Assembly: GCF_025947225.1 (NCBI RefSeq)
Contig: NZ_CP110005.1
Span: 434,001-498,000 of the forward strand
Source of the DNA: Flavobacterium sp. N2270
GTDB taxonomy: Bacteria > Bacteroidota > Bacteroidia > Flavobacteriales > Flavobacteriaceae
DNA: 64,000 nucleotides
Direction of reading: 5' to 3'
The first letter of the stretch is position 1. The number at the start of each line of letters is the position of its first letter. Below the pieces are notes generated by a model that saw only the letters and a list, made by a program, of their open reading frames with translations, was not told the origin of the DNA and ran no database searches. A program made the translations under genes and the position numbers. This document shows, piece after piece, positions 1-64,000 of this stretch.

Positions 1-494
1 TTTAATTTGTTCATTCCAGCTTCTTTATCAGCCATCATTTTTTCTAATTCCGCTAATCGAGAAGTTGACGATGCTAAATCGGCTTTTAATTTATCTAAAC
101 GCTCTTGCTCAGCAGTCAGTTTGCTTTGTTTTGCTTCTAATTCAGCTAATAATTCTCTGTTTTTCTTCATGTTGCTATCTAAAGCATCATTACTGTTTTT
201 TTCTAAAGCCGCATAAGAAGCCTTTAAGTTATCTAAACTTTTCTTTGTAGCTGCATAGTCATTTGCTAACTTATCTCTTTCCGCTTTTGCTTTATCTAAT
301 TCTGTTTGTAAACTTGTTTTTTCTTGTTCTAACTGATTTTTGCTTTTAGACAAAGCTCCGTTTTCATCTGCTAAAGCATTACGCTCTTTCTTTAAATCGG
401 CATATTTGTTTTCTAAATCATTATATATTTTTTTAGAAACACAAGAAGTAGTTAATCCTAGAACTACAACAGCAAGGGCAACTTTTTTTATCAT
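1..494 (-). CDS. OmpA-type coiled-coil lipoprotein, 5' part only
   Basis: The first 164 residues of a protein that continues past the left edge; the start codon is at 494-492. The N-terminus is a short hydrophobic signal ending in LTTSC, a relaxed lipobox, so an outer-membrane lipoprotein is likely. From about residue 23 onward the sequence is a long charged coiled coil rich in Leu, Lys, Glu and Asn (ENKYADLKKERNALADENGA and similar heptads). In flavobacteria this lipoprotein-plus-coiled-coil start is typical of OmpA-family peptidoglycan-binding proteins, whose OmpA domain would lie outside the window. That domain is inferred, not seen. There is a 22-bp gap to the xth gene on the same strand, so co-transcription is possible. 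Confidence 0.75.
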   Translation of the reverse strand, partial: MIKKVALAVVVLGLTTSCVSKKIYNDLENKYADLKKERNALADENGALSKSKNQLEQEKTSLQTELDKAKAERDKLANDYAATKKSLDNLKASYAALEKNSNDALDSNMKKNRELLAELEAKQSKLTAEQERLDKLKADLASSTSRLAELEKMMADKEAGMNKL

Positions 495-516
495 CTTTTA
501 TTATTTAATTTATTGG

Positions 517-1278
517 TTATTTTAATTCTACTACAACTGGGCAATGATCGGAATGTTTGGCTTCGGGCAAAATATAAGCACGCTCAATATTGCTTTCTAA
601 TGCTTTATCAACTAAACAATAATCAATTCTCCAACCTTTATTATTATTTCGAGCATTTGCTCTATAACTCCACCAACTGTAATGGTGTGGCTCTTTGTTT
701 AAATGCCTGAAAGTATCAATGAATCCACTTTTCATAAACGCATCTAACCAAGCTCTTTCTTCAGGCAAAAATCCAGAAGTATTTTTATTTCCAACAGGAT
801 TATGAATATCAATAGCTTCATGACAAATGTTATAATCGCCACAAATAACTAAGTTTGGAACCGATTTCTTTAAATCATTAATATATTCCTGAAATTCATC
901 CATGTATTGAAACTTGTAACTTAATCGCTCTGAATTAGTTCCAGAAGGAAGATACAAACTCATTATAGAAAACTTATCAAAATCGATACGTAAATTTCGT
1001 CCCTCAAAGTCCATATGCTCAATTCCTGTGCCAAAAACAACATTTTTTGGTTCAATTTTAGAGAAAATAGCTACACCACTGTATCCTTTTTTTTGAGCTG
1101 AGAAATAATATTGATAAGGATAACCTGCTGCTTCAATTTCAAGTTTAGGGACTTGTTCTTCCATTGCTTTAATTTCTTGAAGGCAAATTACATCAGGACT
1201 TGCGTGTTGTAACCATGAAATAAAGTCTTTAGAAATTGCAGCTCTAATTCCATTTACATTATAAGAAATAATCTTCAT
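517..1278 (-). CDS. xth: Exodeoxyribonuclease III (AP endonuclease)
   Basis: A 253-residue class II AP endonuclease / 3'-5' exonuclease of the ExoIII (EEP) fold, which acts in base excision repair of abasic sites in DNA. Visible active-site motifs are SYNVNGIRAA (Asn7), LQEIKA (metal-binding Glu35), GDYNICHEAID (catalytic Asp and Asn) and SDHCPVV near the C-terminus (Asp-His pair). The length is normal. An in-frame ATG eight codons upstream (1302) exists, but the family begins at MKIISYNV, so the start at 1278 is chosen. It follows the usual bacterial Xth/ExoA layout with nothing missing. Confidence 0.95.
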   Translation of the reverse strand: MKIISYNVNGIRAAISKDFISWLQHASPDVICLQEIKAMEEQVPKLEIEAAGYPYQYYFSAQKKGYSGVAIFSKIEPKNVVFGTGIEHMDFEGRNLRIDFDKFSIMSLYLPSGTNSERLSYKFQYMDEFQEYINDLKKSVPNLVICGDYNICHEAIDIHNPVGNKNTSGFLPEERAWLDAFMKSGFIDTFRHLNKEPHHYSWWSYRANARNNNKGWRIDYCLVDKALESNIERAYILPEAKHSDHCPVVVELK

Positions 1279-1436
1279 TTTATAGATTTGGTTTTCGTTC
1301 AAATGTAATAAAATACTATTGAAAACAAAACTAGTTTATGAGTAATTTAAATGGCCGACACAAACATTATAATTTATTAATCATTACAGAAAAAATATCG
1401 CTAAAGTTAAACGTAAAAGAATTCCATTATAATTCA

Positions 1437-1450
1437 TTTTTTTTTTTTTT
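1437..1450. repeat. Homopolymer T14 tract upstream of a small secreted-peptide gene
   Basis: Fourteen consecutive T on the + strand, about 60 bp upstream of the ATG at 1510. It lies in the intergenic region where the promoter of the peptide gene should be. Such runs are prone to slippage; any effect on expression is inference. Confidence 0.6.
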
Positions 1451-1509
1451 CATTTGCGCACTTTTTGCTGGTTAAAAAAAATTTTACAAAAAATTAATTA
1501 AAAAATCAT

Positions 1510-1740
1510 ATGAAAAAACAAATCTTATTCACTTTCTTAAGTGTAACTATGTTTGGTTTAAGTTTAAACGCAAACACGATGAACAACAACAAATTATTTA
1601 CAAATAAAAAAACTGAATTAAAAGAAGTTCTTACGATGAAACCTTATGATGTATATTGTAATGGCGTATGGAAGAAAAGAATTTATGCCTCTTCACAAGA
1701 AATTGCTGATTCAATAGCATATAACGTTTGTAACGGATAA
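1510..1740 (+). CDS. Small secreted two-cysteine protein, unknown function
   Basis: A 76-residue protein with a clear signal peptide (MKKQILFTFLSVTMFGLSLNA), then an Asn/Lys-rich linker and a C-terminal core holding the only two cysteines, in the repeated context YCNG and VCNG about 25 residues apart. This suggests one disulfide in the exported form. I do not recognise a family. It lies 43 bp upstream of a GLPGLI-family gene on the same strand, followed by a TonB-receptor-like gene, so the three may form one transcription unit. Function is unknown; a secreted peptide handled by the two downstream proteins is only a hypothesis. Confidence 0.75.
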   Translation: MKKQILFTFLSVTMFGLSLNANTMNNNKLFTNKKTELKEVLTMKPYDVYCNGVWKKRIYASSQEIADSIAYNVCNG

Positions 1741-1783
1741 ATAAAACAATCAGCAAAAAGTTTTAACACCAGAAATAATCATT

Positions 1784-2584
1784 ATGAAAAAATATTTTAT
1801 TTTGTTTTTACTAGTTCCTGTTTATTTATTTTCACAAGAAAATAAAGGAATTGTTTATTATGGGTTTGTAGACGCCATGGCTACCGGTAATGGAAATGGA
1901 TTAGACTACAATGCTTATATGACTTTTAATAAAGAGCAATCGTATTATGTTACTGCAAAAGATAGTTTAGAAAAAACAGAAAACCTAAATGTACAAAAAA
2001 ACACTGAAAAAAATGATGAAAACATTATTTATAATGGGCTAAAAAGCAGCCCCTTAGGCGATCAGGTTGTGTTTTATAAAAAAAGTAATCTCATTTACTC
2101 AAGTTTTGAATATGGCGAGGTATATTATGTAAAAGAAAATGCCACAAAACATAATTGGAAAATTCATAAAGAAACGAAAAAAATTGGAAAATATACTTGT
2201 ACAAAAGCTACTATGCATTTTAGAGGCAGGGATTATACAGCTTGGTTTACGTTTGCTATTCCTGTTAGCTATGGGCCATGGAAACTAAATGGTTTGCCTG
2301 GTTTAATTTTAGAAGCTTATGATACAAATAAAAATTTATATTGGTATTTTAAAAGTATTGAATACCCTACAAACAATAAACAGAAAGTAAATAATTTAAG
2401 AGTTCCTTTAAAAGATAAATACACTCATTTTATAACTATTGAAGAATTTGGAAAAAAATTGGTGAAATATATTGACAAAGTATATGAAGATAGTGTATTA
2501 ACTGCAAAAAAATATAACACTTATATACCAAAAAGAAGTGAAATGCCTACCATTTTGGAACTTTTTATAGAAGAAATAAAATAA
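1784..2584 (+). CDS. GLPGLI family protein (Porph_ging)
   Basis: A 266-residue exported protein with signal peptide MKKYFILFLLVPVYLFSQ. The family signature is intact: YTAWFTFAIPVSYGPWKLNG followed by GLPGLI at about residues 170-175, then LEAYD. The family (TIGR01200 / PF09697) is confined to Bacteroidota, usually periplasmic or outer-membrane associated, and has no established biochemical role. Its members commonly sit beside CarboxypepD_reg-like outer-membrane proteins, as here: the next ATG is 3 bp after the stop. Translational coupling with the downstream gene is likely. Confidence 0.92.
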   Translation: MKKYFILFLLVPVYLFSQENKGIVYYGFVDAMATGNGNGLDYNAYMTFNKEQSYYVTAKDSLEKTENLNVQKNTEKNDENIIYNGLKSSPLGDQVVFYKKSNLIYSSFEYGEVYYVKENATKHNWKIHKETKKIGKYTCTKATMHFRGRDYTAWFTFAIPVSYGPWKLNGLPGLILEAYDTNKNLYWYFKSIEYPTNNKQKVNNLRVPLKDKYTHFITIEEFGKKLVKYIDKVYEDSVLTAKKYNTYIPKRSEMPTILELFIEEIK

Positions 2585-2587
2585 TAC

Positions 2588-5185
2588 ATGAAATACAAAT
2601 TTCTAATTTTAAGTTTTCTACTTTCTTCTATTGTTTTTTCTCAAAAAAAAGAACTTAAAGGAATAATTACTGATTCTATTAACAACCCCATAATTGGAGC
2701 TACCGTTCTTTTAAAAGATACAGAAGATAATTTCATAAACTATTCTTTAACTGATGAAAACGGAAATTATTTAATTGAAATAAATAACGCTACTAATAAA
2801 TACATTTTAGAAATTTCATTCTTAGGTTTTAAAACCGAAAAAGAAACTATTTTAATTGACAAGAGTACATTTATAAAAAATTATTCTTTGGTAGAGGATT
2901 TCGTAGCTCTAAAAGAAGTACTTGTTGAAGAACATCAAAAAGTAACAATACAACAAGACACAACATTTATAAAAGTAAAATCGTTCTCTAACAACACAGA
3001 GCAAACTGTAGAAGATATTCTAAAAAAATTACCTGGAATTACAGTACAAAAAGATGGCACCATAAAAGCGCATGGAAAAACAATTGACAAACTATTAGTT
3101 GAAGGCGAAGATATTTTTAATCAGAATTATAAAATATTATCTCGAAATTTAGACGCCAACACACTTGAAGAAGTTCAAATTTTAGACAATTTTGAAGACA
3201 ACCCAATTCTCAAATCTTTATCAAACAGCAATAAAGTAGCCATTAATTTAAAACTTAAAAAAGGTTTGGAAAATGTGTGGTTTGGAAATATCAATGCAGG
3301 TTATGGAACTGAAAAGAGATTTAAAGAAAATGTCAATATAGGCTTGTTAAGAAAGAAAATAAAAGGTTTTTATTTTTTAGATTACAGCAATTTAGGCTCA
3401 AATACTAGTGATTTATTAGATGGTAATTTTGGTCAAATGGATTTTAGTATGAATGAAAAAATTGAATTAAAATCTAATAAAGTATTGAATACAAATTTGT
3501 TTGAAAATTCATTTTTTCAAACCTCACAAATTAATTTTAATAAAGGTTTATTAAATTCATTAAGTTTCACTTCAAAAATTAGCAATAAAACTATAATAAG
3601 AACAAGTATTAATTATTTTAATGATTCTCAATTGCAAAATCAGAATCAAATTTTAAATTACACTTTACCTAATGAAACTATTGAAAACTCCGAGCAATCT
3701 TCATTCAACAAGGATTACAAAAACAGCTTTGGAGAAATTGAAGTAAAATATTTATCTAGTGATAATAGTTATTTTACAAATTATCTAAAATTTAATTTTT
3801 CTCCTACTGAATTAAAAAACAGTGTTACTTTTAACACTAATGAAAACATAGAGAATATTAATCAAACTGATAATTTCATAGTTAATCATTTAGAAAATAC
3901 TTACAAAATTGGCTTTAACAAACTGCTTCAAAATTATATCTATATTGGTCTAAATTCGTTAAATGAGAAAAATAAAGTGTTTTCAGAAAAACTTAATGAA
4001 TATTTCATAGTAGATAGTAACAAAACCATTATTCAAAGAGTAAAAAACAATTTATTTTATAGCGGAATAAAATCTAGCTATTTATACAAAAAAACCATAT
4101 TTGAAAGTTCATCTACTATACAATTTCATTTTGAAGAAGAAATTAGTAATTCTAAAATAAATACCTTAGAAAATGAAAGTTTACAAAGTAATATAGCAGA
4201 ATTTAATAAAACAATCATCTCTTTTAATCAAGTCACTAAAATAAAATTATTAAAAAACTTGAAATTCAATTCAAATTTAAATTCAAATTTTACAAATTTG
4301 AATTCTTCAAATTTTTTCCTGTATAGTTTTCAGAATAATTTACATTATAAAACACCTAAAAAAGGTAGTTTTAATTTAAGTTATATCATAAATAAAAAAT
4401 TACCCGAAAACTACTTAATAAATCAACAAAATAATTTAATAGATTATAGAAGTTTTAACAAAGGTTCAAAAAACATTGAAGCCATAACAAGTAACACTCT
4501 CTTACTAAATTATCATTTAGACCTTGACAAAAGAAATTTTTCGATAGACATTAACACTGAACTAAAAAGAACAAACAAATTATATAGCTACAAAACAACC
4601 ATAAATAATGATTTGTTATTTAATGAAAATATTATATTGGGTAAATACAATTCATATAATTTATCTTTTATATTAACTAAATATATCAAACCAATAAATT
4701 TAGTTTCAAAAATTGAAAACTATAATAATTGGTCTACAGTTCCTTTACAACTTTCCAATGAATCGCCTATTAATTACAAAAATTATTCTTCAAGTTTTAA
4801 AATAAGTAATTCTACAATATTTGAAAAATTTCCAAATTTTGACTTTGGGTTTAGTTATATGTTGAATAAATCTTCATTTCAAAACACTTCAAATAAGAAT
4901 AATTTTAAAGAATATTTTATTAACTTAAATTATGATGAAATCAAAAATTTTGTATTTGAAATAAAGAATAGTTTATATGTTATTAATAACGAAAAATATC
5001 ACTTTTTAAACTTAATTGCATCATTTAATCCAAATAATTCTAATTTAACGTTAAAAGTTATAGCAAATAATTTAAATGATGAAAATGTTTTTATCATTCA
5101 AACTGTAGACAACTTTACTTTTTATCAAAAAACAATAAATTTAGTTCCAAAATATTATCTCTTATCTCTTAAATATCAATTTTAA
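2588..5185 (+). CDS. TonB-dependent-receptor-like outer-membrane protein with CarboxypepD_reg-like domain
   Basis: An 865-residue outer-membrane protein. Order: signal peptide (to FSQ, about residue 19); a carboxypeptidase-regulatory-like beta-sandwich (about 22-110, GIITDSINNPIIGATVLLKD...TDENGNYLIEI); a plug-like segment (about 130-230, VEDILKKLPGITVQKDGTIK, NLDANTLEEVQIL); then a long beta-barrel rich in Asn, aromatic and Ser, ending in the aromatic LLSLKYQF expected for a barrel C-terminus. This matches the receptor-like proteins paired with GLPGLI genes in flavobacteria. The ligand is unknown. Its Asn/Lys content is very high even for this AT-rich genome, suggesting fast divergence. Confidence 0.88.
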   Translation: MKYKFLILSFLLSSIVFSQKKELKGIITDSINNPIIGATVLLKDTEDNFINYSLTDENGNYLIEINNATNKYILEISFLGFKTEKETILIDKSTFIKNYSLVEDFVALKEVLVEEHQKVTIQQDTTFIKVKSFSNNTEQTVEDILKKLPGITVQKDGTIKAHGKTIDKLLVEGEDIFNQNYKILSRNLDANTLEEVQILDNFEDNPILKSLSNSNKVAINLKLKKGLENVWFGNINAGYGTEKRFKENVNIGLLRKKIKGFYFLDYSNLGSNTSDLLDGNFGQMDFSMNEKIELKSNKVLNTNLFENSFFQTSQINFNKGLLNSLSFTSKISNKTIIRTSINYFNDSQLQNQNQILNYTLPNETIENSEQSSFNKDYKNSFGEIEVKYLSSDNSYFTNYLKFNFSPTELKNSVTFNTNENIENINQTDNFIVNHLENTYKIGFNKLLQNYIYIGLNSLNEKNKVFSEKLNEYFIVDSNKTIIQRVKNNLFYSGIKSSYLYKKTIFESSSTIQFHFEEEISNSKINTLENESLQSNIAEFNKTIISFNQVTKIKLLKNLKFNSNLNSNFTNLNSSNFFLYSFQNNLHYKTPKKGSFNLSYIINKKLPENYLINQQNNLIDYRSFNKGSKNIEAITSNTLLLNYHLDLDKRNFSIDINTELKRTNKLYSYKTTINNDLLFNENIILGKYNSYNLSFILTKYIKPINLVSKIENYNNWSTVPLQLSNESPINYKNYSSSFKISNSTIFEKFPNFDFGFSYMLNKSSFQNTSNKNNFKEYFINLNYDEIKNFVFEIKNSLYVINNEKYHFLNLIASFNPNNSNLTLKVIANNLNDENVFIIQTVDNFTFYQKTINLVPKYYLLSLKYQF

Positions 5186-5208
5186 AACTATTTTTTTACT
5201 TTAATTAT

Positions 5209-5216
5209 TATCTTTG
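5209..5216 (+). promoter_or_regulatory. Bacteroidota -7 promoter box (TATCTTTG)
   Basis: A perfect match to the TAnnTTTG -7 consensus, 21 bp upstream of the ATG at 5237. No convincing -33 TTG at the usual spacing was found, so only the -7 box is marked. Confidence 0.6.
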
Positions 5217-5236
5217 TTTTGATTAAACTAAATTAA

Positions 5237-7030
5237 ATGGGATTAGTTACTGCCAAAGAAGTAGCAAAAGCTATAAATACAGATAAATATGGGATTTTTG
5301 GAACTTTTTCGGGTTGGCTACTGATGAAGGTTTTAAAGATTTCTACTCTTAATAAAATATACAATAGAAATAAGCATTTAAAAGACATTGAGTTTTTAAA
5401 TGCTATACTTGATGAGTTTCAAATAAAATTTGAAATTCCAGAAGAGGATTTAAAAAGATTGCCTAAAGACGGAGCATACATTACCGTTTCAAATCATCCG
5501 CTAGGTGGTATTGATGGTATTTTGCTTTTAAAATTAATGTTAGAACAAGAGCCTGATTTTAAAATCATTGCCAATTTCTTATTACATAGAATAGAGCCTA
5601 TGAAGCCCTACATTATGCCCGTAAATCCTTTTGAAAATCATAAGGACGCAAAATCTAGCGTTGTAGGAATTAAAGAAACACTAAGACATTTAAGCGACGG
5701 AAAACCATTAGGAATGTTTCCTGCTGGAGAAGTTTCTACCTATAAAGACGGAAAGTTAGTAGTTGACAAACCGTGGGAAGAAGGCGCAATTAAAATCATT
5801 AAAAAAGCAAAAGTACCAGTTGTTCCAATTTATTTTCATGCAAAAAACAGTAAACTTTTTTACTTTTTATCCAATTTGAATGAAACTTTAAGAACAGCTA
5901 AATTACCTAGTGAATTACTCACACAAAAAGACAGAGTAATTAAAGTTCGAATAGGAAAGCCTATATCGGTAAATGAACAAAACGAAATAGAAAATATTAC
6001 TGAATATGGCGATTTTCTTCGTAAAAAAACCTACATGCTTTCAAATGCATATGAAGAAGAGTCAAAATTTAGAACTTTTTCGTTATTAAAAACAACTAAG
6101 ACTCCAAAGCAAATTGCAAAATCTGCTAATCATGAAAATATTTTAGAAGAAGTTGCATTACTTAAAGAAACGGATTGTCGCTTATTACAAAGTAAAAACT
6201 ATGAAGTGTACTTAGTTACTGCAGATAAAATTCCAAATATTTTACACGAGATTGGGCGTTTACGCGAAATTACGTTTAGAGAAGTTGGAGAAGGTACTAA
6301 TGAATCTTTAGACTTAGATAAATTTGACAAATATTACCATCACATGTTTTTATGGGATGAAGATGCGCAGCAAATAGCTGGAGCTTATAGAATGGGACTT
6401 GGTTCTCATATATATGCATCTCATGGAATTAACGGGTTTTATTTACAAGAATTGTTTAGGTTTGAGCCTGAACTTTTTGACATGATGAGCAAATCTATTG
6501 AAATGGGGAGAGCTTTTATCATTAGTGAATACCAACAAAAACCAATGCCATTATTCCTCTTATGGAAAGGTATTGTTCATACCACATTGCGTTACCCAGA
6601 ACATAAATTTTTAATTGGCGGTGTAAGCATTAGTAATCAGTTTTCTGAGTTTTCAAAATCACTTATGATTGAATTTATGAAATCTCATTATTACGACCCT
6701 TATATAGCGCAATATGTTCATCCTAAAAAAGAGTTTAAAGTTCAATTAAAAGATGCGGATAAAGATTTCGTATTCAATGAAACTGAATCTGACTTAAATA
6801 AATTTGATAAAATAATTGATGAAGTTGAACCTGGAAACCTAAGACTTCCTGTTTTAATTAAAAAGTATATTAAGCAAAATGCAAGAGTTGTTGCTTTTAA
6901 TGTAGATCCTTTATTTAATAATGCCGTAGATGGATTAATGTATATTAAAATATCTGACATCCCAGAAAGCACCATGAAACCTGTTATGGAAGAATTTCAG
7001 GCTGAATTAGAGAAAAAAGATAAAGGATAG
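5237..7030 (+). CDS. Bifunctional PlsC-type / GNAT-type acyltransferase, OlsF-like aminolipid synthase
   Basis: A 597-residue two-domain enzyme. The N-terminal part (about 60-270) is a lysophospholipid-acyltransferase-like domain with NHPLGGIDG (catalytic His, Asp) and FPAGEVS, which replaces the usual FPEG motif. The C-terminal part (about 310-520) is a GNAT-like N-acyltransferase of the OlsB/hemolysin type (LREITFREVGEGTN, AGAYRMGLG, FELFRFEPEL-like core). OlsF proteins have this same order: the C-terminal half N-acylates an amino acid (ornithine in studied cases; glycine in the split GlsB/GlsA of Bacteroides) and the N-terminal half adds the second, ester-linked chain. The likely product is an ornithine- or glycine-type aminolipid; the amino acid cannot be told from sequence. 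It has its own promoter and converges directly on the next gene. Confidence 0.85.
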   Translation: MGLVTAKEVAKAINTDKYGIFGTFSGWLLMKVLKISTLNKIYNRNKHLKDIEFLNAILDEFQIKFEIPEEDLKRLPKDGAYITVSNHPLGGIDGILLLKLMLEQEPDFKIIANFLLHRIEPMKPYIMPVNPFENHKDAKSSVVGIKETLRHLSDGKPLGMFPAGEVSTYKDGKLVVDKPWEEGAIKIIKKAKVPVVPIYFHAKNSKLFYFLSNLNETLRTAKLPSELLTQKDRVIKVRIGKPISVNEQNEIENITEYGDFLRKKTYMLSNAYEEESKFRTFSLLKTTKTPKQIAKSANHENILEEVALLKETDCRLLQSKNYEVYLVTADKIPNILHEIGRLREITFREVGEGTNESLDLDKFDKYYHHMFLWDEDAQQIAGAYRMGLGSHIYASHGINGFYLQELFRFEPELFDMMSKSIEMGRAFIISEYQQKPMPLFLLWKGIVHTTLRYPEHKFLIGGVSISNQFSEFSKSLMIEFMKSHYYDPYIAQYVHPKKEFKVQLKDADKDFVFNETESDLNKFDKIIDEVEPGNLRLPVLIKKYIKQNARVVAFNVDPLFNNAVDGLMYIKISDIPESTMKPVMEEFQAELEKKDKG

Positions 7031-7504
7031 TTACATCCAAATCGATTCTTTTAAAATATCAGCATATTCATTTGTTGAAACAAAATAAATCAATCTAACA
7101 AAATGATATAAAATAAGTATGGCTGCAATAATGTAAGCCATATTTTTTTTGTTTTGATAAGAAATAGTAAAAAGTTCTTTGTTCTTGAAAAATTCGATTG
7201 AAAATTTTACCAATAAAAAAAAACAAACTATAACTACAAAAGGTCCAAACAAATGATAATATAAACTTTTATAAATATTACCATCATAAAAAAAGACCAT
7301 AGATTTTGTAATTCCACAACCAGGACAAGGAAAGCCAGTAGCCATTTTAAAAGGGCAAAAAGACTGTTCGTTTTCTAAATTACTTGAATCATTATAATAA
7401 ATTAAAAAAGGAATAATCAGCACGCAAATTGCACTAATTATTCCTATAATTCTATTTTTTTGAAACGTATTAATTGTATAATTTATTAACTTCCGATTGA
7501 ACAA
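7031..7504 (-). CDS. DUF2752 membrane protein
   Basis: A 157-residue integral membrane protein with about three hydrophobic segments (near residues 17-36, 86-104 and 122-142). It carries the DUF2752 signature CPFKMATGFPCPGCGITKS (four cysteines, second pair in PCPGCG) at about residues 50-68. The cysteine pattern could bind metal, but no function is established for the family. The start overlaps the end of the upstream DUF4234-like gene by 35 bp; a later start would cut into the first membrane segment, so the overlap is kept. Its stop abuts the stop of the acyltransferase gene with no gap. Confidence 0.85.
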   Translation of the reverse strand: MFNRKLINYTINTFQKNRIIGIISAICVLIIPFLIYYNDSSNLENEQSFCPFKMATGFPCPGCGITKSMVFFYDGNIYKSLYYHLFGPFVVIVCFFLLVKFSIEFFKNKELFTISYQNKKNMAYIIAAILILYHFVRLIYFVSTNEYADILKESIWM

Positions 7505-7853
7505 TCATAGCTGTAATCATAGGAAAAAAGAATCCTAAAATTAAAAGCATCATAGAATCATCCTTATTTGGCTGACCTGTTAATTGATATACTTTTGGAA
7601 GTCCGTCTCTACCTACAAGCCAATAAAAAAACATACTTAAACCACAACAACCTGTTACAATTGCAATAGTTGGTGAAATAACTTCTTTCTCATTAACCGC
7701 ATTTAAAACTTCAGCCATTTTAAGGTTCCAATAAATTAAATACAGTCCACAAGTAATTATTCCAAGTATTAACACAACTAGCGGATCTACTTTAAAATAA
7801 GGAATGTTATTTTGAGGCCTGTTCCAATCTTCACTAGGTTTTGTCATTTCCAT
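7470..7853 (-). CDS. DUF4234-like small membrane protein
   Basis: A 127-residue membrane protein. It has a polar N-terminus with FKVDP, then three or four hydrophobic segments. The segment VLILGIITCGLYLIYWNLKMAEVLN resembles the DUF4234 core (hydrophobic run, T-x-G-I/L-Y-x-I-Y-W). DUF2752 and DUF4234-like genes are frequently adjacent in flavobacteria, and here they overlap by 35 bp, so they are probably translated from one message. Function unknown. A second Met two codons in (7847) is an equally possible start. Confidence 0.75.
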   Translation of the reverse strand: MEMTKPSEDWNRPQNNIPYFKVDPLVVLILGIITCGLYLIYWNLKMAEVLNAVNEKEVISPTIAIVTGCCGLSMFFYWLVGRDGLPKVYQLTGQPNKDDSMMLLILGFFFPMITAMIVQSEVNKLYN

Positions 7854-7865
7854 ACTATATTATTT

Positions 7866-9227
7866 TTAGTTTTTAAATATACTGTCTATTGGTTCCCAAA
7901 GTTCAATTTTATTTCCTTCTACATCTAAAATCCAACCAAACTTACCATAATCATAAGTCTCCATTTCACCTATAATTGTTACATTTTCTTCAGATAATTT
8001 TTTTAAAAGCCCTTCTAAATCAGCGACTCTAAAATTTTGCATAAACTCTTTTTTTGATGGTTCGAAGTAATTCGTATCCTCTTTAAAAGGACTCCATTGC
8101 GTAGAACAATCGTCTCCATTTTCATTTTTCCACCAAAAAGTACAACCATAATCATCGGTATTTAAACCCAAGTGCTTTTTGTACCAATTTCTTAATTCTG
8201 TTGGATTTTCGGTTTTAAAGAAGAATCCTCCTAAGCCAGTTACGCGTTTTTCAACAACATCTAAAACTTCCTCTTTTACATAAAAAGCTTTTATTTTATC
8301 TACAATTGTTTGCGCTAATTTTTCATGGCTTTCATATGTCCAACCGCCAATATGTGGTGTTAACAAAACATTTTCCGCTTTACGCAAATATTCAAAACTT
8401 TCGTTTTTACTTTCTTCATCAAATAAATTTTCAAATGAAAGTTTTTCATATTCCAAAACATCTAATCCAGCTCCAAGTATTTTACCTGATTTTAAAGCTT
8501 TTACTAAATCAGAAGTGACAACACTTTTACCTCTTGCAGTATTAATCAACCAAATAGGTTTTTTGAAAGCCGAAATAAAATTAGAATTGATTAATTTATC
8601 CGTTTCAGGCGTCCATGGAATATGTAAACTTAAAACATCTGTTTTTTCTTGTAATTCTTCTAGAGAAACTTGCTTTGCATTAGCATCACCAACAGCGTTT
8701 TTAATATCATAACACAAAACATTTACATCAAAACCGCGCAGTTTTTTCGCAAAAGCTTTTCCCATATTTCCGTAACCGATGATACCAACCGTTTTACCAT
8801 CTAATTCATGTCCACGATTAGTTTCTCGATTCCATTGCCCGTTTTTAACTTCGGTATTTGCTTTGTTTAGATTATTAAATAGTGACAAAATCATTCCTAA
8901 AGCATGTTCACCAACAGCATTTCTGTTTCCTTCTGGAGCAGCAATAAGTTGAATATTTTTACTTTCAGCATATTCACAATCAATACTTTCTAAACCAGCT
9001 CCTACTCTAGCAATAAACTGAAGCTTCATTGCTTTATCAATAAACGTTTTATCTATTTTAAATCGACTTCGAATAACTATTCCGTTATACTTATGAATTT
9101 TATTTTCAATTTCTTCTTTTGAAGAAGTAAAGTCTTCTTCGTTATGAAAGCCAAGTTTTTGCAATTGATCTAACAACAATGGACTATTGCTGTCTATGTG
9201 AAGGATTTTTATAGAATTCTTTTTCAA
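7866..9227 (-). CDS. D-2-hydroxyacid dehydrogenase (SerA-like) fused to a C-terminal VOC/glyoxalase-like domain
   Basis: A 453-residue protein. Residues about 8-320 form a complete NAD-dependent D-2-hydroxyacid dehydrogenase like the short phosphoglycerate dehydrogenases: Rossmann motif GIIGYGNMG, NTARGKS (substrate-binding Arg), LDVLEYE (Glu) and TPHIGGW (catalytic His). After a linker of about ten residues (VKEEVLDVVEKR) a full VOC domain follows (about 328-448: VTGLGGFFFKTENP, TQWSPFKEDTNYF, DVEGNKIELWEP). In my knowledge of flavobacteria these two are normally separate proteins, and each half looks intact here. Either this is a true fusion or a lost stop codon joined two neighbours. The reaction is probably oxidation/reduction of a 2-hydroxyacid (serine pathway); the VOC ligand is unknown. 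It is divergent from the next gene with only 37 bp between. Confidence 0.88.
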   Translation of the reverse strand: MKKNSIKILHIDSNSPLLLDQLQKLGFHNEEDFTSSKEEIENKIHKYNGIVIRSRFKIDKTFIDKAMKLQFIARVGAGLESIDCEYAESKNIQLIAAPEGNRNAVGEHALGMILSLFNNLNKANTEVKNGQWNRETNRGHELDGKTVGIIGYGNMGKAFAKKLRGFDVNVLCYDIKNAVGDANAKQVSLEELQEKTDVLSLHIPWTPETDKLINSNFISAFKKPIWLINTARGKSVVTSDLVKALKSGKILGAGLDVLEYEKLSFENLFDEESKNESFEYLRKAENVLLTPHIGGWTYESHEKLAQTIVDKIKAFYVKEEVLDVVEKRVTGLGGFFFKTENPTELRNWYKKHLGLNTDDYGCTFWWKNENGDDCSTQWSPFKEDTNYFEPSKKEFMQNFRVADLEGLLKKLSEENVTIIGEMETYDYGKFGWILDVEGNKIELWEPIDSIFKN

Positions 9228-9264
9228 TTTTTTGTAATTTTATATTCAAATTTAATTAATTATA

Positions 9265-9951
9265 ATGAGATTCATATTTATTCTTACTTTTCTATGCATT
9301 ACATCTTCAAATTATTCACAAAAAAATTATCATTTTGATACTGTTTTAGAATACGATATTAAACAATTTACATTTAATAATAAAAAAGACACCATTGATT
9401 ATTTTTTAATTAATTCAAAAAATAATAGTTATGTTTTACATGTAAATAATGATAGTTTAATTACAAAATTTTTATTTATAGATCAAAACGGGAATTCTGT
9501 TATTGGCGAATTAAACTCTAAAGATTTTTTTAAAGCAGAAACTATAAATAATGACTGTAATATTGTAAGACCATTTACTAATCCATATAAAAAGCAAGTT
9601 GAAAATTATTATTATGTAAATTTAAAAGATACTGTTATAAATACTAAATCTTATTTTCATTATGCAATCAAGTCTAACAAAAGTATTAGTTATATAAAAA
9701 GAAAAAATATAAAAACCTACCATTATATTGTTGAAAAAGACAATTCTAATTTCTTACCTTTCTTGTTAAGTTCTACTTCATATGAGGAATGGAAAAAAGA
9801 AAAAAACATACCCAATGGGGTTGCATATATAATATATTTTGAAGACATTGAAGGCAATATAACCACAAAAATGACTTTGAAAAATCACATTTCTATTGAT
9901 AAATATTTTACAATTCCTAAAAATTGTGATTATTCAATTATTGATAAATAA
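9265..9951 (+). CDS. Secreted protein of unknown function
   Basis: A 228-residue protein with signal peptide MRFIFILTFLCITSSNYSQ, followed by a soluble, beta-rich sequence high in Asn, Lys and Tyr. No recognised domain or catalytic motif; one Cys occurs mid-protein (NNDCNIV) and one near the end (KNCDYS). Position and composition match the many small exported hypothetical proteins of this group. It is divergent from the dehydrogenase-VOC gene. Downstream (from 9966) lie the regulatory region and body of a candidate small RNA. Confidence 0.75.
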   Translation: MRFIFILTFLCITSSNYSQKNYHFDTVLEYDIKQFTFNNKKDTIDYFLINSKNNSYVLHVNNDSLITKFLFIDQNGNSVIGELNSKDFFKAETINNDCNIVRPFTNPYKKQVENYYYVNLKDTVINTKSYFHYAIKSNKSISYIKRKNIKTYHYIVEKDNSNFLPFLLSSTSYEEWKKEKNIPNGVAYIIYFEDIEGNITTKMTLKNHISIDKYFTIPKNCDYSIIDK

Positions 9952-9964
9952 AAACGAAATTAAC

Positions 9965-10021
9965 TTTAACAAAAATTACATTTTTAATACACCTAAAAAC
10001 TACTTGTTCAACGTATCTTTA
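9965..10021 (+). promoter_or_regulatory. Promoter region of small-RNA copy C, with conserved upstream box
   Basis: It contains TTTAACAAAAATTACAT at 9965-9981 and a -7 box TATCTTTA at 10014-10021. The distance from the first T of TTAACA (9966) to the GG at 10026 is 60 bp, identical to the two other copies in the window (26921-26981 and 27055-27115, minus strand). Conservation of both sequence and spacing points to an activator or UP-type site. Confidence 0.65.
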
Positions 10022-10025
10022 CCTA

Positions 10026-10092
10026 GGTTAATAGCAGTAATTTTTTCTAATCGAAAAAATATAAAACCGGAACTTATGTTTCGGTTTTTTTT
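10026..10092 (+). ncRNA. Candidate small RNA, copy C of a three-member family
   Basis: Predicted transcript of about 67 nt from GG at 10026 to the T-tract of the hairpin at 10064-10087. The 5' end reads GGTTAATAGCAG then TAATTTTTTCTAATC, nearly identical to copies A and B on the other strand at 26920 and 27054. The terminator stem is unrelated in sequence to theirs. A conserved 5' single-stranded seed with a divergent terminator is typical of trans-acting sRNAs. No ORF is conserved across the copies. It lies between the secreted-protein gene and mgtE, whose 3' end it meets head-on. Confidence 0.7.
10064..10092. terminator. Bidirectional rho-independent terminator
   Basis: Ten-bp stem AAACCGGAAC / GTTTCGGTTT (10064-10073 with 10078-10087, one G-T pair), TTAT loop, then eight T. 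A-tracts on the other side also allow termination of the mgtE transcript on the minus strand. Confidence 0.8.
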
Positions 10093-10094
10093 AT

Positions 10095-11447
10095 TTAAAA
10101 TCCTAAAATAGCCTTAGCTATTGAAAAATAAATTAGAATTCCGCAAATATCGTTACTTGTAGTTATAAATGGCCCAGTTGCAAGTGCAGGGTCAATACCA
10201 TATTTATTTAAAGTTATTGGAATGAAAGTACCTAGAAAAGATGCAGTAACAATTACCGACAATAATGCAGCAGTAACGGTTAATGCTAATGGAAGAGCTT
10301 CGTCTAACAAAAAGTAACATCCTAAAAACAAAATGAAACTTAATATTAATCCGTTAAACAAACTTAATGAAAACTCTTTTAATAATCGAGCCCATAAAGA
10401 ACCCGAAAGTGTATCATTAGCTAAACCTTGAACTATAATTGCAGAAGATTGCACTCCAACATTACCTGCCATTGCAGCAATGAGTGGCGTAAAAAAGAAT
10501 AGTTCTGCATGTTCTTTCATTGCTCCATCAAATAGTCCAAGTAATTTTACAGATATAAAGCCTCCAAAAAGAGCCAAAACTAACCATGGCAAACGCGCTT
10601 TTGTTAATTCGAGAATACTATCATCTGCTTCAACATCATGCGAAATACCAGCGGCTAATTGATAATCTTTGTCTGCTTCTTCTTTAATTACATCAACAAT
10701 ATCATCAATTGTAATTCTACCTACTAATCTTCCTAATTCATCTACAACAGGAATGGCTTCCAAATCATATTTTTGCATAATTCGGGCAACTTCAACATTT
10801 TCTGTATCAACTCTTACATAATCTACTTTAGGAATATAAACATCACTAATCATGGTTTTTGTAGAAGTCGTCAATAAATCTTTAAGAGAAAGTCTTCCTT
10901 TTAGTCTATTTTCATCATCAACCACATAAATAGAATGAACTCTGGTTACATTTTCAGCTTGAGCGCGCATTTCTTTAACACAAGTAAGCACGTTCCAGTT
11001 TTCATTAACTCTAACTAACTCTTTTGCCATTAAACCACCCGCAGAATCTTCATCATAACGAAGAAGATCAACAATATCTTTGGCATGTTCTACATCTTCT
11101 AATTCAGAAATTACTTGTTGCTTTCTTTCTTGAGGAAGTTCGGCAATAATATCGGCAGCATCATCAGTACTTAATTCGTCAAGCTCTTCAGCAATTTCTT
11201 TTGGTGAAAGTTTTTTAAGAATTTTTTCACGAACATCTTCGTCTAATTCTAATAGAATTTCAGCAGTTATTTCAGAATCTAACGCATTGAAAATATAACT
11301 CGCTTCATGACTATCAAGCTCGTCCATAATTTCGGCAATATCAGCAAAGTGAACGTCAAGAAGTAAACTTTGTAGTTCTTGTTCTTTATTTTCACTAATA
11401 AGTTGCTCTATTTGAGCAATAAATTCTTTGCTGATTTTAAACTCCAT
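10095..11447 (-). CDS. mgtE: Magnesium transporter MgtE
   Basis: A 450-residue inner-membrane Mg2+ channel/transporter of normal length. Order: N-terminal MgtE superhelical domain (about 20-125, with repeats such as [17 protein letters not shown]), two CBS domains (about 130-255, ending [19 protein letters not shown]), a connecting helix, and five membrane helices (about 285-450) with the pore signature [16 protein letters not shown]. The cytosolic domains sense Mg2+ and gate the pore in characterised homologues. Its start overlaps the end of rsmA by 11 bp, so the two are translationally coupled. Confidence 0.95.
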
Positions 11448-12213
11448 CGGCTTCTATTTTTTGTGTTAATTCAATAAAACTTTCAACAGAAAGTTGCTCT
11501 GGTCGAAGATCAAAGATAATGTCTTCTTTTAAACTATCCGAAAAATCAAAGGTTTTTAAACTATTTCTTAATGTTTTTCGTCTTTGTTGAAAAGCTGTTT
11601 TTACCACCCTAAAAAATAATTTTTCGTCGCAAGACAAACTAAAATCTTCTTTTCTTTTTAATCGTAAAACTCCCGAATCTACTTTTGGTGGTGGATCAAA
11701 AACATCTGGTGGAACCGTAAATAAATATTCTGCTTCGTAAAACGCTTGTGTCAAAACAGATAAAATTCCGTAGACTTTACTTCCTTTTTTCTCACAAATA
11801 CGTTGCGCTACTTCTTTTTGAAACATTCCAGCAAATTCTGGCACTTGATTTCTCATTTCCAAAGCTTTAAAAACAATTTGTGTAGAAATATTATATGGGA
11901 AGTTTCCAATGATTGCAAATGATTCTCCATTAAAAACTTCATTTAAATTGTACTTTAAAAAATCTTTAGATATAATTTTACCCTTTAATTTTGGATAATT
12001 TTGTTCTAAATATTCAACAGATTCGGTATCAATTTCAATTACAAAAGTATCTGTAGGTTTTTCTAATAAATATTTAGTAAGCACACCCATTCCAGGTCCA
12101 ATTTCTAAAACTTTAGAATAATTTTCAAGTGAAATTGAATCGGCAATTTTTTCGGCAATACTTTCATCTGTTAGAAAATGTTGGCCTAAGTGTTTTTTTG
12201 CTTTTACTGACAT
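11437..12213 (-). CDS. rsmA: 16S rRNA (adenine1518/1519-N6)-dimethyltransferase
   Basis: A 258-residue KsgA/RsmA enzyme that dimethylates two adjacent adenines in the 3' hairpin of 16S rRNA during 30S assembly. Signature residues: [11 protein letters not shown] at the N-terminus, SAM motif [15 protein letters not shown], the acidic VIEIDTES, catalytic NFPYNIS (NLPY-type motif IV), and the C-terminal domain with [12 protein letters not shown]. It is the middle gene of a tight run: a DUF4286 gene ends 18 bp upstream and mgtE begins within its last codons. Confidence 0.96.
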
Positions 12214-12230
12214 TGTTTGTCTTTTTGAAA

Positions 12231-12557
12231 TTAATTATCTGAATGAAAATGTTCGCTAAAAACTTCCAATTCTGTTCTAAAAGCTAACATTTTATCTCCA
12301 AACAAAGATAGTCCTTCTTCTCTAAGTCTTGGTGCATGATTTTTATAATAATTTTCAAGGTTTTCTTTAGAATCTGTAAAATATTGAACCGCGTAAGTTG
12401 TACCGCCCATTTCTTCTTCAACTAAAACCTTTACCAGCTTTGCTTTGGTAAACAAACCTGTTTTTAAAACATCGTTAATATGTTTTTGTTGCATCCACAA
12501 CAACCATTTTTCGTGAATACTTTCGTCGATATTTATTGTAACGTTATATATTATCAT
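12231..12557 (-). CDS. DUF4286 family protein
   Basis: A 108-residue soluble protein, full length for DUF4286: it begins [19 protein letters not shown] and contains [10 protein letters not shown] and the terminal [12 protein letters not shown]. The predicted fold is a small ferredoxin-like alpha-beta domain; no biochemical role is known. In flavobacteria it is often found near rsmA and a TPR protein, as here, which points to a conserved but uncharacterised neighbourhood. Confidence 0.85.
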
Positions 12558-12582
12558 TTTTATTTTTTGTTATCAAATTAAT

Positions 12583-14358
12583 TTATAAAGCATTATCTCC
12601 TCTAATTTTTCGGTATTCTAATTGCGCTTCGGTATAAAAAACGCTATCAGGATGTTCAAAAATTACTTTTTCGTATAAAGGTTTTGCTTGTAATGTATCG
12701 TTTAACTTTTTGTTGAAAATTTCTGCAGTATAAAACAAAGCTTCATCTATGAAAACACTTTCTTTGTGATTCTCAATTATGTTTTTATAATACTTTAATG
12801 CTTGTAAATAGTCTTTCTTCTCTTCAAAAATTTGTCCGATTTTCAAAAGCGTTTCATCTTCAATAGAATCGCCTTTAAATTTTTCTAATATATTTAAAAA
12901 TCCGCTTAAGGCTTCCTCCTTTTTCTTTTGATACAAAAGCAAATCGGCTTTAGCATAAGCGGTTAAAGCCGTTCTTGTACTGTCTTTGGAATTATCAGAA
13001 ATAAGCAAAAACAAAGCAATAGCATCATTTGCAATTAATAAACTTGATGATTGTTTCAAGACTTTAACTTGTTGAAATGTCCAATCAAAATCATTTTTAT
13101 AGTAATTTGCTTTAGCCATTTTCATACTTGCTTCGTGCGCTAACTCATCATTTTTTAAGTTTTCTTCCACTTGAGCATAATACAGTATCGCTTGATTGAA
13201 TTTCTCGTCAAAAACCATAATATCCGCCAATTCCATTTTAACAAGAGCTTCTTCTCTAGCATTTAAAGGCAACTTTAATGCTGTGTTTAATAGTTGAATT
13301 GCTTCTTTAGGTTGCTTTCTATAAAAAGCATCAAAGTGAGCTGTTAAAACTTGCAAGTTTAAGCTATAAGGACTTATGCCATATTTTTTTAGTAATAAAT
13401 TTAACTCGTTTTGAATAACTTCATATTCAGCAGGATTTACAGATTCAATTTTCATTTGCATTAAAAAATGATGTGCTTGCATTTGCAAACCAACATTTTG
13501 AGTATTTTCTAAAACAAATTGCAAAATAATAGCTGCATCTTCATTTTGCTTATCACCAATTGCCAATTGAGCAAGCGCAACAATATTGTAAAAACTTTCT
13601 GGATTACGTTTATATATTGCTCTTTCTTGAATAAATGCTTTTCCAAATTCTTTTTGCTGAACATACAACCAACTCAAAAACTGATTCCAATAATTATCTG
13701 GAGTTTTTTGTGTTTTTGTGAGTAATGCTTTTTTTAAATAAGCTGTAAAGGTTCCGTTTGCATCTTCTGATATAAAACGAGATAAATAATTTTGAACTAA
13801 ACTTGTATTGTCTGGTTTCTCAAATGAAAATTGCAATAACTTATCAGTCATTCCTTCTACATTTCCTTTTTGTCCTTCAATTAAGGCAATTTGGTAATCA
13901 AAATTTAAGTTTGGATTACCTTTTTGAGCAATTTCATATACTTTTAAAGCCCAGTCTAATAGCACTTTTTTTTCAAAAGAGTTTCCAATTTGATAAGCGT
14001 AGTTAGGCTCTTTTTTAACTTCGTCTAAAGCTAGATTGTATTGTTTTTCTGCTTTTGAAGTGTTTTTTTGCAATTGAAAATTATAGCCTAGCTCGACATA
14101 TAAAACCGGCTGACGGTATTTTTTATTTCTATCACCTATTGCATTTTCAGCTTTTTCATACTGTTGCAACTGTTGGTAACACGTTATTAATCGCTCAAAA
14201 TAATAGGTATTTGCAGGTTGCTTACTAGAAATACTTTCAAGCATTGTAACCGCCTTTTCAAATTCACCTTTCTCAAAATAATCTAATGCCAATTGTTCGT
14301 TTTGAGCAAAAGCAAAAAACGAAAACAAAAAAAATATTTTAATGAGATTAAATTTCAT
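12583..14358 (-). CDS. Exported tetratricopeptide-repeat protein
   Basis: A 591-residue protein from MKFNLIKIFFLFSFFAFAQ, a good signal peptide; an ATG five codons upstream (14373) would bury it, so 14358 is taken. The rest is TPR-like helical repeats over nearly the whole length (for example LDYFEKGEFEKAVTMLE, AEKQYNLALDEVKKEP, ALKYYKNIIENHKES, AKPLYEKVIFEHPDS). Such proteins are periplasmic or outer-membrane-associated scaffolds; the partner is unknown. It is first in a run leading to DUF4286, rsmA and mgtE (25-bp gap). Confidence 0.88.
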   Translation of the reverse strand: MKFNLIKIFFLFSFFAFAQNEQLALDYFEKGEFEKAVTMLESISSKQPANTYYFERLITCYQQLQQYEKAENAIGDRNKKYRQPVLYVELGYNFQLQKNTSKAEKQYNLALDEVKKEPNYAYQIGNSFEKKVLLDWALKVYEIAQKGNPNLNFDYQIALIEGQKGNVEGMTDKLLQFSFEKPDNTSLVQNYLSRFISEDANGTFTAYLKKALLTKTQKTPDNYWNQFLSWLYVQQKEFGKAFIQERAIYKRNPESFYNIVALAQLAIGDKQNEDAAIILQFVLENTQNVGLQMQAHHFLMQMKIESVNPAEYEVIQNELNLLLKKYGISPYSLNLQVLTAHFDAFYRKQPKEAIQLLNTALKLPLNAREEALVKMELADIMVFDEKFNQAILYYAQVEENLKNDELAHEASMKMAKANYYKNDFDWTFQQVKVLKQSSSLLIANDAIALFLLISDNSKDSTRTALTAYAKADLLLYQKKKEEALSGFLNILEKFKGDSIEDETLLKIGQIFEEKKDYLQALKYYKNIIENHKESVFIDEALFYTAEIFNKKLNDTLQAKPLYEKVIFEHPDSVFYTEAQLEYRKIRGDNAL

Positions 14359-14434
14359 ACTTATTAAAAACAAACAATGTACTAAAGTAACACATTTTGT
14401 GTCAATTTAGTACATTATTGCTATTTGCGCGTGA

Positions 14435-15706
14435 TTAATTTATGATATCAAAACCAGTGTACTTACGTAATACCTCTGGAATAACAATTCCATCTGGTGT
14501 TTGATAATTTTCTAAAATTCCAGCTAAAACTCTTGGTAAAGCCAATGAACTACCGTTTAATGTATGAGCCAATTGGTTTTTACCATCTTTATCTTTGAAA
14601 CGCAATTTCAATCTATTAGCTTGAAAAGTTTCAAAATTTGAAACCGAACTGATTTCCAACCAACGATCTTGCGCTGTAGAATATACTTCAAAATCATACG
14701 TTAATGAAGACGTAAAGCCCATATCTCCTCCACATAAACGCAAAATTCTAAATGGCAACTTTAATTCCTGTAAAATTTTCTTTACATGCCCTACCATTCC
14801 ATCTAGAGCATCATAAGACTTATCTGGATGTTCAACACGTACAATTTCAACTTTATCAAATTGGTGTAAACGATTTAAACCACGAACATGTGCTCCCCAA
14901 GAACCCGCTTCTCTTCTAAAACATGGTGTATAACCTGTATAAATTATTGGTAATTCATTTTCTTGCAAAAGAACATCTCTAAAAATATTCGTTACCGGAA
15001 CTTCGGCTGTTGGGATTAAATACAAATCATCTTTAGCATCATGATACATTTGCCCTTCTTTATCTGGTAATTGTCCTGTTCCATATGCTGAAGCTTCATT
15101 AACTAAATGAGGCACTTGCATTTCTGTATAACCAGCATCTGTGTTTTTATCCAAAAAATAAGAAATTAAAGCACGTTGCAATTTAGCACCCTTCCCTTTA
15201 TAAACTGGAAAACCAGGCGCAGTAATTTTTGTCCCTAATTCAAAATCAATGATGTCGTATTTTTTAATTAAATCCCAATGAGGTAGAGCTCCTTCGTGCA
15301 ACTTAGGCACTTCACCTTCTTCATAAACATTTAAATTTTCTTCTGGAGTTTTTCCTTCAGGAACAATATCAGCTGGCAAGTTTGGTAATTTATACAACTC
15401 CTCTTGTAATTCGGCTGCAACTTCATTTAAAGCATCTGTCAACTCTCTTCCTTTCTCCCTAAATTGAGTTGATTTTTCTTTTAAAATTTCAGCTTTAGCT
15501 TTCTCTCCACTTTTCATTAAAGCACCAATATCTTTGGACAGCTTATTAGATTCTGCAAGTGTATTATCTAATTCTGCTTGAAGCGAACGTCTTTTTTCAT
15601 CTAAGTTTATTACTAACTCAACTTGTCCTTGAGCGTTCATGTTTCTTTTTTCTAAACGTTTAATTACATCTTCCTTGTTTTCTCTAATGTAAGCTATTTG
15701 TAACAT
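14435..15706 (-). CDS. serS: Seryl-tRNA synthetase
   Basis: A 423-residue class II synthetase that charges tRNA-Ser. An N-terminal antiparallel coiled-coil arm (about 25-105) precedes the catalytic domain: motif 2 FRREAGSWGAHVRGLNRLHQ and motif 3 NGSSLALPRVLAGILENYQ. The start at 15706 (MLQIAYIRENKE) matches the family; an upstream ATG at 15727 adds seven poorly conserved residues. Length and motifs are normal. It is divergent from the M1 peptidase gene. Confidence 0.96.
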   Translation of the reverse strand: MLQIAYIRENKEDVIKRLEKRNMNAQGQVELVINLDEKRRSLQAELDNTLAESNKLSKDIGALMKSGEKAKAEILKEKSTQFREKGRELTDALNEVAAELQEELYKLPNLPADIVPEGKTPEENLNVYEEGEVPKLHEGALPHWDLIKKYDIIDFELGTKITAPGFPVYKGKGAKLQRALISYFLDKNTDAGYTEMQVPHLVNEASAYGTGQLPDKEGQMYHDAKDDLYLIPTAEVPVTNIFRDVLLQENELPIIYTGYTPCFRREAGSWGAHVRGLNRLHQFDKVEIVRVEHPDKSYDALDGMVGHVKKILQELKLPFRILRLCGGDMGFTSSLTYDFEVYSTAQDRWLEISSVSNFETFQANRLKLRFKDKDGKNQLAHTLNGSSLALPRVLAGILENYQTPDGIVIPEVLRKYTGFDIIN

Positions 15707-15825
15707 GATATAAAATTTAAGGAACAAATTTAAACAATTTGTATAATATTACAGCCAACGATTAGAAAAACTAAAATTTAAAAATAAATTTATTTTTATT
15801 ACATTAGCTAAAATTTATTTACCCA

Positions 15826-17757
15826 ATGAAAAACCTACTCTTAAACCTATTGTTAATCAGTACTTTATTTAGTTATTCACAAACTGAAAATGAAGATTTC
15901 AATAGAATGATTGAAGCCGAAATGAAATCTGCTTCTTCAACAATTAACTTTAGAGCAAATACAAATACTCAAGATTATGATGTGACTTATCATGAATTAA
16001 GATTCACTGTTGACCCTGCTGTATATTTTATAAATGGAGAAGTTACAACTACATTTACTGCCTTAACAGATATGAATACTGTTACATTTGACATGGCTAA
16101 TGAACTAACAGCTAGTAGTGTTACCATAAACTCAATCCCAGTAAGTTACTCAAGAAGCGTTAATAATGAAATTATTATTACTCTTCCAGCTACGTTAACA
16201 ACCAATAGTAGTCAAACAGTTAAAATAATATATTCTGGAGCTCCTCCTCAAAGCGGGTTTAGCGCTTTTGCTGCAAACGAATACCACAATGGAGTACCCG
16301 TTATGTGGACACTTTCGGAACCTTATGGAGCAAGAGATTGGTGGCCTTGCAAACAAGACTTGAGTGATAAAATAGCAAGTATTGATGTTTATATTACTTC
16401 TCCATCAGCATATGTTAGTGTTTCAAATGGAATAGAACAATCCATAGTAGATAATGGAGACGGAACAAAAACAACTCATTTTCATCATGGATATCCAATT
16501 CCTGCCTACTTGATAGCAATTGCATCTACAAACTATCAAATATATAATCAACAAGCTGGCCTTGGAACCGTAGCAAGCCCATTTTTTCCAATTGTAAATT
16601 ATATTTACCCAGAAACCGCAACATCAACTCAAGCAAGTTTAGCGGTAACACCAACCATCATGAATCTATTTGAAAGTTTAATTGGAGATTATCCTTTTAG
16701 AAATGAAAAATATGGCCATGCTCAGTTTGGCTGGGGAGGGGGAATGGAACATACAACGGTTTCTTTTATGGGAGGCTGGTCTAGAAGTTTAATTGCTCAT
16801 GAACTAGCACATCAATGGTTTGGAGACCAAATTACATGTGGCACATGGAAAGACATTTGGCTAAATGAAGGAATTACAGAGTACATGGCGGGTATAGTTG
16901 TAGAAAACCTAGACGGAGCAACTTCTTTTGTAAGTTGGAAAAACAGTAAAATAAACAGTATTACATCTCAAACTGGTGGAAATCTATATCTAACAGATGC
17001 CCAAATACAAAACATTAACACTATTTTTAGCAGTAGAATAACATATAACAAAGGGTCTATGGTAACGAACATGATTCGATATAAAATGGGAGATACTAAT
17101 TTTTTCCAAGCTTTAAAAAATTACTTAGCTGATCCAGCTTTAGCCTATCAATATGCTGTAACACCTCAATTTCAGAACCATTTAGAAATGGCTTCTGGAT
17201 TAGATTTTACAGAATTTTTTAATGATTGGGTATATAATGAAGGTTACCCAACTTATACAATTACAGGCCAAAATTGGGGTGCGGGCCAAGCACGAATTTT
17301 AGTAAATCAAACACAATCTCATGCATCTGTAAGTTATTTTGAAATGCCAATTACAGTTCGTTTATCTGGCTCTGGCGGTCAAACACAAGATTTCATATTA
17401 GACAACACAACAAATAATCAAGAATTTATCGTTAACGTTCCTTTTCAAGTTACAAACGTAGAATTTGACCCAAATAAGGATATTATTTCAAGAAACAATA
17501 CAGCAACTTTATCAAACGAACAATTTGAATTAGAAAACTCAGTAGTACTTTATCCTAACCCAAGCGATAACGAATTACACATAAAACTACCAAACTCTAT
17601 TGAATTAAAAGAAGTAGAATTCTACAACGCAATAGGCCAATTAACGCTCACAAAGAACACAACTGACTTTTCTGTTAGCCAACTAAATAACGGAGTACAT
17701 TTCGTAAAAATCACAACCAACCAAGGGGTAATTCATAAAAATTTTATAAAAAAATAG
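15826..17757 (+). CDS. M1 family zinc aminopeptidase with T9SS sorting domain
   Basis: A 643-residue secreted metallopeptidase. Signal peptide to about residue 19 (LLNLLLISTLFSYSQ); N-terminal beta-sandwich (about 50-220); catalytic domain with GGGMEHTTVSFMG (GAMEN-type exopeptidase motif), the zinc site HELAHQWFGD and the third ligand in NEGITEYM. The usual large C-terminal helical domain of M1 enzymes is absent; instead the protein ends with a type A T9SS sorting domain (VVLYPNPSDNELHI... to HKNFIKK). It is therefore predicted to be exported by the type IX system and anchored or released at the cell surface for peptide degradation. Confidence 0.93.
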   Translation: MKNLLLNLLLISTLFSYSQTENEDFNRMIEAEMKSASSTINFRANTNTQDYDVTYHELRFTVDPAVYFINGEVTTTFTALTDMNTVTFDMANELTASSVTINSIPVSYSRSVNNEIIITLPATLTTNSSQTVKIIYSGAPPQSGFSAFAANEYHNGVPVMWTLSEPYGARDWWPCKQDLSDKIASIDVYITSPSAYVSVSNGIEQSIVDNGDGTKTTHFHHGYPIPAYLIAIASTNYQIYNQQAGLGTVASPFFPIVNYIYPETATSTQASLAVTPTIMNLFESLIGDYPFRNEKYGHAQFGWGGGMEHTTVSFMGGWSRSLIAHELAHQWFGDQITCGTWKDIWLNEGITEYMAGIVVENLDGATSFVSWKNSKINSITSQTGGNLYLTDAQIQNINTIFSSRITYNKGSMVTNMIRYKMGDTNFFQALKNYLADPALAYQYAVTPQFQNHLEMASGLDFTEFFNDWVYNEGYPTYTITGQNWGAGQARILVNQTQSHASVSYFEMPITVRLSGSGGQTQDFILDNTTNNQEFIVNVPFQVTNVEFDPNKDIISRNNTATLSNEQFELENSVVLYPNPSDNELHIKLPNSIELKEVEFYNAIGQLTLTKNTTDFSVSQLNNGVHFVKITTNQGVIHKNFIKK

Positions 17758-17778
17758 TTCCTATATAAAATAATAGTA

Positions 17779-17805
17779 AAAAGTAAGGTGAAAACCTTAC
17801 TTTTG
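17779..17805 (+). terminator. Terminator overlapping the rseP promoter
   Basis: Eleven-bp stem AAAAGTAAGGT / ACCTTACTTTT (17779-17789, 17794-17804) with a GAAA loop. The 3' arm also contains TACTTTTG (17798-17805), a perfect -7 box 27 bp before the rseP ATG. One sequence therefore seems to end the peptidase message and start the rseP message. Confidence 0.65.
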
Positions 17806-17832
17806 CTTTTTAAATAAAAGCAGACATATAAA

Positions 17833-19158
17833 ATGATTCAATTAGCACAAATATTATTTATACTTTCAGTATTAGTTATTCTTCATGAATTTGGCCACTA
17901 CATTACCGCAAAAATGTTTAAAGTTAGAGTTGAAAAATTCTATCTTTTTATGGATGCTGGGTTTTCATTAATAAAGAAAAAAATAGGAGAAACAGAATGG
18001 GGAATTGGATGGTTACCTTTAGGTGGTTATGTGAAACTTTCAGGGATGATTGATGAAAGCATGGATACCGATCAAATGAACACAGAACCTCAGCCTTGGG
18101 AATTTCGTTCTAAACCAGCATGGCAACGTTTAATTATTATGCTTGGTGGAATTATTGTAAATATATTACTAGCTTGGTTTATTTACACCACAATGTTTGC
18201 AACAGTAGGGCAAAAATATATTTCATCAGAAGTAGTTCAAAAAAACGGATTAGCTTTTGGAGAAGTTGGTAAAAGTGTAGGTTTTAAAGACGGAGATAAA
18301 ATCATTTCAGTTGACGGAAAATTTCAACCAAAATTTAATTGGTTGATTATTGATATTCTTTTAAGTGAAAAAATTGAGCTAGAAAGAAACGGAGAAAAAA
18401 TAAATATTTCATTAACTGATGAACAAAAAGGAAAAATTATCTCTACCGAAGGGAAAGACTTTGTTCATGCAAGATTAACTAATGTTTCTATAGATTCTAT
18501 AACTAAAAATAGTTTAGCAGAAAAAGCTGGATTACAAAAAGGAGATAATATCGTAGGAATTAACGGAGCTAAAATTACATATTTCGATGAATTAGGAACT
18601 GAATTATCTAAGCATAAAAATGATTCTGTTTCATTAGACGTAAACAGAAATAATGCAATTGTTGAAATTAAAACTTTAGTTGGAGAAGATGGCAAATTAG
18701 GATTTATTCAAGGCAGTATCAATAAAGATGATTATCAAGTTATCAATAAACTAAGCATTGGAGAAGCTATTCCTGCAGCAGTTAAAGAATCATGGCAATT
18801 ATTAGCTTATAACGTAAAACAGTTTAAATTAATTTTAAGTCCTAAAACAGAAGCATACAAGCAAGTTCAAAGTCCAGTTGGAATAGCACGTCGTCTACCA
18901 GACACGTGGAATTGGGAATTTATTTGGAACTTTACAGCTTTATTTTCAATTGGTTTAGCTTTCATGAATTTATTACCAATACCTGGTTTAGATGGCGGAC
19001 ATGCATTATTTACCATTGTTGAAATGATTACCGGAAAGACATTAAGCATAAAAGCAGCAGAAAGAGTACAGACTTTCGGAATGATTATCTTACTGACTTT
19101 AATGGCTTTAACTTTCGGAAAAGACATCTATCAACTAGTTGCAGATAAATTTTTCTAA
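17833..19158 (+). CDS. rseP: RIP metalloprotease RseP (site-2 protease)
   Basis: A 441-residue inner-membrane M50 protease. The first membrane helix carries HEFGH (about residues 19-23) for zinc; a PDZ region follows in the middle (LAEKAGLQKGDNIVGING is a clear PDZ core, with a second degenerate copy before it around GEVGKSVGFKDGDKIISVDG); the C-terminal helices hold MNLLPIPGLDGGH, the NxxPxPxLDG motif with the third zinc ligand. In known systems it cleaves membrane-embedded anti-sigma factors; no sigma/anti-sigma gene is next to it here. It has its own promoter box (17798-17805). Confidence 0.94.
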   Translation: MIQLAQILFILSVLVILHEFGHYITAKMFKVRVEKFYLFMDAGFSLIKKKIGETEWGIGWLPLGGYVKLSGMIDESMDTDQMNTEPQPWEFRSKPAWQRLIIMLGGIIVNILLAWFIYTTMFATVGQKYISSEVVQKNGLAFGEVGKSVGFKDGDKIISVDGKFQPKFNWLIIDILLSEKIELERNGEKINISLTDEQKGKIISTEGKDFVHARLTNVSIDSITKNSLAEKAGLQKGDNIVGINGAKITYFDELGTELSKHKNDSVSLDVNRNNAIVEIKTLVGEDGKLGFIQGSINKDDYQVINKLSIGEAIPAAVKESWQLLAYNVKQFKLILSPKTEAYKQVQSPVGIARRLPDTWNWEFIWNFTALFSIGLAFMNLLPIPGLDGGHALFTIVEMITGKTLSIKAAERVQTFGMIILLTLMALTFGKDIYQLVADKFF

Positions 19159-19176
19159 TATTTTTTTACTTTTTGT

Positions 19177-19206
19177 TTGTAAAAATAAATTATCAGCTTA
19201 TATTTG
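19177..19206 (+). promoter_or_regulatory. Promoter of the tRNA-Asn genes
   Basis: A -33 TTG (19177-19179), a 19-bp spacer and a -7 box TATATTTG (19199-19206), a full match to the Bacteroidota promoter pattern, 24 bp before the first tRNA-Asn. Confidence 0.75.
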
Positions 19207-19230
19207 CACCGCATTAAAGGTAACACACCT

Positions 19231-19304
19231 TCCTTCTTAGCTCAGTTGGTTAGAGCATCTGACTGTTAATCAGAGGGTCCTTGGTTCGAGCCCAAGAGAG
19301 GGAG
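19231..19304 (+). tRNA. tRNA-Asn (GTT), first copy
   Basis: A 74-nt cloverleaf: acceptor TCCTTCT / AGAGGGA, D arm GCTC...GAGC, anticodon arm TCTGA-CTGTTAA-TCAGA with anticodon GTT at 19265-19267, T arm CTTGG-TTCGAGC-CCAAG, discriminator G. The 3' CCA is not encoded. Confidence 0.97.
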
Positions 19305-19308
19305 CTAA

Positions 19309-19335
19309 AAAAAGCCGCTTTTCAAGTGGCTTTTT
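19309..19335 (+). terminator. Terminator after the first tRNA-Asn
   Basis: Twelve-bp stem AAAAAGCCGCTT / AAGTGGCTTTTT (one G-T pair) with a TTC loop, its T-rich arm serving as the T-tract. Confidence 0.8.
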
Positions 19336-19363
19336 ATATCTCAAAATGCAAAATATTGGTTAT

Positions 19364-19437
19364 TCCTTCTTAGCTCAGTTGGTTAGAGCATCTGACTGTT
19401 AATCAGAGGGTCCTTGGTTCGAGCCCAAGAGAGGGAG
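19364..19437 (+). tRNA. tRNA-Asn (GTT), second identical copy
   Basis: Identical over all 74 nt to the copy at 19231-19304, anticodon GTT at 19398-19400. No separate good promoter is seen in the 28 bp after the first terminator, so it may depend on read-through. Confidence 0.97.
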
Positions 19438-19446
19438 CTAATACAC

Positions 19447-19480
19447 AAAAAGACTTTACAGCAATGTAAGGTCTTTTTTT
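19447..19480 (+). terminator. Terminator after the second tRNA-Asn
   Basis: Stem AAAAAGACTTTACA / TGTAAGGTCTTTTT (one G-T pair) with loop GCAA, followed by further T. Confidence 0.85.
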
Positions 19481-19518
19481 ATTTAACTCATTTTATTACA
19501 TTTATGAAAAATCAATTT

Positions 19519-20022
19519 ATGAAAAAAGTAATTCTATTATTTATTACAATATTATCATTCAAAAGCTTTTCTCAAAAAAAAGACAACAATACATATCAAA
19601 AAATTGAAATTCTATTAAACAATTGGCACAAAGCTGCTGCTGAAGCAAATTTTGATAATTACTTTAATGCAATGGCAGATGAATCAGTCTTCATAGGAAC
19701 AGATGCAACTGAAAATTGGAACAAACAAGAATTCATGATTTATGCTAAACCATATTTCGATAAAGGAAAAGCTTGGAGTTTCAAAGCAATTGAAAGAAAT
19801 ATCTATTTTTCAAAAGACAAAAAAACAGCCTGGTTTGACGAGCTATTAAACACACAAATGAAAATTTGCAGAGGAAGTGGAGTTTTAGTTCAAGTAAACG
19901 GAATTTGGAAAATAAAACATTATGTTCTTTCAATGACAATCCCAAATGAAAACACAAATGAAATTATAAAAATAAAAGCACCTATAGAAGATGCTTTTAT
20001 AAATCAATTACAAAAAAAATAA
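19519..20022 (+). CDS. Secreted NTF2-like (SnoaL-type) domain protein
   Basis: A 167-residue protein with signal peptide MKKVILLFITILSFKSFSQ followed by a compact NTF2-like alpha+beta domain: KIEILLNNWHKAAAEANFDN, then DESVFIGTDATENWNKQEF, then GSGVLVQVNGIWKIKHYVLS. In this fold a cavity may bind a small ligand or act catalytically; no activity can be assigned. The open frame extends back into the tRNA, which cannot be coding; ATGs at 19504 and 19519 are possible. The second starts directly at the canonical Lys-rich signal peptide and is preferred. Confidence 0.85.
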   Translation: MKKVILLFITILSFKSFSQKKDNNTYQKIEILLNNWHKAAAEANFDNYFNAMADESVFIGTDATENWNKQEFMIYAKPYFDKGKAWSFKAIERNIYFSKDKKTAWFDELLNTQMKICRGSGVLVQVNGIWKIKHYVLSMTIPNENTNEIIKIKAPIEDAFINQLQKK

Positions 20023-20024
20023 TT

Positions 20025-20978
20025 TTAATTGTAAATATGTTCTTTTAAATTTTTAAACATTTCTGCTGTCATTGATTTAATATCAAAATCATTTGACCAA
20101 TTCCAATCTTCTCTTGCAAGAGTATCATCAATACTTGCAGGCCAACTATCGGCAATTTTCTGACGAAAGTCTGGCGCATAACCAATTGTAAAATCAGGAT
20201 AATACTTTTTAATTTCTTCAGTAATTTGCTCAGGAGTAAAACTCATTGCTGACAAGTTATATGAAGAGCGTATTTTTATTTGCTCAGAAGAAGCTTTCAT
20301 AATTCCAATAGTTGCCTTAATTGCATCATCCATGTACATCATAGGCAAAGCCGTTTTTTCAGAAAGAAAACTAGTAAAACTTCCTTCAGTAATTGCTTTA
20401 TGATAAATATCTACGGCATAATCTGTAGTTCCCCCTCCTGGTTCTGTTGCCCAACTAATCAAACCTGGGTAACGAATACTTCTTACATCAACACCGTATT
20501 GTTTATTATAATATTCGCACCATCTCTCTCCGGCTTGTTTAGAAATCCCATAAACAGTTGAAGGCTCCATAACAGTATATTGCGGAGTATTTTCTCTAGG
20601 AGTTGTAGGCCCAAAAACCGCAATACTTGATGGCCAAAAAATCTTTTTAATTTTTCCCGCTTTAGCTAAATTTAAAACATGAAACAAAGAATTCATATTT
20701 AAATCCCAAGCAAAAGCAGGGTTTTTCTCTGCAGTTGCTGAAAGTAGTGCTGCCATTAAATAAACATCCGTAATTTCATATTGTTCAATTAAATGTTCAA
20801 TTTGATTATAATCTAACGCATTAATAACTTCAAAAATACCATTATTAACAACATCATTTTCTAATTTACGGATATCTGAAGCTACAACATTTTCAACACC
20901 ATATGTAGATCTAAGCTTTGCTGTTAATTCGGTCCCTATTTGACCACAAGCACCAATAATTAATATTTTTGTATTCAT
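20025..20978 (-). CDS. tdh: L-threonine 3-dehydrogenase, SDR type
   Basis: A 317-residue NAD-dependent extended SDR enzyme oxidising L-threonine to 2-amino-3-ketobutyrate, the first step of conversion to glycine and acetyl-CoA. Motifs: GACGQIG (NAD), PSSIAVFGP (catalytic Ser region), YGISKQAGE (Tyr-x3-Lys), RYPGLIS and the adjacent WATEPGGGTTDYAVDIYH. These match the UDP-galactose-epimerase-like threonine dehydrogenases characterised from Flavobacterium, unrelated to the zinc-dependent E. coli enzyme. It ends 2 bp from the convergent NTF2-like gene. Confidence 0.92.
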   Translation of the reverse strand: MNTKILIIGACGQIGTELTAKLRSTYGVENVVASDIRKLENDVVNNGIFEVINALDYNQIEHLIEQYEITDVYLMAALLSATAEKNPAFAWDLNMNSLFHVLNLAKAGKIKKIFWPSSIAVFGPTTPRENTPQYTVMEPSTVYGISKQAGERWCEYYNKQYGVDVRSIRYPGLISWATEPGGGTTDYAVDIYHKAITEGSFTSFLSEKTALPMMYMDDAIKATIGIMKASSEQIKIRSSYNLSAMSFTPEQITEEIKKYYPDFTIGYAPDFRQKIADSWPASIDDTLAREDWNWSNDFDIKSMTAEMFKNLKEHIYN

Positions 20979-21103
20979 TGTTTTCAGTAAATTTAAAGTA
21001 CAAATATAAGAATTTGTATGGGTTATTATTTTAAAAAAAAACTAAACAAAATTTATAATATGTTAACTTTAAAGAAATCATATTAAAATCTGGTAAACAA
21101 TTG

Positions 21104-21111
21104 TATTTTTG
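21104..21111 (+). promoter_or_regulatory. -7 promoter box (TATTTTTG)
   Basis: A perfect TAnnTTTG match, 16 bp upstream of the ATG at 21128. This places the transcription start inside the longer open frame that begins at 21101 and so supports the start at 21128. Confidence 0.6.
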
Positions 21112-21127
21112 CTTATATTTATACTTA

Positions 21128-21757
21128 ATGAAAACATATTTAATTTTATTTTTAAGTTCAGTACTTTTTATTAGTTGCGCAGACGACAGTAATCGAAATG
21201 CAAATTCTTCAAAAGTACAGCAAAAAAATACAGAAGTTTTTTTAGCAATTTCTAAAAAATGGTCATTCAATTTCCCAAATGCTAGAACAGAAATTCAAAC
21301 TACTCTCAATGAATGGAATGATTGGATTCAGTTTAAAAAAGAATTAGAGCAAAAGCCTAAAGCAACATTACTTGCTTTTCAAATGAAAATTGAAAATGTC
21401 GCTCAAAAATCTGATAGTTTGAGTTTAACTGTACCTGATAAATTTAACAATCCTCAAGTTAGAAGTAGATTAGTGACTTTAAATACAAAAATAAATTCAT
21501 TAGATACTTTTTTACATTTACAGGAAATACCACAAAAAAAAGTATTTACATTAATTGACGAAATCAACTCTGAAATAAGAGGAGTCTACATCCAAATGGA
21601 TGAAATTATAATTAAACAAGCTATTCCGAAAGAAATTGGCGAAGATGATATGATTAAAGCCTTAGACACTTCAAGAATGGCTAACTCAAAGGCTTTTGAA
21701 GAAAGTGTAACAAAGTCAAACACTCTTAAAGAAAAAGAGAAAATGCAAAAAAAATAG
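21128..21757 (+). CDS. Lipoprotein of unknown function
   Basis: A 209-residue lipoprotein: MKTYLILFLSSVLFISCADD has a lipobox-like SVLFISC with the acylated Cys followed by acidic residues. The body is helical and charged (WNDWIQFKKELEQKPK, LNTKINSLDTFLHLQE), ending in a Lys-rich coiled tail. No known domain. Its stop is 3 bp before the ATG of a T9SS cargo protein, so the two are co-transcribed; a shared role is possible but unproven. Confidence 0.8.
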   Translation: MKTYLILFLSSVLFISCADDSNRNANSSKVQQKNTEVFLAISKKWSFNFPNARTEIQTTLNEWNDWIQFKKELEQKPKATLLAFQMKIENVAQKSDSLSLTVPDKFNNPQVRSRLVTLNTKINSLDTFLHLQEIPQKKVFTLIDEINSEIRGVYIQMDEIIIKQAIPKEIGEDDMIKALDTSRMANSKAFEESVTKSNTLKEKEKMQKK

Positions 21758-21760
21758 AAT

Positions 21761-23407
21761 ATGAAAAACAATTACTTTTACAAATCAACACTAATTGTAT
21801 TATGCTTTTTTGCACAAATAGCATTTTCACAAACAACCACTTGGGATGGAGCAGCTTGGGATAACGGTACGCCAAATAGCTCAACAGATGCAATTTTTAC
21901 TGGAAATTATTCTTCTTCAGGAAATTTAACTACTAAATCAATAACGGTAAATGGGACTTCAATTGTTACATTTAATTCTTCTCACACATTAACTGTTGAA
22001 AATGACATTACAATTAATGCTACTGCAAGTTTAATTTTTGAAAATAATGCGAGCTTATTACAAGTTAATGCAGCTGCAGTTAATACTGGAAATATAACTT
22101 ACAGGAGAGATACTGCTCCAATGATTGAAAATCAATACACTTATTGGGGAACCCCTGTTTTTGGGCAAATTTTAAATGTATTCTCGCCCCTAACCAGTCC
22201 AACTAGATTTCATAGTTTTAATGCTAATTCAGCTGTAAACAATTGGGTAAATGAAACAGGAACAAATGCAATGGTCCCAGGAAAGGGATATGCTATTCAA
22301 GCACCAGATAATTACACTGTGACGCCAACTATCTATAATGGAGAATTTATTGGAACACCTAATAACGGAAACATTCCTGTTAATGTTGAAGCATTTAATC
22401 CTGTGCTATTAAATTACAATTTCATTTCAAACCCTTATCCTTCTGCTATTGATGTTGTAACTATGATGGACAATACAAATCTTGGTACTTTATATTTCTG
22501 GACACATAATACTGCCATTTCAGGAAATGTTTTTACTACAGATGATTACGCAGTAAGAACAAGAACTACAGGTACGCAAGCAATTTCGGGTGGAGCAGTT
22601 CCAGATCAATACATAGCAGCTGGTCAAGGATTTTTTGCTTCAGCTGGAACAACAACAACAATTAACTTTACAAACGCAATGCGAGTTAGTGGAAATAATA
22701 ATCAGTTTTATAGAGAAACCCAATCAACAACACTAAACTATTATATTCACTTAAATCTAACGAATTCACTTGGAGCATTTAAACAAATTGCTGTAGGATA
22801 TCAAGAAGATGCGACAAACAACTATGATTTCGGAACTGACGCGCTAGCATCAACAGCTGGAGTTATACAGTTCTATTCATTAATTCCTCCATCTACACTT
22901 GGATTTGGAATACAAGGAAGGGCATATCCTTGGACAATAACAGATCAGATTCCGTTAGGAATAAACACAACACAAGCCGGAAGTTACGATATTGCAATTG
23001 ATCATACAGATACTTTTTTTGATGACAAGGGCATTTTCCTAGAAGATACAAGTAACGGAACATTTCATAATTTAAAAACCAGTACTTTTACTTTTACAAC
23101 AACAACTGGAACATTTAATAATAGGTTTAAATTACATTACCAAGATTTATCATTATCAACTGATGATAATTTGGTTAATGATTCTTCTTTAATAGTTTTT
23201 TCTACAGATGAAGCTACTAAATTTGTTTCGAATAATTTAAATATCAAATCTATTGAAGCGTTTGACATTTCAGGAAGATTACTTTTTGAAGAAAAAAACA
23301 TTAATAGCTTAACTTTTGAAAAAAATGTTTTTCAAACTAATCAAACCATATTCATTACAGTTACACTTGAAAATTTTCAAAAAATAAGAAGAAAACTTAT
23401 TTTATAA
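21761..23407 (+). CDS. T9SS-exported surface protein
   Basis: A 548-residue secreted protein. Signal peptide to FSQ (about residue 24), then a beta-helix/fibre-like stretch rich in Thr, Asn, Ser (TWDGAAWDNGTPNSS, SITVNGTSIVTFNSS), a middle part with FISNPYPSAIDVVTMM, and a C-terminal region (LNIKSIEAFDISGRLLFEE ... IRRKLIL) resembling a T9SS sorting domain, though without the usual VYPNP motif. The family is common in flavobacteria and has no known enzymatic activity; adhesion or surface-layer roles are guesses. It ends before a strong terminator. Confidence 0.85.
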   Translation: MKNNYFYKSTLIVLCFFAQIAFSQTTTWDGAAWDNGTPNSSTDAIFTGNYSSSGNLTTKSITVNGTSIVTFNSSHTLTVENDITINATASLIFENNASLLQVNAAAVNTGNITYRRDTAPMIENQYTYWGTPVFGQILNVFSPLTSPTRFHSFNANSAVNNWVNETGTNAMVPGKGYAIQAPDNYTVTPTIYNGEFIGTPNNGNIPVNVEAFNPVLLNYNFISNPYPSAIDVVTMMDNTNLGTLYFWTHNTAISGNVFTTDDYAVRTRTTGTQAISGGAVPDQYIAAGQGFFASAGTTTTINFTNAMRVSGNNNQFYRETQSTTLNYYIHLNLTNSLGAFKQIAVGYQEDATNNYDFGTDALASTAGVIQFYSLIPPSTLGFGIQGRAYPWTITDQIPLGINTTQAGSYDIAIDHTDTFFDDKGIFLEDTSNGTFHNLKTSTFTFTTTTGTFNNRFKLHYQDLSLSTDDNLVNDSSLIVFSTDEATKFVSNNLNIKSIEAFDISGRLLFEEKNINSLTFEKNVFQTNQTIFITVTLENFQKIRRKLIL

Positions 23408-23426
23408 TTTAACGAAAACACAAAAT

Positions 23427-23466
23427 AAAACCACTATAAACCAATTGGAATTGTAGTGGTTTTTTT
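23427..23466 (+). terminator. Rho-independent terminator
   Basis: Perfect 10-bp stem AAAACCACTA / TAGTGGTTTT (23427-23436, 23454-23463), with CCAATTGG in the loop, followed by T residues. Confidence 0.85.
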
Positions 23467-23494
23467 AATTTTACAACAAATTAAATTTACAACC

Positions 23495-26400
23495 TTGAAC
23501 GTTTCAGATATTTTAAAAAAATACGAACAAAATCCTAAAATTGAGCAAATTAGTCAATTACTAATTGAACGAAAAAAAGCTTCTGTTTCTGGTTTAATAG
23601 GATCATCATTATCAATTATCATTCAATCGCTTTTTAAAAAAGCAGAAATCCCTTTTTTATTGATTTTAAATGATAAAGAAGAAGCTGCTTATTATTTAAA
23701 CGACTTAGAGCAACTTCTTAACGGTGAAGATGTTTTATTTTATCCTGGTTCTTACAGAAGACCTTATCAAATTGAAGAAACAGACAATGCAAATGTTTTA
23801 TTAAGAGCTGAAGTTTTAAACCGAATTAATTCTCGTAAAAAACCAGCTATTATTGTTTCATATCCAGAAGCTTTATTTGAAAAAGTAGTTACTCGAAAAG
23901 AATTAGATAAAAACACTTTAAAACTTGCCGTAAACGATAACTTATCAATTGATTTTATCAACGAAACACTATTTGAATACAATTTTAAACGTGTTGACTT
24001 TGTTGTTGAACCCGGCGAATTTTCTGTTCGTGGTGGAATTATTGATGTGTTTTCATTTTCAAATGACGAACCGTATAGAATTGAGTTTTTTGGCAACGAA
24101 GTAGACAGCATTAGAAGTTTTGATGTTGAAACCCAACTTTCAAAAGAAAAGCTCAAGAAAATTTCAATTATTCCGAATGTAGAAAATAAAATGCTTCAAG
24201 AAAATCGCGAAAGCTTTTTAAACTACATCAACGAAAAAACCGCTGTTTTTATTCAAAATACCGAGCAAATTGGTCAAAAATTAAACACTTTATTTGGTAA
24301 AGCAGATGAAGCTTACTCAAAATTAACTGGCGAAATAAAACAAGCCAATCCGGAAGAATTATTTGTAAACGAAAAAACGTTTTTAAAAAAAGTAATCGAC
24401 TTTCCAATTGTGGAATTAAACAACAAGTCGATTTTTAAAGTAGATAAAAGTTTTGAATTTCATATTCAACCTCAACCTTCTTTCAATAAACAATTTGATT
24501 TATTACTAGCCAATTTAAGTGAGAACCATGACAATGGTATTTCAAATTATATTTTATGTTCAAACGAAAGTCAGTCTAAACGTTTTCATGATATTTTTCA
24601 AAGCATAGACGAAGAAAACCACGAAAGCATTCGCAAACAATACAAAACATTAGTTTTTCCATTATATCAAGGATTTATAGATATAGAAAATCAAATTGCT
24701 TGTTATACAGATCATCAAATTTTTGAGCGCTATCATAAATTCACCATTAAAAACAGCTCTTCTAAAAAACAAACCATCACCTTAAAAGAGCTTACCTCTT
24801 TATCTGTTGGGGATTATGTTACGCATATTGACCACGGAATTGGAAAATTTGGAGGTTTACAAAAAATTCAGGTCGAAGGAAAAACACAAGAAGCCATTAA
24901 GTTGGCCTATGCTGATAATGACATTGTTTATGTAAGTATTCATTCGTTACATAAAATTTCAAAATACAACGGTAAAGATGGTGCACCTCCTAAAATATAC
25001 AAATTAGGAAGCAACGCTTGGAAAGCGTTAAAACAAAAAACAAAAGCACGAGTTAAGCATATAGCTTTCAATTTAATTCAATTGTATGCAAAAAGAAGGT
25101 TAGACAAAGGTTTTGCTTGCGCGCCCGATAGTTATTTGCAAAAAGAACTAGAAAGTTCGTTTATTTATGAAGATACACCAGATCAAATTACATCGACAAA
25201 TGATGTAAAAATGGATATGGAAAACGACAGGCCAATGGATCGATTGGTTTGCGGAGATGTTGGTTTTGGAAAAACAGAAATTGCCATTCGTGCAGCATTT
25301 AAAGCGGTTGACAATGGAAAGCAAGTTGCCGTTTTAGTTCCCACCACCATTCTTGCTTATCAACATTACAGAACATTTTCCGAGCGTTTAAAAGACATGC
25401 CGGTTACCATAAATTATTTGAATAGATTTAGAACAGCCAAGCAAAAAGCAGAAACTTTAAAAGCACTTGGTGAAGGAAAAGTTGACATTATCATTGGAAC
25501 ACATCAATTGGTAAACAAAAATGTACAATTTAAAGATTTAGGGTTGTTGATTGTTGATGAAGAGCAAAAATTTGGAGTAAACGTAAAAGATAAATTAAAA
25601 ACTATTGCTGCAAATGTAGATACGCTTACACTTACTGCAACTCCAATTCCAAGAACGTTACAATTTTCGCTGATGGCAGCTAGAGATTTATCGGTAATTA
25701 CTACTCCACCGCCTAATAGACATCCTATTGAAACAAATGTGGTGCGTTTTAACGAAGAAGTAATTAGAGATGCTATTTCATATGAAATTGAACGTGGCGG
25801 ACAAGTATTTTTTATTAATAATCGCATTGAAAACATCAAAGAAGTTGCTGGAATGATTCAACGATTAGTTCCCGATGCAAAAGTGGGAATTGGTCACGGA
25901 CAAATGGACGGTAAAAAACTAGAAGAATTAATGCTTGCTTTTATTGAAGGTGAATTTGATGTTTTAGTAGCAACAACGATTATTGAAAGTGGATTAGATG
26001 TTCCAAATGCGAATACTATTTTTATTAATAATGCCAATAATTTCGGATTATCTGATTTACATCAAATGCGTGGTCGTGTAGGGCGAAGCAATAAAAAAGC
26101 ATTTTGTTACTTTATTACTCCACCAGATACTGTAATGACTGAAGATGCACGAAAACGCATCAATGCATTGGAACAATTTAGCGAATTGGGAAGCGGATTT
26201 AATATTGCCATGAAAGATTTAGAAATTCGTGGTGCTGGAGATTTATTAGGCGGTGAACAAAGTGGTTTCATTAATGAAATTGGTTTTGATACCTACCAAA
26301 AAATAATGAACGAGGCAATTGACGAATTGAAAGAAAACGAATTTAAAGACCTTTACGAAGAAGAAAATAATATTGAGACTAAAGAATACGTAAAAGATAT

Positions 26401-26848
26401 TTTAATTGACACAGACTTCGAATTATTGTTTCCTGATGAATATATAAACAGTGTTACTGAACGATTAAGTTTATATAACGAGTTAGGCTTAATTAAAAAA
26501 GAGGAAGATTTATTGCTTTTCGAACAAAAATTAATTGATCGATTTGGTGCGCTTCCAAAACCTGCAATTGCATTATTAAATAGTTTACGAATAAAATGGA
26601 AAGCAACTTCTATAGGAATTGAAAAATTATTAATGAAACAAGGCAAACTTATTGGTTATTTCATAAGCGATCAACAAAGCAAATATTATCAATCTAACAA
26701 GTTCATGAAAGTAATGCAATTTGCACAACAAAATGGAAATCTTTGCAAAATTAAAGAGAAGCAAACCAAAAATGGATTACGTTTATTAATCACATTTGAC
26801 AATGTAAAAAGTATTACTAAAGCTTTAGAGCTTTTCAATAAAATATAA
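23495..26848 (+). CDS. mfd: Transcription-repair coupling factor Mfd
   Basis: An 1117-residue SF2 translocase that removes stalled RNA polymerase and recruits UvrA. Order: UvrB-like N-terminal module (about 25-330), RNA-polymerase-interacting CarD-like domain (SVGDYVTHIDHGIGKFGG, about residue 440), translocase with Walker A GDVGFGKTEIA, DEEQKF box and TATPIPRTLQFSLMA, GRVGRSNKKAFCYF, and the C-terminal TRCF domain. The longest frame starts at a GTG inside the upstream terminator (23456), which is implausible. A TTG at 23495 gives the conserved beginning M-NVSDILKKYEQNP, so this rare start is chosen. Confidence 0.95.
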   Translation: MNVSDILKKYEQNPKIEQISQLLIERKKASVSGLIGSSLSIIIQSLFKKAEIPFLLILNDKEEAAYYLNDLEQLLNGEDVLFYPGSYRRPYQIEETDNANVLLRAEVLNRINSRKKPAIIVSYPEALFEKVVTRKELDKNTLKLAVNDNLSIDFINETLFEYNFKRVDFVVEPGEFSVRGGIIDVFSFSNDEPYRIEFFGNEVDSIRSFDVETQLSKEKLKKISIIPNVENKMLQENRESFLNYINEKTAVFIQNTEQIGQKLNTLFGKADEAYSKLTGEIKQANPEELFVNEKTFLKKVIDFPIVELNNKSIFKVDKSFEFHIQPQPSFNKQFDLLLANLSENHDNGISNYILCSNESQSKRFHDIFQSIDEENHESIRKQYKTLVFPLYQGFIDIENQIACYTDHQIFERYHKFTIKNSSSKKQTITLKELTSLSVGDYVTHIDHGIGKFGGLQKIQVEGKTQEAIKLAYADNDIVYVSIHSLHKISKYNGKDGAPPKIYKLGSNAWKALKQKTKARVKHIAFNLIQLYAKRRLDKGFACAPDSYLQKELESSFIYEDTPDQITSTNDVKMDMENDRPMDRLVCGDVGFGKTEIAIRAAFKAVDNGKQVAVLVPTTILAYQHYRTFSERLKDMPVTINYLNRFRTAKQKAETLKALGEGKVDIIIGTHQLVNKNVQFKDLGLLIVDEEQKFGVNVKDKLKTIAANVDTLTLTATPIPRTLQFSLMAARDLSVITTPPPNRHPIETNVVRFNEEVIRDAISYEIERGGQVFFINNRIENIKEVAGMIQRLVPDAKVGIGHGQMDGKKLEELMLAFIEGEFDVLVATTIIESGLDVPNANTIFINNANNFGLSDLHQMRGRVGRSNKKAFCYFITPPDTVMTEDARKRINALEQFSELGSGFNIAMKDLEIRGAGDLLGGEQSGFINEIGFDTYQKIMNEAIDELKENEFKDLYEEENNIETKEYVKDILIDTDFELLFPDEYINSVTERLSLYNELGLIKKEEDLLLFEQKLIDRFGALPKPAIALLNSLRIKWKATSIGIEKLLMKQGKLIGYFISDQQSKYYQSNKFMKVMQFAQQNGNLCKIKEKQTKNGLRLLITFDNVKSITKALELFNKI

Positions 26849-26920
26849 AAAACATCCTAAGTGAAGTACTTAGGATGTTTACATTTTCTATTTGATTAGA
26901 AAAAATTACCACTATTAACC
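26846..26920 (-). ncRNA. Candidate small RNA, copy A of a three-member family
   Basis: Predicted transcript of about 75 nt from GG at 26920 down to the T-tract after the hairpin 26851-26879. The 5' end is GGTTAATAGTGG then TAATTTTTTCTAATC. The -7 box TATTTTTA lies at 26932-26925, four nt upstream, and the TTTAACAAAATATACAT box starts at 26981. It is tandem with copy B at a period of 134 bp and shares the family's 5' end, promoter and spacing with copy C at 10026. The hairpin also serves mfd on the other strand. Confidence 0.7.
26851..26879. terminator. Bidirectional terminator shared by mfd and sRNA copy A
   Basis: Perfect 12-bp stem AACATCCTAAGT / ACTTAGGATGTT with a GAAGT loop and T/A tracts on both sides, just after the mfd stop at 26848. 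Confidence 0.9.
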
Positions 26921-26981
26921 GTTATAAAAATACTTAAACAATAAATTTACTGTTTATATTTTTTATGTATATTTTGTTAAA
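26921..26981 (-). promoter_or_regulatory. Promoter and conserved upstream box of sRNA copy A
   Basis: Minus strand: TTTAACAAAATATACAT (26981-26965) and -7 box TATTTTTA (26932-26925). From TTAACA (26980) to the transcript GG (26920) is 60 bp, the same as in copies B and C. Confidence 0.6.
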
Positions 26982-27054
26982 ATAAAAAATCCGAAGTCCC
27001 CACTCCGGATTTTTGTGTAAATTTTTTGATTAGAAAAAATTACTACTATTAACC
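26981..27054 (-). ncRNA. Candidate small RNA, copy B of a three-member family
   Basis: Predicted transcript of about 74 nt from GG at 27054 to the T-tract of the hairpin at 26985-27014. The 5' end is GGTTAATAGTAG then TAATTTTTTCTAATC. The -7 box TATCTTTA (27066-27059) is four nt upstream and the TTTAACAAAAAATACAT box begins at 27115. Its promoter and 5' end match copies A and C; its terminator stem (ATCCG / CGGAT) does not. A mini-ORF beginning ATG at 27056 lies ahead of the predicted start and is absent in copy A, so the conservation is of RNA, not peptide. Confidence 0.7.
26985..27014. terminator. Terminator of sRNA copy B
   Basis: Nine-bp stem AAAAATCCG / CGGATTTTT with a 12-nt loop; T-tract on the minus strand at 26989-26984. 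Confidence 0.8.
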
Positions 27055-27115
27055 ATCGTAAAGATAAGCCAAGTAAGTAATTTGTATTTATGGAAAATAT
27101 GTATTTTTTGTTAAA
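27055..27115 (-). promoter_or_regulatory. Promoter and conserved upstream box of sRNA copy B
   Basis: Minus strand: TTTAACAAAAAATACAT (27115-27099) and -7 box TATCTTTA (27066-27059); 60 bp from TTAACA (27114) to the GG at 27054. The box abuts the 3' end of the EnvC-like gene. Confidence 0.6.
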
Positions 27116-28342
27116 TTACATATTAGACATCCACTGTTCTGGATTTAAATAAGTTGTGTTTTGCAAAACCAAAAACTTAATTACTGCATTACCAGATGAA
27201 TCAGTATGAATTTTTCCTAAAATTTGTTTTACTGAAACTTTATCCCCTTTACTTACGTTTACAGAACTTAAGTTTAAATAAACTGTAATAAAATCTCCAT
27301 GCTGAACATAAACAGCTTTGTTGTTAGCAGAAATAACTTGAACTTGTAATACTTCTCCACCAAAAATAGCTCTAGCATTTGAGCCTGGTTTTGTAGCTAT
27401 TTCTACCCCACTATTATGCACAGTAAGATTTTTATGTACTGGGTGTGGTTGATCACCATAACGCAATTGCACATAACCATTATCAACAGGCCAAGGTAAT
27501 TTCCCTTTATTTAGTTTAAAGTTATCTGAAACAATTTTTCCTTCAGGAGTTAAATCAAATTTAGAGACTGATGCTGTAGAAGTTTTTGTCCCCGATTTTG
27601 CAGCATTTCTTTTATTAGCTGCAGCAATTTCATCAGCAATTATTTTTTTAATCTGCTTATCAATATCTCTTGCTTCTTTTTGTTTTTTATCAATATCCGC
27701 AGCATATTTTTTTTTATCTTTTTGAATAATTTTCGCTAACTGTTCTTGTTCTTTTTTCTTTTCTTCTAATATTTTTTTTTCAGCTTCATTTTCAGCAAGA
27801 ACTTTTTCTTTATTCTTTTTGTCTTTCTCAAGTTTAACAACTGCAACTGCAAGCTTATCTTGTTTTTCTTGAATTTCATCTCCTTGCATTTTTCTAAAAC
27901 CTGCATATTGTTTCATATATTGAATACGCTTGTAAGCCTGAAGAAAATTCTGAGAAGAAAGTATAAACATAATTCTACTTTGGTCATTTCGACTTTTATA
28001 TGATTTTACAATCATTTTAGCATAATCTTCTTTTAGTACTTTCAACTCTCTATTCAATTTATTGATTTCCAATTGATTTAAATAGATATTGTCGTCTAAC
28101 AAACGTTTTTGTTTAGCTGTTGTACTAATTAATCGCTCACTTAATCTAATGCGGGCTTTTTGAGCTGCAATTTCACTTAACACTGAACGTTCTTTCTTCT
28201 TTTCTGTTTGCAACAAACTTTTAAAAGCAGAAATTTCTTTCTGAATTTGCTCTTTTCGCGCTTCTAATTTTTCTTGTTGAGTTTGAGAAAACCCTAAAGA
28301 AAAACAAAAGAAAAAAAGTATGTATAATTGAAATTGCTTCAT
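27116..28342 (-). CDS. EnvC-like murein hydrolase activator (degenerate LytM/M23 domain)
   Basis: A 408-residue exported protein: signal peptide to FSQ (residue 20), a long coiled coil (about 21-250), and a C-terminal LytM/M23 fold (about 280-400). The zinc ligands of active M23 peptidases are degraded: the HxGxD region reads VHNSGVEIA, the usual YAHL is YLNL and the usual LHFE is IKFL. This matches EnvC/NlpD-type proteins that activate amidases at the division site rather than cut peptidoglycan themselves. It is last in the run TPR - DUF4292 - EnvC. Confidence 0.9.
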   Translation of the reverse strand: MKQFQLYILFFFCFSLGFSQTQQEKLEARKEQIQKEISAFKSLLQTEKKKERSVLSEIAAQKARIRLSERLISTTAKQKRLLDDNIYLNQLEINKLNRELKVLKEDYAKMIVKSYKSRNDQSRIMFILSSQNFLQAYKRIQYMKQYAGFRKMQGDEIQEKQDKLAVAVVKLEKDKKNKEKVLAENEAEKKILEEKKKEQEQLAKIIQKDKKKYAADIDKKQKEARDIDKQIKKIIADEIAAANKRNAAKSGTKTSTASVSKFDLTPEGKIVSDNFKLNKGKLPWPVDNGYVQLRYGDQPHPVHKNLTVHNSGVEIATKPGSNARAIFGGEVLQVQVISANNKAVYVQHGDFITVYLNLSSVNVSKGDKVSVKQILGKIHTDSSGNAVIKFLVLQNTTYLNPEQWMSNM

Positions 28343-28381
28343 TTTATTTTTTTTTACAAAGATACTATTGTTTTGAAATTG

Positions 28382-29149
28382 TTAGTTAACCTTAACTTGA
28401 TCGTAACTACTTGGTATTGAAAAAGGATAACTTAAATTTTCATTAAAAATTATATTTTTATATTCCAAATCGATGAAAATTGTTTCTTTTTGTTCTGCCT
28501 TTATTTTAATTTCGTTTGGCAAAAATACATTATTTTGTTTTTTATGTGAAGGATAATAAATTTCTAATTTTCTATTTTCTTTCTCTTGAAAAATTGTTTC
28601 TTTTTTTAAGAGAAAATTTCCGCCTTCAAAATCAAAAACCTTAGAGGTGTTACTTTTATTTTTCTCTGTTAATTGATACAGTTCATCTTCAATTTTGGCA
28701 ACATATTTAGCTTTAGTTAAGTCGTCAATTGCATTACCAATTAACAAGTTTTGAACTTTATCAAAATCGAGTTCGGTTCCTAACCAATTGCTCAATAAAC
28801 TAAAATCTCCTTCAAAATAAGTACCATTTATTTTCTCATAATAACTTACTTTATTTGGTGTAATTAATGCTTTGGCTACAGGAAACCCTAATAGTTTCAC
28901 ATTAATCCAAATTATTTCATTTTTCTTAATACGAATATCAGCCGTTACAGAATGAGATTGTTTATCATCTTTATATTTTGCGTTTGCTCTAATATTTAAA
29001 GTTGAAAACTCCTTTTTATTTTCGTAATGACCATCAATAATTTTTGCAGCAGCTAATGATTCGTTTGCAGCTGATTCCAAAACAGATTTTTTTGCTTTAC
29101 AAGAGACTAAAAGTGTTAGCCCAATAAAAACAATAATTATTTTTTTCAT
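28382..29149 (-). CDS. DUF4292 lipoprotein
   Basis: A 255-residue lipoprotein: MKKIIIVFIGLTLLVSCKAKK has a clear lipobox (LLVSC). The DUF4292 core follows: NIRANAKYKDDKQSHSVTAD, WINVKLLGFPVAKALITP, and the NGTYFEGDFSLLSNWLG segment. The predicted fold resembles LolA/LolB-like beta sheets that carry lipoproteins, but this is structural analogy only. It overlaps the upstream TPR gene by one base and is followed by the EnvC-like gene after 39 bp, a gene order widely kept in Bacteroidota. Confidence 0.88.
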   Translation of the reverse strand: MKKIIIVFIGLTLLVSCKAKKSVLESAANESLAAAKIIDGHYENKKEFSTLNIRANAKYKDDKQSHSVTADIRIKKNEIIWINVKLLGFPVAKALITPNKVSYYEKINGTYFEGDFSLLSNWLGTELDFDKVQNLLIGNAIDDLTKAKYVAKIEDELYQLTEKNKSNTSKVFDFEGGNFLLKKETIFQEKENRKLEIYYPSHKKQNNVFLPNEIKIKAEQKETIFIDLEYKNIIFNENLSYPFSIPSSYDQVKVN

Positions 29150-30501
29150 TATTTAAGTTTCTTTTGAATAAGTTCCGACTTAGAACGGTACATTTTTTCT
29201 TTTGTTGTATTGTTATTCTGTTTATATGTTTCTGACAAAAGCAAGTAAAATTGATTTTCTAAAGGCAAATCTTCTACAATAAACTCTAAACCCGTTTCCA
29301 ATTGATCAATTGCTTCTTTAGATTTCTTTAATTTATAATTCGCTAAACCGGCATAAAAATACAATTTGGCAAATGTAGGATACAAATCGATATAATTTGT
29401 TGCTATTTTTTTAACTTCTTCAAATTTTTCTATAACACTTTCAACATCTAACAGAAGCAAAACCGTTTCTATATCATTTGGTTCTTTTTGGATTCCTTTT
29501 TTTAGATAAAACTCGGTTTTTGCATATTCTTTTTTGTTGTAAAAGAACTTTCCAATTTCTTTTGACACATTAATTTCATTGTCATTTGCAAAATAATCAA
29601 CTGCAGTTTCTAAATCTTTATCATATTCATTTGTTCCAACTGTAATAATTAAAAATTCATTTAAAATACGATGTTTAATTCTTCTATCAATGCTATTATT
29701 CTTAAAAATCTTAAACATTGATTTTTTAGCATTATCAATTTCATTATTAACCAAATAAAATTTAAACAAACTTACATGTGCCCAATCGGAATTTGGAATT
29801 TCTTTTGCCAATTCTTTAGCAACTTCAAAAGCTTTTTCTTCTTGATTACTTGTAGAATATAGCATCATTAAGTCAATATAATGTTGTTCTACTTTTGGAT
29901 TTTTTCGAATTAAATTTTCTAATTCCCCTACTTCAGGTTTTGAATAAGCATTTGAAGTTTGAATTTTTAACTTATAATATTCCATAGACTGACTCAAAAC
30001 CGAAGTGCTTTCCATTTCCTTTAATAAATTCAACGCTTTATCATGCTGATTAGTGTACATGTAAAGCGAAACCAAATCTTCATTCATATTTGGATCGAAT
30101 ACAATTAATTTTTGAACCACCGGAATAGATTTTTGAAAATCTTTAGTTTGGTAATACACATCATACAAACCATTTAAGTACCAACGTTCATTTGGGTTTA
30201 ATTCAACAGCTTTTTTAAAAGCCATTTCAGCTTCTACATATTGTTTTAAATCTAAATAATTTTTACCTAATTCATGATAAAAAACAGGATTTGAATTGTC
30301 TTTTTCGATACATTTTTGAATGGCAATAATTGCTTTATCATAATTTTCAATTCCGCGTTGTTTTAATGCTTCATAAAAATTATTTTCAACTTCATTTTCT
30401 ACAAGAGCAATATCGTCTGGATTAATTTGTCCATAAAAAACTTGTTGATTACCAAAAGTAACCAACAAGAATAAAAATGCTATTGCTTTATAGTTTTTCA
30501 A
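29149..30501 (-). CDS. Exported TPR protein
   Basis: A 450-residue protein with signal peptide MKNYKAIAFLFLLVTFGNQQVFYGQ and about ten TPR-like helical repeats (DKAIIAIQKCIEKDNSNPVFYHELG, AEMAFKKAVELNPNERW, AIDQLETGLEF). A protein-protein scaffold in the periplasm or at the outer membrane is likely. It starts 5 bp after the nucleotidyltransferase stop and overlaps the DUF4292 start by one base, so these genes are one operon. Confidence 0.87.
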   Translation of the reverse strand: MKNYKAIAFLFLLVTFGNQQVFYGQINPDDIALVENEVENNFYEALKQRGIENYDKAIIAIQKCIEKDNSNPVFYHELGKNYLDLKQYVEAEMAFKKAVELNPNERWYLNGLYDVYYQTKDFQKSIPVVQKLIVFDPNMNEDLVSLYMYTNQHDKALNLLKEMESTSVLSQSMEYYKLKIQTSNAYSKPEVGELENLIRKNPKVEQHYIDLMMLYSTSNQEEKAFEVAKELAKEIPNSDWAHVSLFKFYLVNNEIDNAKKSMFKIFKNNSIDRRIKHRILNEFLIITVGTNEYDKDLETAVDYFANDNEINVSKEIGKFFYNKKEYAKTEFYLKKGIQKEPNDIETVLLLLDVESVIEKFEEVKKIATNYIDLYPTFAKLYFYAGLANYKLKKSKEAIDQLETGLEFIVEDLPLENQFYLLLSETYKQNNNTTKEKMYRSKSELIQKKLK

Positions 30502-30506
30502 ATTAT

Positions 30507-31520
30507 TTATTCTAAAACGGAATAATCGCCAATACTTATGCTTTTAAAATCGCCATCAAAAGTGGCATGATTACCAATCATTGCGTTATCTAATTTTGCG
30601 TTTCTAATGTGCACGTGTGTTTGTACTAAACTGTTTTGTATTTTAGTATTTGTTAAATGTGTTGAGTTACCTAATGAAACATTTGGTCCAACAATAGAAT
30701 TTATTAAAACCACATTTTCTCCAATATAACATGGAGGAATAATTGTTGAATTTTCAATTCTAACTGTTTCAGCAATCATAGTTTCTTCAGCATCATTATG
30801 TAAAAAATGCAACATTCTAGAATTGGTATCCACTGTAACATCTTTATTTCCGCAATCCATCCATTCGTCTACTTGACCTGGAACAAATTTCATGCCTTTT
30901 TCCATCATTTGCTTAATACCATCGTTAATTTGGTATTCACCACCATGAATAATATTATTATCAATTACCAATTGTAATTCGTTTTTTAGAACAGCAACAT
31001 CTTTAAAAAAGTAAATTCCAATAACTGCTAAATCTGAAACAAACTCTTGAGGCTTCTCAACCAATTCAATTATTTCTCCGTTCGAATTTAAATTCACTAC
31101 ACCAAAAGCTTCTGGTTTTTCTACTTGTTTTACCCAAATTACACTATCGGCAGATGTATCTAAATCGAAATCCGCACGAATTAAAGTATCTGCATAAGCA
31201 ATAACCGCTGGTCCGCTTAAAGAATCTTTGGCACACATAATTGCATGACCAGTTCCGAGAGCTTCATTTTGATAATAAATGGTTCCTTTTGCGCCTAATT
31301 TTTCTGCAATAGCAATTAAATCAGCTTCTACTTGATTACCAAAACTTTCGTGAATAATAAAAGCTACTTCATCAATTTCTTGATTTAGAACTCCAGCTAT
31401 ATCCTCTACTAATCTGTGAACAATTGGTTTTCCCGCAACCGGAATTAATGGTTTGGGTATTGTTAATGTATGTGGACGAAGACGTGAGCCACGACCTGCC
31501 ATAGGTACTATTATTTTCAT
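30507..31520 (-). CDS. Sugar-1-phosphate nucleotidyltransferase with beta-helix
   Basis: A 337-residue NDP-sugar pyrophosphorylase. The N-terminal Rossmann-like domain has PMAGRGSRLRPHT and IPKPLIPVAGKP (nucleotide and catalytic loop) and AYADTL (metal Asp). The C-terminal third is a left-handed hexapeptide beta-helix (IGENVVLINSIVGPNVSLGN and following). It probably makes an NDP-glucose-type sugar for surface polysaccharide; the exact sugar and nucleotide are uncertain. Two start codons are possible (31526, 31520); the second fits the family (MKIIVPMAG). A CG-rich hairpin lies directly upstream (31528-31541). Confidence 0.87.
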   Translation of the reverse strand: MKIIVPMAGRGSRLRPHTLTIPKPLIPVAGKPIVHRLVEDIAGVLNQEIDEVAFIIHESFGNQVEADLIAIAEKLGAKGTIYYQNEALGTGHAIMCAKDSLSGPAVIAYADTLIRADFDLDTSADSVIWVKQVEKPEAFGVVNLNSNGEIIELVEKPQEFVSDLAVIGIYFFKDVAVLKNELQLVIDNNIIHGGEYQINDGIKQMMEKGMKFVPGQVDEWMDCGNKDVTVDTNSRMLHFLHNDAEETMIAETVRIENSTIIPPCYIGENVVLINSIVGPNVSLGNSTHLTNTKIQNSLVQTHVHIRNAKLDNAMIGNHATFDGDFKSISIGDYSVLE

Positions 31521-31527
31521 AATCATG

Positions 31528-31541
31528 CCCGCGAAGGCGGG
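31528..31541. repeat. REP-like hairpin
   Basis: CCCGC-GAAG-GCGGG, conspicuously GC-rich in this AT-rich DNA. It sits between the nucleotidyltransferase start and the GIY-YIG stop and looks like a dispersed palindromic repeat unit (compare the hairpin at 31962-31979). Confidence 0.55.
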
Positions 31542-31559
31542 TATCTTTTTAGTTAAACT

Positions 31560-31874
31560 TTATTTTCTTATTATATTGAAATTGAAATTCCAATTTATAC
31601 TAATATCCATCCACGATGGGTTCATATCTTCAATTAATTTAATTTTCCAATCTCTTTTCCATTTTTTCAATTGCCTTTCGCGTTTTGAAGCTTCAAAACC
31701 ATCTTGCCATTCTTCAAAATAGATTAATTTATCACAATTATATTTAGCCGTAAATGAATTTGGATAAATTTTCAATTTATGTTCTTTAACACGTTCATGC
31801 AAATTATCGGTAACTCCAATATAAATAAGGCCTTGACACTTGTTTGTCATTATATAAATATACCATAATTTCAT
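31560..31874 (-). CDS. GIY-YIG nuclease family protein
   Basis: A 104-residue single-domain GIY-YIG protein: WYIYIMTN (GIY strand), LIYIGVTDNLHERVKEHK (YIG strand, catalytic Arg) and FEASKRERQLKKWKR (helix with Glu and basic residues). Stand-alone copies of this kind are present in many copies in Bacteroidota genomes and are sometimes misnamed UvrC-like. It has no other domain. It is flanked on both sides by palindromic hairpins (31528-31541 and 31962-31979) and interrupts an operon of envelope genes, which suggests it arrived as a small mobile unit. Activity is not shown. Confidence 0.88.
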   Translation of the reverse strand: MKLWYIYIMTNKCQGLIYIGVTDNLHERVKEHKLKIYPNSFTAKYNCDKLIYFEEWQDGFEASKRERQLKKWKRDWKIKLIEDMNPSWMDISINWNFNFNIIRK

Positions 31875-31930
31875 TTTATTATGTTTTATATTCCTGCCTT
31901 AGTAATAATCGATTTAGGTAACCCAAGTGT

Positions 31931-31949
31931 AAAACTAATGATTAGTTTT
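31931..31949. repeat. Perfect inverted repeat
   Basis: AAAACTAAT-G-ATTAGTTTT, 9-bp arms around one base, downstream of dut. It could act as a weak terminator for dut or as an operator; no further evidence. Confidence 0.5.
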
Positions 31950-31961
31950 CAATTCACTAGA

Positions 31962-31979
31962 TTCCTGTCTTCGCAGGAA
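31962..31979. repeat. REP-like hairpin
   Basis: TTCCTG-TCTTCG-CAGGAA, a palindrome of the type that recurs in flavobacterial intergenic DNA, 2 bp from the dut stop and upstream of the GIY-YIG gene. Confidence 0.6.
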
Positions 31980-31981
31980 CT

Positions 31982-32416
31982 TTACTTCACCCCTGTACTT
32001 CCAAAACCACCTTCTCCACGTGAAGTTTCAGACAACTCCTCTACATGAATCCATTCAGCGCGTTCGTGTTTTGCAATTACTAATTGAGCAATTCTTTCTC
32101 CGTTTTCAATGGTAAAATCTTCATTGGAAAGGTTTACTAAAATTACACCAATTTCACCACGATAATCAGCGTCGACTGTTCCTGGAGAATTTAAAACCGT
32201 AATTCCATTTTTTGCGGCCAAACCACTTCTAGGGCGAACTTGAGCTTCAAAGCCAATTGGTAATTCAATGAAAATTCCGGTTTTAACTATTGTTCTTCCT
32301 AATGGATTTAATACGATTGATTCAGTAATATTTGCACGCAAATCCATTCCAGCTGAAGCGATTGTTTCGTAGTTTGGTAATTCGTGTGATGATTTATTTA
32401 TTATTTTAATTTGCAT
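31982..32416 (-). CDS. dut: dUTP diphosphatase
   Basis: A 144-residue homotrimeric dUTPase that hydrolyses dUTP to dUMP and PPi, limiting uracil in DNA. All five motifs are present: [32 protein letters not shown] (catalytic Asp), [10 protein letters not shown] and the C-terminal [10 protein letters not shown] arm. Length normal. It overlaps the flippase gene by one base (stop/start), so they are co-translated. Confidence 0.97.
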
Positions 32417-33870
32417 TATTTTCGATTTAAAAATTTTGAAAAAAGGTCTTGCTCATTTCGATATACAAAGTAAACAAAAATTAATAAACTAGCTATTCCA
32501 AAAACATAGGTTTCTCTTAAAATAGGAATGTAAAAAGAAAACAGACTTAATATAACCGAAAGCCCCAAATAGAAACCAATTTTCTTTTTATCATAAGGAA
32601 TTGGATAGCTTTTTTGTCCTAGCTTATATGAAATCAACATCATTGCTCCATATGCAAAAATAGTTGCAATTGCAGAACCCATAAAACCTATATAGGGAAT
32701 CAGAACAAAGTTGAATAATAATGTTACTAAAGCGCCTACAATTGAAATATATGCGCCGATTTTAGTTTTGTCGATTAATTTATACCAAACTGAAAGATTG
32801 GTATAAATACCTAAGAAAAAATTAGCAATTACAATTAAAGGCACAATATTCATTGCAATCCAATATTCTTCTCTAGGAACTAAAAAAACTTTTAAAACAT
32901 CAGCAAAAACTATTATTCCGAGTGACATAAACGAACCAAATATGACAAAGTATTTTGTGATTTCGGCATACGTTTGTGGTGCATTTTCATTTTTTGCATG
33001 ACTGAAAAAGAAAGGTTCAATTCCTAAAGTATAGGCGGTTCTAAACAAAACCATAAACATTCCAATTTTATAACAAGCAGAATAAGCGCCAATATGTGCT
33101 AAATCGACATGCATCCATTCTAAAAGAATTTTATCAAAATGTTCATTGATTGCAAATGCGATTCCAGCAATTAAAATTGGGAAACCGTAATGCATCATTT
33201 TTTTCCAAAGCACCACATCAAATTGCCACTTCAATTTAAAATAATCAGGAAGCAGCATTAATAAAGTAAATAAACTTGCTATTACATTGGAAACAAATAT
33301 GTAACCAATTTGGAAATTTTCGAAGTAAATACCTTCTAACAAAGAACTGTTTTGAGCCCATTTTGGCAAAAAAACCAAAAAGAAAATACTTAACGACAAA
33401 TTAATTACTACGTTACCAATTTTAATAACTGCATATTTTATTGGTCTTCCTTCGGCTCTTAATTTTGAAAAAGGAATGATTACTAAAGCATCTAAAGTCA
33501 AAATTAAAATAGTGTAGAAAATATAATCTACATTTTTGTTTGACCAATTGGCAATATCGTCTTTAAAAAATATTGAAATTCCGAAAAAAAGAAGTGTTGA
33601 AGTCAATAAAGAAATCATCGAAGTATTAATTACTTTTTCTTTTTTATCTTCTGAATTATAGAAACGAAAAAAAGCAGTTTCCATTCCGTAAGAAAGTACA
33701 ACGTTGAAAAAAACCAAATAAGAGAAAATAACAGAAACCTCGCCCATTTTATTCATATCTGTTAGATAATAAACGTAAAGCGGGTTTAATAAGAAGCTAA
33801 TTAATCTTGGAATGACAGTTGCTAAACCATAGATTGCCGTTTGCTTAAAAAGAGATTTATATAAACTCAA
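32416..33870 (-). CDS. Polysaccharide flippase (MOP/Wzx-like)
   Basis: A 484-residue inner-membrane protein with about 14 hydrophobic segments, beginning [30 protein letters not shown], the typical first helix of oligosaccharide flippases of the MOP superfamily. It most likely translocates lipid-linked sugars (or another undecaprenyl-linked intermediate) across the membrane. Coupling with dut and the sugar nucleotidyltransferase downstream supports an envelope role, although MurJ-like alternatives cannot be excluded by sequence alone. Confidence 0.88.
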
Positions 33871-33898
33871 AGTTTCTTTATTTAAGGAACAAAAATAG

Positions 33899-34390
33899 TT
33901 ATTCTGTAGGTTTTCTCACAGAAGGATAGGCAATCATTTCTCTTTCTTCTACATTTTCTATAATTTTAGAATACATTTTACCTTCTTTGGTAAAAAATAA
34001 AATTGCTTGATTCTCCTTTAAGCTAACTTTAGACTCATGAACAACTGTTTCTTCTTCGACATCTGTAGCTTCAATATTTATTCCTTTTAATTGATTTTGA
34101 CCTGTATCTATTCTAGCTATATAACTTAACTCATTTGTTTTTTCAAAAGTAGCTTCATAGTTTTTAAATTGAATTTTTTCTAAAACCAACCCTTTTTCAA
34201 ATGGCGAATTCAGATTAACAAAAACATTTATTCCGGCTCCACCACCTCTTACTCCTGCAACCCATGCTTGAGAATAAACTTCTTTTATTTGAGTTTGACC
34301 TTCTAATTTTTGAATATTTGTTTTTGAAATTCCACATGAAAGCAAAACAATACTAAGAAAAAATGTAATTAATTTAGAAACTATCATCAT
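33899..34390 (-). CDS. Lipoprotein of unknown function
   Basis: A 163-residue lipoprotein, MMIVSKLITFFLSIVLLSCGIS with lipobox VLLSC. The mature part is predicted beta-rich, with AWVAGVRGGGAGINVFVNLN near its start, and ends in acidic and basic residues. No domain recognised. The first two codons are both ATG; either may be used. It is 28 bp upstream of the flippase gene and probably heads this transcription unit. Confidence 0.75.
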   Translation of the reverse strand: MMIVSKLITFFLSIVLLSCGISKTNIQKLEGQTQIKEVYSQAWVAGVRGGGAGINVFVNLNSPFEKGLVLEKIQFKNYEATFEKTNELSYIARIDTGQNQLKGINIEATDVEEETVVHESKVSLKENQAILFFTKEGKMYSKIIENVEEREMIAYPSVRKPTE

Positions 34391-34426
34391 AAAAATATTT
34401 TAGTTAAATGTACAAATTATATAACA

Positions 34427-34460
34427 AAAAAAGAGCCAAACTAAAGTTTGGCTCTTTTTT
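34427..34460. terminator. Bidirectional terminator downstream of atpG
   Basis: AAAAAAGAGCCAAAC / GTTTGGCTCTTTTTT, a long perfect stem with TAAA loop. It is likely the end of the ATP synthase message (minus strand), past the 49-bp repeats. Confidence 0.85.
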
Positions 34461-34485
34461 GTAAATACGACTAAGCAAATGCTTC

Positions 34486-34735
34486 GTCTAATTGTTCAAT
34501 GCTTCGAATTATTAATTCAACTCCGCTTCGCTACGTTTAATTGTTCAATGCTTCGAATTATTAATTTAACTCCGCTTCGCTACGTTTAATTGTTCAATGC
34601 TTCGAATTATTAATTTAACTCCGCTTCGCTACGTTTAATTGTTCAATGCTTCGAATTATTAATTTAACTCCGCTTCGCTACGTTTAATTGTTCAATGCTT
34701 CGAATTATTAATTTAACTCCGCTTCGCTACGTTTA
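34486..34735. repeat. 49-bp tandem repeat array duplicating the atpG 3' end
   Basis: The stretch from 34391 to 34732 has no gene; most of it is this array. ATTGTTCAATGCTTC recurs at 34491, 34540, 34589, 34638, 34687 and 34736, exactly every 49 bp. The last occurrence lies in atpG and encodes EALNN; the others form the 3' untranslated region. Each unit also holds GAATTATTAATT and ACTCCGCTTCGCTACG. The copies are almost identical (one T/C change in the first). 49 is not a multiple of 3 and no ORF results. Confidence 0.95.
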
Positions 34736-35590
34736 ATTGTTCAATGCTTCAGCACCACCAACAATTTCTAAGATTTCTCCAGTAATTGCAGCTTGACGCG
34801 CTTTGTTATATGTTAACTTCAATTGATTTCTTAATTCTGTTGCATTATCAGTTGCTTTGTGCATAGCAGTCATACGAGCACCATGTTCTGAAGCAAAAGA
34901 GTCACGAATTCCTTTATACAATTGTGTTTTTAAAGACTTTGGTATTAAAGTCAACACAATTTCTTCTTTCGAAGGTTCGAAAATATAATCGGATGAAACA
35001 ACTTCACCTCCTGTAATAGGAGCTAAAGGTAAAAACTGTTCTATTTTAACAATTTGAGTTGCTGCGTTTTTAAAATGATTGTAAACAATATGAATTTTAT
35101 CGTATTCACCTGCAACAAACTTATCCATTAAAAGTTGAGCAATATCAGATACATTTTCAAATGTTAAATCATCAAAAATTGAATTTTTATTATCTATAAC
35201 TGTATTAGATTTCTTTAAAACATCATTTCCTTTTTTACCAATAGCAAAAACATCAACTTGTTTTCCAGAATAAGAACCAGATAAACTTCTAACTTCTTTG
35301 ATTACATTTGTATTAAAAGCACCACATAAACCTCTATTAGAAGTAATAGCAACAATCAAAACTTTATTAACCTCTCTTTGTTCTGCGAAAGCACCACCAG
35401 TATTACCATCTAAGGTAGCGCTTAAGTTTTGTAGAAGTTCGGTTAATTTTTCGGCATAAGGTCGCATTGCTGTAATAGCGTCTTGCGCTTTTTTAAGCTT
35501 AGCAGCAGAAACCATTTTCATTGCCGATGTAATTTGCATCGTAGATGAAACGGAACCAATTCTATTTCTAATTTCCTTTAAATTTGCCAT
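34733..35590 (-). CDS. atpG: ATP synthase F1 gamma subunit
   Basis: A 285-residue central-stalk subunit that couples c-ring rotation to the catalytic sites. The N-terminal helix (MANLKEIRNRIGSVSSTMQITSAMKMVSAAKLKKAQ) and the C-terminal helix (LTYNKARQAAITGEILEIVGGAEAL) are the conserved coiled-coil ends; ITSNRGLCGAFNTNV lies between. The last codons are also the first unit of the 49-bp repeat array downstream. It is the last gene of the operon. Confidence 0.97.
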   Translation of the reverse strand: MANLKEIRNRIGSVSSTMQITSAMKMVSAAKLKKAQDAITAMRPYAEKLTELLQNLSATLDGNTGGAFAEQREVNKVLIVAITSNRGLCGAFNTNVIKEVRSLSGSYSGKQVDVFAIGKKGNDVLKKSNTVIDNKNSIFDDLTFENVSDIAQLLMDKFVAGEYDKIHIVYNHFKNAATQIVKIEQFLPLAPITGGEVVSSDYIFEPSKEEIVLTLIPKSLKTQLYKGIRDSFASEHGARMTAMHKATDNATELRNQLKLTYNKARQAAITGEILEIVGGAEALNN

Positions 35591-35605
35591 TTTATATGAG
35601 TAATT

Positions 35606-35650
35606 AGTAGCTAGTAATTAGCAATTAGCATTCACTAATTACTAGCTACT
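35606..35650. repeat. Inverted repeat in the atpA-atpG gap
   Basis: AGTAGCTAGTAATTAG at 35606-35621 pairs perfectly with CTAATTACTAGCTACT at 35635-35650 around a 13-nt loop. In RNA this is a 16-bp hairpin between atpA and atpG, AT-rich and without a T-tract, so more likely a processing or stability element or a dispersed repeat than a terminator. Confidence 0.75.
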
Positions 35651-35655
35651 TAGAA

Positions 35656-37230
35656 TTAATATTTTGCAGAAACCTCTTTAGCTGCTTTTTCTAAAACATC
35701 AGTAATTTCGTCTGTGAATTTACCTGCTTTTAATCCGTCTAAAGTATCTCTATGTTTAGCATTTAAATAATCAATGAAATCTCTCTCAAATTCTTTAACA
35801 CTAGTTACAGGAACATTTCTTAACAAGTTTTTAGAACCCGCATAGATAATTGCAACCTGATCTTCTACTGTATAAGGATCATTTACAGCTTGTTTTAAAA
35901 TTTCAACGTTACGTTTTCCTTTTTCAATTACGTTCATAGTAACTGCATCTAAATCTGAACCAAATTTAGCAAACGCTTCTAATTCACGGTATTGAGCTTG
36001 GTCTAATTTTAAAGTACCGGCTACTTTTTTCATTGATTTAATTTGCGCATTACCTCCAACTCGAGATACTGAAATACCAACGTTAATTGCGGGACGTACA
36101 CCTGAATTAAATAAATCACCATCTAAGAATATTTGACCATCAGTAATCGAAATTACGTTTGTTGGAATATATGCAGAAACGTCACCAGCCTGAGTTTCAA
36201 TAATTGGCAAAGCTGTTAATGAACCTCCTCCTTTAACGATTGGACGTAAAGAATCTGGTAAATCATTCATTTCTTTAGCAATATCATCATCCGCAATAAC
36301 TTTTGCTGCTCTCTCTAATAATCTTGAGTGAAGATAGAAAACATCCCCTGGATATGCTTCACGACCTGGTGGTCTTCTTAACAACAATGACACTTCACGA
36401 TAAGCAACTGCTTGCTTAGATAAATCATCATAAATAATTAATGCAGGACGACCTGTATCACGGAAATACTCCCCAATAGAAGCACCAGCAAATGGAGCAT
36501 AAACTTGCATTGCTGCAGGATCAGATGCATTTGCAGCAACAATAACTGTATAAGCCATTGCTCCTTTTTCTTCTAATGTTTTAGCAATTGCAGCAACTGT
36601 TGACGCCTTTTGCCCTACTGCAACATATATACAAAATACTGGTTTACCAGCATCGTAAAATTCTTTTTGATTCAAAATTGTGTCAATACAAACAGTAGTT
36701 TTACCTGTTTGACGGTCACCAATTACCAACTCACGTTGTCCTCTACCAACTGGAATCATAGCATCAATTGCTTTAATTCCTGTTTGTAATGGTTCTGTTA
36801 CTGGTTGACGGAAGATAACTCCAGGAGCTTTTCTTTCTAATGGCATTTCATATAAATCACCACCAATTGGTCCTTTACCATCAATAGGATTACCTAATGT
36901 ATCTAAAACACGACCAACAACTTGTTCACCAACTTTAAGAGAAGCAATACGTTGTGTTCTTTTTACAGTAGAACCTTCTCTAATACCTGTAGAAGGACCT
37001 AATAATACAACACCAACATTGTCTTCCTCTAAGTTAAGAACGATAGCTTCTAACCCATTTTCGAATTGAACTAACTCACCATATTGAGCGTTAGATAATC
37101 CGTAAACACGTGCGATACCATCTCCAACTTGAAGTACAGTTCCTACTTCTTCTAATGATGTACCAGATTGAAAACCTGATAATTGTTTCTTTAATATTGC
37201 TGAAATTTCAGCAGGTTTAATTTCCGCCAT
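35656..37230 (-). CDS. atpA: ATP synthase F1 alpha subunit
   Basis: A 524-residue F1 alpha subunit (non-catalytic nucleotide site). P-loop [48 protein letters not shown] region, and [18 protein letters not shown] are all canonical. In the operon it follows an unrelated secreted-protein gene (15-bp gap) instead of directly following atpH. The beta and epsilon genes (atpD, atpC) are not in the window; in Bacteroidota they commonly lie elsewhere. Confidence 0.97.
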
Positions 37231-37245
37231 AATTATATATAATTA

Positions 37246-37755
37246 TTATCCTCCGATATTAATATTAACGCCAGATCTTTTTGGCTCTTGATTATTATTT
37301 ATTATAATGGTTTGACCATTATTAGATTTATTTAATCTATCTGAAAACTCAGTACCATACTTTTCAATAAGTAAATTAACTTTATCCTCATTTAATGTTT
37401 GATCATCATTTACTACTTTAGATTTATAAAGTAATTCAACTATAGATTTATAAGTTTTTTGCAACTCAATTTTTTTGCCCAACCCTAGAAAAGAAACTTC
37501 ACAATATACTAAATCACCACTTGTGTTTGATGATGTTCTTGGTTCAGCACCAGAAACACGGATAATTTTTATAAATAAAATTTCATCTCCATTGGTTGTA
37601 TTTGTTAATGAACAAAAAGTATTAAAGCCTCCGCAACCGTCATATTTTAACCAAACATTACCGTCAACTAAAACCTCTTGATTTTTGTATTTAAATTTTT
37701 GGGCAAAACTCAAAAAGCTAAAAAACAAAAACACTATTAATACTAACTGTCTCAT
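37246..37755 (-). CDS. Secreted protein of unknown function inside the ATP synthase operon
   Basis: A 169-residue protein with signal peptide MRQLVLIVFLFFSFLSFAQ. The mature part begins KFKYKNQEVLVDGNVWLKYDGCGG, contains a few cysteines (CGG, FCSL, YCEV) and ends in an Asn/Gly-rich tail (NNNQEPKRSGVNINIGG). No known domain. It lies between atpH (8-bp gap) and atpA (15-bp gap) in the same orientation, so it must be transcribed with the ATP synthase, yet it looks like an exported protein. I know of no ATP synthase subunit like it; an inserted gene is the simplest reading. Confidence 0.8.
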   Translation of the reverse strand: MRQLVLIVFLFFSFLSFAQKFKYKNQEVLVDGNVWLKYDGCGGFNTFCSLTNTTNGDEILFIKIIRVSGAEPRTSSNTSGDLVYCEVSFLGLGKKIELQKTYKSIVELLYKSKVVNDDQTLNEDKVNLLIEKYGTEFSDRLNKSNNGQTIIINNNQEPKRSGVNINIGG

Positions 37756-37763
37756 AATTAATA

Positions 37764-38297
37764 CTAATTACTAAATTCTTGTTTTAACGCCTGTAATTTA
37801 CTAGCTACAGATGCATTGAATTGTTTATCTCCAATTCTCAATATAAATCCCCCTATAATTGACGGATCAACAATATTTTGAACAGTAATACTTTTATCAG
37901 AAAAATCTTTAATTTTAGCTAAAACTCTATTTTCTAAATCTGATGTTATAGGAAATGCAGTAGTAACTATTGCAGTTTCAACTCCATTCAATTCATCAAA
38001 CAATTTATTATATTCTGAAGCAATAGCATGTAAAATTTCAAATCTTTTATTTTCTAAAAGCAATTGAAATAAGCTTTTTGTTTCGTTTTGAGCTGAAGCA
38101 AAAACCTCCAATAACGCATTAAGCTTAACATTAGCAACAACAGTAGGATTTAACAAAAAATCTTTTAATTCTTTACTTTCTTTTACCGATGCTCCAATTG
38201 ACAACATGTCGTTATTAACACTTACTGTGTTATTACTTGCTTTTGCAATATCAAGAATAGCCTTAGCATATCGAATAGCCGCTCTAGTTCCTGCCAT
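37764..38297 (-). CDS. atpH: ATP synthase F1 delta subunit
   Basis: A 177-residue delta (OSCP-like) subunit of the peripheral stalk. Begins GTRAAIRYAKAILDIAKASNN (conserved helix), with FLLNPTVVANVKLNALLEVF in the N-terminal bundle and DPSIIGGFILRIGDKQFNASVASKLQALK at the C-terminus. Normal length. It starts 6 bp after atpF ends. Confidence 0.96.
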   Translation of the reverse strand: MAGTRAAIRYAKAILDIAKASNNTVSVNNDMLSIGASVKESKELKDFLLNPTVVANVKLNALLEVFASAQNETKSLFQLLLENKRFEILHAIASEYNKLFDELNGVETAIVTTAFPITSDLENRVLAKIKDFSDKSITVQNIVDPSIIGGFILRIGDKQFNASVASKLQALKQEFSN

Positions 38298-38303
38298 AAT
38301 GCT

Positions 38304-38804
38304 TTAGTTTAGTTTTGCTTCACCTAACATTTTCTCAACCAGTTTTGACTGAGCTTCTGTGCTAGTTAATTCTTCTTTTAATATTTTTTCTGCAATTTCT
38401 ATTGAAAGAGAAGACACTTGATTCTTAATTTCAGCCATTGCAGCATTCTTTTCAGATTCGATAGAAGCTTTCGCTTGAGAAATCATTTTTTCTCCTTGTA
38501 CTTGTGCTTCTTCTTTAGCATCTGCAATCATTTTATCTTTAATCTCACGAGCTTCTTTTATCATTGTGTCTCTTTCAGCTCTAGCTTCAGCCAATAACTT
38601 TTCGTTATCTGCTTTAAGATTTTGCATGTCTTTTTTAGCATTTTCTGCAGCTAACAATGCATTTGAAATACCTTCTTCACGAGCTGTAATAGCCTCCATA
38701 ATAGGTTTCCATGCAAATTTAACCATTAAACCAATTAACACAACTAAAATAGTCAATTGCCAAAAAAACAAACCAAATGAAAAATCGTTAATTAACTTTT
38801 CCAT
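38304..38804 (-). CDS. atpF: ATP synthase Fo b subunit
   Basis: A 166-residue peripheral-stalk b subunit: one N-terminal membrane helix (FFWQLTILVVLIGLMVKFAW) then a long charged, Ala-rich helix (about 30-150) that dimerises. Canonical WKPIMEAITAREEGISNAL after the membrane helix. It is separated from atpE by a hairpin (38848-38880). Confidence 0.96.
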   Translation of the reverse strand: MEKLINDFSFGLFFWQLTILVVLIGLMVKFAWKPIMEAITAREEGISNALLAAENAKKDMQNLKADNEKLLAEARAERDTMIKEAREIKDKMIADAKEEAQVQGEKMISQAKASIESEKNAAMAEIKNQVSSLSIEIAEKILKEELTSTEAQSKLVEKMLGEAKLN

Positions 38805-38847
38805 ATTCTAAAATATATCGTTTTAAATTTTGTTTCAAAAATAAAAC

Positions 38848-38880
38848 AAAACCTGTAACCAACCGTTACAGGATTTGTTT
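38848..38880 (-). terminator. Hairpin between atpE and atpF, possible partial terminator
   Basis: CCTGTAAC-CAACC-GTTACAGG (38852-38872) with A/T tracts on both sides, so it looks like a rho-independent terminator in the reading direction of the operon. As atpF, atpH, atpA and atpG lie beyond it, it must be leaky or act as a processing/stability element, which would favour atpB-atpE message. Confidence 0.65.
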
Positions 38881-38893
38881 TTTTCATTCTTTA

Positions 38894-39082
38894 TTATTTT
38901 CCTAAGATTAAAGCAGCAAATGCTAATCCTTCTAATAAAGCAGCGATAATAATCATCGCAGTTTGAATTTTACCAGCAGCTTCTGGCTGACGAGCGATAG
39001 CATCCATTGCAGATCCACCGATTTTACCTAAACCTAAACCCGCTCCGATTACTACTAATCCAGCTCCAATTAAATTGTACAT
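38894..39082 (-). CDS. atpE: ATP synthase Fo c subunit
   Basis: A 62-residue proteolipid with two membrane helices joined by the polar loop ARQPEA. The ion-binding carboxylate is Glu in AALLEGLAFAALI. The residue after it is Gly, not the Ser/Thr usual in Na+ rings, so proton coupling is more likely. The second helix ends LILGK. The gene is short but complete for a c subunit and lies between atpB and the hairpin before atpF. Confidence 0.96.
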   Translation of the reverse strand: MYNLIGAGLVVIGAGLGLGKIGGSAMDAIARQPEAAGKIQTAMIIIAALLEGLAFAALILGK

Positions 39083-39119
39083 AATAATTGATTTATATAA
39101 TTAAACAAAAAATTCTAAA

Positions 39120-40298
39120 TTAAACTATTGCATTATCATGATCACCATGCATATCTTCACTATGGTGCTCATCATGATGATGATCTTGTACCGCCATTCC
39201 AATAAACAACGAAGACAACATTGTAAAAATAAAAGCCTGCAAGAAAGCTACTAAAACCTCAATAACAGAAATAAACAATGTTAACCCAAGCGATATAGGC
39301 AAATCTGCTGCTAAATTTTTACCCACAAATATCATTGCAATTAAACTCATAATTACAACGTGACCTGCAGTAATATTAGCAAATAAACGTATTAATAATG
39401 CAAATGGCTTTGTTAATGTACCTAACAATTCAATAGGCATTAATATTATTTTCATTGGAACAGGAACACCTGGCATCCAAAAAATATGTTTCCAATAATC
39501 TTTATTAGCACTAACCTGAGTAATAACAAAAGTGAATAAAGCCAAACAAACCGTTACAGCTATATTTCCAGTTACATTAATCCCAAGAGGTGTCATCCCT
39601 AATAAATTTAACAACCAAATAAAGAAAAACACAGTTAATAAGTAACCCATAAATTTTCTATATTTTTTCTCTCCAATATTTGGAATTGCAATTTCGTCTC
39701 TAATAAAAATAATTAGCGGCTCTAAAACCCTTCCAAAACCAGTAGGAATCGCGCCTTTCTTATAAGATTTTGCCAAACCAACAAACATTAACAACAACAA
39801 TGCAGACGTAAACAACATCGAAACTACATTTTTCGTAATAGAAAAATCTAACGGTTTAACATTTGTAGGATGATGATGCTCATCATAACTTATTGTACCT
39901 TCAGCATCAGTTTTATAAATTTTACTGTGGTATAATTTATAAAAATTACCATTATGTTCAGCAACAGCTTCACCATGATGTAACTTTGAAGATGAAAATA
40001 TTTGCAAACCATTGTCATATAAAATGACTGGCAAAGAAAATCCGTAATGCTTACCTTCTGCTTCATCAGAAAAGAAATTAAAATCATGAGAATCCTGCAA
40101 GTGATGTTGAATATAAGCATCAACTTTATCCTTCTTACTTAAAGGCTCAGCTTCATGATGCCCTTCTTCTGCATGTACAACTTCTTCTGAGTGAGCAACA
40201 ACTGTTGAATCTGAAGGATTATTAGCTATTCCTACTAAAGGCAACATCGCAAAAGCGAAGGCTACTATCACATTAAGTGGTTTTCTTAAAATCACCAT
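39120..40298 (-). CDS. atpB: ATP synthase Fo a subunit
   Basis: A 392-residue a subunit, long because of an N-terminal extension typical of Bacteroidota: a hydrophobic leader (about 8-27) and a His/Glu-rich stretch (HSEEVVHAEEGHHEAE) before the membrane domain. The essential Arg is in LLIRLFANITAGHVV; the last helices contain VLVAFLQAFIFTMLSSLFIG. The C-terminal tail is again His/Asp-rich (DHHHDEHHSEDMHGDHD). Both tails could bind metal, which is inference. Transcription starts from the promoter at 40340-40368. Confidence 0.95.
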   Translation of the reverse strand: MVILRKPLNVIVAFAFAMLPLVGIANNPSDSTVVAHSEEVVHAEEGHHEAEPLSKKDKVDAYIQHHLQDSHDFNFFSDEAEGKHYGFSLPVILYDNGLQIFSSSKLHHGEAVAEHNGNFYKLYHSKIYKTDAEGTISYDEHHHPTNVKPLDFSITKNVVSMLFTSALLLLMFVGLAKSYKKGAIPTGFGRVLEPLIIFIRDEIAIPNIGEKKYRKFMGYLLTVFFFIWLLNLLGMTPLGINVTGNIAVTVCLALFTFVITQVSANKDYWKHIFWMPGVPVPMKIILMPIELLGTLTKPFALLIRLFANITAGHVVIMSLIAMIFVGKNLAADLPISLGLTLFISVIEVLVAFLQAFIFTMLSSLFIGMAVQDHHHDEHHSEDMHGDHDNAIV

Positions 40299-40339
40299 AA
40301 TTATTATAAACTTAAATTCTTAGGTTTCTAAATTTGGTG

Positions 40340-40368
40340 CAAAAGTACAATATTTATTAATACACCAA
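40340..40368 (-). promoter_or_regulatory. Promoter of the ATP synthase operon
   Basis: Minus strand: -33 TTG (40368-40366), 18-bp spacer, -7 box TACTTTTG (40347-40340), 42 bp before the atpB start. It separates atpB onward from the upstream AtpZ/DUF6168-like genes. Confidence 0.75.
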
Positions 40369-40415
40369 GTCTTAAAAATAAAAAAAAACGTATTTTTTTT
40401 GTTTTCTTTTAAAAG

Positions 40416-40808
40416 CTACTTTTTATTTAAAATTTTACTCGCCAAAAAGATGTCAATTATTAAAAAAGAAATTACTATTAATCCAAAATTTATTTTTTCT
40501 ACAGAACTTTCCAAAGAACCTAACCTTATCAAGTCGAATAGAAAGTAGTAAACCACCATCTTCAAAGTTAAAACCACAATAAACACAAAACCAGTGCTTT
40601 CAAAATTTTTTTCAGAAGTTTTTTGCATTAAAACAATACTTAAAACAGAGAAGAATAATGAAACTAAATAAAGTTGCCAAACTTGAATCCGAAATTTTTC
40701 TTGATAACTACTTAGTAATTCTTGTTGAAAAACTAAAACATGTAGCAAAAAAAGCGGCAAAACAATTAACGTTAGTTTTTTTAATAAAATAAATATTTTA
40801 TTCATCAT
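40416..40808 (-). CDS. Small membrane protein upstream of atpB (DUF6168-like)
   Basis: A 130-residue protein with four hydrophobic segments (about 8-27, 44-60, 71-93, 107-124), matching the four-helix proteins (annotated DUF6168) found before atpB in flavobacteria; the family name is from memory. By position it may replace AtpI, an assembly factor for the c-ring. It overlaps atpZ by 11 bp. Confidence 0.65.
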   Translation of the reverse strand: MMNKIFILLKKLTLIVLPLFLLHVLVFQQELLSSYQEKFRIQVWQLYLVSLFFSVLSIVLMQKTSEKNFESTGFVFIVVLTLKMVVYYFLFDLIRLGSLESSVEKINFGLIVISFLIIDIFLASKILNKK

Positions 40809-41016
40809 TATTCATCTTATTTACTTGACTAATCACATTATATAATGCCAAAAAAACACCTAGCAAAGTAAAAATTATTGTAAAAACAGTATCTGTCAAG
40901 CATTTTTCATCTAACCATTTTCCTAAATAAGCAAAAAAAACAATTATTACTCCCATTTGAAAAGGAATATTAATTAATTGCATCCATTTATTATGCGGTT
41001 TTTTCTGATTGGTCAT
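40798..41016 (-). CDS. atpZ: AtpZ/AtpI family protein
   Basis: A 72-residue protein with two membrane helices, WMQLINIPFQMGVIIVFFAYLGKWLDEK and FTIIFTLLGVFLALYNVISQV, the classic AtpZ hairpin in which the first helix ends GxWLD. Such proteins assist ATP synthase assembly or ion homeostasis. Its start lies inside the last codons of the bactofilin gene (26-bp overlap). Confidence 0.87.
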   Translation of the reverse strand: MTNQKKPHNKWMQLINIPFQMGVIIVFFAYLGKWLDEKCLTDTVFTIIFTLLGVFLALYNVISQVNKMNNDE

Positions 41017-41389
41017 TGCTTGTAGGAATAGACTTTAAATTACTTTTCATTTCGCAAGTTGCTTCAAAAATAGCACCAGGCTCGACTGAAAGTTTACTTA
41101 CAAACACTTCTCCTTTAATTTTAGCCGTTGATTTTACCCCTAAAAGTTCCGAAACCTCAAGTTTTCCAGAAAATTTTCCTTCAATATCAATATTTACACA
41201 TTTAATATTTCCTTGAACTTCTCCTGTAGGACCTATAACTAATTTAGAAGCAGAATTATAATTACCAATTAAGATACCATCTAATCTAAAATCAGTTTTT
41301 GAAGTAATATCTCCTTTAATTACTGTTCCTTGTACAATTCTATTTGTTTGCCCTAATTGACTTGTATCTTTCTTGGATTTATCAAACAT
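40991..41389 (-). CDS. Bactofilin (polymer-forming cytoskeletal protein)
   Basis: A 132-residue bactofilin. After a disordered N-terminus the core (about 18-110) shows repeated six-residue strands of a beta-helix: NRIVQGTVIKGDITSKTDFRLDG, GPTGEVQGNIKCVNIDIEGKFSGKLEVSELLG. It self-assembles into filaments without nucleotide and often organises envelope enzymes. It is downstream of sprE/porW (20-bp gap) and overlaps atpZ, linking motility/secretion, cytoskeleton and ATP synthase genes in one run. Confidence 0.93.
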   Translation of the reverse strand: MFDKSKKDTSQLGQTNRIVQGTVIKGDITSKTDFRLDGILIGNYNSASKLVIGPTGEVQGNIKCVNIDIEGKFSGKLEVSELLGVKSTAKIKGEVFVSKLSVEPGAIFEATCEMKSNLKSIPTSNDQSEKTA

Positions 41390-41409
41390 AATATAGTTGG
41401 TCTTTTGTT

Positions 41410-44034
41410 TTATTGTTTATTTAATACTAACCATTCATCAATATTCTTTTTAAACTGAATCACTTTATAATCTTCAGAAGAAATAATATAGGCCTTATCT
41501 TTAATTTTATAATCTTTAAATTCCTGCAAAACACTTAAAACTGATTTAGCATTTTCTTGGTTTTTAAACCCATGAATTACTATAATATCTTTATCAATTG
41601 TGTAAAGATCTGATGATGCTTTAAGCAAAACACTATTTCTGTCTTTGATATACTTATTGATTTTTTCTAATAATTTTTTAGAATCCTCCTTTAATGGAAA
41701 ATCTTTAATAAAAATAATTTTCCAGCTTGTAGCTTCTGCTTTACCTAATTCAAAACCTTCAAGCTTAGGAATATCGTTTTGCAGTAAACTTTCAGCCTGC
41801 TTTCCTTCTAACTCATCTGGATAAGTTAATGCTACAAAGTTTAGAGCTTTTTTATAAGCATCTAAACCTTCAAGCCTTCCTTTTATATTTGCCTTTAACA
41901 ACTCGAATTTAGGTAATGATTCATCTCCAAAAAATTGATCAATTCTTAAGTCTACTTCCTCAGAAGCATCTCTAACGGCATTGTCTTCAAATAATTTATA
42001 TAAATTGTAATATACTTTATCTGGACTTTCGTTATCCGTTAACTCAATAGAAGGATTTTGAACAATTTGCGCATAACGACTATCAGGATATTCTGTAATA
42101 ATTTGGTTTTTATAAACTTCCGCTTTGTTTGATTTTAAAGCTTCATAAATCTTAAACAAATTATATTTAGCAGGAAGTATCAATCTTTCTTCAGGATTGT
42201 TTTTCAACAATTGTTCTAACCTTGAAGCAGCCAATTCATATTCCTTAAACTTTTCCTTATAAATTACACCTAATTGATAGTAGGCAAAATTTCTATTTGT
42301 AGCCAAACTATCTATTACTAATTGCGAAGTAGGTAACTGAGAAGTGTAAAACTTAACCGTATATTTTTCTTCTGTTTCAGCAACCAAAGAATCGTTTTTA
42401 ACTTCAAGTTCACTTATGCTGTTTGCAGAAAAATCAAGATCTTTATTAGAAGATAACCTCCAGTTTTTCTTTAACTCTCTTTTACCCCATTTACCTTCAA
42501 ACTCTCGCTTACCATAACTAACCGTCACAGGATTATAGAAATAAAAATTACTAGATTCATTACCCAAAGAAACAGGTGGCAACATACTAGAATTACCAAG
42601 TGGAGGTGAAATTGATGATGGGTTTGGATTAAACTTCCCTCCAGACTGACTACCTGGTTTAATAGCATTATTAGCAGCAATATTTGCTTCCCTTTCAGCT
42701 TTTTCAGCTTCTAATTTTGCCCTTAATTCGTCTTTAATTTTTAACTCATCGATATATTTTTGAAAATAATCTGTCTTTTGAGAGTCACTCATTGAAACTA
42801 AATTCAAAATACTATCATTCTCTTGAGCAATAGTTTCATATTTAATAACGTCTACTAGATTAAGCCTTTTCTTTTTATATTTACGATATTCTCTAGTACC
42901 TTCTTTTAATCTCAACAAAGTACTATCATAATATTTTCCTGCAATTTTATACTGAGCATCTTTAAAATAAATTTCGCCAATATTTCTATAATTTGATGAA
43001 ATCAAATATTCATCTTGACTAAATGCCTTTATCGATTTATTGTAAAACTTTTCAGCAATTTTAGGTTTATTGTTTTTATCATAAAAAACTCCCATTTGAT
43101 GATTTAGAATATCTAGATAAGGTCTGTTTTCTCTATCTTCTAATAATTTTGTGAATTTTTCAACAAATGCTAGAGTGTCACCTTTTTTATAATCAAACTG
43201 TTGAGCTTGTTTTGCATGAGCCTGAATAACGTATCTTCTTGGAGACTTTCTATTCATATCGATAACTTCTTGAAAAGCAACAAACGCACTGTCATTATAC
43301 TGAAAAGATTCATATAACTGCCCTAAAATAAATGAATAGCGTGCTTTTTCTTCTTTATCTTTAGTTTCTAATCTTGCTATTTTAATAGTTGCAATCGCTG
43401 AATCATTTGAACCTATATTTCTATAAGCTTGACTCAACATTGCATTTGCATCTGCTAAATCTTGACCTACAATATCTTTCTTTTCAAGCAATAATTTTAA
43501 ATTTTTTATAGCAACTTCATTATTTTCAAGTCTAATATTTACTTTTTCACGCCAAACTTTAGCGTGATAAATTTTGTCGCTTTTAGGATATTTATATAAA
43601 ATATAATTTAAAGACTCTAACGAAGGAATAAATCTATTTTCATAATAACGTGATTTAGCTAAAAGTAAATAAGCTTCGTCCATTTGTGGATTTTTCTCAA
43701 TCCCACCAATATTCATTGAATGTTTTTGAATGGCTTTGACTGCTTTCTCCTCAGCCCTCGTGAAATTTGGGTTTTTAGTTTGACCTGGGAGAAAATTTTC
43801 TTCTTTTTCTTGCATTCTTTCCACTGGAAGAATTTCCCAAAAATTATCTTTAAAAGTTGTCTTTAAGTTTTCTAAACCCGCATCTAATGCTAAATTACCG
43901 TTATACAGAACATTATATTCTGTAGTAACTGCATGCACATTCCTATTAATAAACTTATCTTTCTTAACAGAGCAAGAAATTATAAAGAGCATTAAACCTA
44001 ATGTTAATGCGTATTTTAGATGATTAGCCTTCAA
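41410..44034 (-). CDS. sprE: T9SS / gliding motility lipoprotein SprE (PorW)
   Basis: An 874-residue lipoprotein: signal with lipobox (LMLFIISCSVKK), then TPR-like repeats throughout (YYENRFIPSLESLNYILYKYPKSDK, AEKFYNKSIKAFSQDEYLIS, SRLEQLLKNNPEERLIL). Opening KFINRNVHAVTTEYNVLYNGNLALDAGL and the central low-complexity Pro/Ser/Gly stretch (about 460-490) fit SprE of Flavobacterium johnsoniae / PorW of Porphyromonas. SprE is needed for type IX secretion of surface proteins and for gliding. The T9SS cargo proteins elsewhere in the window would depend on it. Confidence 0.88.
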   Translation of the reverse strand: MKANHLKYALTLGLMLFIISCSVKKDKFINRNVHAVTTEYNVLYNGNLALDAGLENLKTTFKDNFWEILPVERMQEKEENFLPGQTKNPNFTRAEEKAVKAIQKHSMNIGGIEKNPQMDEAYLLLAKSRYYENRFIPSLESLNYILYKYPKSDKIYHAKVWREKVNIRLENNEVAIKNLKLLLEKKDIVGQDLADANAMLSQAYRNIGSNDSAIATIKIARLETKDKEEKARYSFILGQLYESFQYNDSAFVAFQEVIDMNRKSPRRYVIQAHAKQAQQFDYKKGDTLAFVEKFTKLLEDRENRPYLDILNHQMGVFYDKNNKPKIAEKFYNKSIKAFSQDEYLISSNYRNIGEIYFKDAQYKIAGKYYDSTLLRLKEGTREYRKYKKKRLNLVDVIKYETIAQENDSILNLVSMSDSQKTDYFQKYIDELKIKDELRAKLEAEKAEREANIAANNAIKPGSQSGGKFNPNPSSISPPLGNSSMLPPVSLGNESSNFYFYNPVTVSYGKREFEGKWGKRELKKNWRLSSNKDLDFSANSISELEVKNDSLVAETEEKYTVKFYTSQLPTSQLVIDSLATNRNFAYYQLGVIYKEKFKEYELAASRLEQLLKNNPEERLILPAKYNLFKIYEALKSNKAEVYKNQIITEYPDSRYAQIVQNPSIELTDNESPDKVYYNLYKLFEDNAVRDASEEVDLRIDQFFGDESLPKFELLKANIKGRLEGLDAYKKALNFVALTYPDELEGKQAESLLQNDIPKLEGFELGKAEATSWKIIFIKDFPLKEDSKKLLEKINKYIKDRNSVLLKASSDLYTIDKDIIVIHGFKNQENAKSVLSVLQEFKDYKIKDKAYIISSEDYKVIQFKKNIDEWLVLNKQ

Positions 44035-44138
44035 ATTAAAACGTTTTTATTCTTTAAACTAAAAATTACATTTTTTAGTATAAGATTGGTAAAAATACGT
44101 TTCTTTTTTTGATGTAGAAAAAAATAGGCTTTTTTTTA

Positions 44139-44804
44139 CTACTCTTGTATACTTTTTAAATCTTTAACTACTTTAAAAGCAACATCTATTTGTTCATCAC
44201 TTACAATTATTGTAAACTCGTTAGTTGTAGAAATAACTTCATGAATAACTATTCCTTCCCAAGCTAATTTTTGAAAAATATAATAATAAACACCCGGTAC
44301 AGAAATATTATCTTGTGGTAACTTTACCGTTATAGATGATAAATTTTCTAAGTGTAAGGTTTGTTTTTCTAGACTAAAAAAGTTTTCGACTAAGTGTGAA
44401 TAAGAAGTACTAATAATAATATTCATCTCATTAACACCTCTTGAAGAGGTATAAAAAACATCTTGATGCTTATTAATTTCAGAAATTAATTTCCCTTGAT
44501 TTTCTAACAAAGTATCCGACACTACAAATGCAAAATCAGAAAGCGATGATCTAACTGTAATTTCACCAATATTCATTAAAACTTTAGAAATTTTTCGATT
44601 AATTTTAAAATCTAATTCTTCCGAAAGCCTTTTTAAAGACATAACAATTGCCCCTTGTTTAATATCTTTACCTAGCTCCTTTTCAAGTTCAGGAACCATT
44701 ATTCTTGCTAAAGATGTTAAGTTTATTATTCCTTGAGCTAATGAATTTAAAAGGAATGGTTTTGATTTTATGTAATTCTCAACTACAGAAGAAATTGTTT
44801 TCAT
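44139..44804 (-). CDS. ACT-domain protein
   Basis: A 221-residue cytoplasmic protein. The N-terminal half looks like a winged-helix-like region (SLARIMVPELEKELGKDIKQGAIVMSLKRLSEEL); the C-terminal half (about 90-215) resembles paired ACT regulatory domains of the aspartokinase type (VYYYIFQKLAWEGIVIHEVISTTNEFTIIV). No kinase domain is present, so automatic names such as aspartate kinase would be wrong. A ligand-responsive regulator is possible. It has a perfect -7 box TATATTTG at 44828-44821. Confidence 0.7.
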   Translation of the reverse strand: MKTISSVVENYIKSKPFLLNSLAQGIINLTSLARIMVPELEKELGKDIKQGAIVMSLKRLSEELDFKINRKISKVLMNIGEITVRSSLSDFAFVVSDTLLENQGKLISEINKHQDVFYTSSRGVNEMNIIISTSYSHLVENFFSLEKQTLHLENLSSITVKLPQDNISVPGVYYYIFQKLAWEGIVIHEVISTTNEFTIIVSDEQIDVAFKVVKDLKSIQE

Positions 44805-44820
44805 ACCAAAAAATTTTATG

Positions 44821-44828
44821 CAAATATA
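44821..44828 (-). promoter_or_regulatory. -7 promoter box (TATATTTG) of the ACT-domain gene
   Basis: A perfect match to TAnnTTTG, 17 bp upstream of the start codon at 44804. Confidence 0.6.
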
Positions 44829-44855
44829 CTAAAAACAAATTGTTACATATATAAC

Positions 44856-45215
44856 TTAAAAATAAAAAAAGGCTTCTTTTATGTGTTCAATGTTAAATTT
44901 TTGATTCTCTTTATAAATAGCGATAATATCAAACCGAACCTCAACCTCTAAATCATTTAAAATCACATATTCATTAACAGCCTTTACTAATAACTGAATT
45001 TTTTTAGGTTTTACGAAATCTTGAGGCAAGCCAAAATCGATACTCGAACGTGTTTTAACTTCAATAACTGCTAAAACATTATCTTTTTGAGCAATAATAT
45101 CAATTTCTGCCTTTTGAAAAGTCCAATTGGTCTCTAAAACAGTATATCCATTTTCTTGAAGAAATTCAACAGCTAATTCTTCGCCAAGCTTTCCTAAATC
45201 GTTATGTTCAGCCAT
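44856..45215 (-). CDS. yraN: YraN family (UPF0102) protein
   Basis: A 119-residue protein of the restriction-endonuclease-like fold: GKLGEELAVEFLQENGYTVLETNW, then the PD-ExK-type core AEIDIIAQKDNVLAVIEVKTR and the helix PKKIQLLVKAVNEYV. Motif residues (Glu, Asp, ExK) are all kept, so nuclease activity is possible but unproven for most of the family. A dispersed repeat remnant ends directly before its start codon (45216-45240). Confidence 0.92.
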   Translation of the reverse strand: MAEHNDLGKLGEELAVEFLQENGYTVLETNWTFQKAEIDIIAQKDNVLAVIEVKTRSSIDFGLPQDFVKPKKIQLLVKAVNEYVILNDLEVEVRFDIIAIYKENQKFNIEHIKEAFFYF

Positions 45216-45240
45216 GTCATTCCGAGTTTACGAAGCAATC
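45216..45240. repeat. Dispersed repeat remnant between two genes
   Basis: GTCATTCCGAG at 45216-45226 and ACGAAGCAATC at 45230-45240 resemble the two ends of a palindromic repeat that recurs in Bacteroidota genomes. It fills the whole gap between yraN and the LD-carboxypeptidase gene. Confidence 0.5.
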
Positions 45241-46197
45241 TTACTTAAACTTCAATTTAACTTCTTTATCATTGACTTCAAAATCAACTTGCTTTCCTAA
45301 AATTAGCGTTCGATTATCTTTCATATGTCCTGCAGGAAAATCAAATGCAATTGGAATATTGTATTGCGAGGCTATTGCCGTGATAATTTGAACCGCATTT
45401 TGTCCGAAAGGAATTTCGTTGTCGTGCATGTCGGTCATTCCACCAACAATTAGTCCTTTTACATTCTCAAAATAACCATTACGCTTCATGTTTTGCATCA
45501 TTCTATCTACATGATAAAGATACTCGTCTAAATCTTCAATGTAAAGAATCTTACCATTTGTATCTAATGAAGATTTTGAGCCAAATAAACTATAAAGTAT
45601 CGATAAGTTCCCTCCAACTAATTCACCAGCTGCTTTTCCTTTTACATTATAAGAAACTGTTGGAATCACATATTCTATAGGCTCTCCAAAAAGTGCTTTT
45701 CTCAATGTTTCCTTAACTTCTTCAGGTGCTTTTGGAACTGTAAATGGCATTATAGAATGCAAAGTTGCCACGCGCTCAACGTTAGCATGACTATGTAAAA
45801 CCGTAACATCACTAAAACCCATAATCCATTTTGGATGCTTTTTAAATTTAGTAAAATCAAGCATATCAATAATACGAACAGTTCCATAACCTCCACGAGC
45901 ACACCAAATAGCTTTGATATTATCATCATCCATCATGTTTTGAAAATCGACAGCGCGCTGAGCATCTGTCCCACCAAGCTGACAACTATCTAAACCTATA
46001 GTATTACCAAGCTTAGTTTTTAAACCCCATGATTCTAGTAATTCTTTTGCAGGGATTGCATCTTCTGGGAAAAATTTACGCGCAGTACAAACAATGGCGA
46101 CGGTATCGCCTTTTTTTAAATAAGGAGGAATTTTCATTTTCTTTTGGGAATGAGAAAAGTTTGAAATTAGTAAAAACAAAAAAATAAATCTAAACAT
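45241..46197 (-). CDS. LD-carboxypeptidase (S66 family)
   Basis: A 318-residue S66 serine peptidase. Begins with a signal peptide ([18 protein letters not shown]), then [32 protein letters not shown], and the nucleophile in [11 protein letters not shown], followed by Glu and His in [14 protein letters not shown] and [15 protein letters not shown]. Relatives remove the terminal D-Ala from tetrapeptides of muropeptides (LdcA) or inactivate microcin C (MccF). Cell-wall recycling in the periplasm is the likely role. An ATG at 46248 would place a hydrophilic extension before the signal peptide and is rejected. Confidence 0.9.
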
Positions 46198-46264
46198 AGC
46201 AGATTTCTTTATCTCAAAAGTAAACAAAATCAAACAAAAATTCGTCATTTCATGCTTAATGAAT

Positions 46265-46272
46265 TATTTTTG
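46265..46272 (+). promoter_or_regulatory. -7 promoter box (TATTTTTG) of metG
   Basis: A perfect TAnnTTTG match, 19 bp before the ATG at 46292 and downstream of the alternative ATG at 46259, so it also supports the later start. Confidence 0.6.
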
Positions 46273-46291
46273 TGCCAAATTTCAATGTATT

Positions 46292-48355
46292 ATGATTCAA
46301 AATCCTAAAAGATATACAATTACTGCGGCTTTGCCTTATACAAACGGACCTATTCACATTGGTCATTTAGCAGGTGTTTATGTTCCTTCTGATATATATG
46401 CACGTTACCTTCGTATGCAAGGAAAAGATGTTGCTTTTATGTGCGGAAGCGATGAGCATGGAGTTGCTATTTCAATGAAAGCAAAGAAAGAAGGTATTAC
46501 ACCACAACAAGTAATTGATAAATACGACGGAATTATTCGTCAATCTTTTATTGATTTTGGAATTTCATTTGACAATTACTCAAGAACTTCAGCGAAAATC
46601 CATCACGATACAGCTCAGGAGTTTTTTAAAAAATTATATGACAACGGCGACTTTATTGAAGAAGTTACTGAGCAATTGTATGATGCAAAAGCTGACCAAT
46701 TTTTAGCAGATCGTTTTGTTACAGGAACTTGTCCTAAATGCGATAATCCAGAAGCTTATGGCGATCAATGTGAAAAATGTGGTTCTACTTTAAACGCTAC
46801 CGATTTAATTAATCCGAAATCGACAATTACTGGTGAAACTCCAATTATGAAAGCAACTAAACATTGGTTTTTACCTTTAAATAGATACGATTCTTTTTTG
46901 CGTGAATGGATTTTAGAAGGTCACAAAAACGACTGGAAACCTAATGTTTACGGACAAGTAAAATCATGGGTTGATGGCGGTTTAGAACCAAGAGCCGTAA
47001 CACGTGATTTAGATTGGGGAATTGACGTTCCGGTTGAAGGCGCAGAAGGAAAAAAATTATACGTATGGTTTGATGCTCCTATTGGATACATTTCAGCTAC
47101 TAAGGAATGGGCTGCAAGAGAAGGAAAAGAATGGGAACCATATTGGAAAGATGAAGAAACAAAATTGGTTCATTTTATTGGTAAAGACAATATTGTTTTT
47201 CATTGTGTAATTTTTCCAGCCATGTTAAAAGCAGAAGGAAGTTATATTTTACCCGATAATGTGCCAGCGAATGAGTTTTTAAATTTAGAAGGAAATAAAC
47301 TTTCTACCTCTAAAAACTGGGCAGTTTGGTTACACGAATATTTACAAGATTTTCCAAACAAACAAGATGCGTTACGTTATGCTTTAACAGCAAATGCTCC
47401 AGAAAGCAAAGACAACGATTTTACTTGGAAAGATTTTCAAGCAAGAAATAATAACGAATTGGCTTCTATTTTAGGGAACTTTGTAAATCGTGTTATTGTT
47501 CTAACGAATAAATATTATGACGGAATTGTTCCAACTCCAAATGAGTTTACTGAATTAGATGTACAAACATTAACCGAATTAAAAGCATATCCTGAAGTTA
47601 TTGCCTCATCAATTGAGCGCTATCGTTTTAGAGAAGCTTTAGGTGAAATGATGAATGTTGCGCGTTTAGGGAATAAATATTTGACCGAAACTGAACCTTG
47701 GATTACAATAAAAGAAAATCCTGAAAGAGTAAAAACACAAATGTATGTTGCCTTACAAATTACAACTGCATTAAGTGTTTTGTGTGAACCGTTTTTACCT
47801 TTTACAGCAAGTAAATTAAAAACAATGCTGAATAAAAATGAAAACGACATAAAATGGTCAGATATTTCAATTAATTCAAATTTATTAGAGTCAAATCATA
47901 AAATTGGCCAAGCAGAAATTTTGTTTTCAAAAATTGAAGATGAAGAAATTCAAAAACAAATAGACAAATTAGAAGCTACTAAAAAAAATAATGAAATGGA
48001 TAATGCTACAGCTGAACCTCAAAAAGAAACTGCCACTTTTGACGATTTTACAAAATTAGATTTACGTGTTGGAACTATTCTTGAAGCTGAAAAAATGCCT
48101 AAAGCAAATAAGCTATTGGTTTTAAAAGTTGATACAGGGATAGATGTAAGAACTATAGTTTCTGGAATTGCCGAACATTTTTCTCCGGAAGAAGTAATTG
48201 GAAAAAGAGTTACAGTATTAGTAAACCTAGCGCCAAGAGCGTTACGTGGAGTAGAAAGCGCTGGAATGATCTTAATGACTAATTTGCCAGACGGAAAATT
48301 AGTTTTCGTAAATCCAGATACTGAAGGTGTAATGAATGGCGCTTTAATTAGCTAA
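46292..48355 (+). CDS. metG: Methionyl-tRNA synthetase
   Basis: A 687-residue class I synthetase charging initiator and elongator tRNA-Met. HIGH motif as HIGHLAG; the zinc knuckle with two CxxC pairs ([19 protein letters not shown]); KMSKS motif as KLSTSKN; anticodon-binding helical domain; then a Lys-rich linker and a C-terminal EMAP-II/Arc1-like tRNA-binding domain ([21 protein letters not shown] onward), usual for Bacteroidota. The ATG at 46259 adds eleven residues upstream of the -7 box and is not used. Confidence 0.97.
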
Positions 48356-48356
48356 G

Positions 48357-49046
48357 ATGAAAAACGCGAAAATTATTGCTTTCGACGCAGACGACACACT
48401 TTGGCACAACGAACCTTATTTCGATGAAGCGCAAGCACGTTTTTGCAAACTGTTTCAAGATTTTGCTTCTAGTCAAGAAATTTTAGGGCTAATTTTAAAT
48501 CACCAAGTAAAAAACTTACCTATTTATGGTTTTGGAATTAAAGCCTTTACGCTTTCTATGATTGAAACGGCTTTAAAAATTACCGATAATAATATTTCAG
48601 GCAAAGGAATTGAACAAATCATTACCATTGGTAAAGATTTATTGCAGAAACCTGTAGAATTAATGCCTAATGTAGAAAATGTATTGCAAGAACTTCACGG
48701 AAATTATAAATTGGTAATGGCTACAAAAGGCGATTTGAAAGATCAACACAGAAAGTTACACGATTCTGGAATTGGCCATTATTTTCATCACATTGAAGTG
48801 TTAAGCGACAAAACCGAATTAGATTACGAAAAGATGTTGGGTCGCTTAGACATTAAAGCAGAAGATTTTTTAATGATAGGGAATTCTCTAAAGTCAGATG
48901 TTTTACCAATCATAAATTTAGGTGGATACGGAATTCACGTTCCGTATGTAACTACTTGGGAATATGAAAAAATAGACTTTGAAATAGAACATGAAAATTT
49001 CATAGCCTTGAATAATATTGAAGAAGTTTTAAATATTTTAAAATAA
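48357..49046 (+). CDS. HAD-superfamily hydrolase
   Basis: A 229-residue HAD hydrolase with the nucleophile motif FDADDTLWHNE, motif II MATKGD (Thr/Ser position), a Lys in motif III (KTELDYEKM) and motif IV MIGNSLKSDVLP. The helical cap after motif I fits the phosphoglycolate-phosphatase-like subclass; the substrate is unknown. Its ATG is one base after the metG stop, so it is part of the metG transcript; a strong bidirectional terminator follows. Confidence 0.9.
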   Translation: MKNAKIIAFDADDTLWHNEPYFDEAQARFCKLFQDFASSQEILGLILNHQVKNLPIYGFGIKAFTLSMIETALKITDNNISGKGIEQIITIGKDLLQKPVELMPNVENVLQELHGNYKLVMATKGDLKDQHRKLHDSGIGHYFHHIEVLSDKTELDYEKMLGRLDIKAEDFLMIGNSLKSDVLPIINLGGYGIHVPYVTTWEYEKIDFEIEHENFIALNNIEEVLNILK

Positions 49047-49073
49047 AAAAACCACGCAAATGCGTGGTTTTTT
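49045..49073. terminator. Bidirectional terminator between HAD gene and ssb
   Basis: Stem AAAAAACCACGC / GCGTGGTTTTTT (49046-49057, 49062-49073) with a four-nt loop, serving the two convergent genes. Confidence 0.85.
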
Positions 49074-49088
49074 CTTTTCATCTGCTAA

Positions 49089-49412
49089 TTACTTTCCTAA
49101 TAGCAAAACTTCATTGGCAACAATTTCAGTTATGTAGCGCTTAACACCTTCTTTGTCGTCATAACTTCTTGTAGTTAGCTTACCTTCAATTGCAAGCTCC
49201 TTACCTTTAGTAACGTACTTTTCAATAATTTCAGCTGTTTTTCCCCAAGCTGTTACGCGGTGCCATTCTGTTTTTTCTACTTTATCACCGTTGTCTTTAT
49301 AATAGACTTCATTTGTAGCAATAGAAATGTTTGCTAATTTTTTTCCTCCTTCTAAGTTTTTAACTTCTGGTTCTTGTCCTACGTGTCCGATTAATTGTAC
49401 TCTGTTTTTCAT
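49089..49412 (-). CDS. ssb: Short single-stranded DNA-binding protein
   Basis: A 107-residue SSB consisting of the OB fold only: MKNRVQLIGHVGQEPEVKN, FEVYYKDNG-like loop, EWHRVTAWGKTAEI, YVTKGKELAIEGKLTTRSYDDKEG, ITEIVANEVLLLGK. The disordered linker and acidic C-terminal tip (DDIPF type) that recruit partner proteins in the replication SSB are absent. It is therefore probably a second, shorter paralogue, or a variant with a reduced partner set, rather than the sole replication SSB. Confidence 0.92.
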   Translation of the reverse strand: MKNRVQLIGHVGQEPEVKNLEGGKKLANISIATNEVYYKDNGDKVEKTEWHRVTAWGKTAEIIEKYVTKGKELAIEGKLTTRSYDDKEGVKRYITEIVANEVLLLGK

Positions 49413-49592
49413 GGCGTGTAAATTTAAATGGTTTATATAAAATTATTTTTAATGTCTAATAAAACTTAACTTTTGCTTTAAAATTGAACTTTTAACTTGT
49501 AATTGATGTTGCAATTATCAGTGTTTCATTTCGACAGTGCAAAGATGTGGCAACAAAAAAAGTTTATTCGGTATTTATCTAATTAATATCGG

Positions 49593-49643
49593 TTGTAAAT
49601 GTTTGTAACCATTTGTAAACGGATAATATTTTCATTATATTCG
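49593..49643 (+). promoter_or_regulatory. Promoter region with three phased TTGTAA repeats
   Basis: TTGTAA at 49593, 49603 and 49613, exactly 10 bp apart. The last one overlaps a candidate -33 TTG (49613-49615), followed after 20 bp by TATATTCG (49636-49643), one base off the -7 consensus, 20 bp before the gene at 49664. Phased direct repeats at a promoter suggest a regulator binding one DNA face. Confidence 0.45.
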
Positions 49644-49663
49644 CATAAATAATTAAAAAACAT

Positions 49664-51190
49664 ATGCCAGCAAACATTAAAAGCGTTGAGTTAAGAAACT
49701 TACAAATTGAAGATTATAAAGAATTAAAAAAGTCAATGATTGAATCTTATCCAGAAATGGCAGAATCATTTTGGAAAGAAGATCAGATTGAACTCTTATT
49801 AAAAAAATTTCCTGAAGGACAATTGGTAATTGTTGTAGACGGTGTTGTTGTAGGTTCAGCTTTATCTATTTTAGTTACCGAAGATTTCGCTTTTAAAACA
49901 AGAACGTACAAAGGCATAACAGATAGTTTTACATTTTCCACACATAACCCAAACGGAGAAACCCTTTACGGAATTGATGTTTTTATCAATCCAAAGTATA
50001 GAGGATTACGTTTAGGACGTCGTTTATACGATGTTCGAAAAGAACTATGTGAACAATTAAATTTAAAATCAATCATCTTCGCAGGCAGAATTCCAAATTA
50101 CAGAAAGTTTAAAAATGAAATTACTCCAAAAGTATACATTGAAAAAGTAAAGAAAAAAGAGATCTACGACCCAGTTTTATCGTTTCAATTAAGCAATGAT
50201 TTCCATGAAGTTCGTGTACTTAAAAATTATTTAGAAGGTGATAAAGAATCAATGGAATATGCCGTTTTACTTGAATGGAATAATATTTATTACGATGATA
50301 GTCCAAAACTAATCAACGCTGAAAAAAGTATTGTCCGTTTAGGATTGATTCAATGGCAAATGAGAACTTTGAATAATATCCAAGCGTTATTTGAACAAGC
50401 TGAATTTTTCATCGATGCTGTTTCTGGTTACGGAAGTGATTTTGCTTTGTTTCCCGAATTATTTACGGCACCCTTGATGGCAGATTATAATCATTTATCT
50501 GAAGCAGAAGCCATAAAAGGATTAGCAAGACATACGGATGCTGTGCATAAAAAATTCCAAGAATTTGCAATTTCTTACAATATAAATATCATTACAGGAA
50601 GTATGCCTTACTTAGAAGACGGTCACGTTTATAACGTAGGCTATTTATGTAGAAGAGATGGTACAAGTGAAATGTATCGTAAAATTCATATTACACCAAA
50701 TGAAACGTTCCATTGGGGAATAACAGGTGGTGACACCATTCAAACTTTTGATACCGATTGTGGAAAAATTGGCGTGGTTATTTGTTATGATGTTGAATTC
50801 CCTGAATTATCTCGTTTAATGGCCGATGAAGGAATGAATATCTTATTTGTACCTTTCTTAACAGACACTCAAAACGGATATACGCGTGTAAAACATTGTG
50901 CACAAGCAAGAGCTATTGAAAACGAATGTTATGTAGCTATTGCAGGATGTGTAGGTAACTTACCAAAAGTAAACAACATGGACATACAATATGCACAAGC
51001 AGCTGTTTTCACTCCATCTGATTTTGCCTTTCCAAGTAATGGAATAAAAGCAGAGGCAACTCCAAATACAGAAATGACACTTATTGTAGATGTCGACATG
51101 AATTTGTTAAAAGAGTTACATCAACATGGAAGCGTTAGAACCATGAAAGACAGAAGACACGATTTATACAGTTTGAAAAAATTAAAATAA
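49664..51190 (+). CDS. GNAT acetyltransferase - carbon-nitrogen hydrolase fusion
   Basis: A 508-residue bifunctional protein known throughout flavobacteria. N-terminal GNAT domain (about 1-190) with the acetyl-CoA loop YRGLRLGRRLYD; C-terminal nitrilase-superfamily domain (about 225-495) with the Glu-Lys-Cys triad in FPELFTAPLM, YRKIHITPNE and VVICYDVEFPE. It probably acetylates an amine and hydrolyses an amide of a related small molecule, possibly in metabolite repair; the substrates are not known. The following gene starts at the last base of its stop. Confidence 0.92.
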   Translation: MPANIKSVELRNLQIEDYKELKKSMIESYPEMAESFWKEDQIELLLKKFPEGQLVIVVDGVVVGSALSILVTEDFAFKTRTYKGITDSFTFSTHNPNGETLYGIDVFINPKYRGLRLGRRLYDVRKELCEQLNLKSIIFAGRIPNYRKFKNEITPKVYIEKVKKKEIYDPVLSFQLSNDFHEVRVLKNYLEGDKESMEYAVLLEWNNIYYDDSPKLINAEKSIVRLGLIQWQMRTLNNIQALFEQAEFFIDAVSGYGSDFALFPELFTAPLMADYNHLSEAEAIKGLARHTDAVHKKFQEFAISYNINIITGSMPYLEDGHVYNVGYLCRRDGTSEMYRKIHITPNETFHWGITGGDTIQTFDTDCGKIGVVICYDVEFPELSRLMADEGMNILFVPFLTDTQNGYTRVKHCAQARAIENECYVAIAGCVGNLPKVNNMDIQYAQAAVFTPSDFAFPSNGIKAEATPNTEMTLIVDVDMNLLKELHQHGSVRTMKDRRHDLYSLKKLK

Positions 51191-51669
51191 TGAAAAATTA
51201 CATTCTTTTATTATTACTTACAGCATCTTTTGGTTTTGCTCAAAACACTTTACATTATAACGATGAAAAAGGTTCGCCTAAAGCAACATTGCAAAATATA
51301 TCATGGATTTCAGGAAACTGGATAGGTGAAGCTCTAGGTGGAATTTGTGAAGAAAACTGGAGTAAACCCATTGGTAACTCAATGATGTTTAACTTTAAAT
51401 TGGTTAAAAACGGAAAAGTTGTTTTTTATGAATTAGGCCATATTATAGAAAAAGATAATACACTTTTATTGCAATTGAAACATTTTGGAGCGGATTTAAA
51501 AGGTTGGGAAAAACCAGAAATTAGCGAAGAATTTAGGCTCGTGAAAGTAGAAGAAAACAAAGTGTTTTTCAATCAATTTACATTTGAAAAGGTTTCGGAT
51601 AATGAAATGAATATTTATGTAGTTTTTGAAGAAACTGGCAAAGAAATGAAGTTTAATTATAAGAAATAA
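51190..51669 (+). CDS. DUF6265 family exported protein
   Basis: A 159-residue exported protein: signal peptide MKNYILLLLLTASFGFAQ, then a lipocalin-like small beta-barrel signature: NISWISGNWIGEALGGICEENWSKP, SMMFNFKLVKNGKVVFYELGHI and the terminal NIYVVFEETGKEMKFNYKK. This fits DUF6265, whose role is unknown; small hydrophobic ligand binding is a reasonable guess. Co-transcribed with the GNAT-nitrilase gene (one-base overlap). Confidence 0.82.
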   Translation: MKNYILLLLLTASFGFAQNTLHYNDEKGSPKATLQNISWISGNWIGEALGGICEENWSKPIGNSMMFNFKLVKNGKVVFYELGHIIEKDNTLLLQLKHFGADLKGWEKPEISEEFRLVKVEENKVFFNQFTFEKVSDNEMNIYVVFEETGKEMKFNYKK

Positions 51670-51678
51670 GAAGATACA

Positions 51679-51691
51679 AACCTGACAGGTT
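51679..51691. repeat. Small palindrome AACCTGACAGGTT
   Basis: Perfect 6-bp arms around one A, in the short gap between the DUF6265 and zinc-ribbon genes. It may be another remnant of a dispersed palindrome. Confidence 0.4.
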
Positions 51692-51742
51692 AAAAACACA
51701 CAAACGGAATGAGATTTTTTCGTTTCATGTAATGACAAAATT

Positions 51743-52093
51743 ATGAGTAAAGGATGTTTAGAATGTGGCGATAAAATTATTGGCCGAGAAGATAAAAAGT
51801 TTTGTAGCGACGGTTGCAGAAATGCATACAACAACAAAATGAATAAAGATTCTAATAATTTAATGCGTAACATTAATAACAAATTGCGTAAAAATTATAG
51901 AATTCTCTGCGAATTGAATCCTGATGAAAAATCAAAAACAACTAAAACAAAATTATTGAGTAAAGGTTTCGATTTTGAGTTTTTCACCAGCATGTTAACA
52001 ACAAAAACAGGAAATATTTATTACTTCTTATACGACCAAGGCTACCGACAATTAGAAGATGATTTTTTTATGTTAGTAAAGAAAGTAAGCTAA
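51743..52093 (+). CDS. Small zinc-ribbon protein
   Basis: A 116-residue cytoplasmic protein with an N-terminal zinc ribbon, CLECGDKIIGREDKKFCSDGC (CxxC...CxxxC), followed by a basic segment (RNAYNNKMNKDSNNLMRNIN, KLRKNYRIL) and an alpha/beta region with GFDFEFFTSMLTTKTGN and YYFLYDQGYRQLEDDFFMLV. The layout recalls small nucleic-acid-binding zinc-ribbon proteins; no function is known. It lies directly before the SDR gene (1-bp gap), so they are co-transcribed. Confidence 0.82.
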   Translation: MSKGCLECGDKIIGREDKKFCSDGCRNAYNNKMNKDSNNLMRNINNKLRKNYRILCELNPDEKSKTTKTKLLSKGFDFEFFTSMLTTKTGNIYYFLYDQGYRQLEDDFFMLVKKVS

Positions 52094-52094
52094 C

Positions 52095-52943
52095 ATGAAA
52101 AGGAATGAAATTTCAATATTAGGTTGTGGTTGGCTTGGTCTTCCTTTAGCCAAAAAGTTAATTGAAAACGGATTTTCCATTAAAGGTTCTACAACTTCTG
52201 AAGAAAAACTAACTGTATTAGAAGAAAACAAAATTCAACCGTATTTAATTGCATTAGACGAAGATAAAATAATTGGAAACATAACCAATTTTCTTACCGA
52301 ATCAGAAGTTTTAATTATTGATATTCCACCAAAATTACGAAGTTCTCAATCAGAAAATTTTGTTTCTAAAATTAAAAACTTAATAATCGAAATTGAAAAG
52401 TCAGCAATTAAAAAAGTGCTTTTTATAAGCTCGACTTCGGTTTATGGTGATTTGCCAATCTTCTCGACTGGGCTCGAAGTGACAGAAGAATCAGCTTTAA
52501 ACCCAGATTCTGAAGGTGGAAAACAATTACTTGAAGTAGAACAATTATTACAATCCAATCCCAATTTTAAAACTACAGTTATTCGCTTTGGTGGATTAAT
52601 TGGTAAAGATCGTCATCCAATACAATTCTTAGCAGGAAGAGAAAATGTCGAAAACCCTGAAGCGCCTATTAACTTTATTCATCAAGATGATTGCATTGGA
52701 ATTATTGAAAAGTTAATTAACAAAGGACTTCGACAGGCTCAGTCTGACAATTGGGATTGGAATGAAACCTTTAATGCTGTTGCACCAGAACATCCTACAA
52801 GAGCAGATTATTATCACAAAAAAGCTTTAGAAATGAATTTAAAAGTCCCTACTTTTGTAAAAGATTCAAAATCTAAAGGCAAAATAATTAGCAGTAAAAA
52901 ACTGCAAAAAATTCTCAACTACACCTTTCAAAAACAAATTTAA
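52095..52943 (+). CDS. NAD(P)-dependent SDR (sugar epimerase/YeeZ-like), with repeat-derived insertions
   Basis: A 282-residue extended SDR. NAD-binding motif LGCGWLGLPLAK; IDIPPKLRSSQ; SSTSVYGD (catalytic Ser region); VIRFGGLIGKDRHPIQFLAGR; NFIHQDDCIGIIEKLI. The catalytic YxxxK is not in its usual form (SEGGKQLLEVE), as in YeeZ-type members. Two stretches look foreign: IFSTGLEVTEE (about residues 121-133) and GLRQAQSDN (about 211-220). Their DNA (52460-52485, 52726-52751) matches palindromic dispersed repeats common in flavobacterial intergenic DNA, read here as codons. Substrate unknown. Confidence 0.85.
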   Translation: MKRNEISILGCGWLGLPLAKKLIENGFSIKGSTTSEEKLTVLEENKIQPYLIALDEDKIIGNITNFLTESEVLIIDIPPKLRSSQSENFVSKIKNLIIEIEKSAIKKVLFISSTSVYGDLPIFSTGLEVTEESALNPDSEGGKQLLEVEQLLQSNPNFKTTVIRFGGLIGKDRHPIQFLAGRENVENPEAPINFIHQDDCIGIIEKLINKGLRQAQSDNWDWNETFNAVAPEHPTRADYYHKKALEMNLKVPTFVKDSKSKGKIISSKKLQKILNYTFQKQI

Positions 52944-52946
52944 AAA

Positions 52947-53870
52947 ATGGCATATTATAGCGTTTTTCATAACTACATAACTAAAAAGAAAAACGCAATT
53001 GGCTTGCCTGTGCTTGCACTTATTTGGTGTTGCTTTTTTTGGGGAACCACATGGATTGCTTCAAAAGAAGGCGTAAAACACATGCCAGCACTTCAATTAG
53101 TTGCAATTAGACAATTGTTAGGCGGATTGATTTTCTTAATTTATTTCTTAGCTATAAAAGCGCCTTGGCCAAATAAAAGACAATGGCGAAACATTCTTAT
53201 TTTGAGCGTTCTAAACTTTATGTTGAGTAATGGCTTAAGTACTTGGGGCGTAAAATATATATCGAGTGGATTAGGAGCAATTATTGGTTCAATTTTCCCA
53301 CTTTGGATTGTAATCATCAGTTTTTTTAGAGGCGAAAAAGTCTCTTGGCGTGCTACGCTAGGATTGGTAATTTGTTTTCTTGGAATCTGTGTAATTTTTT
53401 ACGATTATTTACATGATTTCTTAAATCCAGAATTTCAATTTGGAATTATTTTATCCATCATAGCAACGTTTACTTGGGCATTATCTACTATTTATATCAA
53501 AGAAAACAATACCAATTTTAATCCCTATTTTAATATTGGATTACAAATGCTCATCTCATGTACGGTCATGTTTTCTGTTTGTGAGTTTTCAGGAATAAGT
53601 ATGCCGTTAAATGAAATTCCAGCTATTTCATGGTGGGCAATTATTTATTTAGTACTATTTGGTTCGGTATTTACATTTATAGCATTCATCTATTCTTTAG
53701 AACACTTACCTAGAGAAATAAGTAGTTTGTACGCTTATGTGAATCCAATGGTTGCTTTATTGTTTGGTTATTTACTCTTTAACGAATCCTTAAGCACTAC
53801 AATTATTATTGGCGGATTGATTACACTTTCTGGACTTTTCATGGTAAATAAGGCGATTAAAAAGAAATAA
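52947..53870 (+). CDS. EamA/DMT-superfamily transporter
   Basis: A 307-residue inner-membrane protein with ten predicted helices in two EamA repeats (about 20-150 and 165-300), opening IWCCFFWGTTWIASKEGVKHMPAL, a standard DMT start, and including YVNPMVALLFGYLLFNE near the end. Such carriers export metabolites or amino acids; the substrate is unknown. It is the last gene of the run from 51743 and is followed by a terminator at 53872-53897. Confidence 0.9.
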   Translation: MAYYSVFHNYITKKKNAIGLPVLALIWCCFFWGTTWIASKEGVKHMPALQLVAIRQLLGGLIFLIYFLAIKAPWPNKRQWRNILILSVLNFMLSNGLSTWGVKYISSGLGAIIGSIFPLWIVIISFFRGEKVSWRATLGLVICFLGICVIFYDYLHDFLNPEFQFGIILSIIATFTWALSTIYIKENNTNFNPYFNIGLQMLISCTVMFSVCEFSGISMPLNEIPAISWWAIIYLVLFGSVFTFIAFIYSLEHLPREISSLYAYVNPMVALLFGYLLFNESLSTTIIIGGLITLSGLFMVNKAIKKK

Positions 53871-53871
53871 A

Positions 53872-53897
53872 AAATCCCAAGCTTTCACTTGGGATTT
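53872..53897. terminator. Bidirectional terminator
   Basis: Ten-bp stem AAATCCCAAG / CTTGGGATTT with a six-nt loop, between the convergent DMT and M13 peptidase genes. Confidence 0.8.
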
Positions 53898-53918
53898 AGA
53901 ATTATTATAGAATTTGGA

Positions 53919-56012
53919 TTACCAAATTTTTACTCTCTTATCTGGAGCAATATACATTCCATCTCCTTCTTTAATACTAAACGCTTTATAAAAAGCATCT
54001 ACATTTTGTAAGGGAACATATGCACGATACATTCCTGGCGAATGCGGATCAGTTTTTACCTGATTTTTAATTGCTTCATCACGCATTTTACTTCTCCAAA
54101 TAGTTGACCAAGAAATAAAGAAACGTTGTTCTGGCGTAAAACCATCAATTAATCCTGGATTTCCGTTTTTAGCTAAATAAATTTGTAAACCATCATAAGC
54201 AGCGTTTACTCCACCTAAATCACCAATATTTTCACCCAATGTAAATTTACCATCTACAAAAGTTCCTGGTAAAGGTTGTAAGTTAGAATATTGATCTGCC
54301 AAAGCGCCTCCAAGAGAAGTAAATTGTGTTAAATCTTCATCACTCCACCAGTTTACAAGGTTACCGTCTGCATCGTAACGTGAACCCGAATCATCAAATC
54401 CATGAGAAATTTCGTGCCCAATTACCGCTCCAATTCCACCATAATTCACCGCTTCATCTGCTTTATAATCATAAAAAGGTGGTTGTAAAATTGCAGCTGG
54501 GAAAACGATTTCATTATTTGAAGGGTTAAAATAAGCATTAACCGTTTGAGGAGACATTCCCCACTCTTCTTTGTCTACTGGCTTTCCAAGTTTTTTAATG
54601 TTCTCATTATTTCCCCATTTTGAAGCATTTTTCATGTTTTCAAAATACGTTCCTCCATTTTCTGGACTTGCAATTACCAATTCAGAATAATCTTTCCATT
54701 TATCTGGATAACCAATTTTAACTCTTGATTTTCTAAGTTTTAATTTTGCATTTTCCTTAGTAGCTTTTGTCATCCAAGGTAAATTATCGATACGATTTTC
54801 AAAAGCTAAAAATACATTTGCAATCATTGCTTCTGCTTTTGCTTTTGCTTCTGCAGGGAATTTTTTCTCTACATACAATTTACCTAAAGCCTCACCTAAA
54901 GTTCCGTTTACAGTTGCCAATGCTCTTTCATCCGCTGGGCGTTGTTTAACCGCTCCTGTTAACGTTTTTCCATAAAATTCCCAATTTGCATTTCCAATTT
55001 CAGTAGTTAACAATCCTGAAGATTGACGTAACACAGTCCATTTCATATAGGCTTTCCAAGAATCTACTTTGCTCTCTTTAAGAATAGATTCAACCGTTTC
55101 GATGTATTTTGGCTGAGATACAATTACAGAATCAATTTTCCCGATACCAATACCTTGATAGTAAGAAGACCAATTAACTGAAGGACTTAATTTTTGCAAT
55201 TCAGCAATAGTCATTGGATTATAGGTTTTTCTTCTATCTCTACGTTCTACTCTATCTAAAGTCGCCGTTGACATCTTAGTTTCTAAAGCTAAAATTTTAG
55301 CAGCATTTGAAGTAGCCGTTTTTTCATCTTCACCAATAAACTGTAGCATTCTTGCTATATGTGCTTGGTATTTTTGACGTTTTTCAACATTATCTGGAGC
55401 ATCAGAAACATAATAATCTCTATCAGGCAATCCTAAACTACCTGTGCTTAAGTAAACCACATTTCTACTACTGTTTTTAGCGTCTGTATATACATAACTA
55501 CCAAAAAAACCAACGCCATTTCCGTCAGCTTCCATTTCAGTAATTAAAGCAGCTACATCTTTAGAAGATTTTACAGCGTCAATTTTTGCCAAATAAGGTT
55601 TTATTGGTTCAATTCCTTGTTTGTTTCTAGTTACAGTATCTAATATAGACTTGTACAAATTAATAGCTTTCGCTTGATCTGAATTTGGGTCAATAGACTT
55701 GTCGTTAATCGCATCCTTTAAAATAGCCATTACGTCTTCATCTGTATTTTTACGAAGCTCGTCAAAACTTCCCCAACGGGTTCTATCGCTAGGAATTTCT
55801 GTATTGTCTAACCATTTTCCGTTTACATAACGGAAAAAATCGTCTGAAGGTTTCACAGAAGTATCCATGAAATCAGTATTAATACCAACCGATTCTTTTT
55901 TAACCTCAACAGATTCTACAACATGAGTTGCTTCTTGCTTTGCTTTACAAGAATTTAATAGTGAGGCCAAAAAAAGAAAGCCTAAGCTTCCTTTAAAAAT
56001 GTAGTTTTTCAT
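53919..56012 (-). CDS. M13 (neprilysin-like) zinc endopeptidase lipoprotein
   Basis: A 697-residue M13 metallopeptidase (PepO-like). N-terminal lipoprotein signal with SLLNSCKAK; M13 N-terminal domain starting SVKPSDDFFRYVNGKWLDNTEIPSDRTRWGSFDEL; catalytic motif VIGHEISHGFDDSGSRYD (HExxH) and the third ligand in GENIGDLGGVNAAYDGL. It ends RAYVPLQNVDAFYKAF...MYIAPDKRVKIW, with the characteristic C-terminal Trp. It degrades peptides at the outer membrane or in the periplasm. Transcribed from a perfect -7 box at 56052-56045. Confidence 0.95.
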   Translation of the reverse strand: MKNYIFKGSLGFLFLASLLNSCKAKQEATHVVESVEVKKESVGINTDFMDTSVKPSDDFFRYVNGKWLDNTEIPSDRTRWGSFDELRKNTDEDVMAILKDAINDKSIDPNSDQAKAINLYKSILDTVTRNKQGIEPIKPYLAKIDAVKSSKDVAALITEMEADGNGVGFFGSYVYTDAKNSSRNVVYLSTGSLGLPDRDYYVSDAPDNVEKRQKYQAHIARMLQFIGEDEKTATSNAAKILALETKMSTATLDRVERRDRRKTYNPMTIAELQKLSPSVNWSSYYQGIGIGKIDSVIVSQPKYIETVESILKESKVDSWKAYMKWTVLRQSSGLLTTEIGNANWEFYGKTLTGAVKQRPADERALATVNGTLGEALGKLYVEKKFPAEAKAKAEAMIANVFLAFENRIDNLPWMTKATKENAKLKLRKSRVKIGYPDKWKDYSELVIASPENGGTYFENMKNASKWGNNENIKKLGKPVDKEEWGMSPQTVNAYFNPSNNEIVFPAAILQPPFYDYKADEAVNYGGIGAVIGHEISHGFDDSGSRYDADGNLVNWWSDEDLTQFTSLGGALADQYSNLQPLPGTFVDGKFTLGENIGDLGGVNAAYDGLQIYLAKNGNPGLIDGFTPEQRFFISWSTIWRSKMRDEAIKNQVKTDPHSPGMYRAYVPLQNVDAFYKAFSIKEGDGMYIAPDKRVKIW

Positions 56013-56044
56013 TTTATATTTTTAGTTTTTGAAAGTTCTCAAAA

Positions 56045-56052
56045 CAAATATA
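56045..56052 (-). promoter_or_regulatory. -7 promoter box (TATATTTG) of the M13 peptidase gene
   Basis: A perfect TAnnTTTG match on the minus strand, 33 bp upstream of the start codon at 56012. Confidence 0.6.
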
Positions 56053-56175
56053 AGTTTTTGAAATGAGAAATTCTATCAAGATAATTGTTTGAATACCATT
56101 TTAACATTTGTTTGAATTATAAAAAATAAAATATTTTCATATATTGCATGAATTTCCTACTAATCAATTAACAAA

Positions 56176-59100
56176 ATGGCAAAAAAAAACTACTTACCTC
56201 TAATTATTGGGTTCTTTTTTTTATTTAATATAATCAATGGATACTCACAAGACGATTTAAAATCAACAAAATATGGAGACAAAATCAAAAAACATTTATC
56301 ATTATCAAAATATGATTTGTCAGAAGTAGACCTTAAAAACTTATATGTTGATAGTGAATACCTTACAAAAAAAACTCAAATTACTCATATTTATGTCGGG
56401 CAACAATTTGAAGGAATTAAAATTTTTAACGCAATTTCTAGTATTGCAATAAAAAATGATGAAATTTTTTATGTTGGGAATTCATTTGTGAAAAATATAG
56501 CTGAAAAAATCAACACTGTTACCCCTACAGTTAGTAAAGAACAAGCTATTCGAAATGTTGCTACACATTTTAAATTAGAATTACCTAATGAAATAAAACT
56601 TATTAGTTCTACGAAAAACAATTATGTTTTTGATAAAGCAAATGCGTTTTTAGAAAACATTCCCGTAAAACTTGTTTTCACATATGTAGATCAACAAGAA
56701 TTAAAGTTATCTTGGGACGTTAGTCTTTATACAATTGACGGAAAGCATAATTGGAATGCAAGAGTTGATGCAATTTCTGGAAATATTATAGAGTTTACAG
56801 ATATGGTCATCAGTTGTGATTTTGGCATTCCATGTTCAATTACCGGAGAACACAGTCATGATAAATCTAATAATCAAGAATTCGCAACTTCATTTTTCAA
56901 AAAAACATCTTCTGCATTAGTAGGAGGTGCCGAATATAGAGTTTATGCACTCCCAGCAGAAAGCCCAAATCATGCTGGCAGAACATTAGTTATAGATCCA
57001 GAAAACCTAACAGCCTCTCCTTATGGTTGGCATGATGTAGATGGAATTCCTGGGGCAGATTATACTATAACTCGCGGGAACAATGCACACGCTTATAATG
57101 ACATCGCAAATACAAACAGTAGCCCAGGCAACGAACCTAATGGCGGTACTGCGTTATCTTTTGATTTTACTTCAAATTTAGCTTTAGCTCCAAGTACAAA
57201 CATAGCAGCTGCACAAAATTTAGACTCTAACACAACCAACTTATTCTATATGACTAACATGATGCATGATATTTGGTATGCATATGGGTTTGATGAAGCA
57301 GCAGGTAACTTTCAACAAAACAACTATGGGAATGGTGGAATTGGTGGTGATTACGTTAAAGCTGAAGCCCAAGATGGTAGTGGTTCAAATAACGCAAACT
57401 TTAGCACCCCAACTGACGGAGGAAACGGAAGAATGCAAATGTATCTTTGGACAACTCCTAACCCAGATAAAGATGGCGATTTAGACAATGGAATTATTGC
57501 TCATGAATATGGCCATGGAATTTCAACAAGATTAGCCGGAGGACCAAACAACAGTAGTTGTCTTTCAGGGAACGAACAACAAGGTGAAGGTTGGTCTGAT
57601 TGGTTTGCCTTAATGACCACCATCGAACCAGGGGATTTAGCTACTGATGGAAGAGGAATAGGAACTTATGCAAGAAATCAACCTACTACTGGCGCAGGAA
57701 TTAGAACTTATAGATACTCAACAAATATGGCAATCAACCCTCATACTTATGACGACATTAAGACAGAGGCAGTTCCTCACGGAGTTGGATCAGTTTGGTG
57801 CGCTATGCTTTGGGACTTAACATGGGCTTATATAGACAAATATGGGTTTGACCCAGACTTATACAATGGAACTGGAGGTAATAATAAAGTGATGCAATTG
57901 GTTTTAGACGGATTAAAACTACAACCTTGTGGATCTGGTTTTGTTGACTCAAGAAATGCTTTACTAGCAGCAGATATTGCCTCGACTGGAGGTGATAATC
58001 AATGTTTAATTTGGGAAGTTTTTGCAAGAAGAGGCCTTGGCGCTTCTGCTATCCAAGGAACTTCAGGTTCAAGATTAGACGGAACAGAAGCTTTTGATAT
58101 GCCTTTAGCATATATAAACGCAGATGTTTCATTAAACTCATGTGGTTCTGATATTGTTTTATTAACACTATCCAACTTAAATACAAGTGCAATATCTCAA
58201 TTTGATTACAATTATACTATTGATGGAGGTGTTTCAAATTCAGGTAGCTGGAACGGAACAATAAATTCATGTTCAGCAACAACTGGTGTCCCATTTACAT
58301 ATGGAACATTAACCAGAGGGACTCACGAAATTACAATAACAGGAACAAACCCAGTAACTGTACCTGTTTCATTTTTCGTAAATGTAAATGACTCAGGTAT
58401 AGAAAATGTAATCAACACATTCACAAATGCTACTGACAATTTAATTGCTTATGATAGCGGAAGTGGGGCAACTTGGGAAAGAGGAGATGCTTATGCCCCA
58501 AGTTTTGGTAGAACACTTACGAGTACAGTTACTGGAGGCTCTAAAGTTTATGGAACGAATTTAGATGGAATCCATGGCGATGCTGCTAAATTTTATTTGA
58601 TATCTCAATGTTATGATTTATCTTCTCTTGAAAACACTTTTGTAAAGTTTGATTTAGCTTTTGATATTGAACAAGATTGGGATTTATTATACTTAGAATA
58701 TTCAACAGACGGAGGCAACATTTGGACAAACTTAGGAACTTCTTCAGATATAAATTGGTACAATAGTTCAAGATTACCAAACGGAACTGATTGTTTTAAT
58801 TGTATTGGAGCACAATGGACAGGAGAAGCTACAGATGCGACAACACATACTGATGGTGGAACTGTAGGAACAATGCATAATTACAGCCATTCATTAAGTG
58901 CTTTTGACAGCACAGGATCAGCTGAAACAAATATTGTTTTTAGATTTACTTATCATGCTGATGATGCGTATGCTGAAGAAGGAGCTTTAATAGATAACTT
59001 TGTTATTGAAGGAACTATAAACCCTTTATCTATTGAAGATAATAGTTTTGAAAATTTAGTTTTCTACCCTAATCCAACTAATGACTTATTAAATATTAGT

Positions 59101-59298
59101 AGCGGAACGTCTCTACAAAACGCTAAAATATCTTTATATGATATAACTGGTAGAGTTTTATCTAATAGAGTTAACATCAACTTAATAAACAACAATTCAA
59201 TTACTCTAAATGTCTCAAATTTAGCAAGTGGTAATTACTTCATTACTATAGAAAGCGATGACAACAAAAAATCTACTAAGCAATTTATTAAAAACTAA
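56176..59298 (+). CDS. M36 (fungalysin) metalloprotease with T9SS sorting domain
   Basis: A 1040-residue secreted protease. Signal peptide to GYSQ (about residue 25); FTP/propeptide (about 30-215, ending SGNIIEFTDMVISCD); M36 catalytic domain (about 240-650) with GIIAHEYGHGISTRLAGGPNN (HExxH) and EGWSDWFALM (third ligand Glu). Then a CARDB-like beta-sandwich (about 650-745, LSNLNTSAISQFDYNYTIDGG), a jelly-roll/MAM-like module (about 755-950, WERGDAY..., FDIEQDWDLLYLEYSTDGG) and a type A T9SS sorting domain (LVFYPNPTNDLL...). It digests protein outside the cell. Its two C-terminal modules are homologous to those of the convergent neighbour. Confidence 0.94.
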   Translation: MAKKNYLPLIIGFFFLFNIINGYSQDDLKSTKYGDKIKKHLSLSKYDLSEVDLKNLYVDSEYLTKKTQITHIYVGQQFEGIKIFNAISSIAIKNDEIFYVGNSFVKNIAEKINTVTPTVSKEQAIRNVATHFKLELPNEIKLISSTKNNYVFDKANAFLENIPVKLVFTYVDQQELKLSWDVSLYTIDGKHNWNARVDAISGNIIEFTDMVISCDFGIPCSITGEHSHDKSNNQEFATSFFKKTSSALVGGAEYRVYALPAESPNHAGRTLVIDPENLTASPYGWHDVDGIPGADYTITRGNNAHAYNDIANTNSSPGNEPNGGTALSFDFTSNLALAPSTNIAAAQNLDSNTTNLFYMTNMMHDIWYAYGFDEAAGNFQQNNYGNGGIGGDYVKAEAQDGSGSNNANFSTPTDGGNGRMQMYLWTTPNPDKDGDLDNGIIAHEYGHGISTRLAGGPNNSSCLSGNEQQGEGWSDWFALMTTIEPGDLATDGRGIGTYARNQPTTGAGIRTYRYSTNMAINPHTYDDIKTEAVPHGVGSVWCAMLWDLTWAYIDKYGFDPDLYNGTGGNNKVMQLVLDGLKLQPCGSGFVDSRNALLAADIASTGGDNQCLIWEVFARRGLGASAIQGTSGSRLDGTEAFDMPLAYINADVSLNSCGSDIVLLTLSNLNTSAISQFDYNYTIDGGVSNSGSWNGTINSCSATTGVPFTYGTLTRGTHEITITGTNPVTVPVSFFVNVNDSGIENVINTFTNATDNLIAYDSGSGATWERGDAYAPSFGRTLTSTVTGGSKVYGTNLDGIHGDAAKFYLISQCYDLSSLENTFVKFDLAFDIEQDWDLLYLEYSTDGGNIWTNLGTSSDINWYNSSRLPNGTDCFNCIGAQWTGEATDATTHTDGGTVGTMHNYSHSLSAFDSTGSAETNIVFRFTYHADDAYAEEGALIDNFVIEGTINPLSIEDNSFENLVFYPNPTNDLLNISSGTSLQNAKISLYDITGRVLSNRVNINLINNNSITLNVSNLASGNYFITIESDDNKKSTKQFIKN

Positions 59299-59323
59299 GA
59301 AAGAGTAAATACTTTAAAATAAA

Positions 59324-59359
59324 AAAAAACCACCTTTAAAATTTAATGGTGGTTTTTTT
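59324..59359 (+). terminator. Terminator of the M36 protease gene
   Basis: Stem AAAAAACCACC / GGTGGTTTTTT with the self-complementary TTTAAA in the loop. Confidence 0.8.
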
Positions 59360-59401
59360 AAATCAGAGTGTATTAATATTTTAAAGTTAATTCTTTAAAA
59401 C

Positions 59402-59433
59402 AAAAAGCCCATGATAAACTTCATGGGCTTTTT
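59402..59433 (-). terminator. Terminator of the BNR-repeat gene
   Basis: Thirteen-bp stem AAAAAGCCCATGA / TCATGGGCTTTTT with a six-nt loop; works in both directions. Confidence 0.85.
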
Positions 59434-59448
59434 TATTCTATTAAAAGG

Positions 59449-62400
59449 TTATTTTTTAATTATTCTTTTTACAATATTTTGATTGTTTGAAGATATTTTA
59501 ATGAAGTAAATACCTTGTGAAGCACTTGATAAGTCTAAACTAGTTTCTGAAACATTTAAATTTTCTTTTGTTAAAATTAATTTTCCAGAAATATCATAAA
59601 CTTCAATTTGTGTAGGTTCAAAATTACCATAAGAAATGGTTACTAAACCATTAGAAGGATTTGGATAAACAGTAATATTATTTAATTCAAAACTTTCACT
59701 AGCTAAAACACCGCTAATAAGGAAATCATCAATGTTAACTCCTTTTTGGTTTTCTGCTTCATCAGAATGAAATACAATTCTAAAAATTACATTAGAAGGA
59801 GCCCCTAAAGAAGTTAATGGGTATGAATATGTTTTCAACGTTAAATCTGTTCCTGTCCATTGAGCTCCAGGGCAATTATAACAATCATTACCTGCTGTTG
59901 CTTGTGTTCTGTCGCTATTATACCAGTTTGTATCCATAGTACCTAAAACAGCCCAGTTTGCTCCAAAATCTGTTGAATACTCAACATAAACAATATCCCA
60001 ATTTTGCTCTAAGTCAAACTTCATTGCAAAACTTATCTGCGGGTTTGAAACACTTGATAAATTATAACATTGTGAAACTAAATATGATTTCGTTAAATCA
60101 GGATAATTTGCAGTTGTTAAATTAGACGTATACACAGTGTTACCACCTGAGTTCATAGTTCCAGTAGTTCTTATTCCTCTTTCCCAAGCTGAGCCAGAAG
60201 CGCCTTCATTATAAGCAATTAATTCATCTGATGTATTTGTAAAGTTATTTACTACTCCAACTGTTCCCGCATCATTAATATAAAATGGAGTAAGTCCATT
60301 GTTATTATCTGGGTAAGCATCATTAGTAATTGTTGTAGTAACGTTCAAACTATGAACTCCTCTTGCTAAAACTAGTGCTGGTAAAGCAATTGTTGTAGTT
60401 GCACTAGAAGCTAAAGTTCCATTCCAAACATAATTATATGGAGTTCCATCTACAGTATAATTAACTGTTACAGAAGAAATTGAATTTGTACCATTATTTT
60501 TAACTTCAACTATAGGGGAAACATTACCACAATTAATATCTAAAGTAGGGTTTTGTATTTGAACTAATTTAACATCATTAGTTGGAACTTCAACAGGAAT
60601 ATCGGTTTGCCAAACACCTCTACCGTATGTTCCTGCAATTAATTTAGAATCTTCTAAGTTAATTTCAAGATCTGAAACAGAAACATTTGGTAAATTAGTA
60701 TCAAAAGGCGCCCATGAAGACATAGAATCATCTCTATAATACACTCCTAAACTAGTCCCCACGTAAAGTGGATTCGTTGTGTTTCTACCTTGATGAACTA
60801 TTATATTTTTACCAATACTTGGCATTCCTGTATTAAATGACGTAAAAGAAGCTCCTCCATTAGTTGATTTATAAACTTGTCCTGAAGTACCAGAAGTAGT
60901 AATATAAACAATGTTGCTGTCAGTAGAATGTACTTCAATAGAAGTAATATTAGCAGGAGCAGAATAAGCTAAACTAAAGTTAACTCCATGATTTGTACTT
61001 TTATATAAACCTGTACCATTTGCAACATACATAATATCATCATTTGATGGGTCTACATGTATTAACTCTAAGTTTCCACTTCCAATACTTCCTGTATTTT
61101 GCTGAACCCAAGCTCCTCCACTTAGTTTAAATAAATTTCCAAAACCAGAAAACAACTCTCCTTGAGAATTTGGCATTAATGGTGTTACCCAGTTACCACT
61201 TGCTCCACCAGGCGAACCAACAGAACCAGTAATTCCATTACCAGCAGTGTTACTTATATACATACTACTACCGTTTTGAATAAAACCGTAGTATAAATTT
61301 TGATTGGTTGGATCAATTGCAGCATCCATTCCGTCTGCTCCGTAATAATTTTTCCAAGCTCCTCCACTATATGCATGACCACCATTATCTTGTAAACCAC
61401 CTACAATATTTGCTGATGTTTGTTTTGCAACAGCAATTTTATAAAATTGACTTATTTGAGCAGTAGCTGTTAAATCAGTAAAGTTTGTTCCACCATTAAT
61501 AGATCGATATACTCCACCGTCACTTCCACAAAAAAGTTTCCCATTATAAAAACGCAAAAAGTGAATATCTGCGTGTGTATATGAAGCTGCTGTAGGCGAA
61601 CTCCAATTATTTATCTTACTTACAGATGTTCCCCCATTTGTAGATTTCCAAACATTTAAACACCCTGTATATATCTCATCCGCATTAGTATCTGAAACAG
61701 CAAATGCAAGATCATACCATGCTTGAGTAGATTCAAAAACATCATTTGTAGCTGAACTTTCAAATGATGATCTTTTTGTCCAAGTTGCTCCTTCATCAAT
61801 AGATCTATAAATTCCTTGATAAGCATTACCTGTTGTAGCACTTAAGATGTACACATAATTATTATTAGCTGGTGTAACATCTAAAATTAACCTTCCTGAA
61901 GTAGTAGGTAAATTACTCGAGATATTCAAGAAAGAAGATGCAGTGTCAATAGAACGATAAAATCTATAAGTTGTAACACTTGAAATTGTTGTTCTTCCTG
62001 TTGCATATACCGTTGTAGGATCATTTGGCTTAAACCTAACTGAACCTTGAGCAAAGCTCCCTGTTTGTACAACAGACCATGTTGTACCACCGTTTGAAGT
62101 TTTATAAAGTCCAACACTTGTTGCACATAATAATATTTGATTATTTGTTGGATGCATTATAATATCACCCGCTCTTGTTGATGTATTTGTAAAAGTTAAA
62201 CCTGTAGTATTCCAAGTAGCACCGCCGTCAGTAGATTTAAGAACACCTATTGAATAAGTATCTCCAGCATCTTTATCTCCAGTAGCAATATAAATAACAT
62301 TTGAATCAGTATGATCTACAGCAATTCCAGAAACACCTATTTGAGGTAACTCATCTGACAATGGAACCCAATTTACTCCAGAGTCAATAGATTTCCAAAT

Positions 62401-62865
62401 TCCTCCTGCTGGGGTTCCTATATATAAAGTAGTTGAAGTATTTGGATCTTCATAAACAAAATTAACCCTACCTTGTCCAGAAGACCAAGAACCAGTATTA
62501 GTATGTGTAAATGGACCAACTGGTTGCCAATTACTTGGCGGTAAAGAAATCGTACTTCTAGCTTGTCTTGCTTGTTGTTTTTGACTCCAAGCGTCCCACA
62601 TTTCTTGCGGAGTAATTAAATGCCCTTGATCGTTAACTTTGTTACGCCAATGGTATTCCCAACGCATAAAAGGTTTGTAACCTGAGCCTTTAACATTTTT
62701 GTCGTGAGATAGCCAATATTGATCAAACTCATTCTTTAATTCGTCAATTGACAATTCGTTTTGTCTTGAACTTTGCGAATTAACGCTCCAAGGGGCGAAT
62801 TCATTAAATTGCGAATATCCTAAACAGGAAGTTAGCAAAATTAATAATACGTAAAATTTTTTCAT
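59449..62865 (-). CDS. BNR/sortilin-like beta-propeller surface protein with T9SS sorting domain
   Basis: An 1138-residue exported protein. Signal peptide to GYSQ; a basic spacer (about 25-105); then many propeller repeats of the Asp-box/BNR type (WKSIDSGVNWVPLS, LKSTDGGATWNTTG, YKTSNGGTTWSVVQ, YRSIDEGATWTKRS, YKSTNGGASFTSF) over about 110-750. A CARDB-like domain (about 760-870), a jelly-roll module (about 875-1060, AWERGIRTT, FDLEQNWDIVYVEYSTDFG) and a sorting domain (ITVYPNPSNGLV... IVKRIIKK) follow. Asp-box propellers occur in sialidases and in carbohydrate-binding and sortilin-like proteins; no catalytic set was identified, so binding or adhesion is more likely than hydrolysis. Confidence 0.9.
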   Translation of the reverse strand: MKKFYVLLILLTSCLGYSQFNEFAPWSVNSQSSRQNELSIDELKNEFDQYWLSHDKNVKGSGYKPFMRWEYHWRNKVNDQGHLITPQEMWDAWSQKQQARQARSTISLPPSNWQPVGPFTHTNTGSWSSGQGRVNFVYEDPNTSTTLYIGTPAGGIWKSIDSGVNWVPLSDELPQIGVSGIAVDHTDSNVIYIATGDKDAGDTYSIGVLKSTDGGATWNTTGLTFTNTSTRAGDIIMHPTNNQILLCATSVGLYKTSNGGTTWSVVQTGSFAQGSVRFKPNDPTTVYATGRTTISSVTTYRFYRSIDTASSFLNISSNLPTTSGRLILDVTPANNNYVYILSATTGNAYQGIYRSIDEGATWTKRSSFESSATNDVFESTQAWYDLAFAVSDTNADEIYTGCLNVWKSTNGGTSVSKINNWSSPTAASYTHADIHFLRFYNGKLFCGSDGGVYRSINGGTNFTDLTATAQISQFYKIAVAKQTSANIVGGLQDNGGHAYSGGAWKNYYGADGMDAAIDPTNQNLYYGFIQNGSSMYISNTAGNGITGSVGSPGGASGNWVTPLMPNSQGELFSGFGNLFKLSGGAWVQQNTGSIGSGNLELIHVDPSNDDIMYVANGTGLYKSTNHGVNFSLAYSAPANITSIEVHSTDSNIVYITTSGTSGQVYKSTNGGASFTSFNTGMPSIGKNIIVHQGRNTTNPLYVGTSLGVYYRDDSMSSWAPFDTNLPNVSVSDLEINLEDSKLIAGTYGRGVWQTDIPVEVPTNDVKLVQIQNPTLDINCGNVSPIVEVKNNGTNSISSVTVNYTVDGTPYNYVWNGTLASSATTTIALPALVLARGVHSLNVTTTITNDAYPDNNNGLTPFYINDAGTVGVVNNFTNTSDELIAYNEGASGSAWERGIRTTGTMNSGGNTVYTSNLTTANYPDLTKSYLVSQCYNLSSVSNPQISFAMKFDLEQNWDIVYVEYSTDFGANWAVLGTMDTNWYNSDRTQATAGNDCYNCPGAQWTGTDLTLKTYSYPLTSLGAPSNVIFRIVFHSDEAENQKGVNIDDFLISGVLASESFELNNITVYPNPSNGLVTISYGNFEPTQIEVYDISGKLILTKENLNVSETSLDLSSASQGIYFIKISSNNQNIVKRIIKK

Positions 62866-62936
62866 GTTTTTAGTAGTTTTTAGTAGGTAAACATCACAAA
62901 TATAGAAAGTTATTTACGATAAATATAGATTTTCTC

Positions 62937-62944
62937 TATTTTTG
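62937..62944 (+). promoter_or_regulatory. -7 promoter box (TATTTTTG) of the SCO gene
   Basis: A perfect TAnnTTTG match only 11 bp before the ATG at 62956, implying a very short 5' leader. Confidence 0.55.
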
Positions 62945-62955
62945 CAAAAAAAACG

Positions 62956-63615
62956 ATGCTATTTAAAAAATATAAAATATTCATTCTCACATTTATATCT
63001 ATATCAATAATTATTTTTATTGCCATTTATTCTTTATTAAAGCCTCAAAAAACACTTAAAATCTTTTCGCCTAGAGATGTAAATACTGAATTAGTTGACA
63101 CAACCGTTCAACACATTGGATACAATCATACTATTGCCGATTTTGCATTTACTAATCAAAACGGAAAAATCATTACTCAAAAAGATTATGAAGGAAAGAT
63201 TTATGTAGCTGATTTCTTTTTTACTACTTGCCCTACAATTTGTCCTAAAATGACAGATAATATGGTTTGGCTACAAGAACAAATTAAAAACAACCCAAAA
63301 GTAATGTTACTTTCTTATTCGGTAACTCCAGATATTGATAGTGTTCCTGTATTGAAAAAATATGCGTTGGAAAAAGGTGTTGACGACTCAAAATGGAACT
63401 TGGTCACCGGAAATAAAAAAGACATTTATTACATTGCCAGAAAATCATATTTAGCAGTAAAAACTGGAAAACCAGAAGACATGTATGATATGGTTCATAC
63501 CGAAAACTTTATTTTAGTTGATCAAAAAAGGAGAATTAGAGGTTTTTATGACGGAACTAACCTAGAAGAAGTTAAAAAACTTTTAGAAGACATCAACTAT
63601 CTTTCGCAAGAGTAA
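62956..63615 (+). CDS. SCO1/SenC family copper chaperone
   Basis: A 219-residue membrane-anchored thioredoxin-fold protein. One N-terminal helix (IFILTFISISIIIFIAIYSLL), then FTNQNGKIITQKDYEGKIYVADFFFTTCPTICPKM with the CxxxC copper site, and the distal His in MVHTENFILVD. SCO proteins deliver copper to the CuA centre of cytochrome oxidase or act as thiol reductants in the periplasm. It stands alone here, upstream of the iron-transport operon on the same strand. Confidence 0.94.
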   Translation: MLFKKYKIFILTFISISIIIFIAIYSLLKPQKTLKIFSPRDVNTELVDTTVQHIGYNHTIADFAFTNQNGKIITQKDYEGKIYVADFFFTTCPTICPKMTDNMVWLQEQIKNNPKVMLLSYSVTPDIDSVPVLKKYALEKGVDDSKWNLVTGNKKDIYYIARKSYLAVKTGKPEDMYDMVHTENFILVDQKRRIRGFYDGTNLEEVKKLLEDINYLSQE

Positions 63616-63624
63616 AATTAATTT

Positions 63625-63638
63625 ATGATAATTATCAT
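63625..63638. promoter_or_regulatory. Fur-type operator upstream of feoAB
   Basis: Perfect 14-bp palindrome ATGATAATTATCAT, close to half-sites of the Fur box (GATAAT / ATTATC). It lies immediately upstream of the -33 element of the feo promoter, so an iron-loaded repressor could block RNA polymerase. Confidence 0.65.
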
Positions 63639-63639
63639 T

Positions 63640-63667
63640 TTGATTTTCTAAATAATAGCTACATTTG
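63640..63667 (+). promoter_or_regulatory. feoAB promoter
   Basis: -33 TTG (63640-63642), 17-bp spacer, -7 box TACATTTG (63660-63667), a full match to the Bacteroidota consensus, 24 bp before the GTG at 63692. Confidence 0.7.
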
Positions 63668-63691
63668 TATTTTAATTCAATCTAAATAAGA

Positions 63692-63928
63692 GTGGCTGTT
63701 TTACTTTCAGATTTAAAAATTGGCGAAAAAGCAATAATTCTCGATGTAAATATTGAAGAAATTCCGTTGAAGTTACTTGAAATGGGTTGCTTACCTGGAA
63801 ACAATATTCAATTATTGCAAATAGCTCCTTTTGGAGATCCATTATATTTTAACATCAATGATTCTCATGTAGCCATAAGAAAAGAAACTGCTGCAGAAGT
63901 CACAATTCGTTTAGAAATACAGATTTAA
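63692..63928 (+). CDS. feoA: Ferrous iron transport protein A
   Basis: A 78-residue SH3-like cytoplasmic protein that supports FeoB in Fe2+ uptake. Typical sequence: LSDLKIGEKAIILDVN, PLKLLEMGCLPGNNIQLLQIAPFGDPLYFNINDSHVAIRKETAAEV. The start is a GTG at 63692 giving M-AVLLSDLKIGEK, consistent with the usual FeoA length. It lies under a Fur-type operator and is followed after 4 bp by feoB. Confidence 0.93.
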   Translation: MAVLLSDLKIGEKAIILDVNIEEIPLKLLEMGCLPGNNIQLLQIAPFGDPLYFNINDSHVAIRKETAAEVTIRLEIQI

Positions 63929-63932
63929 TTTA

Positions 63933-64000
63933 ATGCACAATACCACTATAAAAGTAGCTTTAATTGGAAATCCTAATGTGGGTAAAACTTCTGTTTTTAA
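63933..64000 (+). CDS. feoB: Ferrous iron transporter FeoB, 5' end only
   Basis: The first 22 residues before the right edge: MHNTTIKVALIGNPNVGKTSVF, with the G1 (P-loop) motif GNPNVGKTS of the FeoB GTPase domain. Its position 4 bp after feoA agrees. The rest (GTPase and membrane channel) is outside the window. Confidence 0.93.
   Translation, partial: MHNTTIKVALIGNPNVGKTSVF

Follow-up and report, generated by a model that had tools for sequence, protein, structure and literature searches.

The window analysed here, a 64,000-nt stretch of the Flavobacterium sp. N2270 genome, carries three copies of a putative small RNA gene that share a nearly identical 5′ segment, the complement of which reads like the start of a signal peptide. 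Gene structure, promoter geometry, terminator and conservation within a family of relatives are supported by sequence comparison. We propose that these multicopy sRNA genes act through the 5′ segment, which would pair with the translation starts of exported-protein mRNAs and block translation, a reading to which we give roughly even chances.

Three copies with a common 5′ segment

Copies A, B and C (Table 1) are 67–75 nt long, and lengths are similar in relatives, with transcripts of about 64–82 nt predicted for carriers of the family. A sequence-only reading of the window had noted their near-identical 27-nt start with two variable positions, and sequence comparison confirmed it: the start (GGTTAATAGYRGTAATTTTTTCTAATC) differs solely at positions 10–11. 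It is present at exactly three sites in the 2.79 Mb genome, with no further copies. Since a search allowing up to three mismatches found three sites genome-wide versus none for the reversed control pattern, the recurrence is not due to chance. The mfd gene is convergent to copies B and C, and the EnvC-like gene is the upstream neighbour of copy C.

Table 1 Features of the three putative sRNA loci, numbered from the first nucleotide of the window
Feature	Position	Strand	Remarks
TTTAACAAAA upstream element of copy A	9965..9974	+	61 nt before copy A 5′ end
-7 box TATCTTTA of copy A	10014..10021	+	
sRNA copy A	10026..10092	+	seed core CAG; seed segment 10026-10052
Terminator hairpin of copy A	10063..10088	+	terminator-like hairpin
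mfd, transcription-repair coupling factor	23456..26848	+	NCBIfam TIGR00580 above cut-off; TRCF domains
sRNA copy B	26846..26920	-	seed core TGG; seed segment 26894-26920
Terminator hairpin of copy B	26850..26880	-	terminator-like on both strands
-7 box TATTTTTA of copy B	26925..26932	-	
TTTAACAAAA upstream element of copy B	26972..26981	-	
sRNA copy C	26981..27054	-	seed core TAG; seed segment 27028-27054
Terminator hairpin of copy C	26985..27014	-	terminator-like hairpin
-7 box TATCTTTA of copy C	27059..27066	-	
TTTAACAAAA upstream element of copy C	27106..27115	-	immediately after envC-like stop codon
M23 peptidase gene, EnvC-like	27116..28342	-	Pfam M23; best NCBIfam match EnvC, below cut-off

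Promoter signature and terminators

As had been stated, all three copies have a TATnTTTA box (TATCTTTA or TATTTTTA) separated from the GG by exactly 4 nt. The same holds more generally for the family, where a -7 box of the form TAnnTTTR lies 4–5 nt ahead of the 5′ end in 48 of 48 copies; it ends in G in 45 of them, and the A-ending box is a trait of the N2270 genome. Further upstream, a TTTAACAA element precedes the box by exactly 41 nt in copies A, B and C, and the composite pattern TTTAACAA-N(36-48)-TATnTTTR-N4-RG matches only these three copies in the whole genome (one match for the reversed control). A TTTAACA element is located 61–63 nt upstream of the 5′ end in 44 of the 48 family copies. 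In genomes G314 and G384 the upstream element was also seen as part of other short units.

Each copy folded better than all of its 200 shuffled versions (z -4.64, -4.59 and -5.04), and in single-sequence folds of the copies and their relatives the 5′ segment stays unpaired and is followed by about two hairpins. In the family terminator helix 92.3% of cells are paired and 8 of 11 pairs have changed on both sides, with 28 both-sides-changed cells versus 8.9 in shuffles; the covariation count is based on the terminator helix in 24 of the 41 distinct copies. Each copy does have a terminator-like hairpin of its own, but to call these terminators unrelated, as the sequence-only reading did, is too strong, because they occupy the same place throughout the family and covary. 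Since the copy B hairpin is terminator-like on both strands, it may serve the convergent mfd gene as well. Taken with the promoter geometry, the common 5′ segment and the tandem duplication, the covarying terminators support the view that the copies form a paralogous sRNA set, which would be transcribed and presumably act in trans.

The family in related genomes

The family is lineage-specific: under strict filters, a profile search of 398 genomes of the genus returned full-length relatives in 11. Culturable carriers include Flavobacterium profundi TP390 and Flavobacterium sp. 9AF. Eight of the 19 matching genomes had partial matches only (G016, G023, G090, G213, G294, G314, G384, G404) and are not counted as carriers. 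The 48-copy set was derived from 53 matches, of which 50 were kept (one each in L100, L085 and L086 omitted) before two seedless ones were removed. The arrangement is often tandem, with 3–7 units per array adjoining envC and mfd, and within an array each unit comes with a promoter and a terminator of its own, at constant distances. Across species the GTTAATAG start and a GCAGTAA-type core are retained; among the 48 copies the core is GCAGTAA in 42, GTAGTAA in three, and GCAATAA, GTGGTAA and AAGGTGT in one each.

The 27-mer with up to three mismatches was found in its own genome only among 60 genomes, and the relatives needed profile searches; a pattern search of a named genome collection yielded 10 genomes with the family pattern, and a scan of viral contigs none. 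With a first profile, matches at E up to 0.1 appeared in 84 of 150 genomes, mostly weak ones, and 7 of 17 inspected places (in L047 and L049–L053) were discarded for lacking the anatomy of a family gene. Rfam, applied to the whole window at the gathering threshold, returned two tRNA matches and no sRNA family; around copies A and B, with E up to 5, there were weak matches only, far below the gathering score.

The seed complement and signal-peptide starts

Read as codons, the complement of this common 5′ segment (AAA AAA TTA CTG CTA TTA ACC) gives KKLLLLT, a typical signal-peptide start. Among 11 carriers, complement matches with at most one mismatch outside the sRNA genes numbered 24, versus 10 for the reversed control, and 6 of 20 inspected matches lie within the opening codons of genes for predicted exported proteins, the observation after which the signal-peptide hypothesis was formed. 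When pairing with signal-peptide starts was compared with that at other gene starts in three carriers, the seed gave AUC values of 0.507, 0.580 and 0.576, dinucleotide shuffles gave 0.360, 0.452 and 0.437, and 0 of 80 shuffles reached the real value in each case. In absolute terms, copy A paired with signal-peptide starts of its own genome no better than with other starts (AUC 0.507), and a subtype II seed had no significant preference (14/100 shuffles). On the G000 genes, seeds of other species and the 15-nt core gave 0.434–0.482 and the reversed seed 0.467, while shuffles averaged 0.372; for copies B and C the values were 0.537 and 0.604, which stand without shuffles of their own. It is important to note that two genomes without a family match gave seed AUCs of 0.560 and 0.589 (reached by 4/80 and 0/80 shuffles). 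As the preference is equally present in such non-carriers, it does not demonstrate co-evolved targets, and the idea that targets have co-evolved with the sRNA is unsupported.

A general enrichment of near-perfect targets in the N2270 genome was rejected, for seed complements occur at 13 non-sRNA sites versus 29 for the reversed control. A wobble pattern had 82 matches, three of them the sRNA genes, versus 61 for the control, and of 27 wobble loci inspected, only 3 extend across the start of a gene for a lipoprotein or secreted protein. Among 365 genes of this genome, the best site belongs to a SelR lipoprotein, where an uninterrupted run of 15 pairs extends to the AU of the start codon. SelR was rejected as a conserved target, because the site is not conserved in orthologs: those in G281 and G157 pair elsewhere (-16.0 and -14.7), and so do non-carriers, with up to -15.4. 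Copy C also has a candidate site (-17.4) that lies 32 nt ahead of an AstE_AspA-family gene, and copy A one (-18.8) within a coding region. No conserved target of the sRNA family was found.

Alternative explanations

Such single strong sites as those of SelR, AstE_AspA and the coding region would also suit a trans-acting family with few specific, species-dependent targets, for which KKLLLLT would reflect the AT-richness of the seed rather than the basis of targeting. The equally strong preference in the two genomes lacking the family and the missing enrichment of near-perfect complements point the same way. However, the preference is absent from seeds shuffled with their dinucleotide content preserved, three of the four single-copy or rare changes (CAG to TAG, CAG to CAA and 5′ GG to AG) are synonymous in the antisense reading while TGG can pair by wobble, and the SelR site is not conserved. 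We regard this explanation as possible but doubtful.

That the 27 nt belong to no independent gene but form a DNA or 3′-UTR element of the preceding genes, or a mobile repeat unit, is improbable. The upstream element does often start shortly after a stop codon, at 14 nt for copy A, 1 nt for copy C and 2–18 nt in relatives (L044, L045, L048, L084, L086, L089–L093 and L095); copies are dispersed in G193, and the element is found in those other short units of G314 and G384. Yet other units, namely the second ones of L084–L086 and those of L043, L087, L088 and L094, are at least 44 nt away from a stop codon, array units keep promoter and covarying terminator at fixed spacing, the conserved portion is the 5′ RNA segment, and the viral contigs lacked the pattern. 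With the box in 48/48 copies and covarying terminators, this is also not the repeat scattered without promoter and terminator against which the sequence-only reading had cautioned. We think it very unlikely, too, that the RNA binds or titrates a protein through its 5′ segment (e.g. an RRM protein) without pairing to mRNA. Multicopy arrays would suit titration, the genome encodes one RRM_1 protein, and RbpB binds and antagonises FopS (PMC11697453, available text); on the other hand, the segment's complement falls on gene starts in 6 of the 20 matches inspected, the seed beats its shuffles there, and the conserved 5′ segment of FopS is described there as a pairing seed.

Relation to known sRNAs and proposed mechanism

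As far as the available text of the respective papers goes, FopS of Bacteroides is the closest known design. FopS/GibS of B. thetaiotaomicron (PMC11697453, PMC7366714) are paralogous intergenic sRNAs of ~65–70 nt from a host with an RRM protein; they have own promoters, a conserved 5′ segment that stays unpaired and, behind it, an intrinsic terminator. The same layout is found here at 67–75 nt. Binding by an RRM protein and repression of susC-type mRNAs are further traits of FopS/GibS; here one RRM_1 protein is encoded. FopS sRNAs act at translation start regions, and action at those of exported-protein mRNAs is what we predict for the present family, with targets that are candidates only. The flavobacterial family differs in its lineage, in its tandem arrays beside envC/mfd, in the fixed TTTAACA element ~62 nt upstream and in an extra AU-rich hairpin. 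No Rfam match was obtained around the copies; an Rfam entry is reported for FopS. OmrA/OmrB of E. coli (PMC4211561, available text) are likewise tandem siblings with near-identical 5′ ends, which regulate outer-membrane protein mRNAs under one envelope-sensing regulator; they also have their last 35 nt in common and comprise two copies versus arrays of up to seven, a likeness in design for which we claim no sequence relation. Rfp18 of Flavobacterium psychrophilum has been linked to exported protease expression; PMC9723704 describes it as conserved widely within the genus and as using its third stem-loop for pairing. With full-length matches in 11/398 genomes and about two hairpins in single-sequence folds, the present family is probably not that of Rfp18, a comparison made by description only.

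We infer that the genes are transcribed, and that a regulator at the upstream element, base pairing and repression of exported-protein targets are involved. Each gene would have its own promoter, composed of the TTTAACA element, probably the site of a common regulator, and a Bacteroidota-type -7 box. In the predicted RNA, ~15 unpaired nt at the 5′ end precede an AU-rich hairpin and an intrinsic terminator. The 5′ segment most likely pairs with translation initiation regions, whereby translation would be blocked. Because its complement reads KKLLLLT, exported-protein mRNAs may be the favoured targets, paired over their first signal-peptide codons, and G-U wobble would tolerate synonymous leucine codons. 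More speculatively, and probably going too far, the seed GGU UAA UAG CAG UAA UUU UUU could be a generic anti-signal-peptide sequence, antisense to Lys-Lys-Leu-Leu-Leu-Leu-Thr. Read antisense, CAG, UAG and CAA in the core are synonymous, as is GG versus AG at the start, and UGG fits by wobble. One short RNA array could then damp many exported-protein messages at once, with copy number setting the dose, one upstream site serving as the switch and wobble covering the synonymous leucine codons.

By our reading of the available portions of the cited papers, few flavobacterial regulatory RNAs have been characterised so far, and in the accessible open-access literature we found neither this sRNA family nor a signal-peptide-complement seed in print. 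That the seed complement reads as a signal-peptide start thus appears to be new. The family is compact and testable, has precise boundaries, a promoter signature of its own and copy numbers that vary naturally, and represents a FopS-like design outside Bacteroides. If signal-peptide starts are indeed what the seed reads, this sRNA would recognise a whole protein class via the export signal rather than individual genes.

Three sRNA copies and their family

The three putative sRNA copies proposed by the sequence-only reading are present as described (copies A, B and C; table of features). When the 2,791,361-base genome was searched with the shared 27-mer, allowing up to three mismatches, exactly three matches were found, all inside the window, and the reversed 27-mer gave none at the same tolerance. 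Each predicted RNA carries a terminator-like hairpin, and A, B and C fold far better than their own shuffles (z of -4.64, -4.59 and -5.04, respectively). Over 2.5 kb around B and C the identity with the MAG Flavobacteriaceae bacterium isolate Bacter2 (L139) is 99.7%, and the two genomes probably represent one species.

A sequence-only profile built from the three copies and run on 150 same-genus genomes retrieved relatives; a second profile, from 13 copies, matched 19 of 398 such genomes at E ≤0.001. Full-length matches, 48 by our count, occur in 11 of the 19 (the carriers: G000, i.e. the genome under study, G084, G145, G157, G172, G193, G255, G281, G301, G338 and G411), and because the filters were strict the count is a lower bound. 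In a named collection of 84,980 species a gapped exact pattern found 13 stretches in 10 genomes, exclusively Flavobacterium or Flavobacteriaceae (NRK F7, haoranii, jejuense, profundi, J27, 9AF and four more MAGs), and had no match in viral contigs. Judged by the comparative evidence, the predicted sRNAs make up a real, lineage-specific multicopy family that belongs to an established kind, the sibling sRNAs.

The seed, i.e. the shared 5' segment, was found in 48 of the 50 matches read out. In these 48 copies the seven nucleotides after GGTTAATA or AGTTAATA are GCAGTAA (42), GTAGTAA (3), GCAATAA (1), GTGGTAA (1, copy B) or AAGGTGT (1). Across 24 distinct copies 92.3% of the cells of the terminator helix are paired, as opposed to at most 64.0% in slid structures, and both-side changes affect 8 of 11 pairs (28 cells versus 8.9 in shuffles). 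Most single-sequence folds also have an AU-rich hairpin after the 5' segment. The 5' end is A in 10 of 48 copies, most of them members of a second subtype that has GGAAAGGGT past the first hairpin and shares its arrays with the main type. This subtype reads AGTTAATAGCAGTAAATTTTCC..GGAAAGGGTAAAAATT, has the terminator loop TCTCATT, and is mixed into main-type arrays at L043 and L090-L093 (L-numbers denote loci read out from the relatives).

Genomic context and promoter

Gene names in the relatives are assigned by resemblance to proteins of the window. In G301, G338 and G411 the array is flanked by an envC-like gene and mfd, two extra genes separating it from mfd in G338. G255 has copies following envC and copies preceding mfd; the roughly 6.5 kb in between is taken as a putative rRNA operon. 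In G084, envC and mfd are apart and copies follow each; G172 has three copies after envC, reaching the contig end, and G157 two, located two genes away from a convergent mfd. The ten copies of G193 are dispersed, and some (L084-L087) border on duplicated cassettes that encode a 532-aa protein, for which Pfam gave no match, together with several proteins weakly resembling DUF6705.

In A, B and C an TTTAACAAAA element precedes the TATnTTTA box (-7 box) by 41 nt, counted from TTTAACAA. Genome-wide, TTTAACAA-N(36-48)-TATnTTTR-N4-RG matches only the three copies, the reversed control matching once. A clear TTTG -33 element was not seen upstream of the three copies, and the promoter could require an activator at the upstream site. 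TAnnTTTR occurs in all 48 family copies, its end 4 nt (37 copies) or 5 nt (11 copies) ahead of the 5' G/A. The upstream distance of TTTAACA is 61-63 nt in 44 copies and 29 nt in one; an exact match is missing from three G255 copies.

In the same-genus genomes G314 and G384 the same upstream element (TTTAACAAAAnnTACAGAAAATCTGTA, with a palindromic core) stands ahead of short units between genes that contain a GGGAAGGGG / CCCTAC hairpin; some of these units terminate in an inverted TACAGAAAATCTGTA. At L100, L101, L103 and L084 the upstream element, with or without the -7 box, also precedes some genes encoding signal-peptide-like or hydrophobic N-termini, and the sRNAs may therefore share a regulon with envelope proteins.

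Features and their coordinates
Feature	Genome or locus	Position	Remark
Copy A	window	10026-10092 (+)	between unassigned 228-aa gene and mgtE
Copy B	window	26846-26920 (-)	between envC-like gene and mfd
Copy C	window	26981-27054 (-)	between envC-like gene and mfd
Tandem tRNA-Asn pair	window	19231-19438 (+)	identical anticodon
Upstream-element units (G314/G384)	L096	1773, 7938	
Upstream-element units (G314/G384)	L097	2052, 2291	
Upstream-element units (G314/G384)	L098	1743, 1914	
Upstream-element unit (G314/G384)	L099	1843	
Upstream-element gene	L100	1913	
Upstream-element gene	L101	1868	
Upstream-element gene	L103	1676	
Upstream-element gene	L084	2167	
Complement in first codons, predicted exported protein	G157		MKLRLLLLT..
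Same	G338		MRKKLLLLT..
Same	G172		MKNLMLLLLLT.., CarboxypepD_reg domain
Same	G301, G084		MKTKLLLLLLLT.., same gene in both
Same	G411		MYNNFIICVLLLLT.., DUF5916
Near-perfect site, copy A	G000		inside coding region; energy -18.8
Near-perfect site, copy B	G000		antisense to a gene; -17.8
Near-perfect site, copy C	G000		32 nt upstream of AstE_AspA-family gene; -17.4

Seed complement and candidate targets

With up to one mismatch, the complement TTACTGCTATTAACY occurs at 70 places in the 11 carriers by our count, 46 in sRNA genes and 24 elsewhere, versus 10 for the reversed control. Twenty of the 24 were inspected: six fall within the opening codons of genes for predicted exported proteins, and 14 are elsewhere in coding sequence or intergenic. 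The six revealed KKLLLLT as the reading of the conserved segment's complement. By our derivation, the wobble pairing rule of copy A, TTR-YTG-YTR-TTR, comprises solely leucine codons.

Of the sites in 365 G000 genes, the best lies at a SelR lipoprotein gene start (AAAAATTACTGCT-ATG, 15 contiguous pairs) and is not conserved in orthologs. Near-perfect seed complements (up to one mismatch, whole genome) number 13 outside the sRNA genes, fewer than the 29 of the reversed control; three are comparable to the SelR site in energy. The wobble pattern gave 82 matches, three being the sRNA genes, versus 61 for its control, and 3 of 27 inspected extend across the start of a gene for a lipoprotein or secreted protein.

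Seed preference was assessed on 310-365 genes per genome from 400 kb samples, with signal peptides called by a home-made rule and duplex energies computed for the 24-nt seed against positions -25 to +54. Compared with the shuffles, the AUCs indicate a seed unusually suited to the signal-peptide starts of the genus, and equally so where the sRNA is absent. For the species' own seeds the real value was attained by 2 of 100 shuffles (G338 type I), 3 of 100 (G193) and 14 of 100 (G338 type II, not significant); in an earlier G000 run with copy A it was attained by 2 of 160 shuffles that kept dinucleotide content and by 0 of 60 that kept mononucleotide content.

Seed preference for signal-peptide (SP) gene starts over other starts; duplexes ≤-13 kcal/mol, expected number in brackets
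Genome	AUC	AUC, dinucleotide-shuffled seeds	Shuffles attaining real AUC (of 80)	SP duplexes	Other duplexes
G000 (carrier, incl. window)	0.507	0.360	0	3 (1.4)	13 (11.7)
G338 (carrier)	0.580	0.452	0	8 (2.4)	12 (8.5)
G193 (carrier)	0.576	0.437	0	5 (2.4)	15 (12.3)
G022 (no full-length match)	0.560	0.472	4	9 (3.0)	23 (9.4)
G010 (no full-length match)	0.589	0.402	0	5 (1.1)	5 (9.2)

Relation to known sRNAs

Nearest in design, with no family membership claimed, is FopS of Bacteroides. FopS is described as comprising 14 paralogs of ~65 and 70 nt with an unpaired 5' seed, which pair at susC start regions and are bound by the RRM protein RbpB (PMC11697453). One RRM_1 protein, of 114 aa, is encoded in G000. 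Rfp18 of F. psychrophilum, going by its description, differs in breadth and structure (PMC9723704). OmrA/OmrB of E. coli are comparable in mode of action (PMC4211561). Interpreting the family's seed as anti-signal-peptide is bold, but the proposal can be tested.
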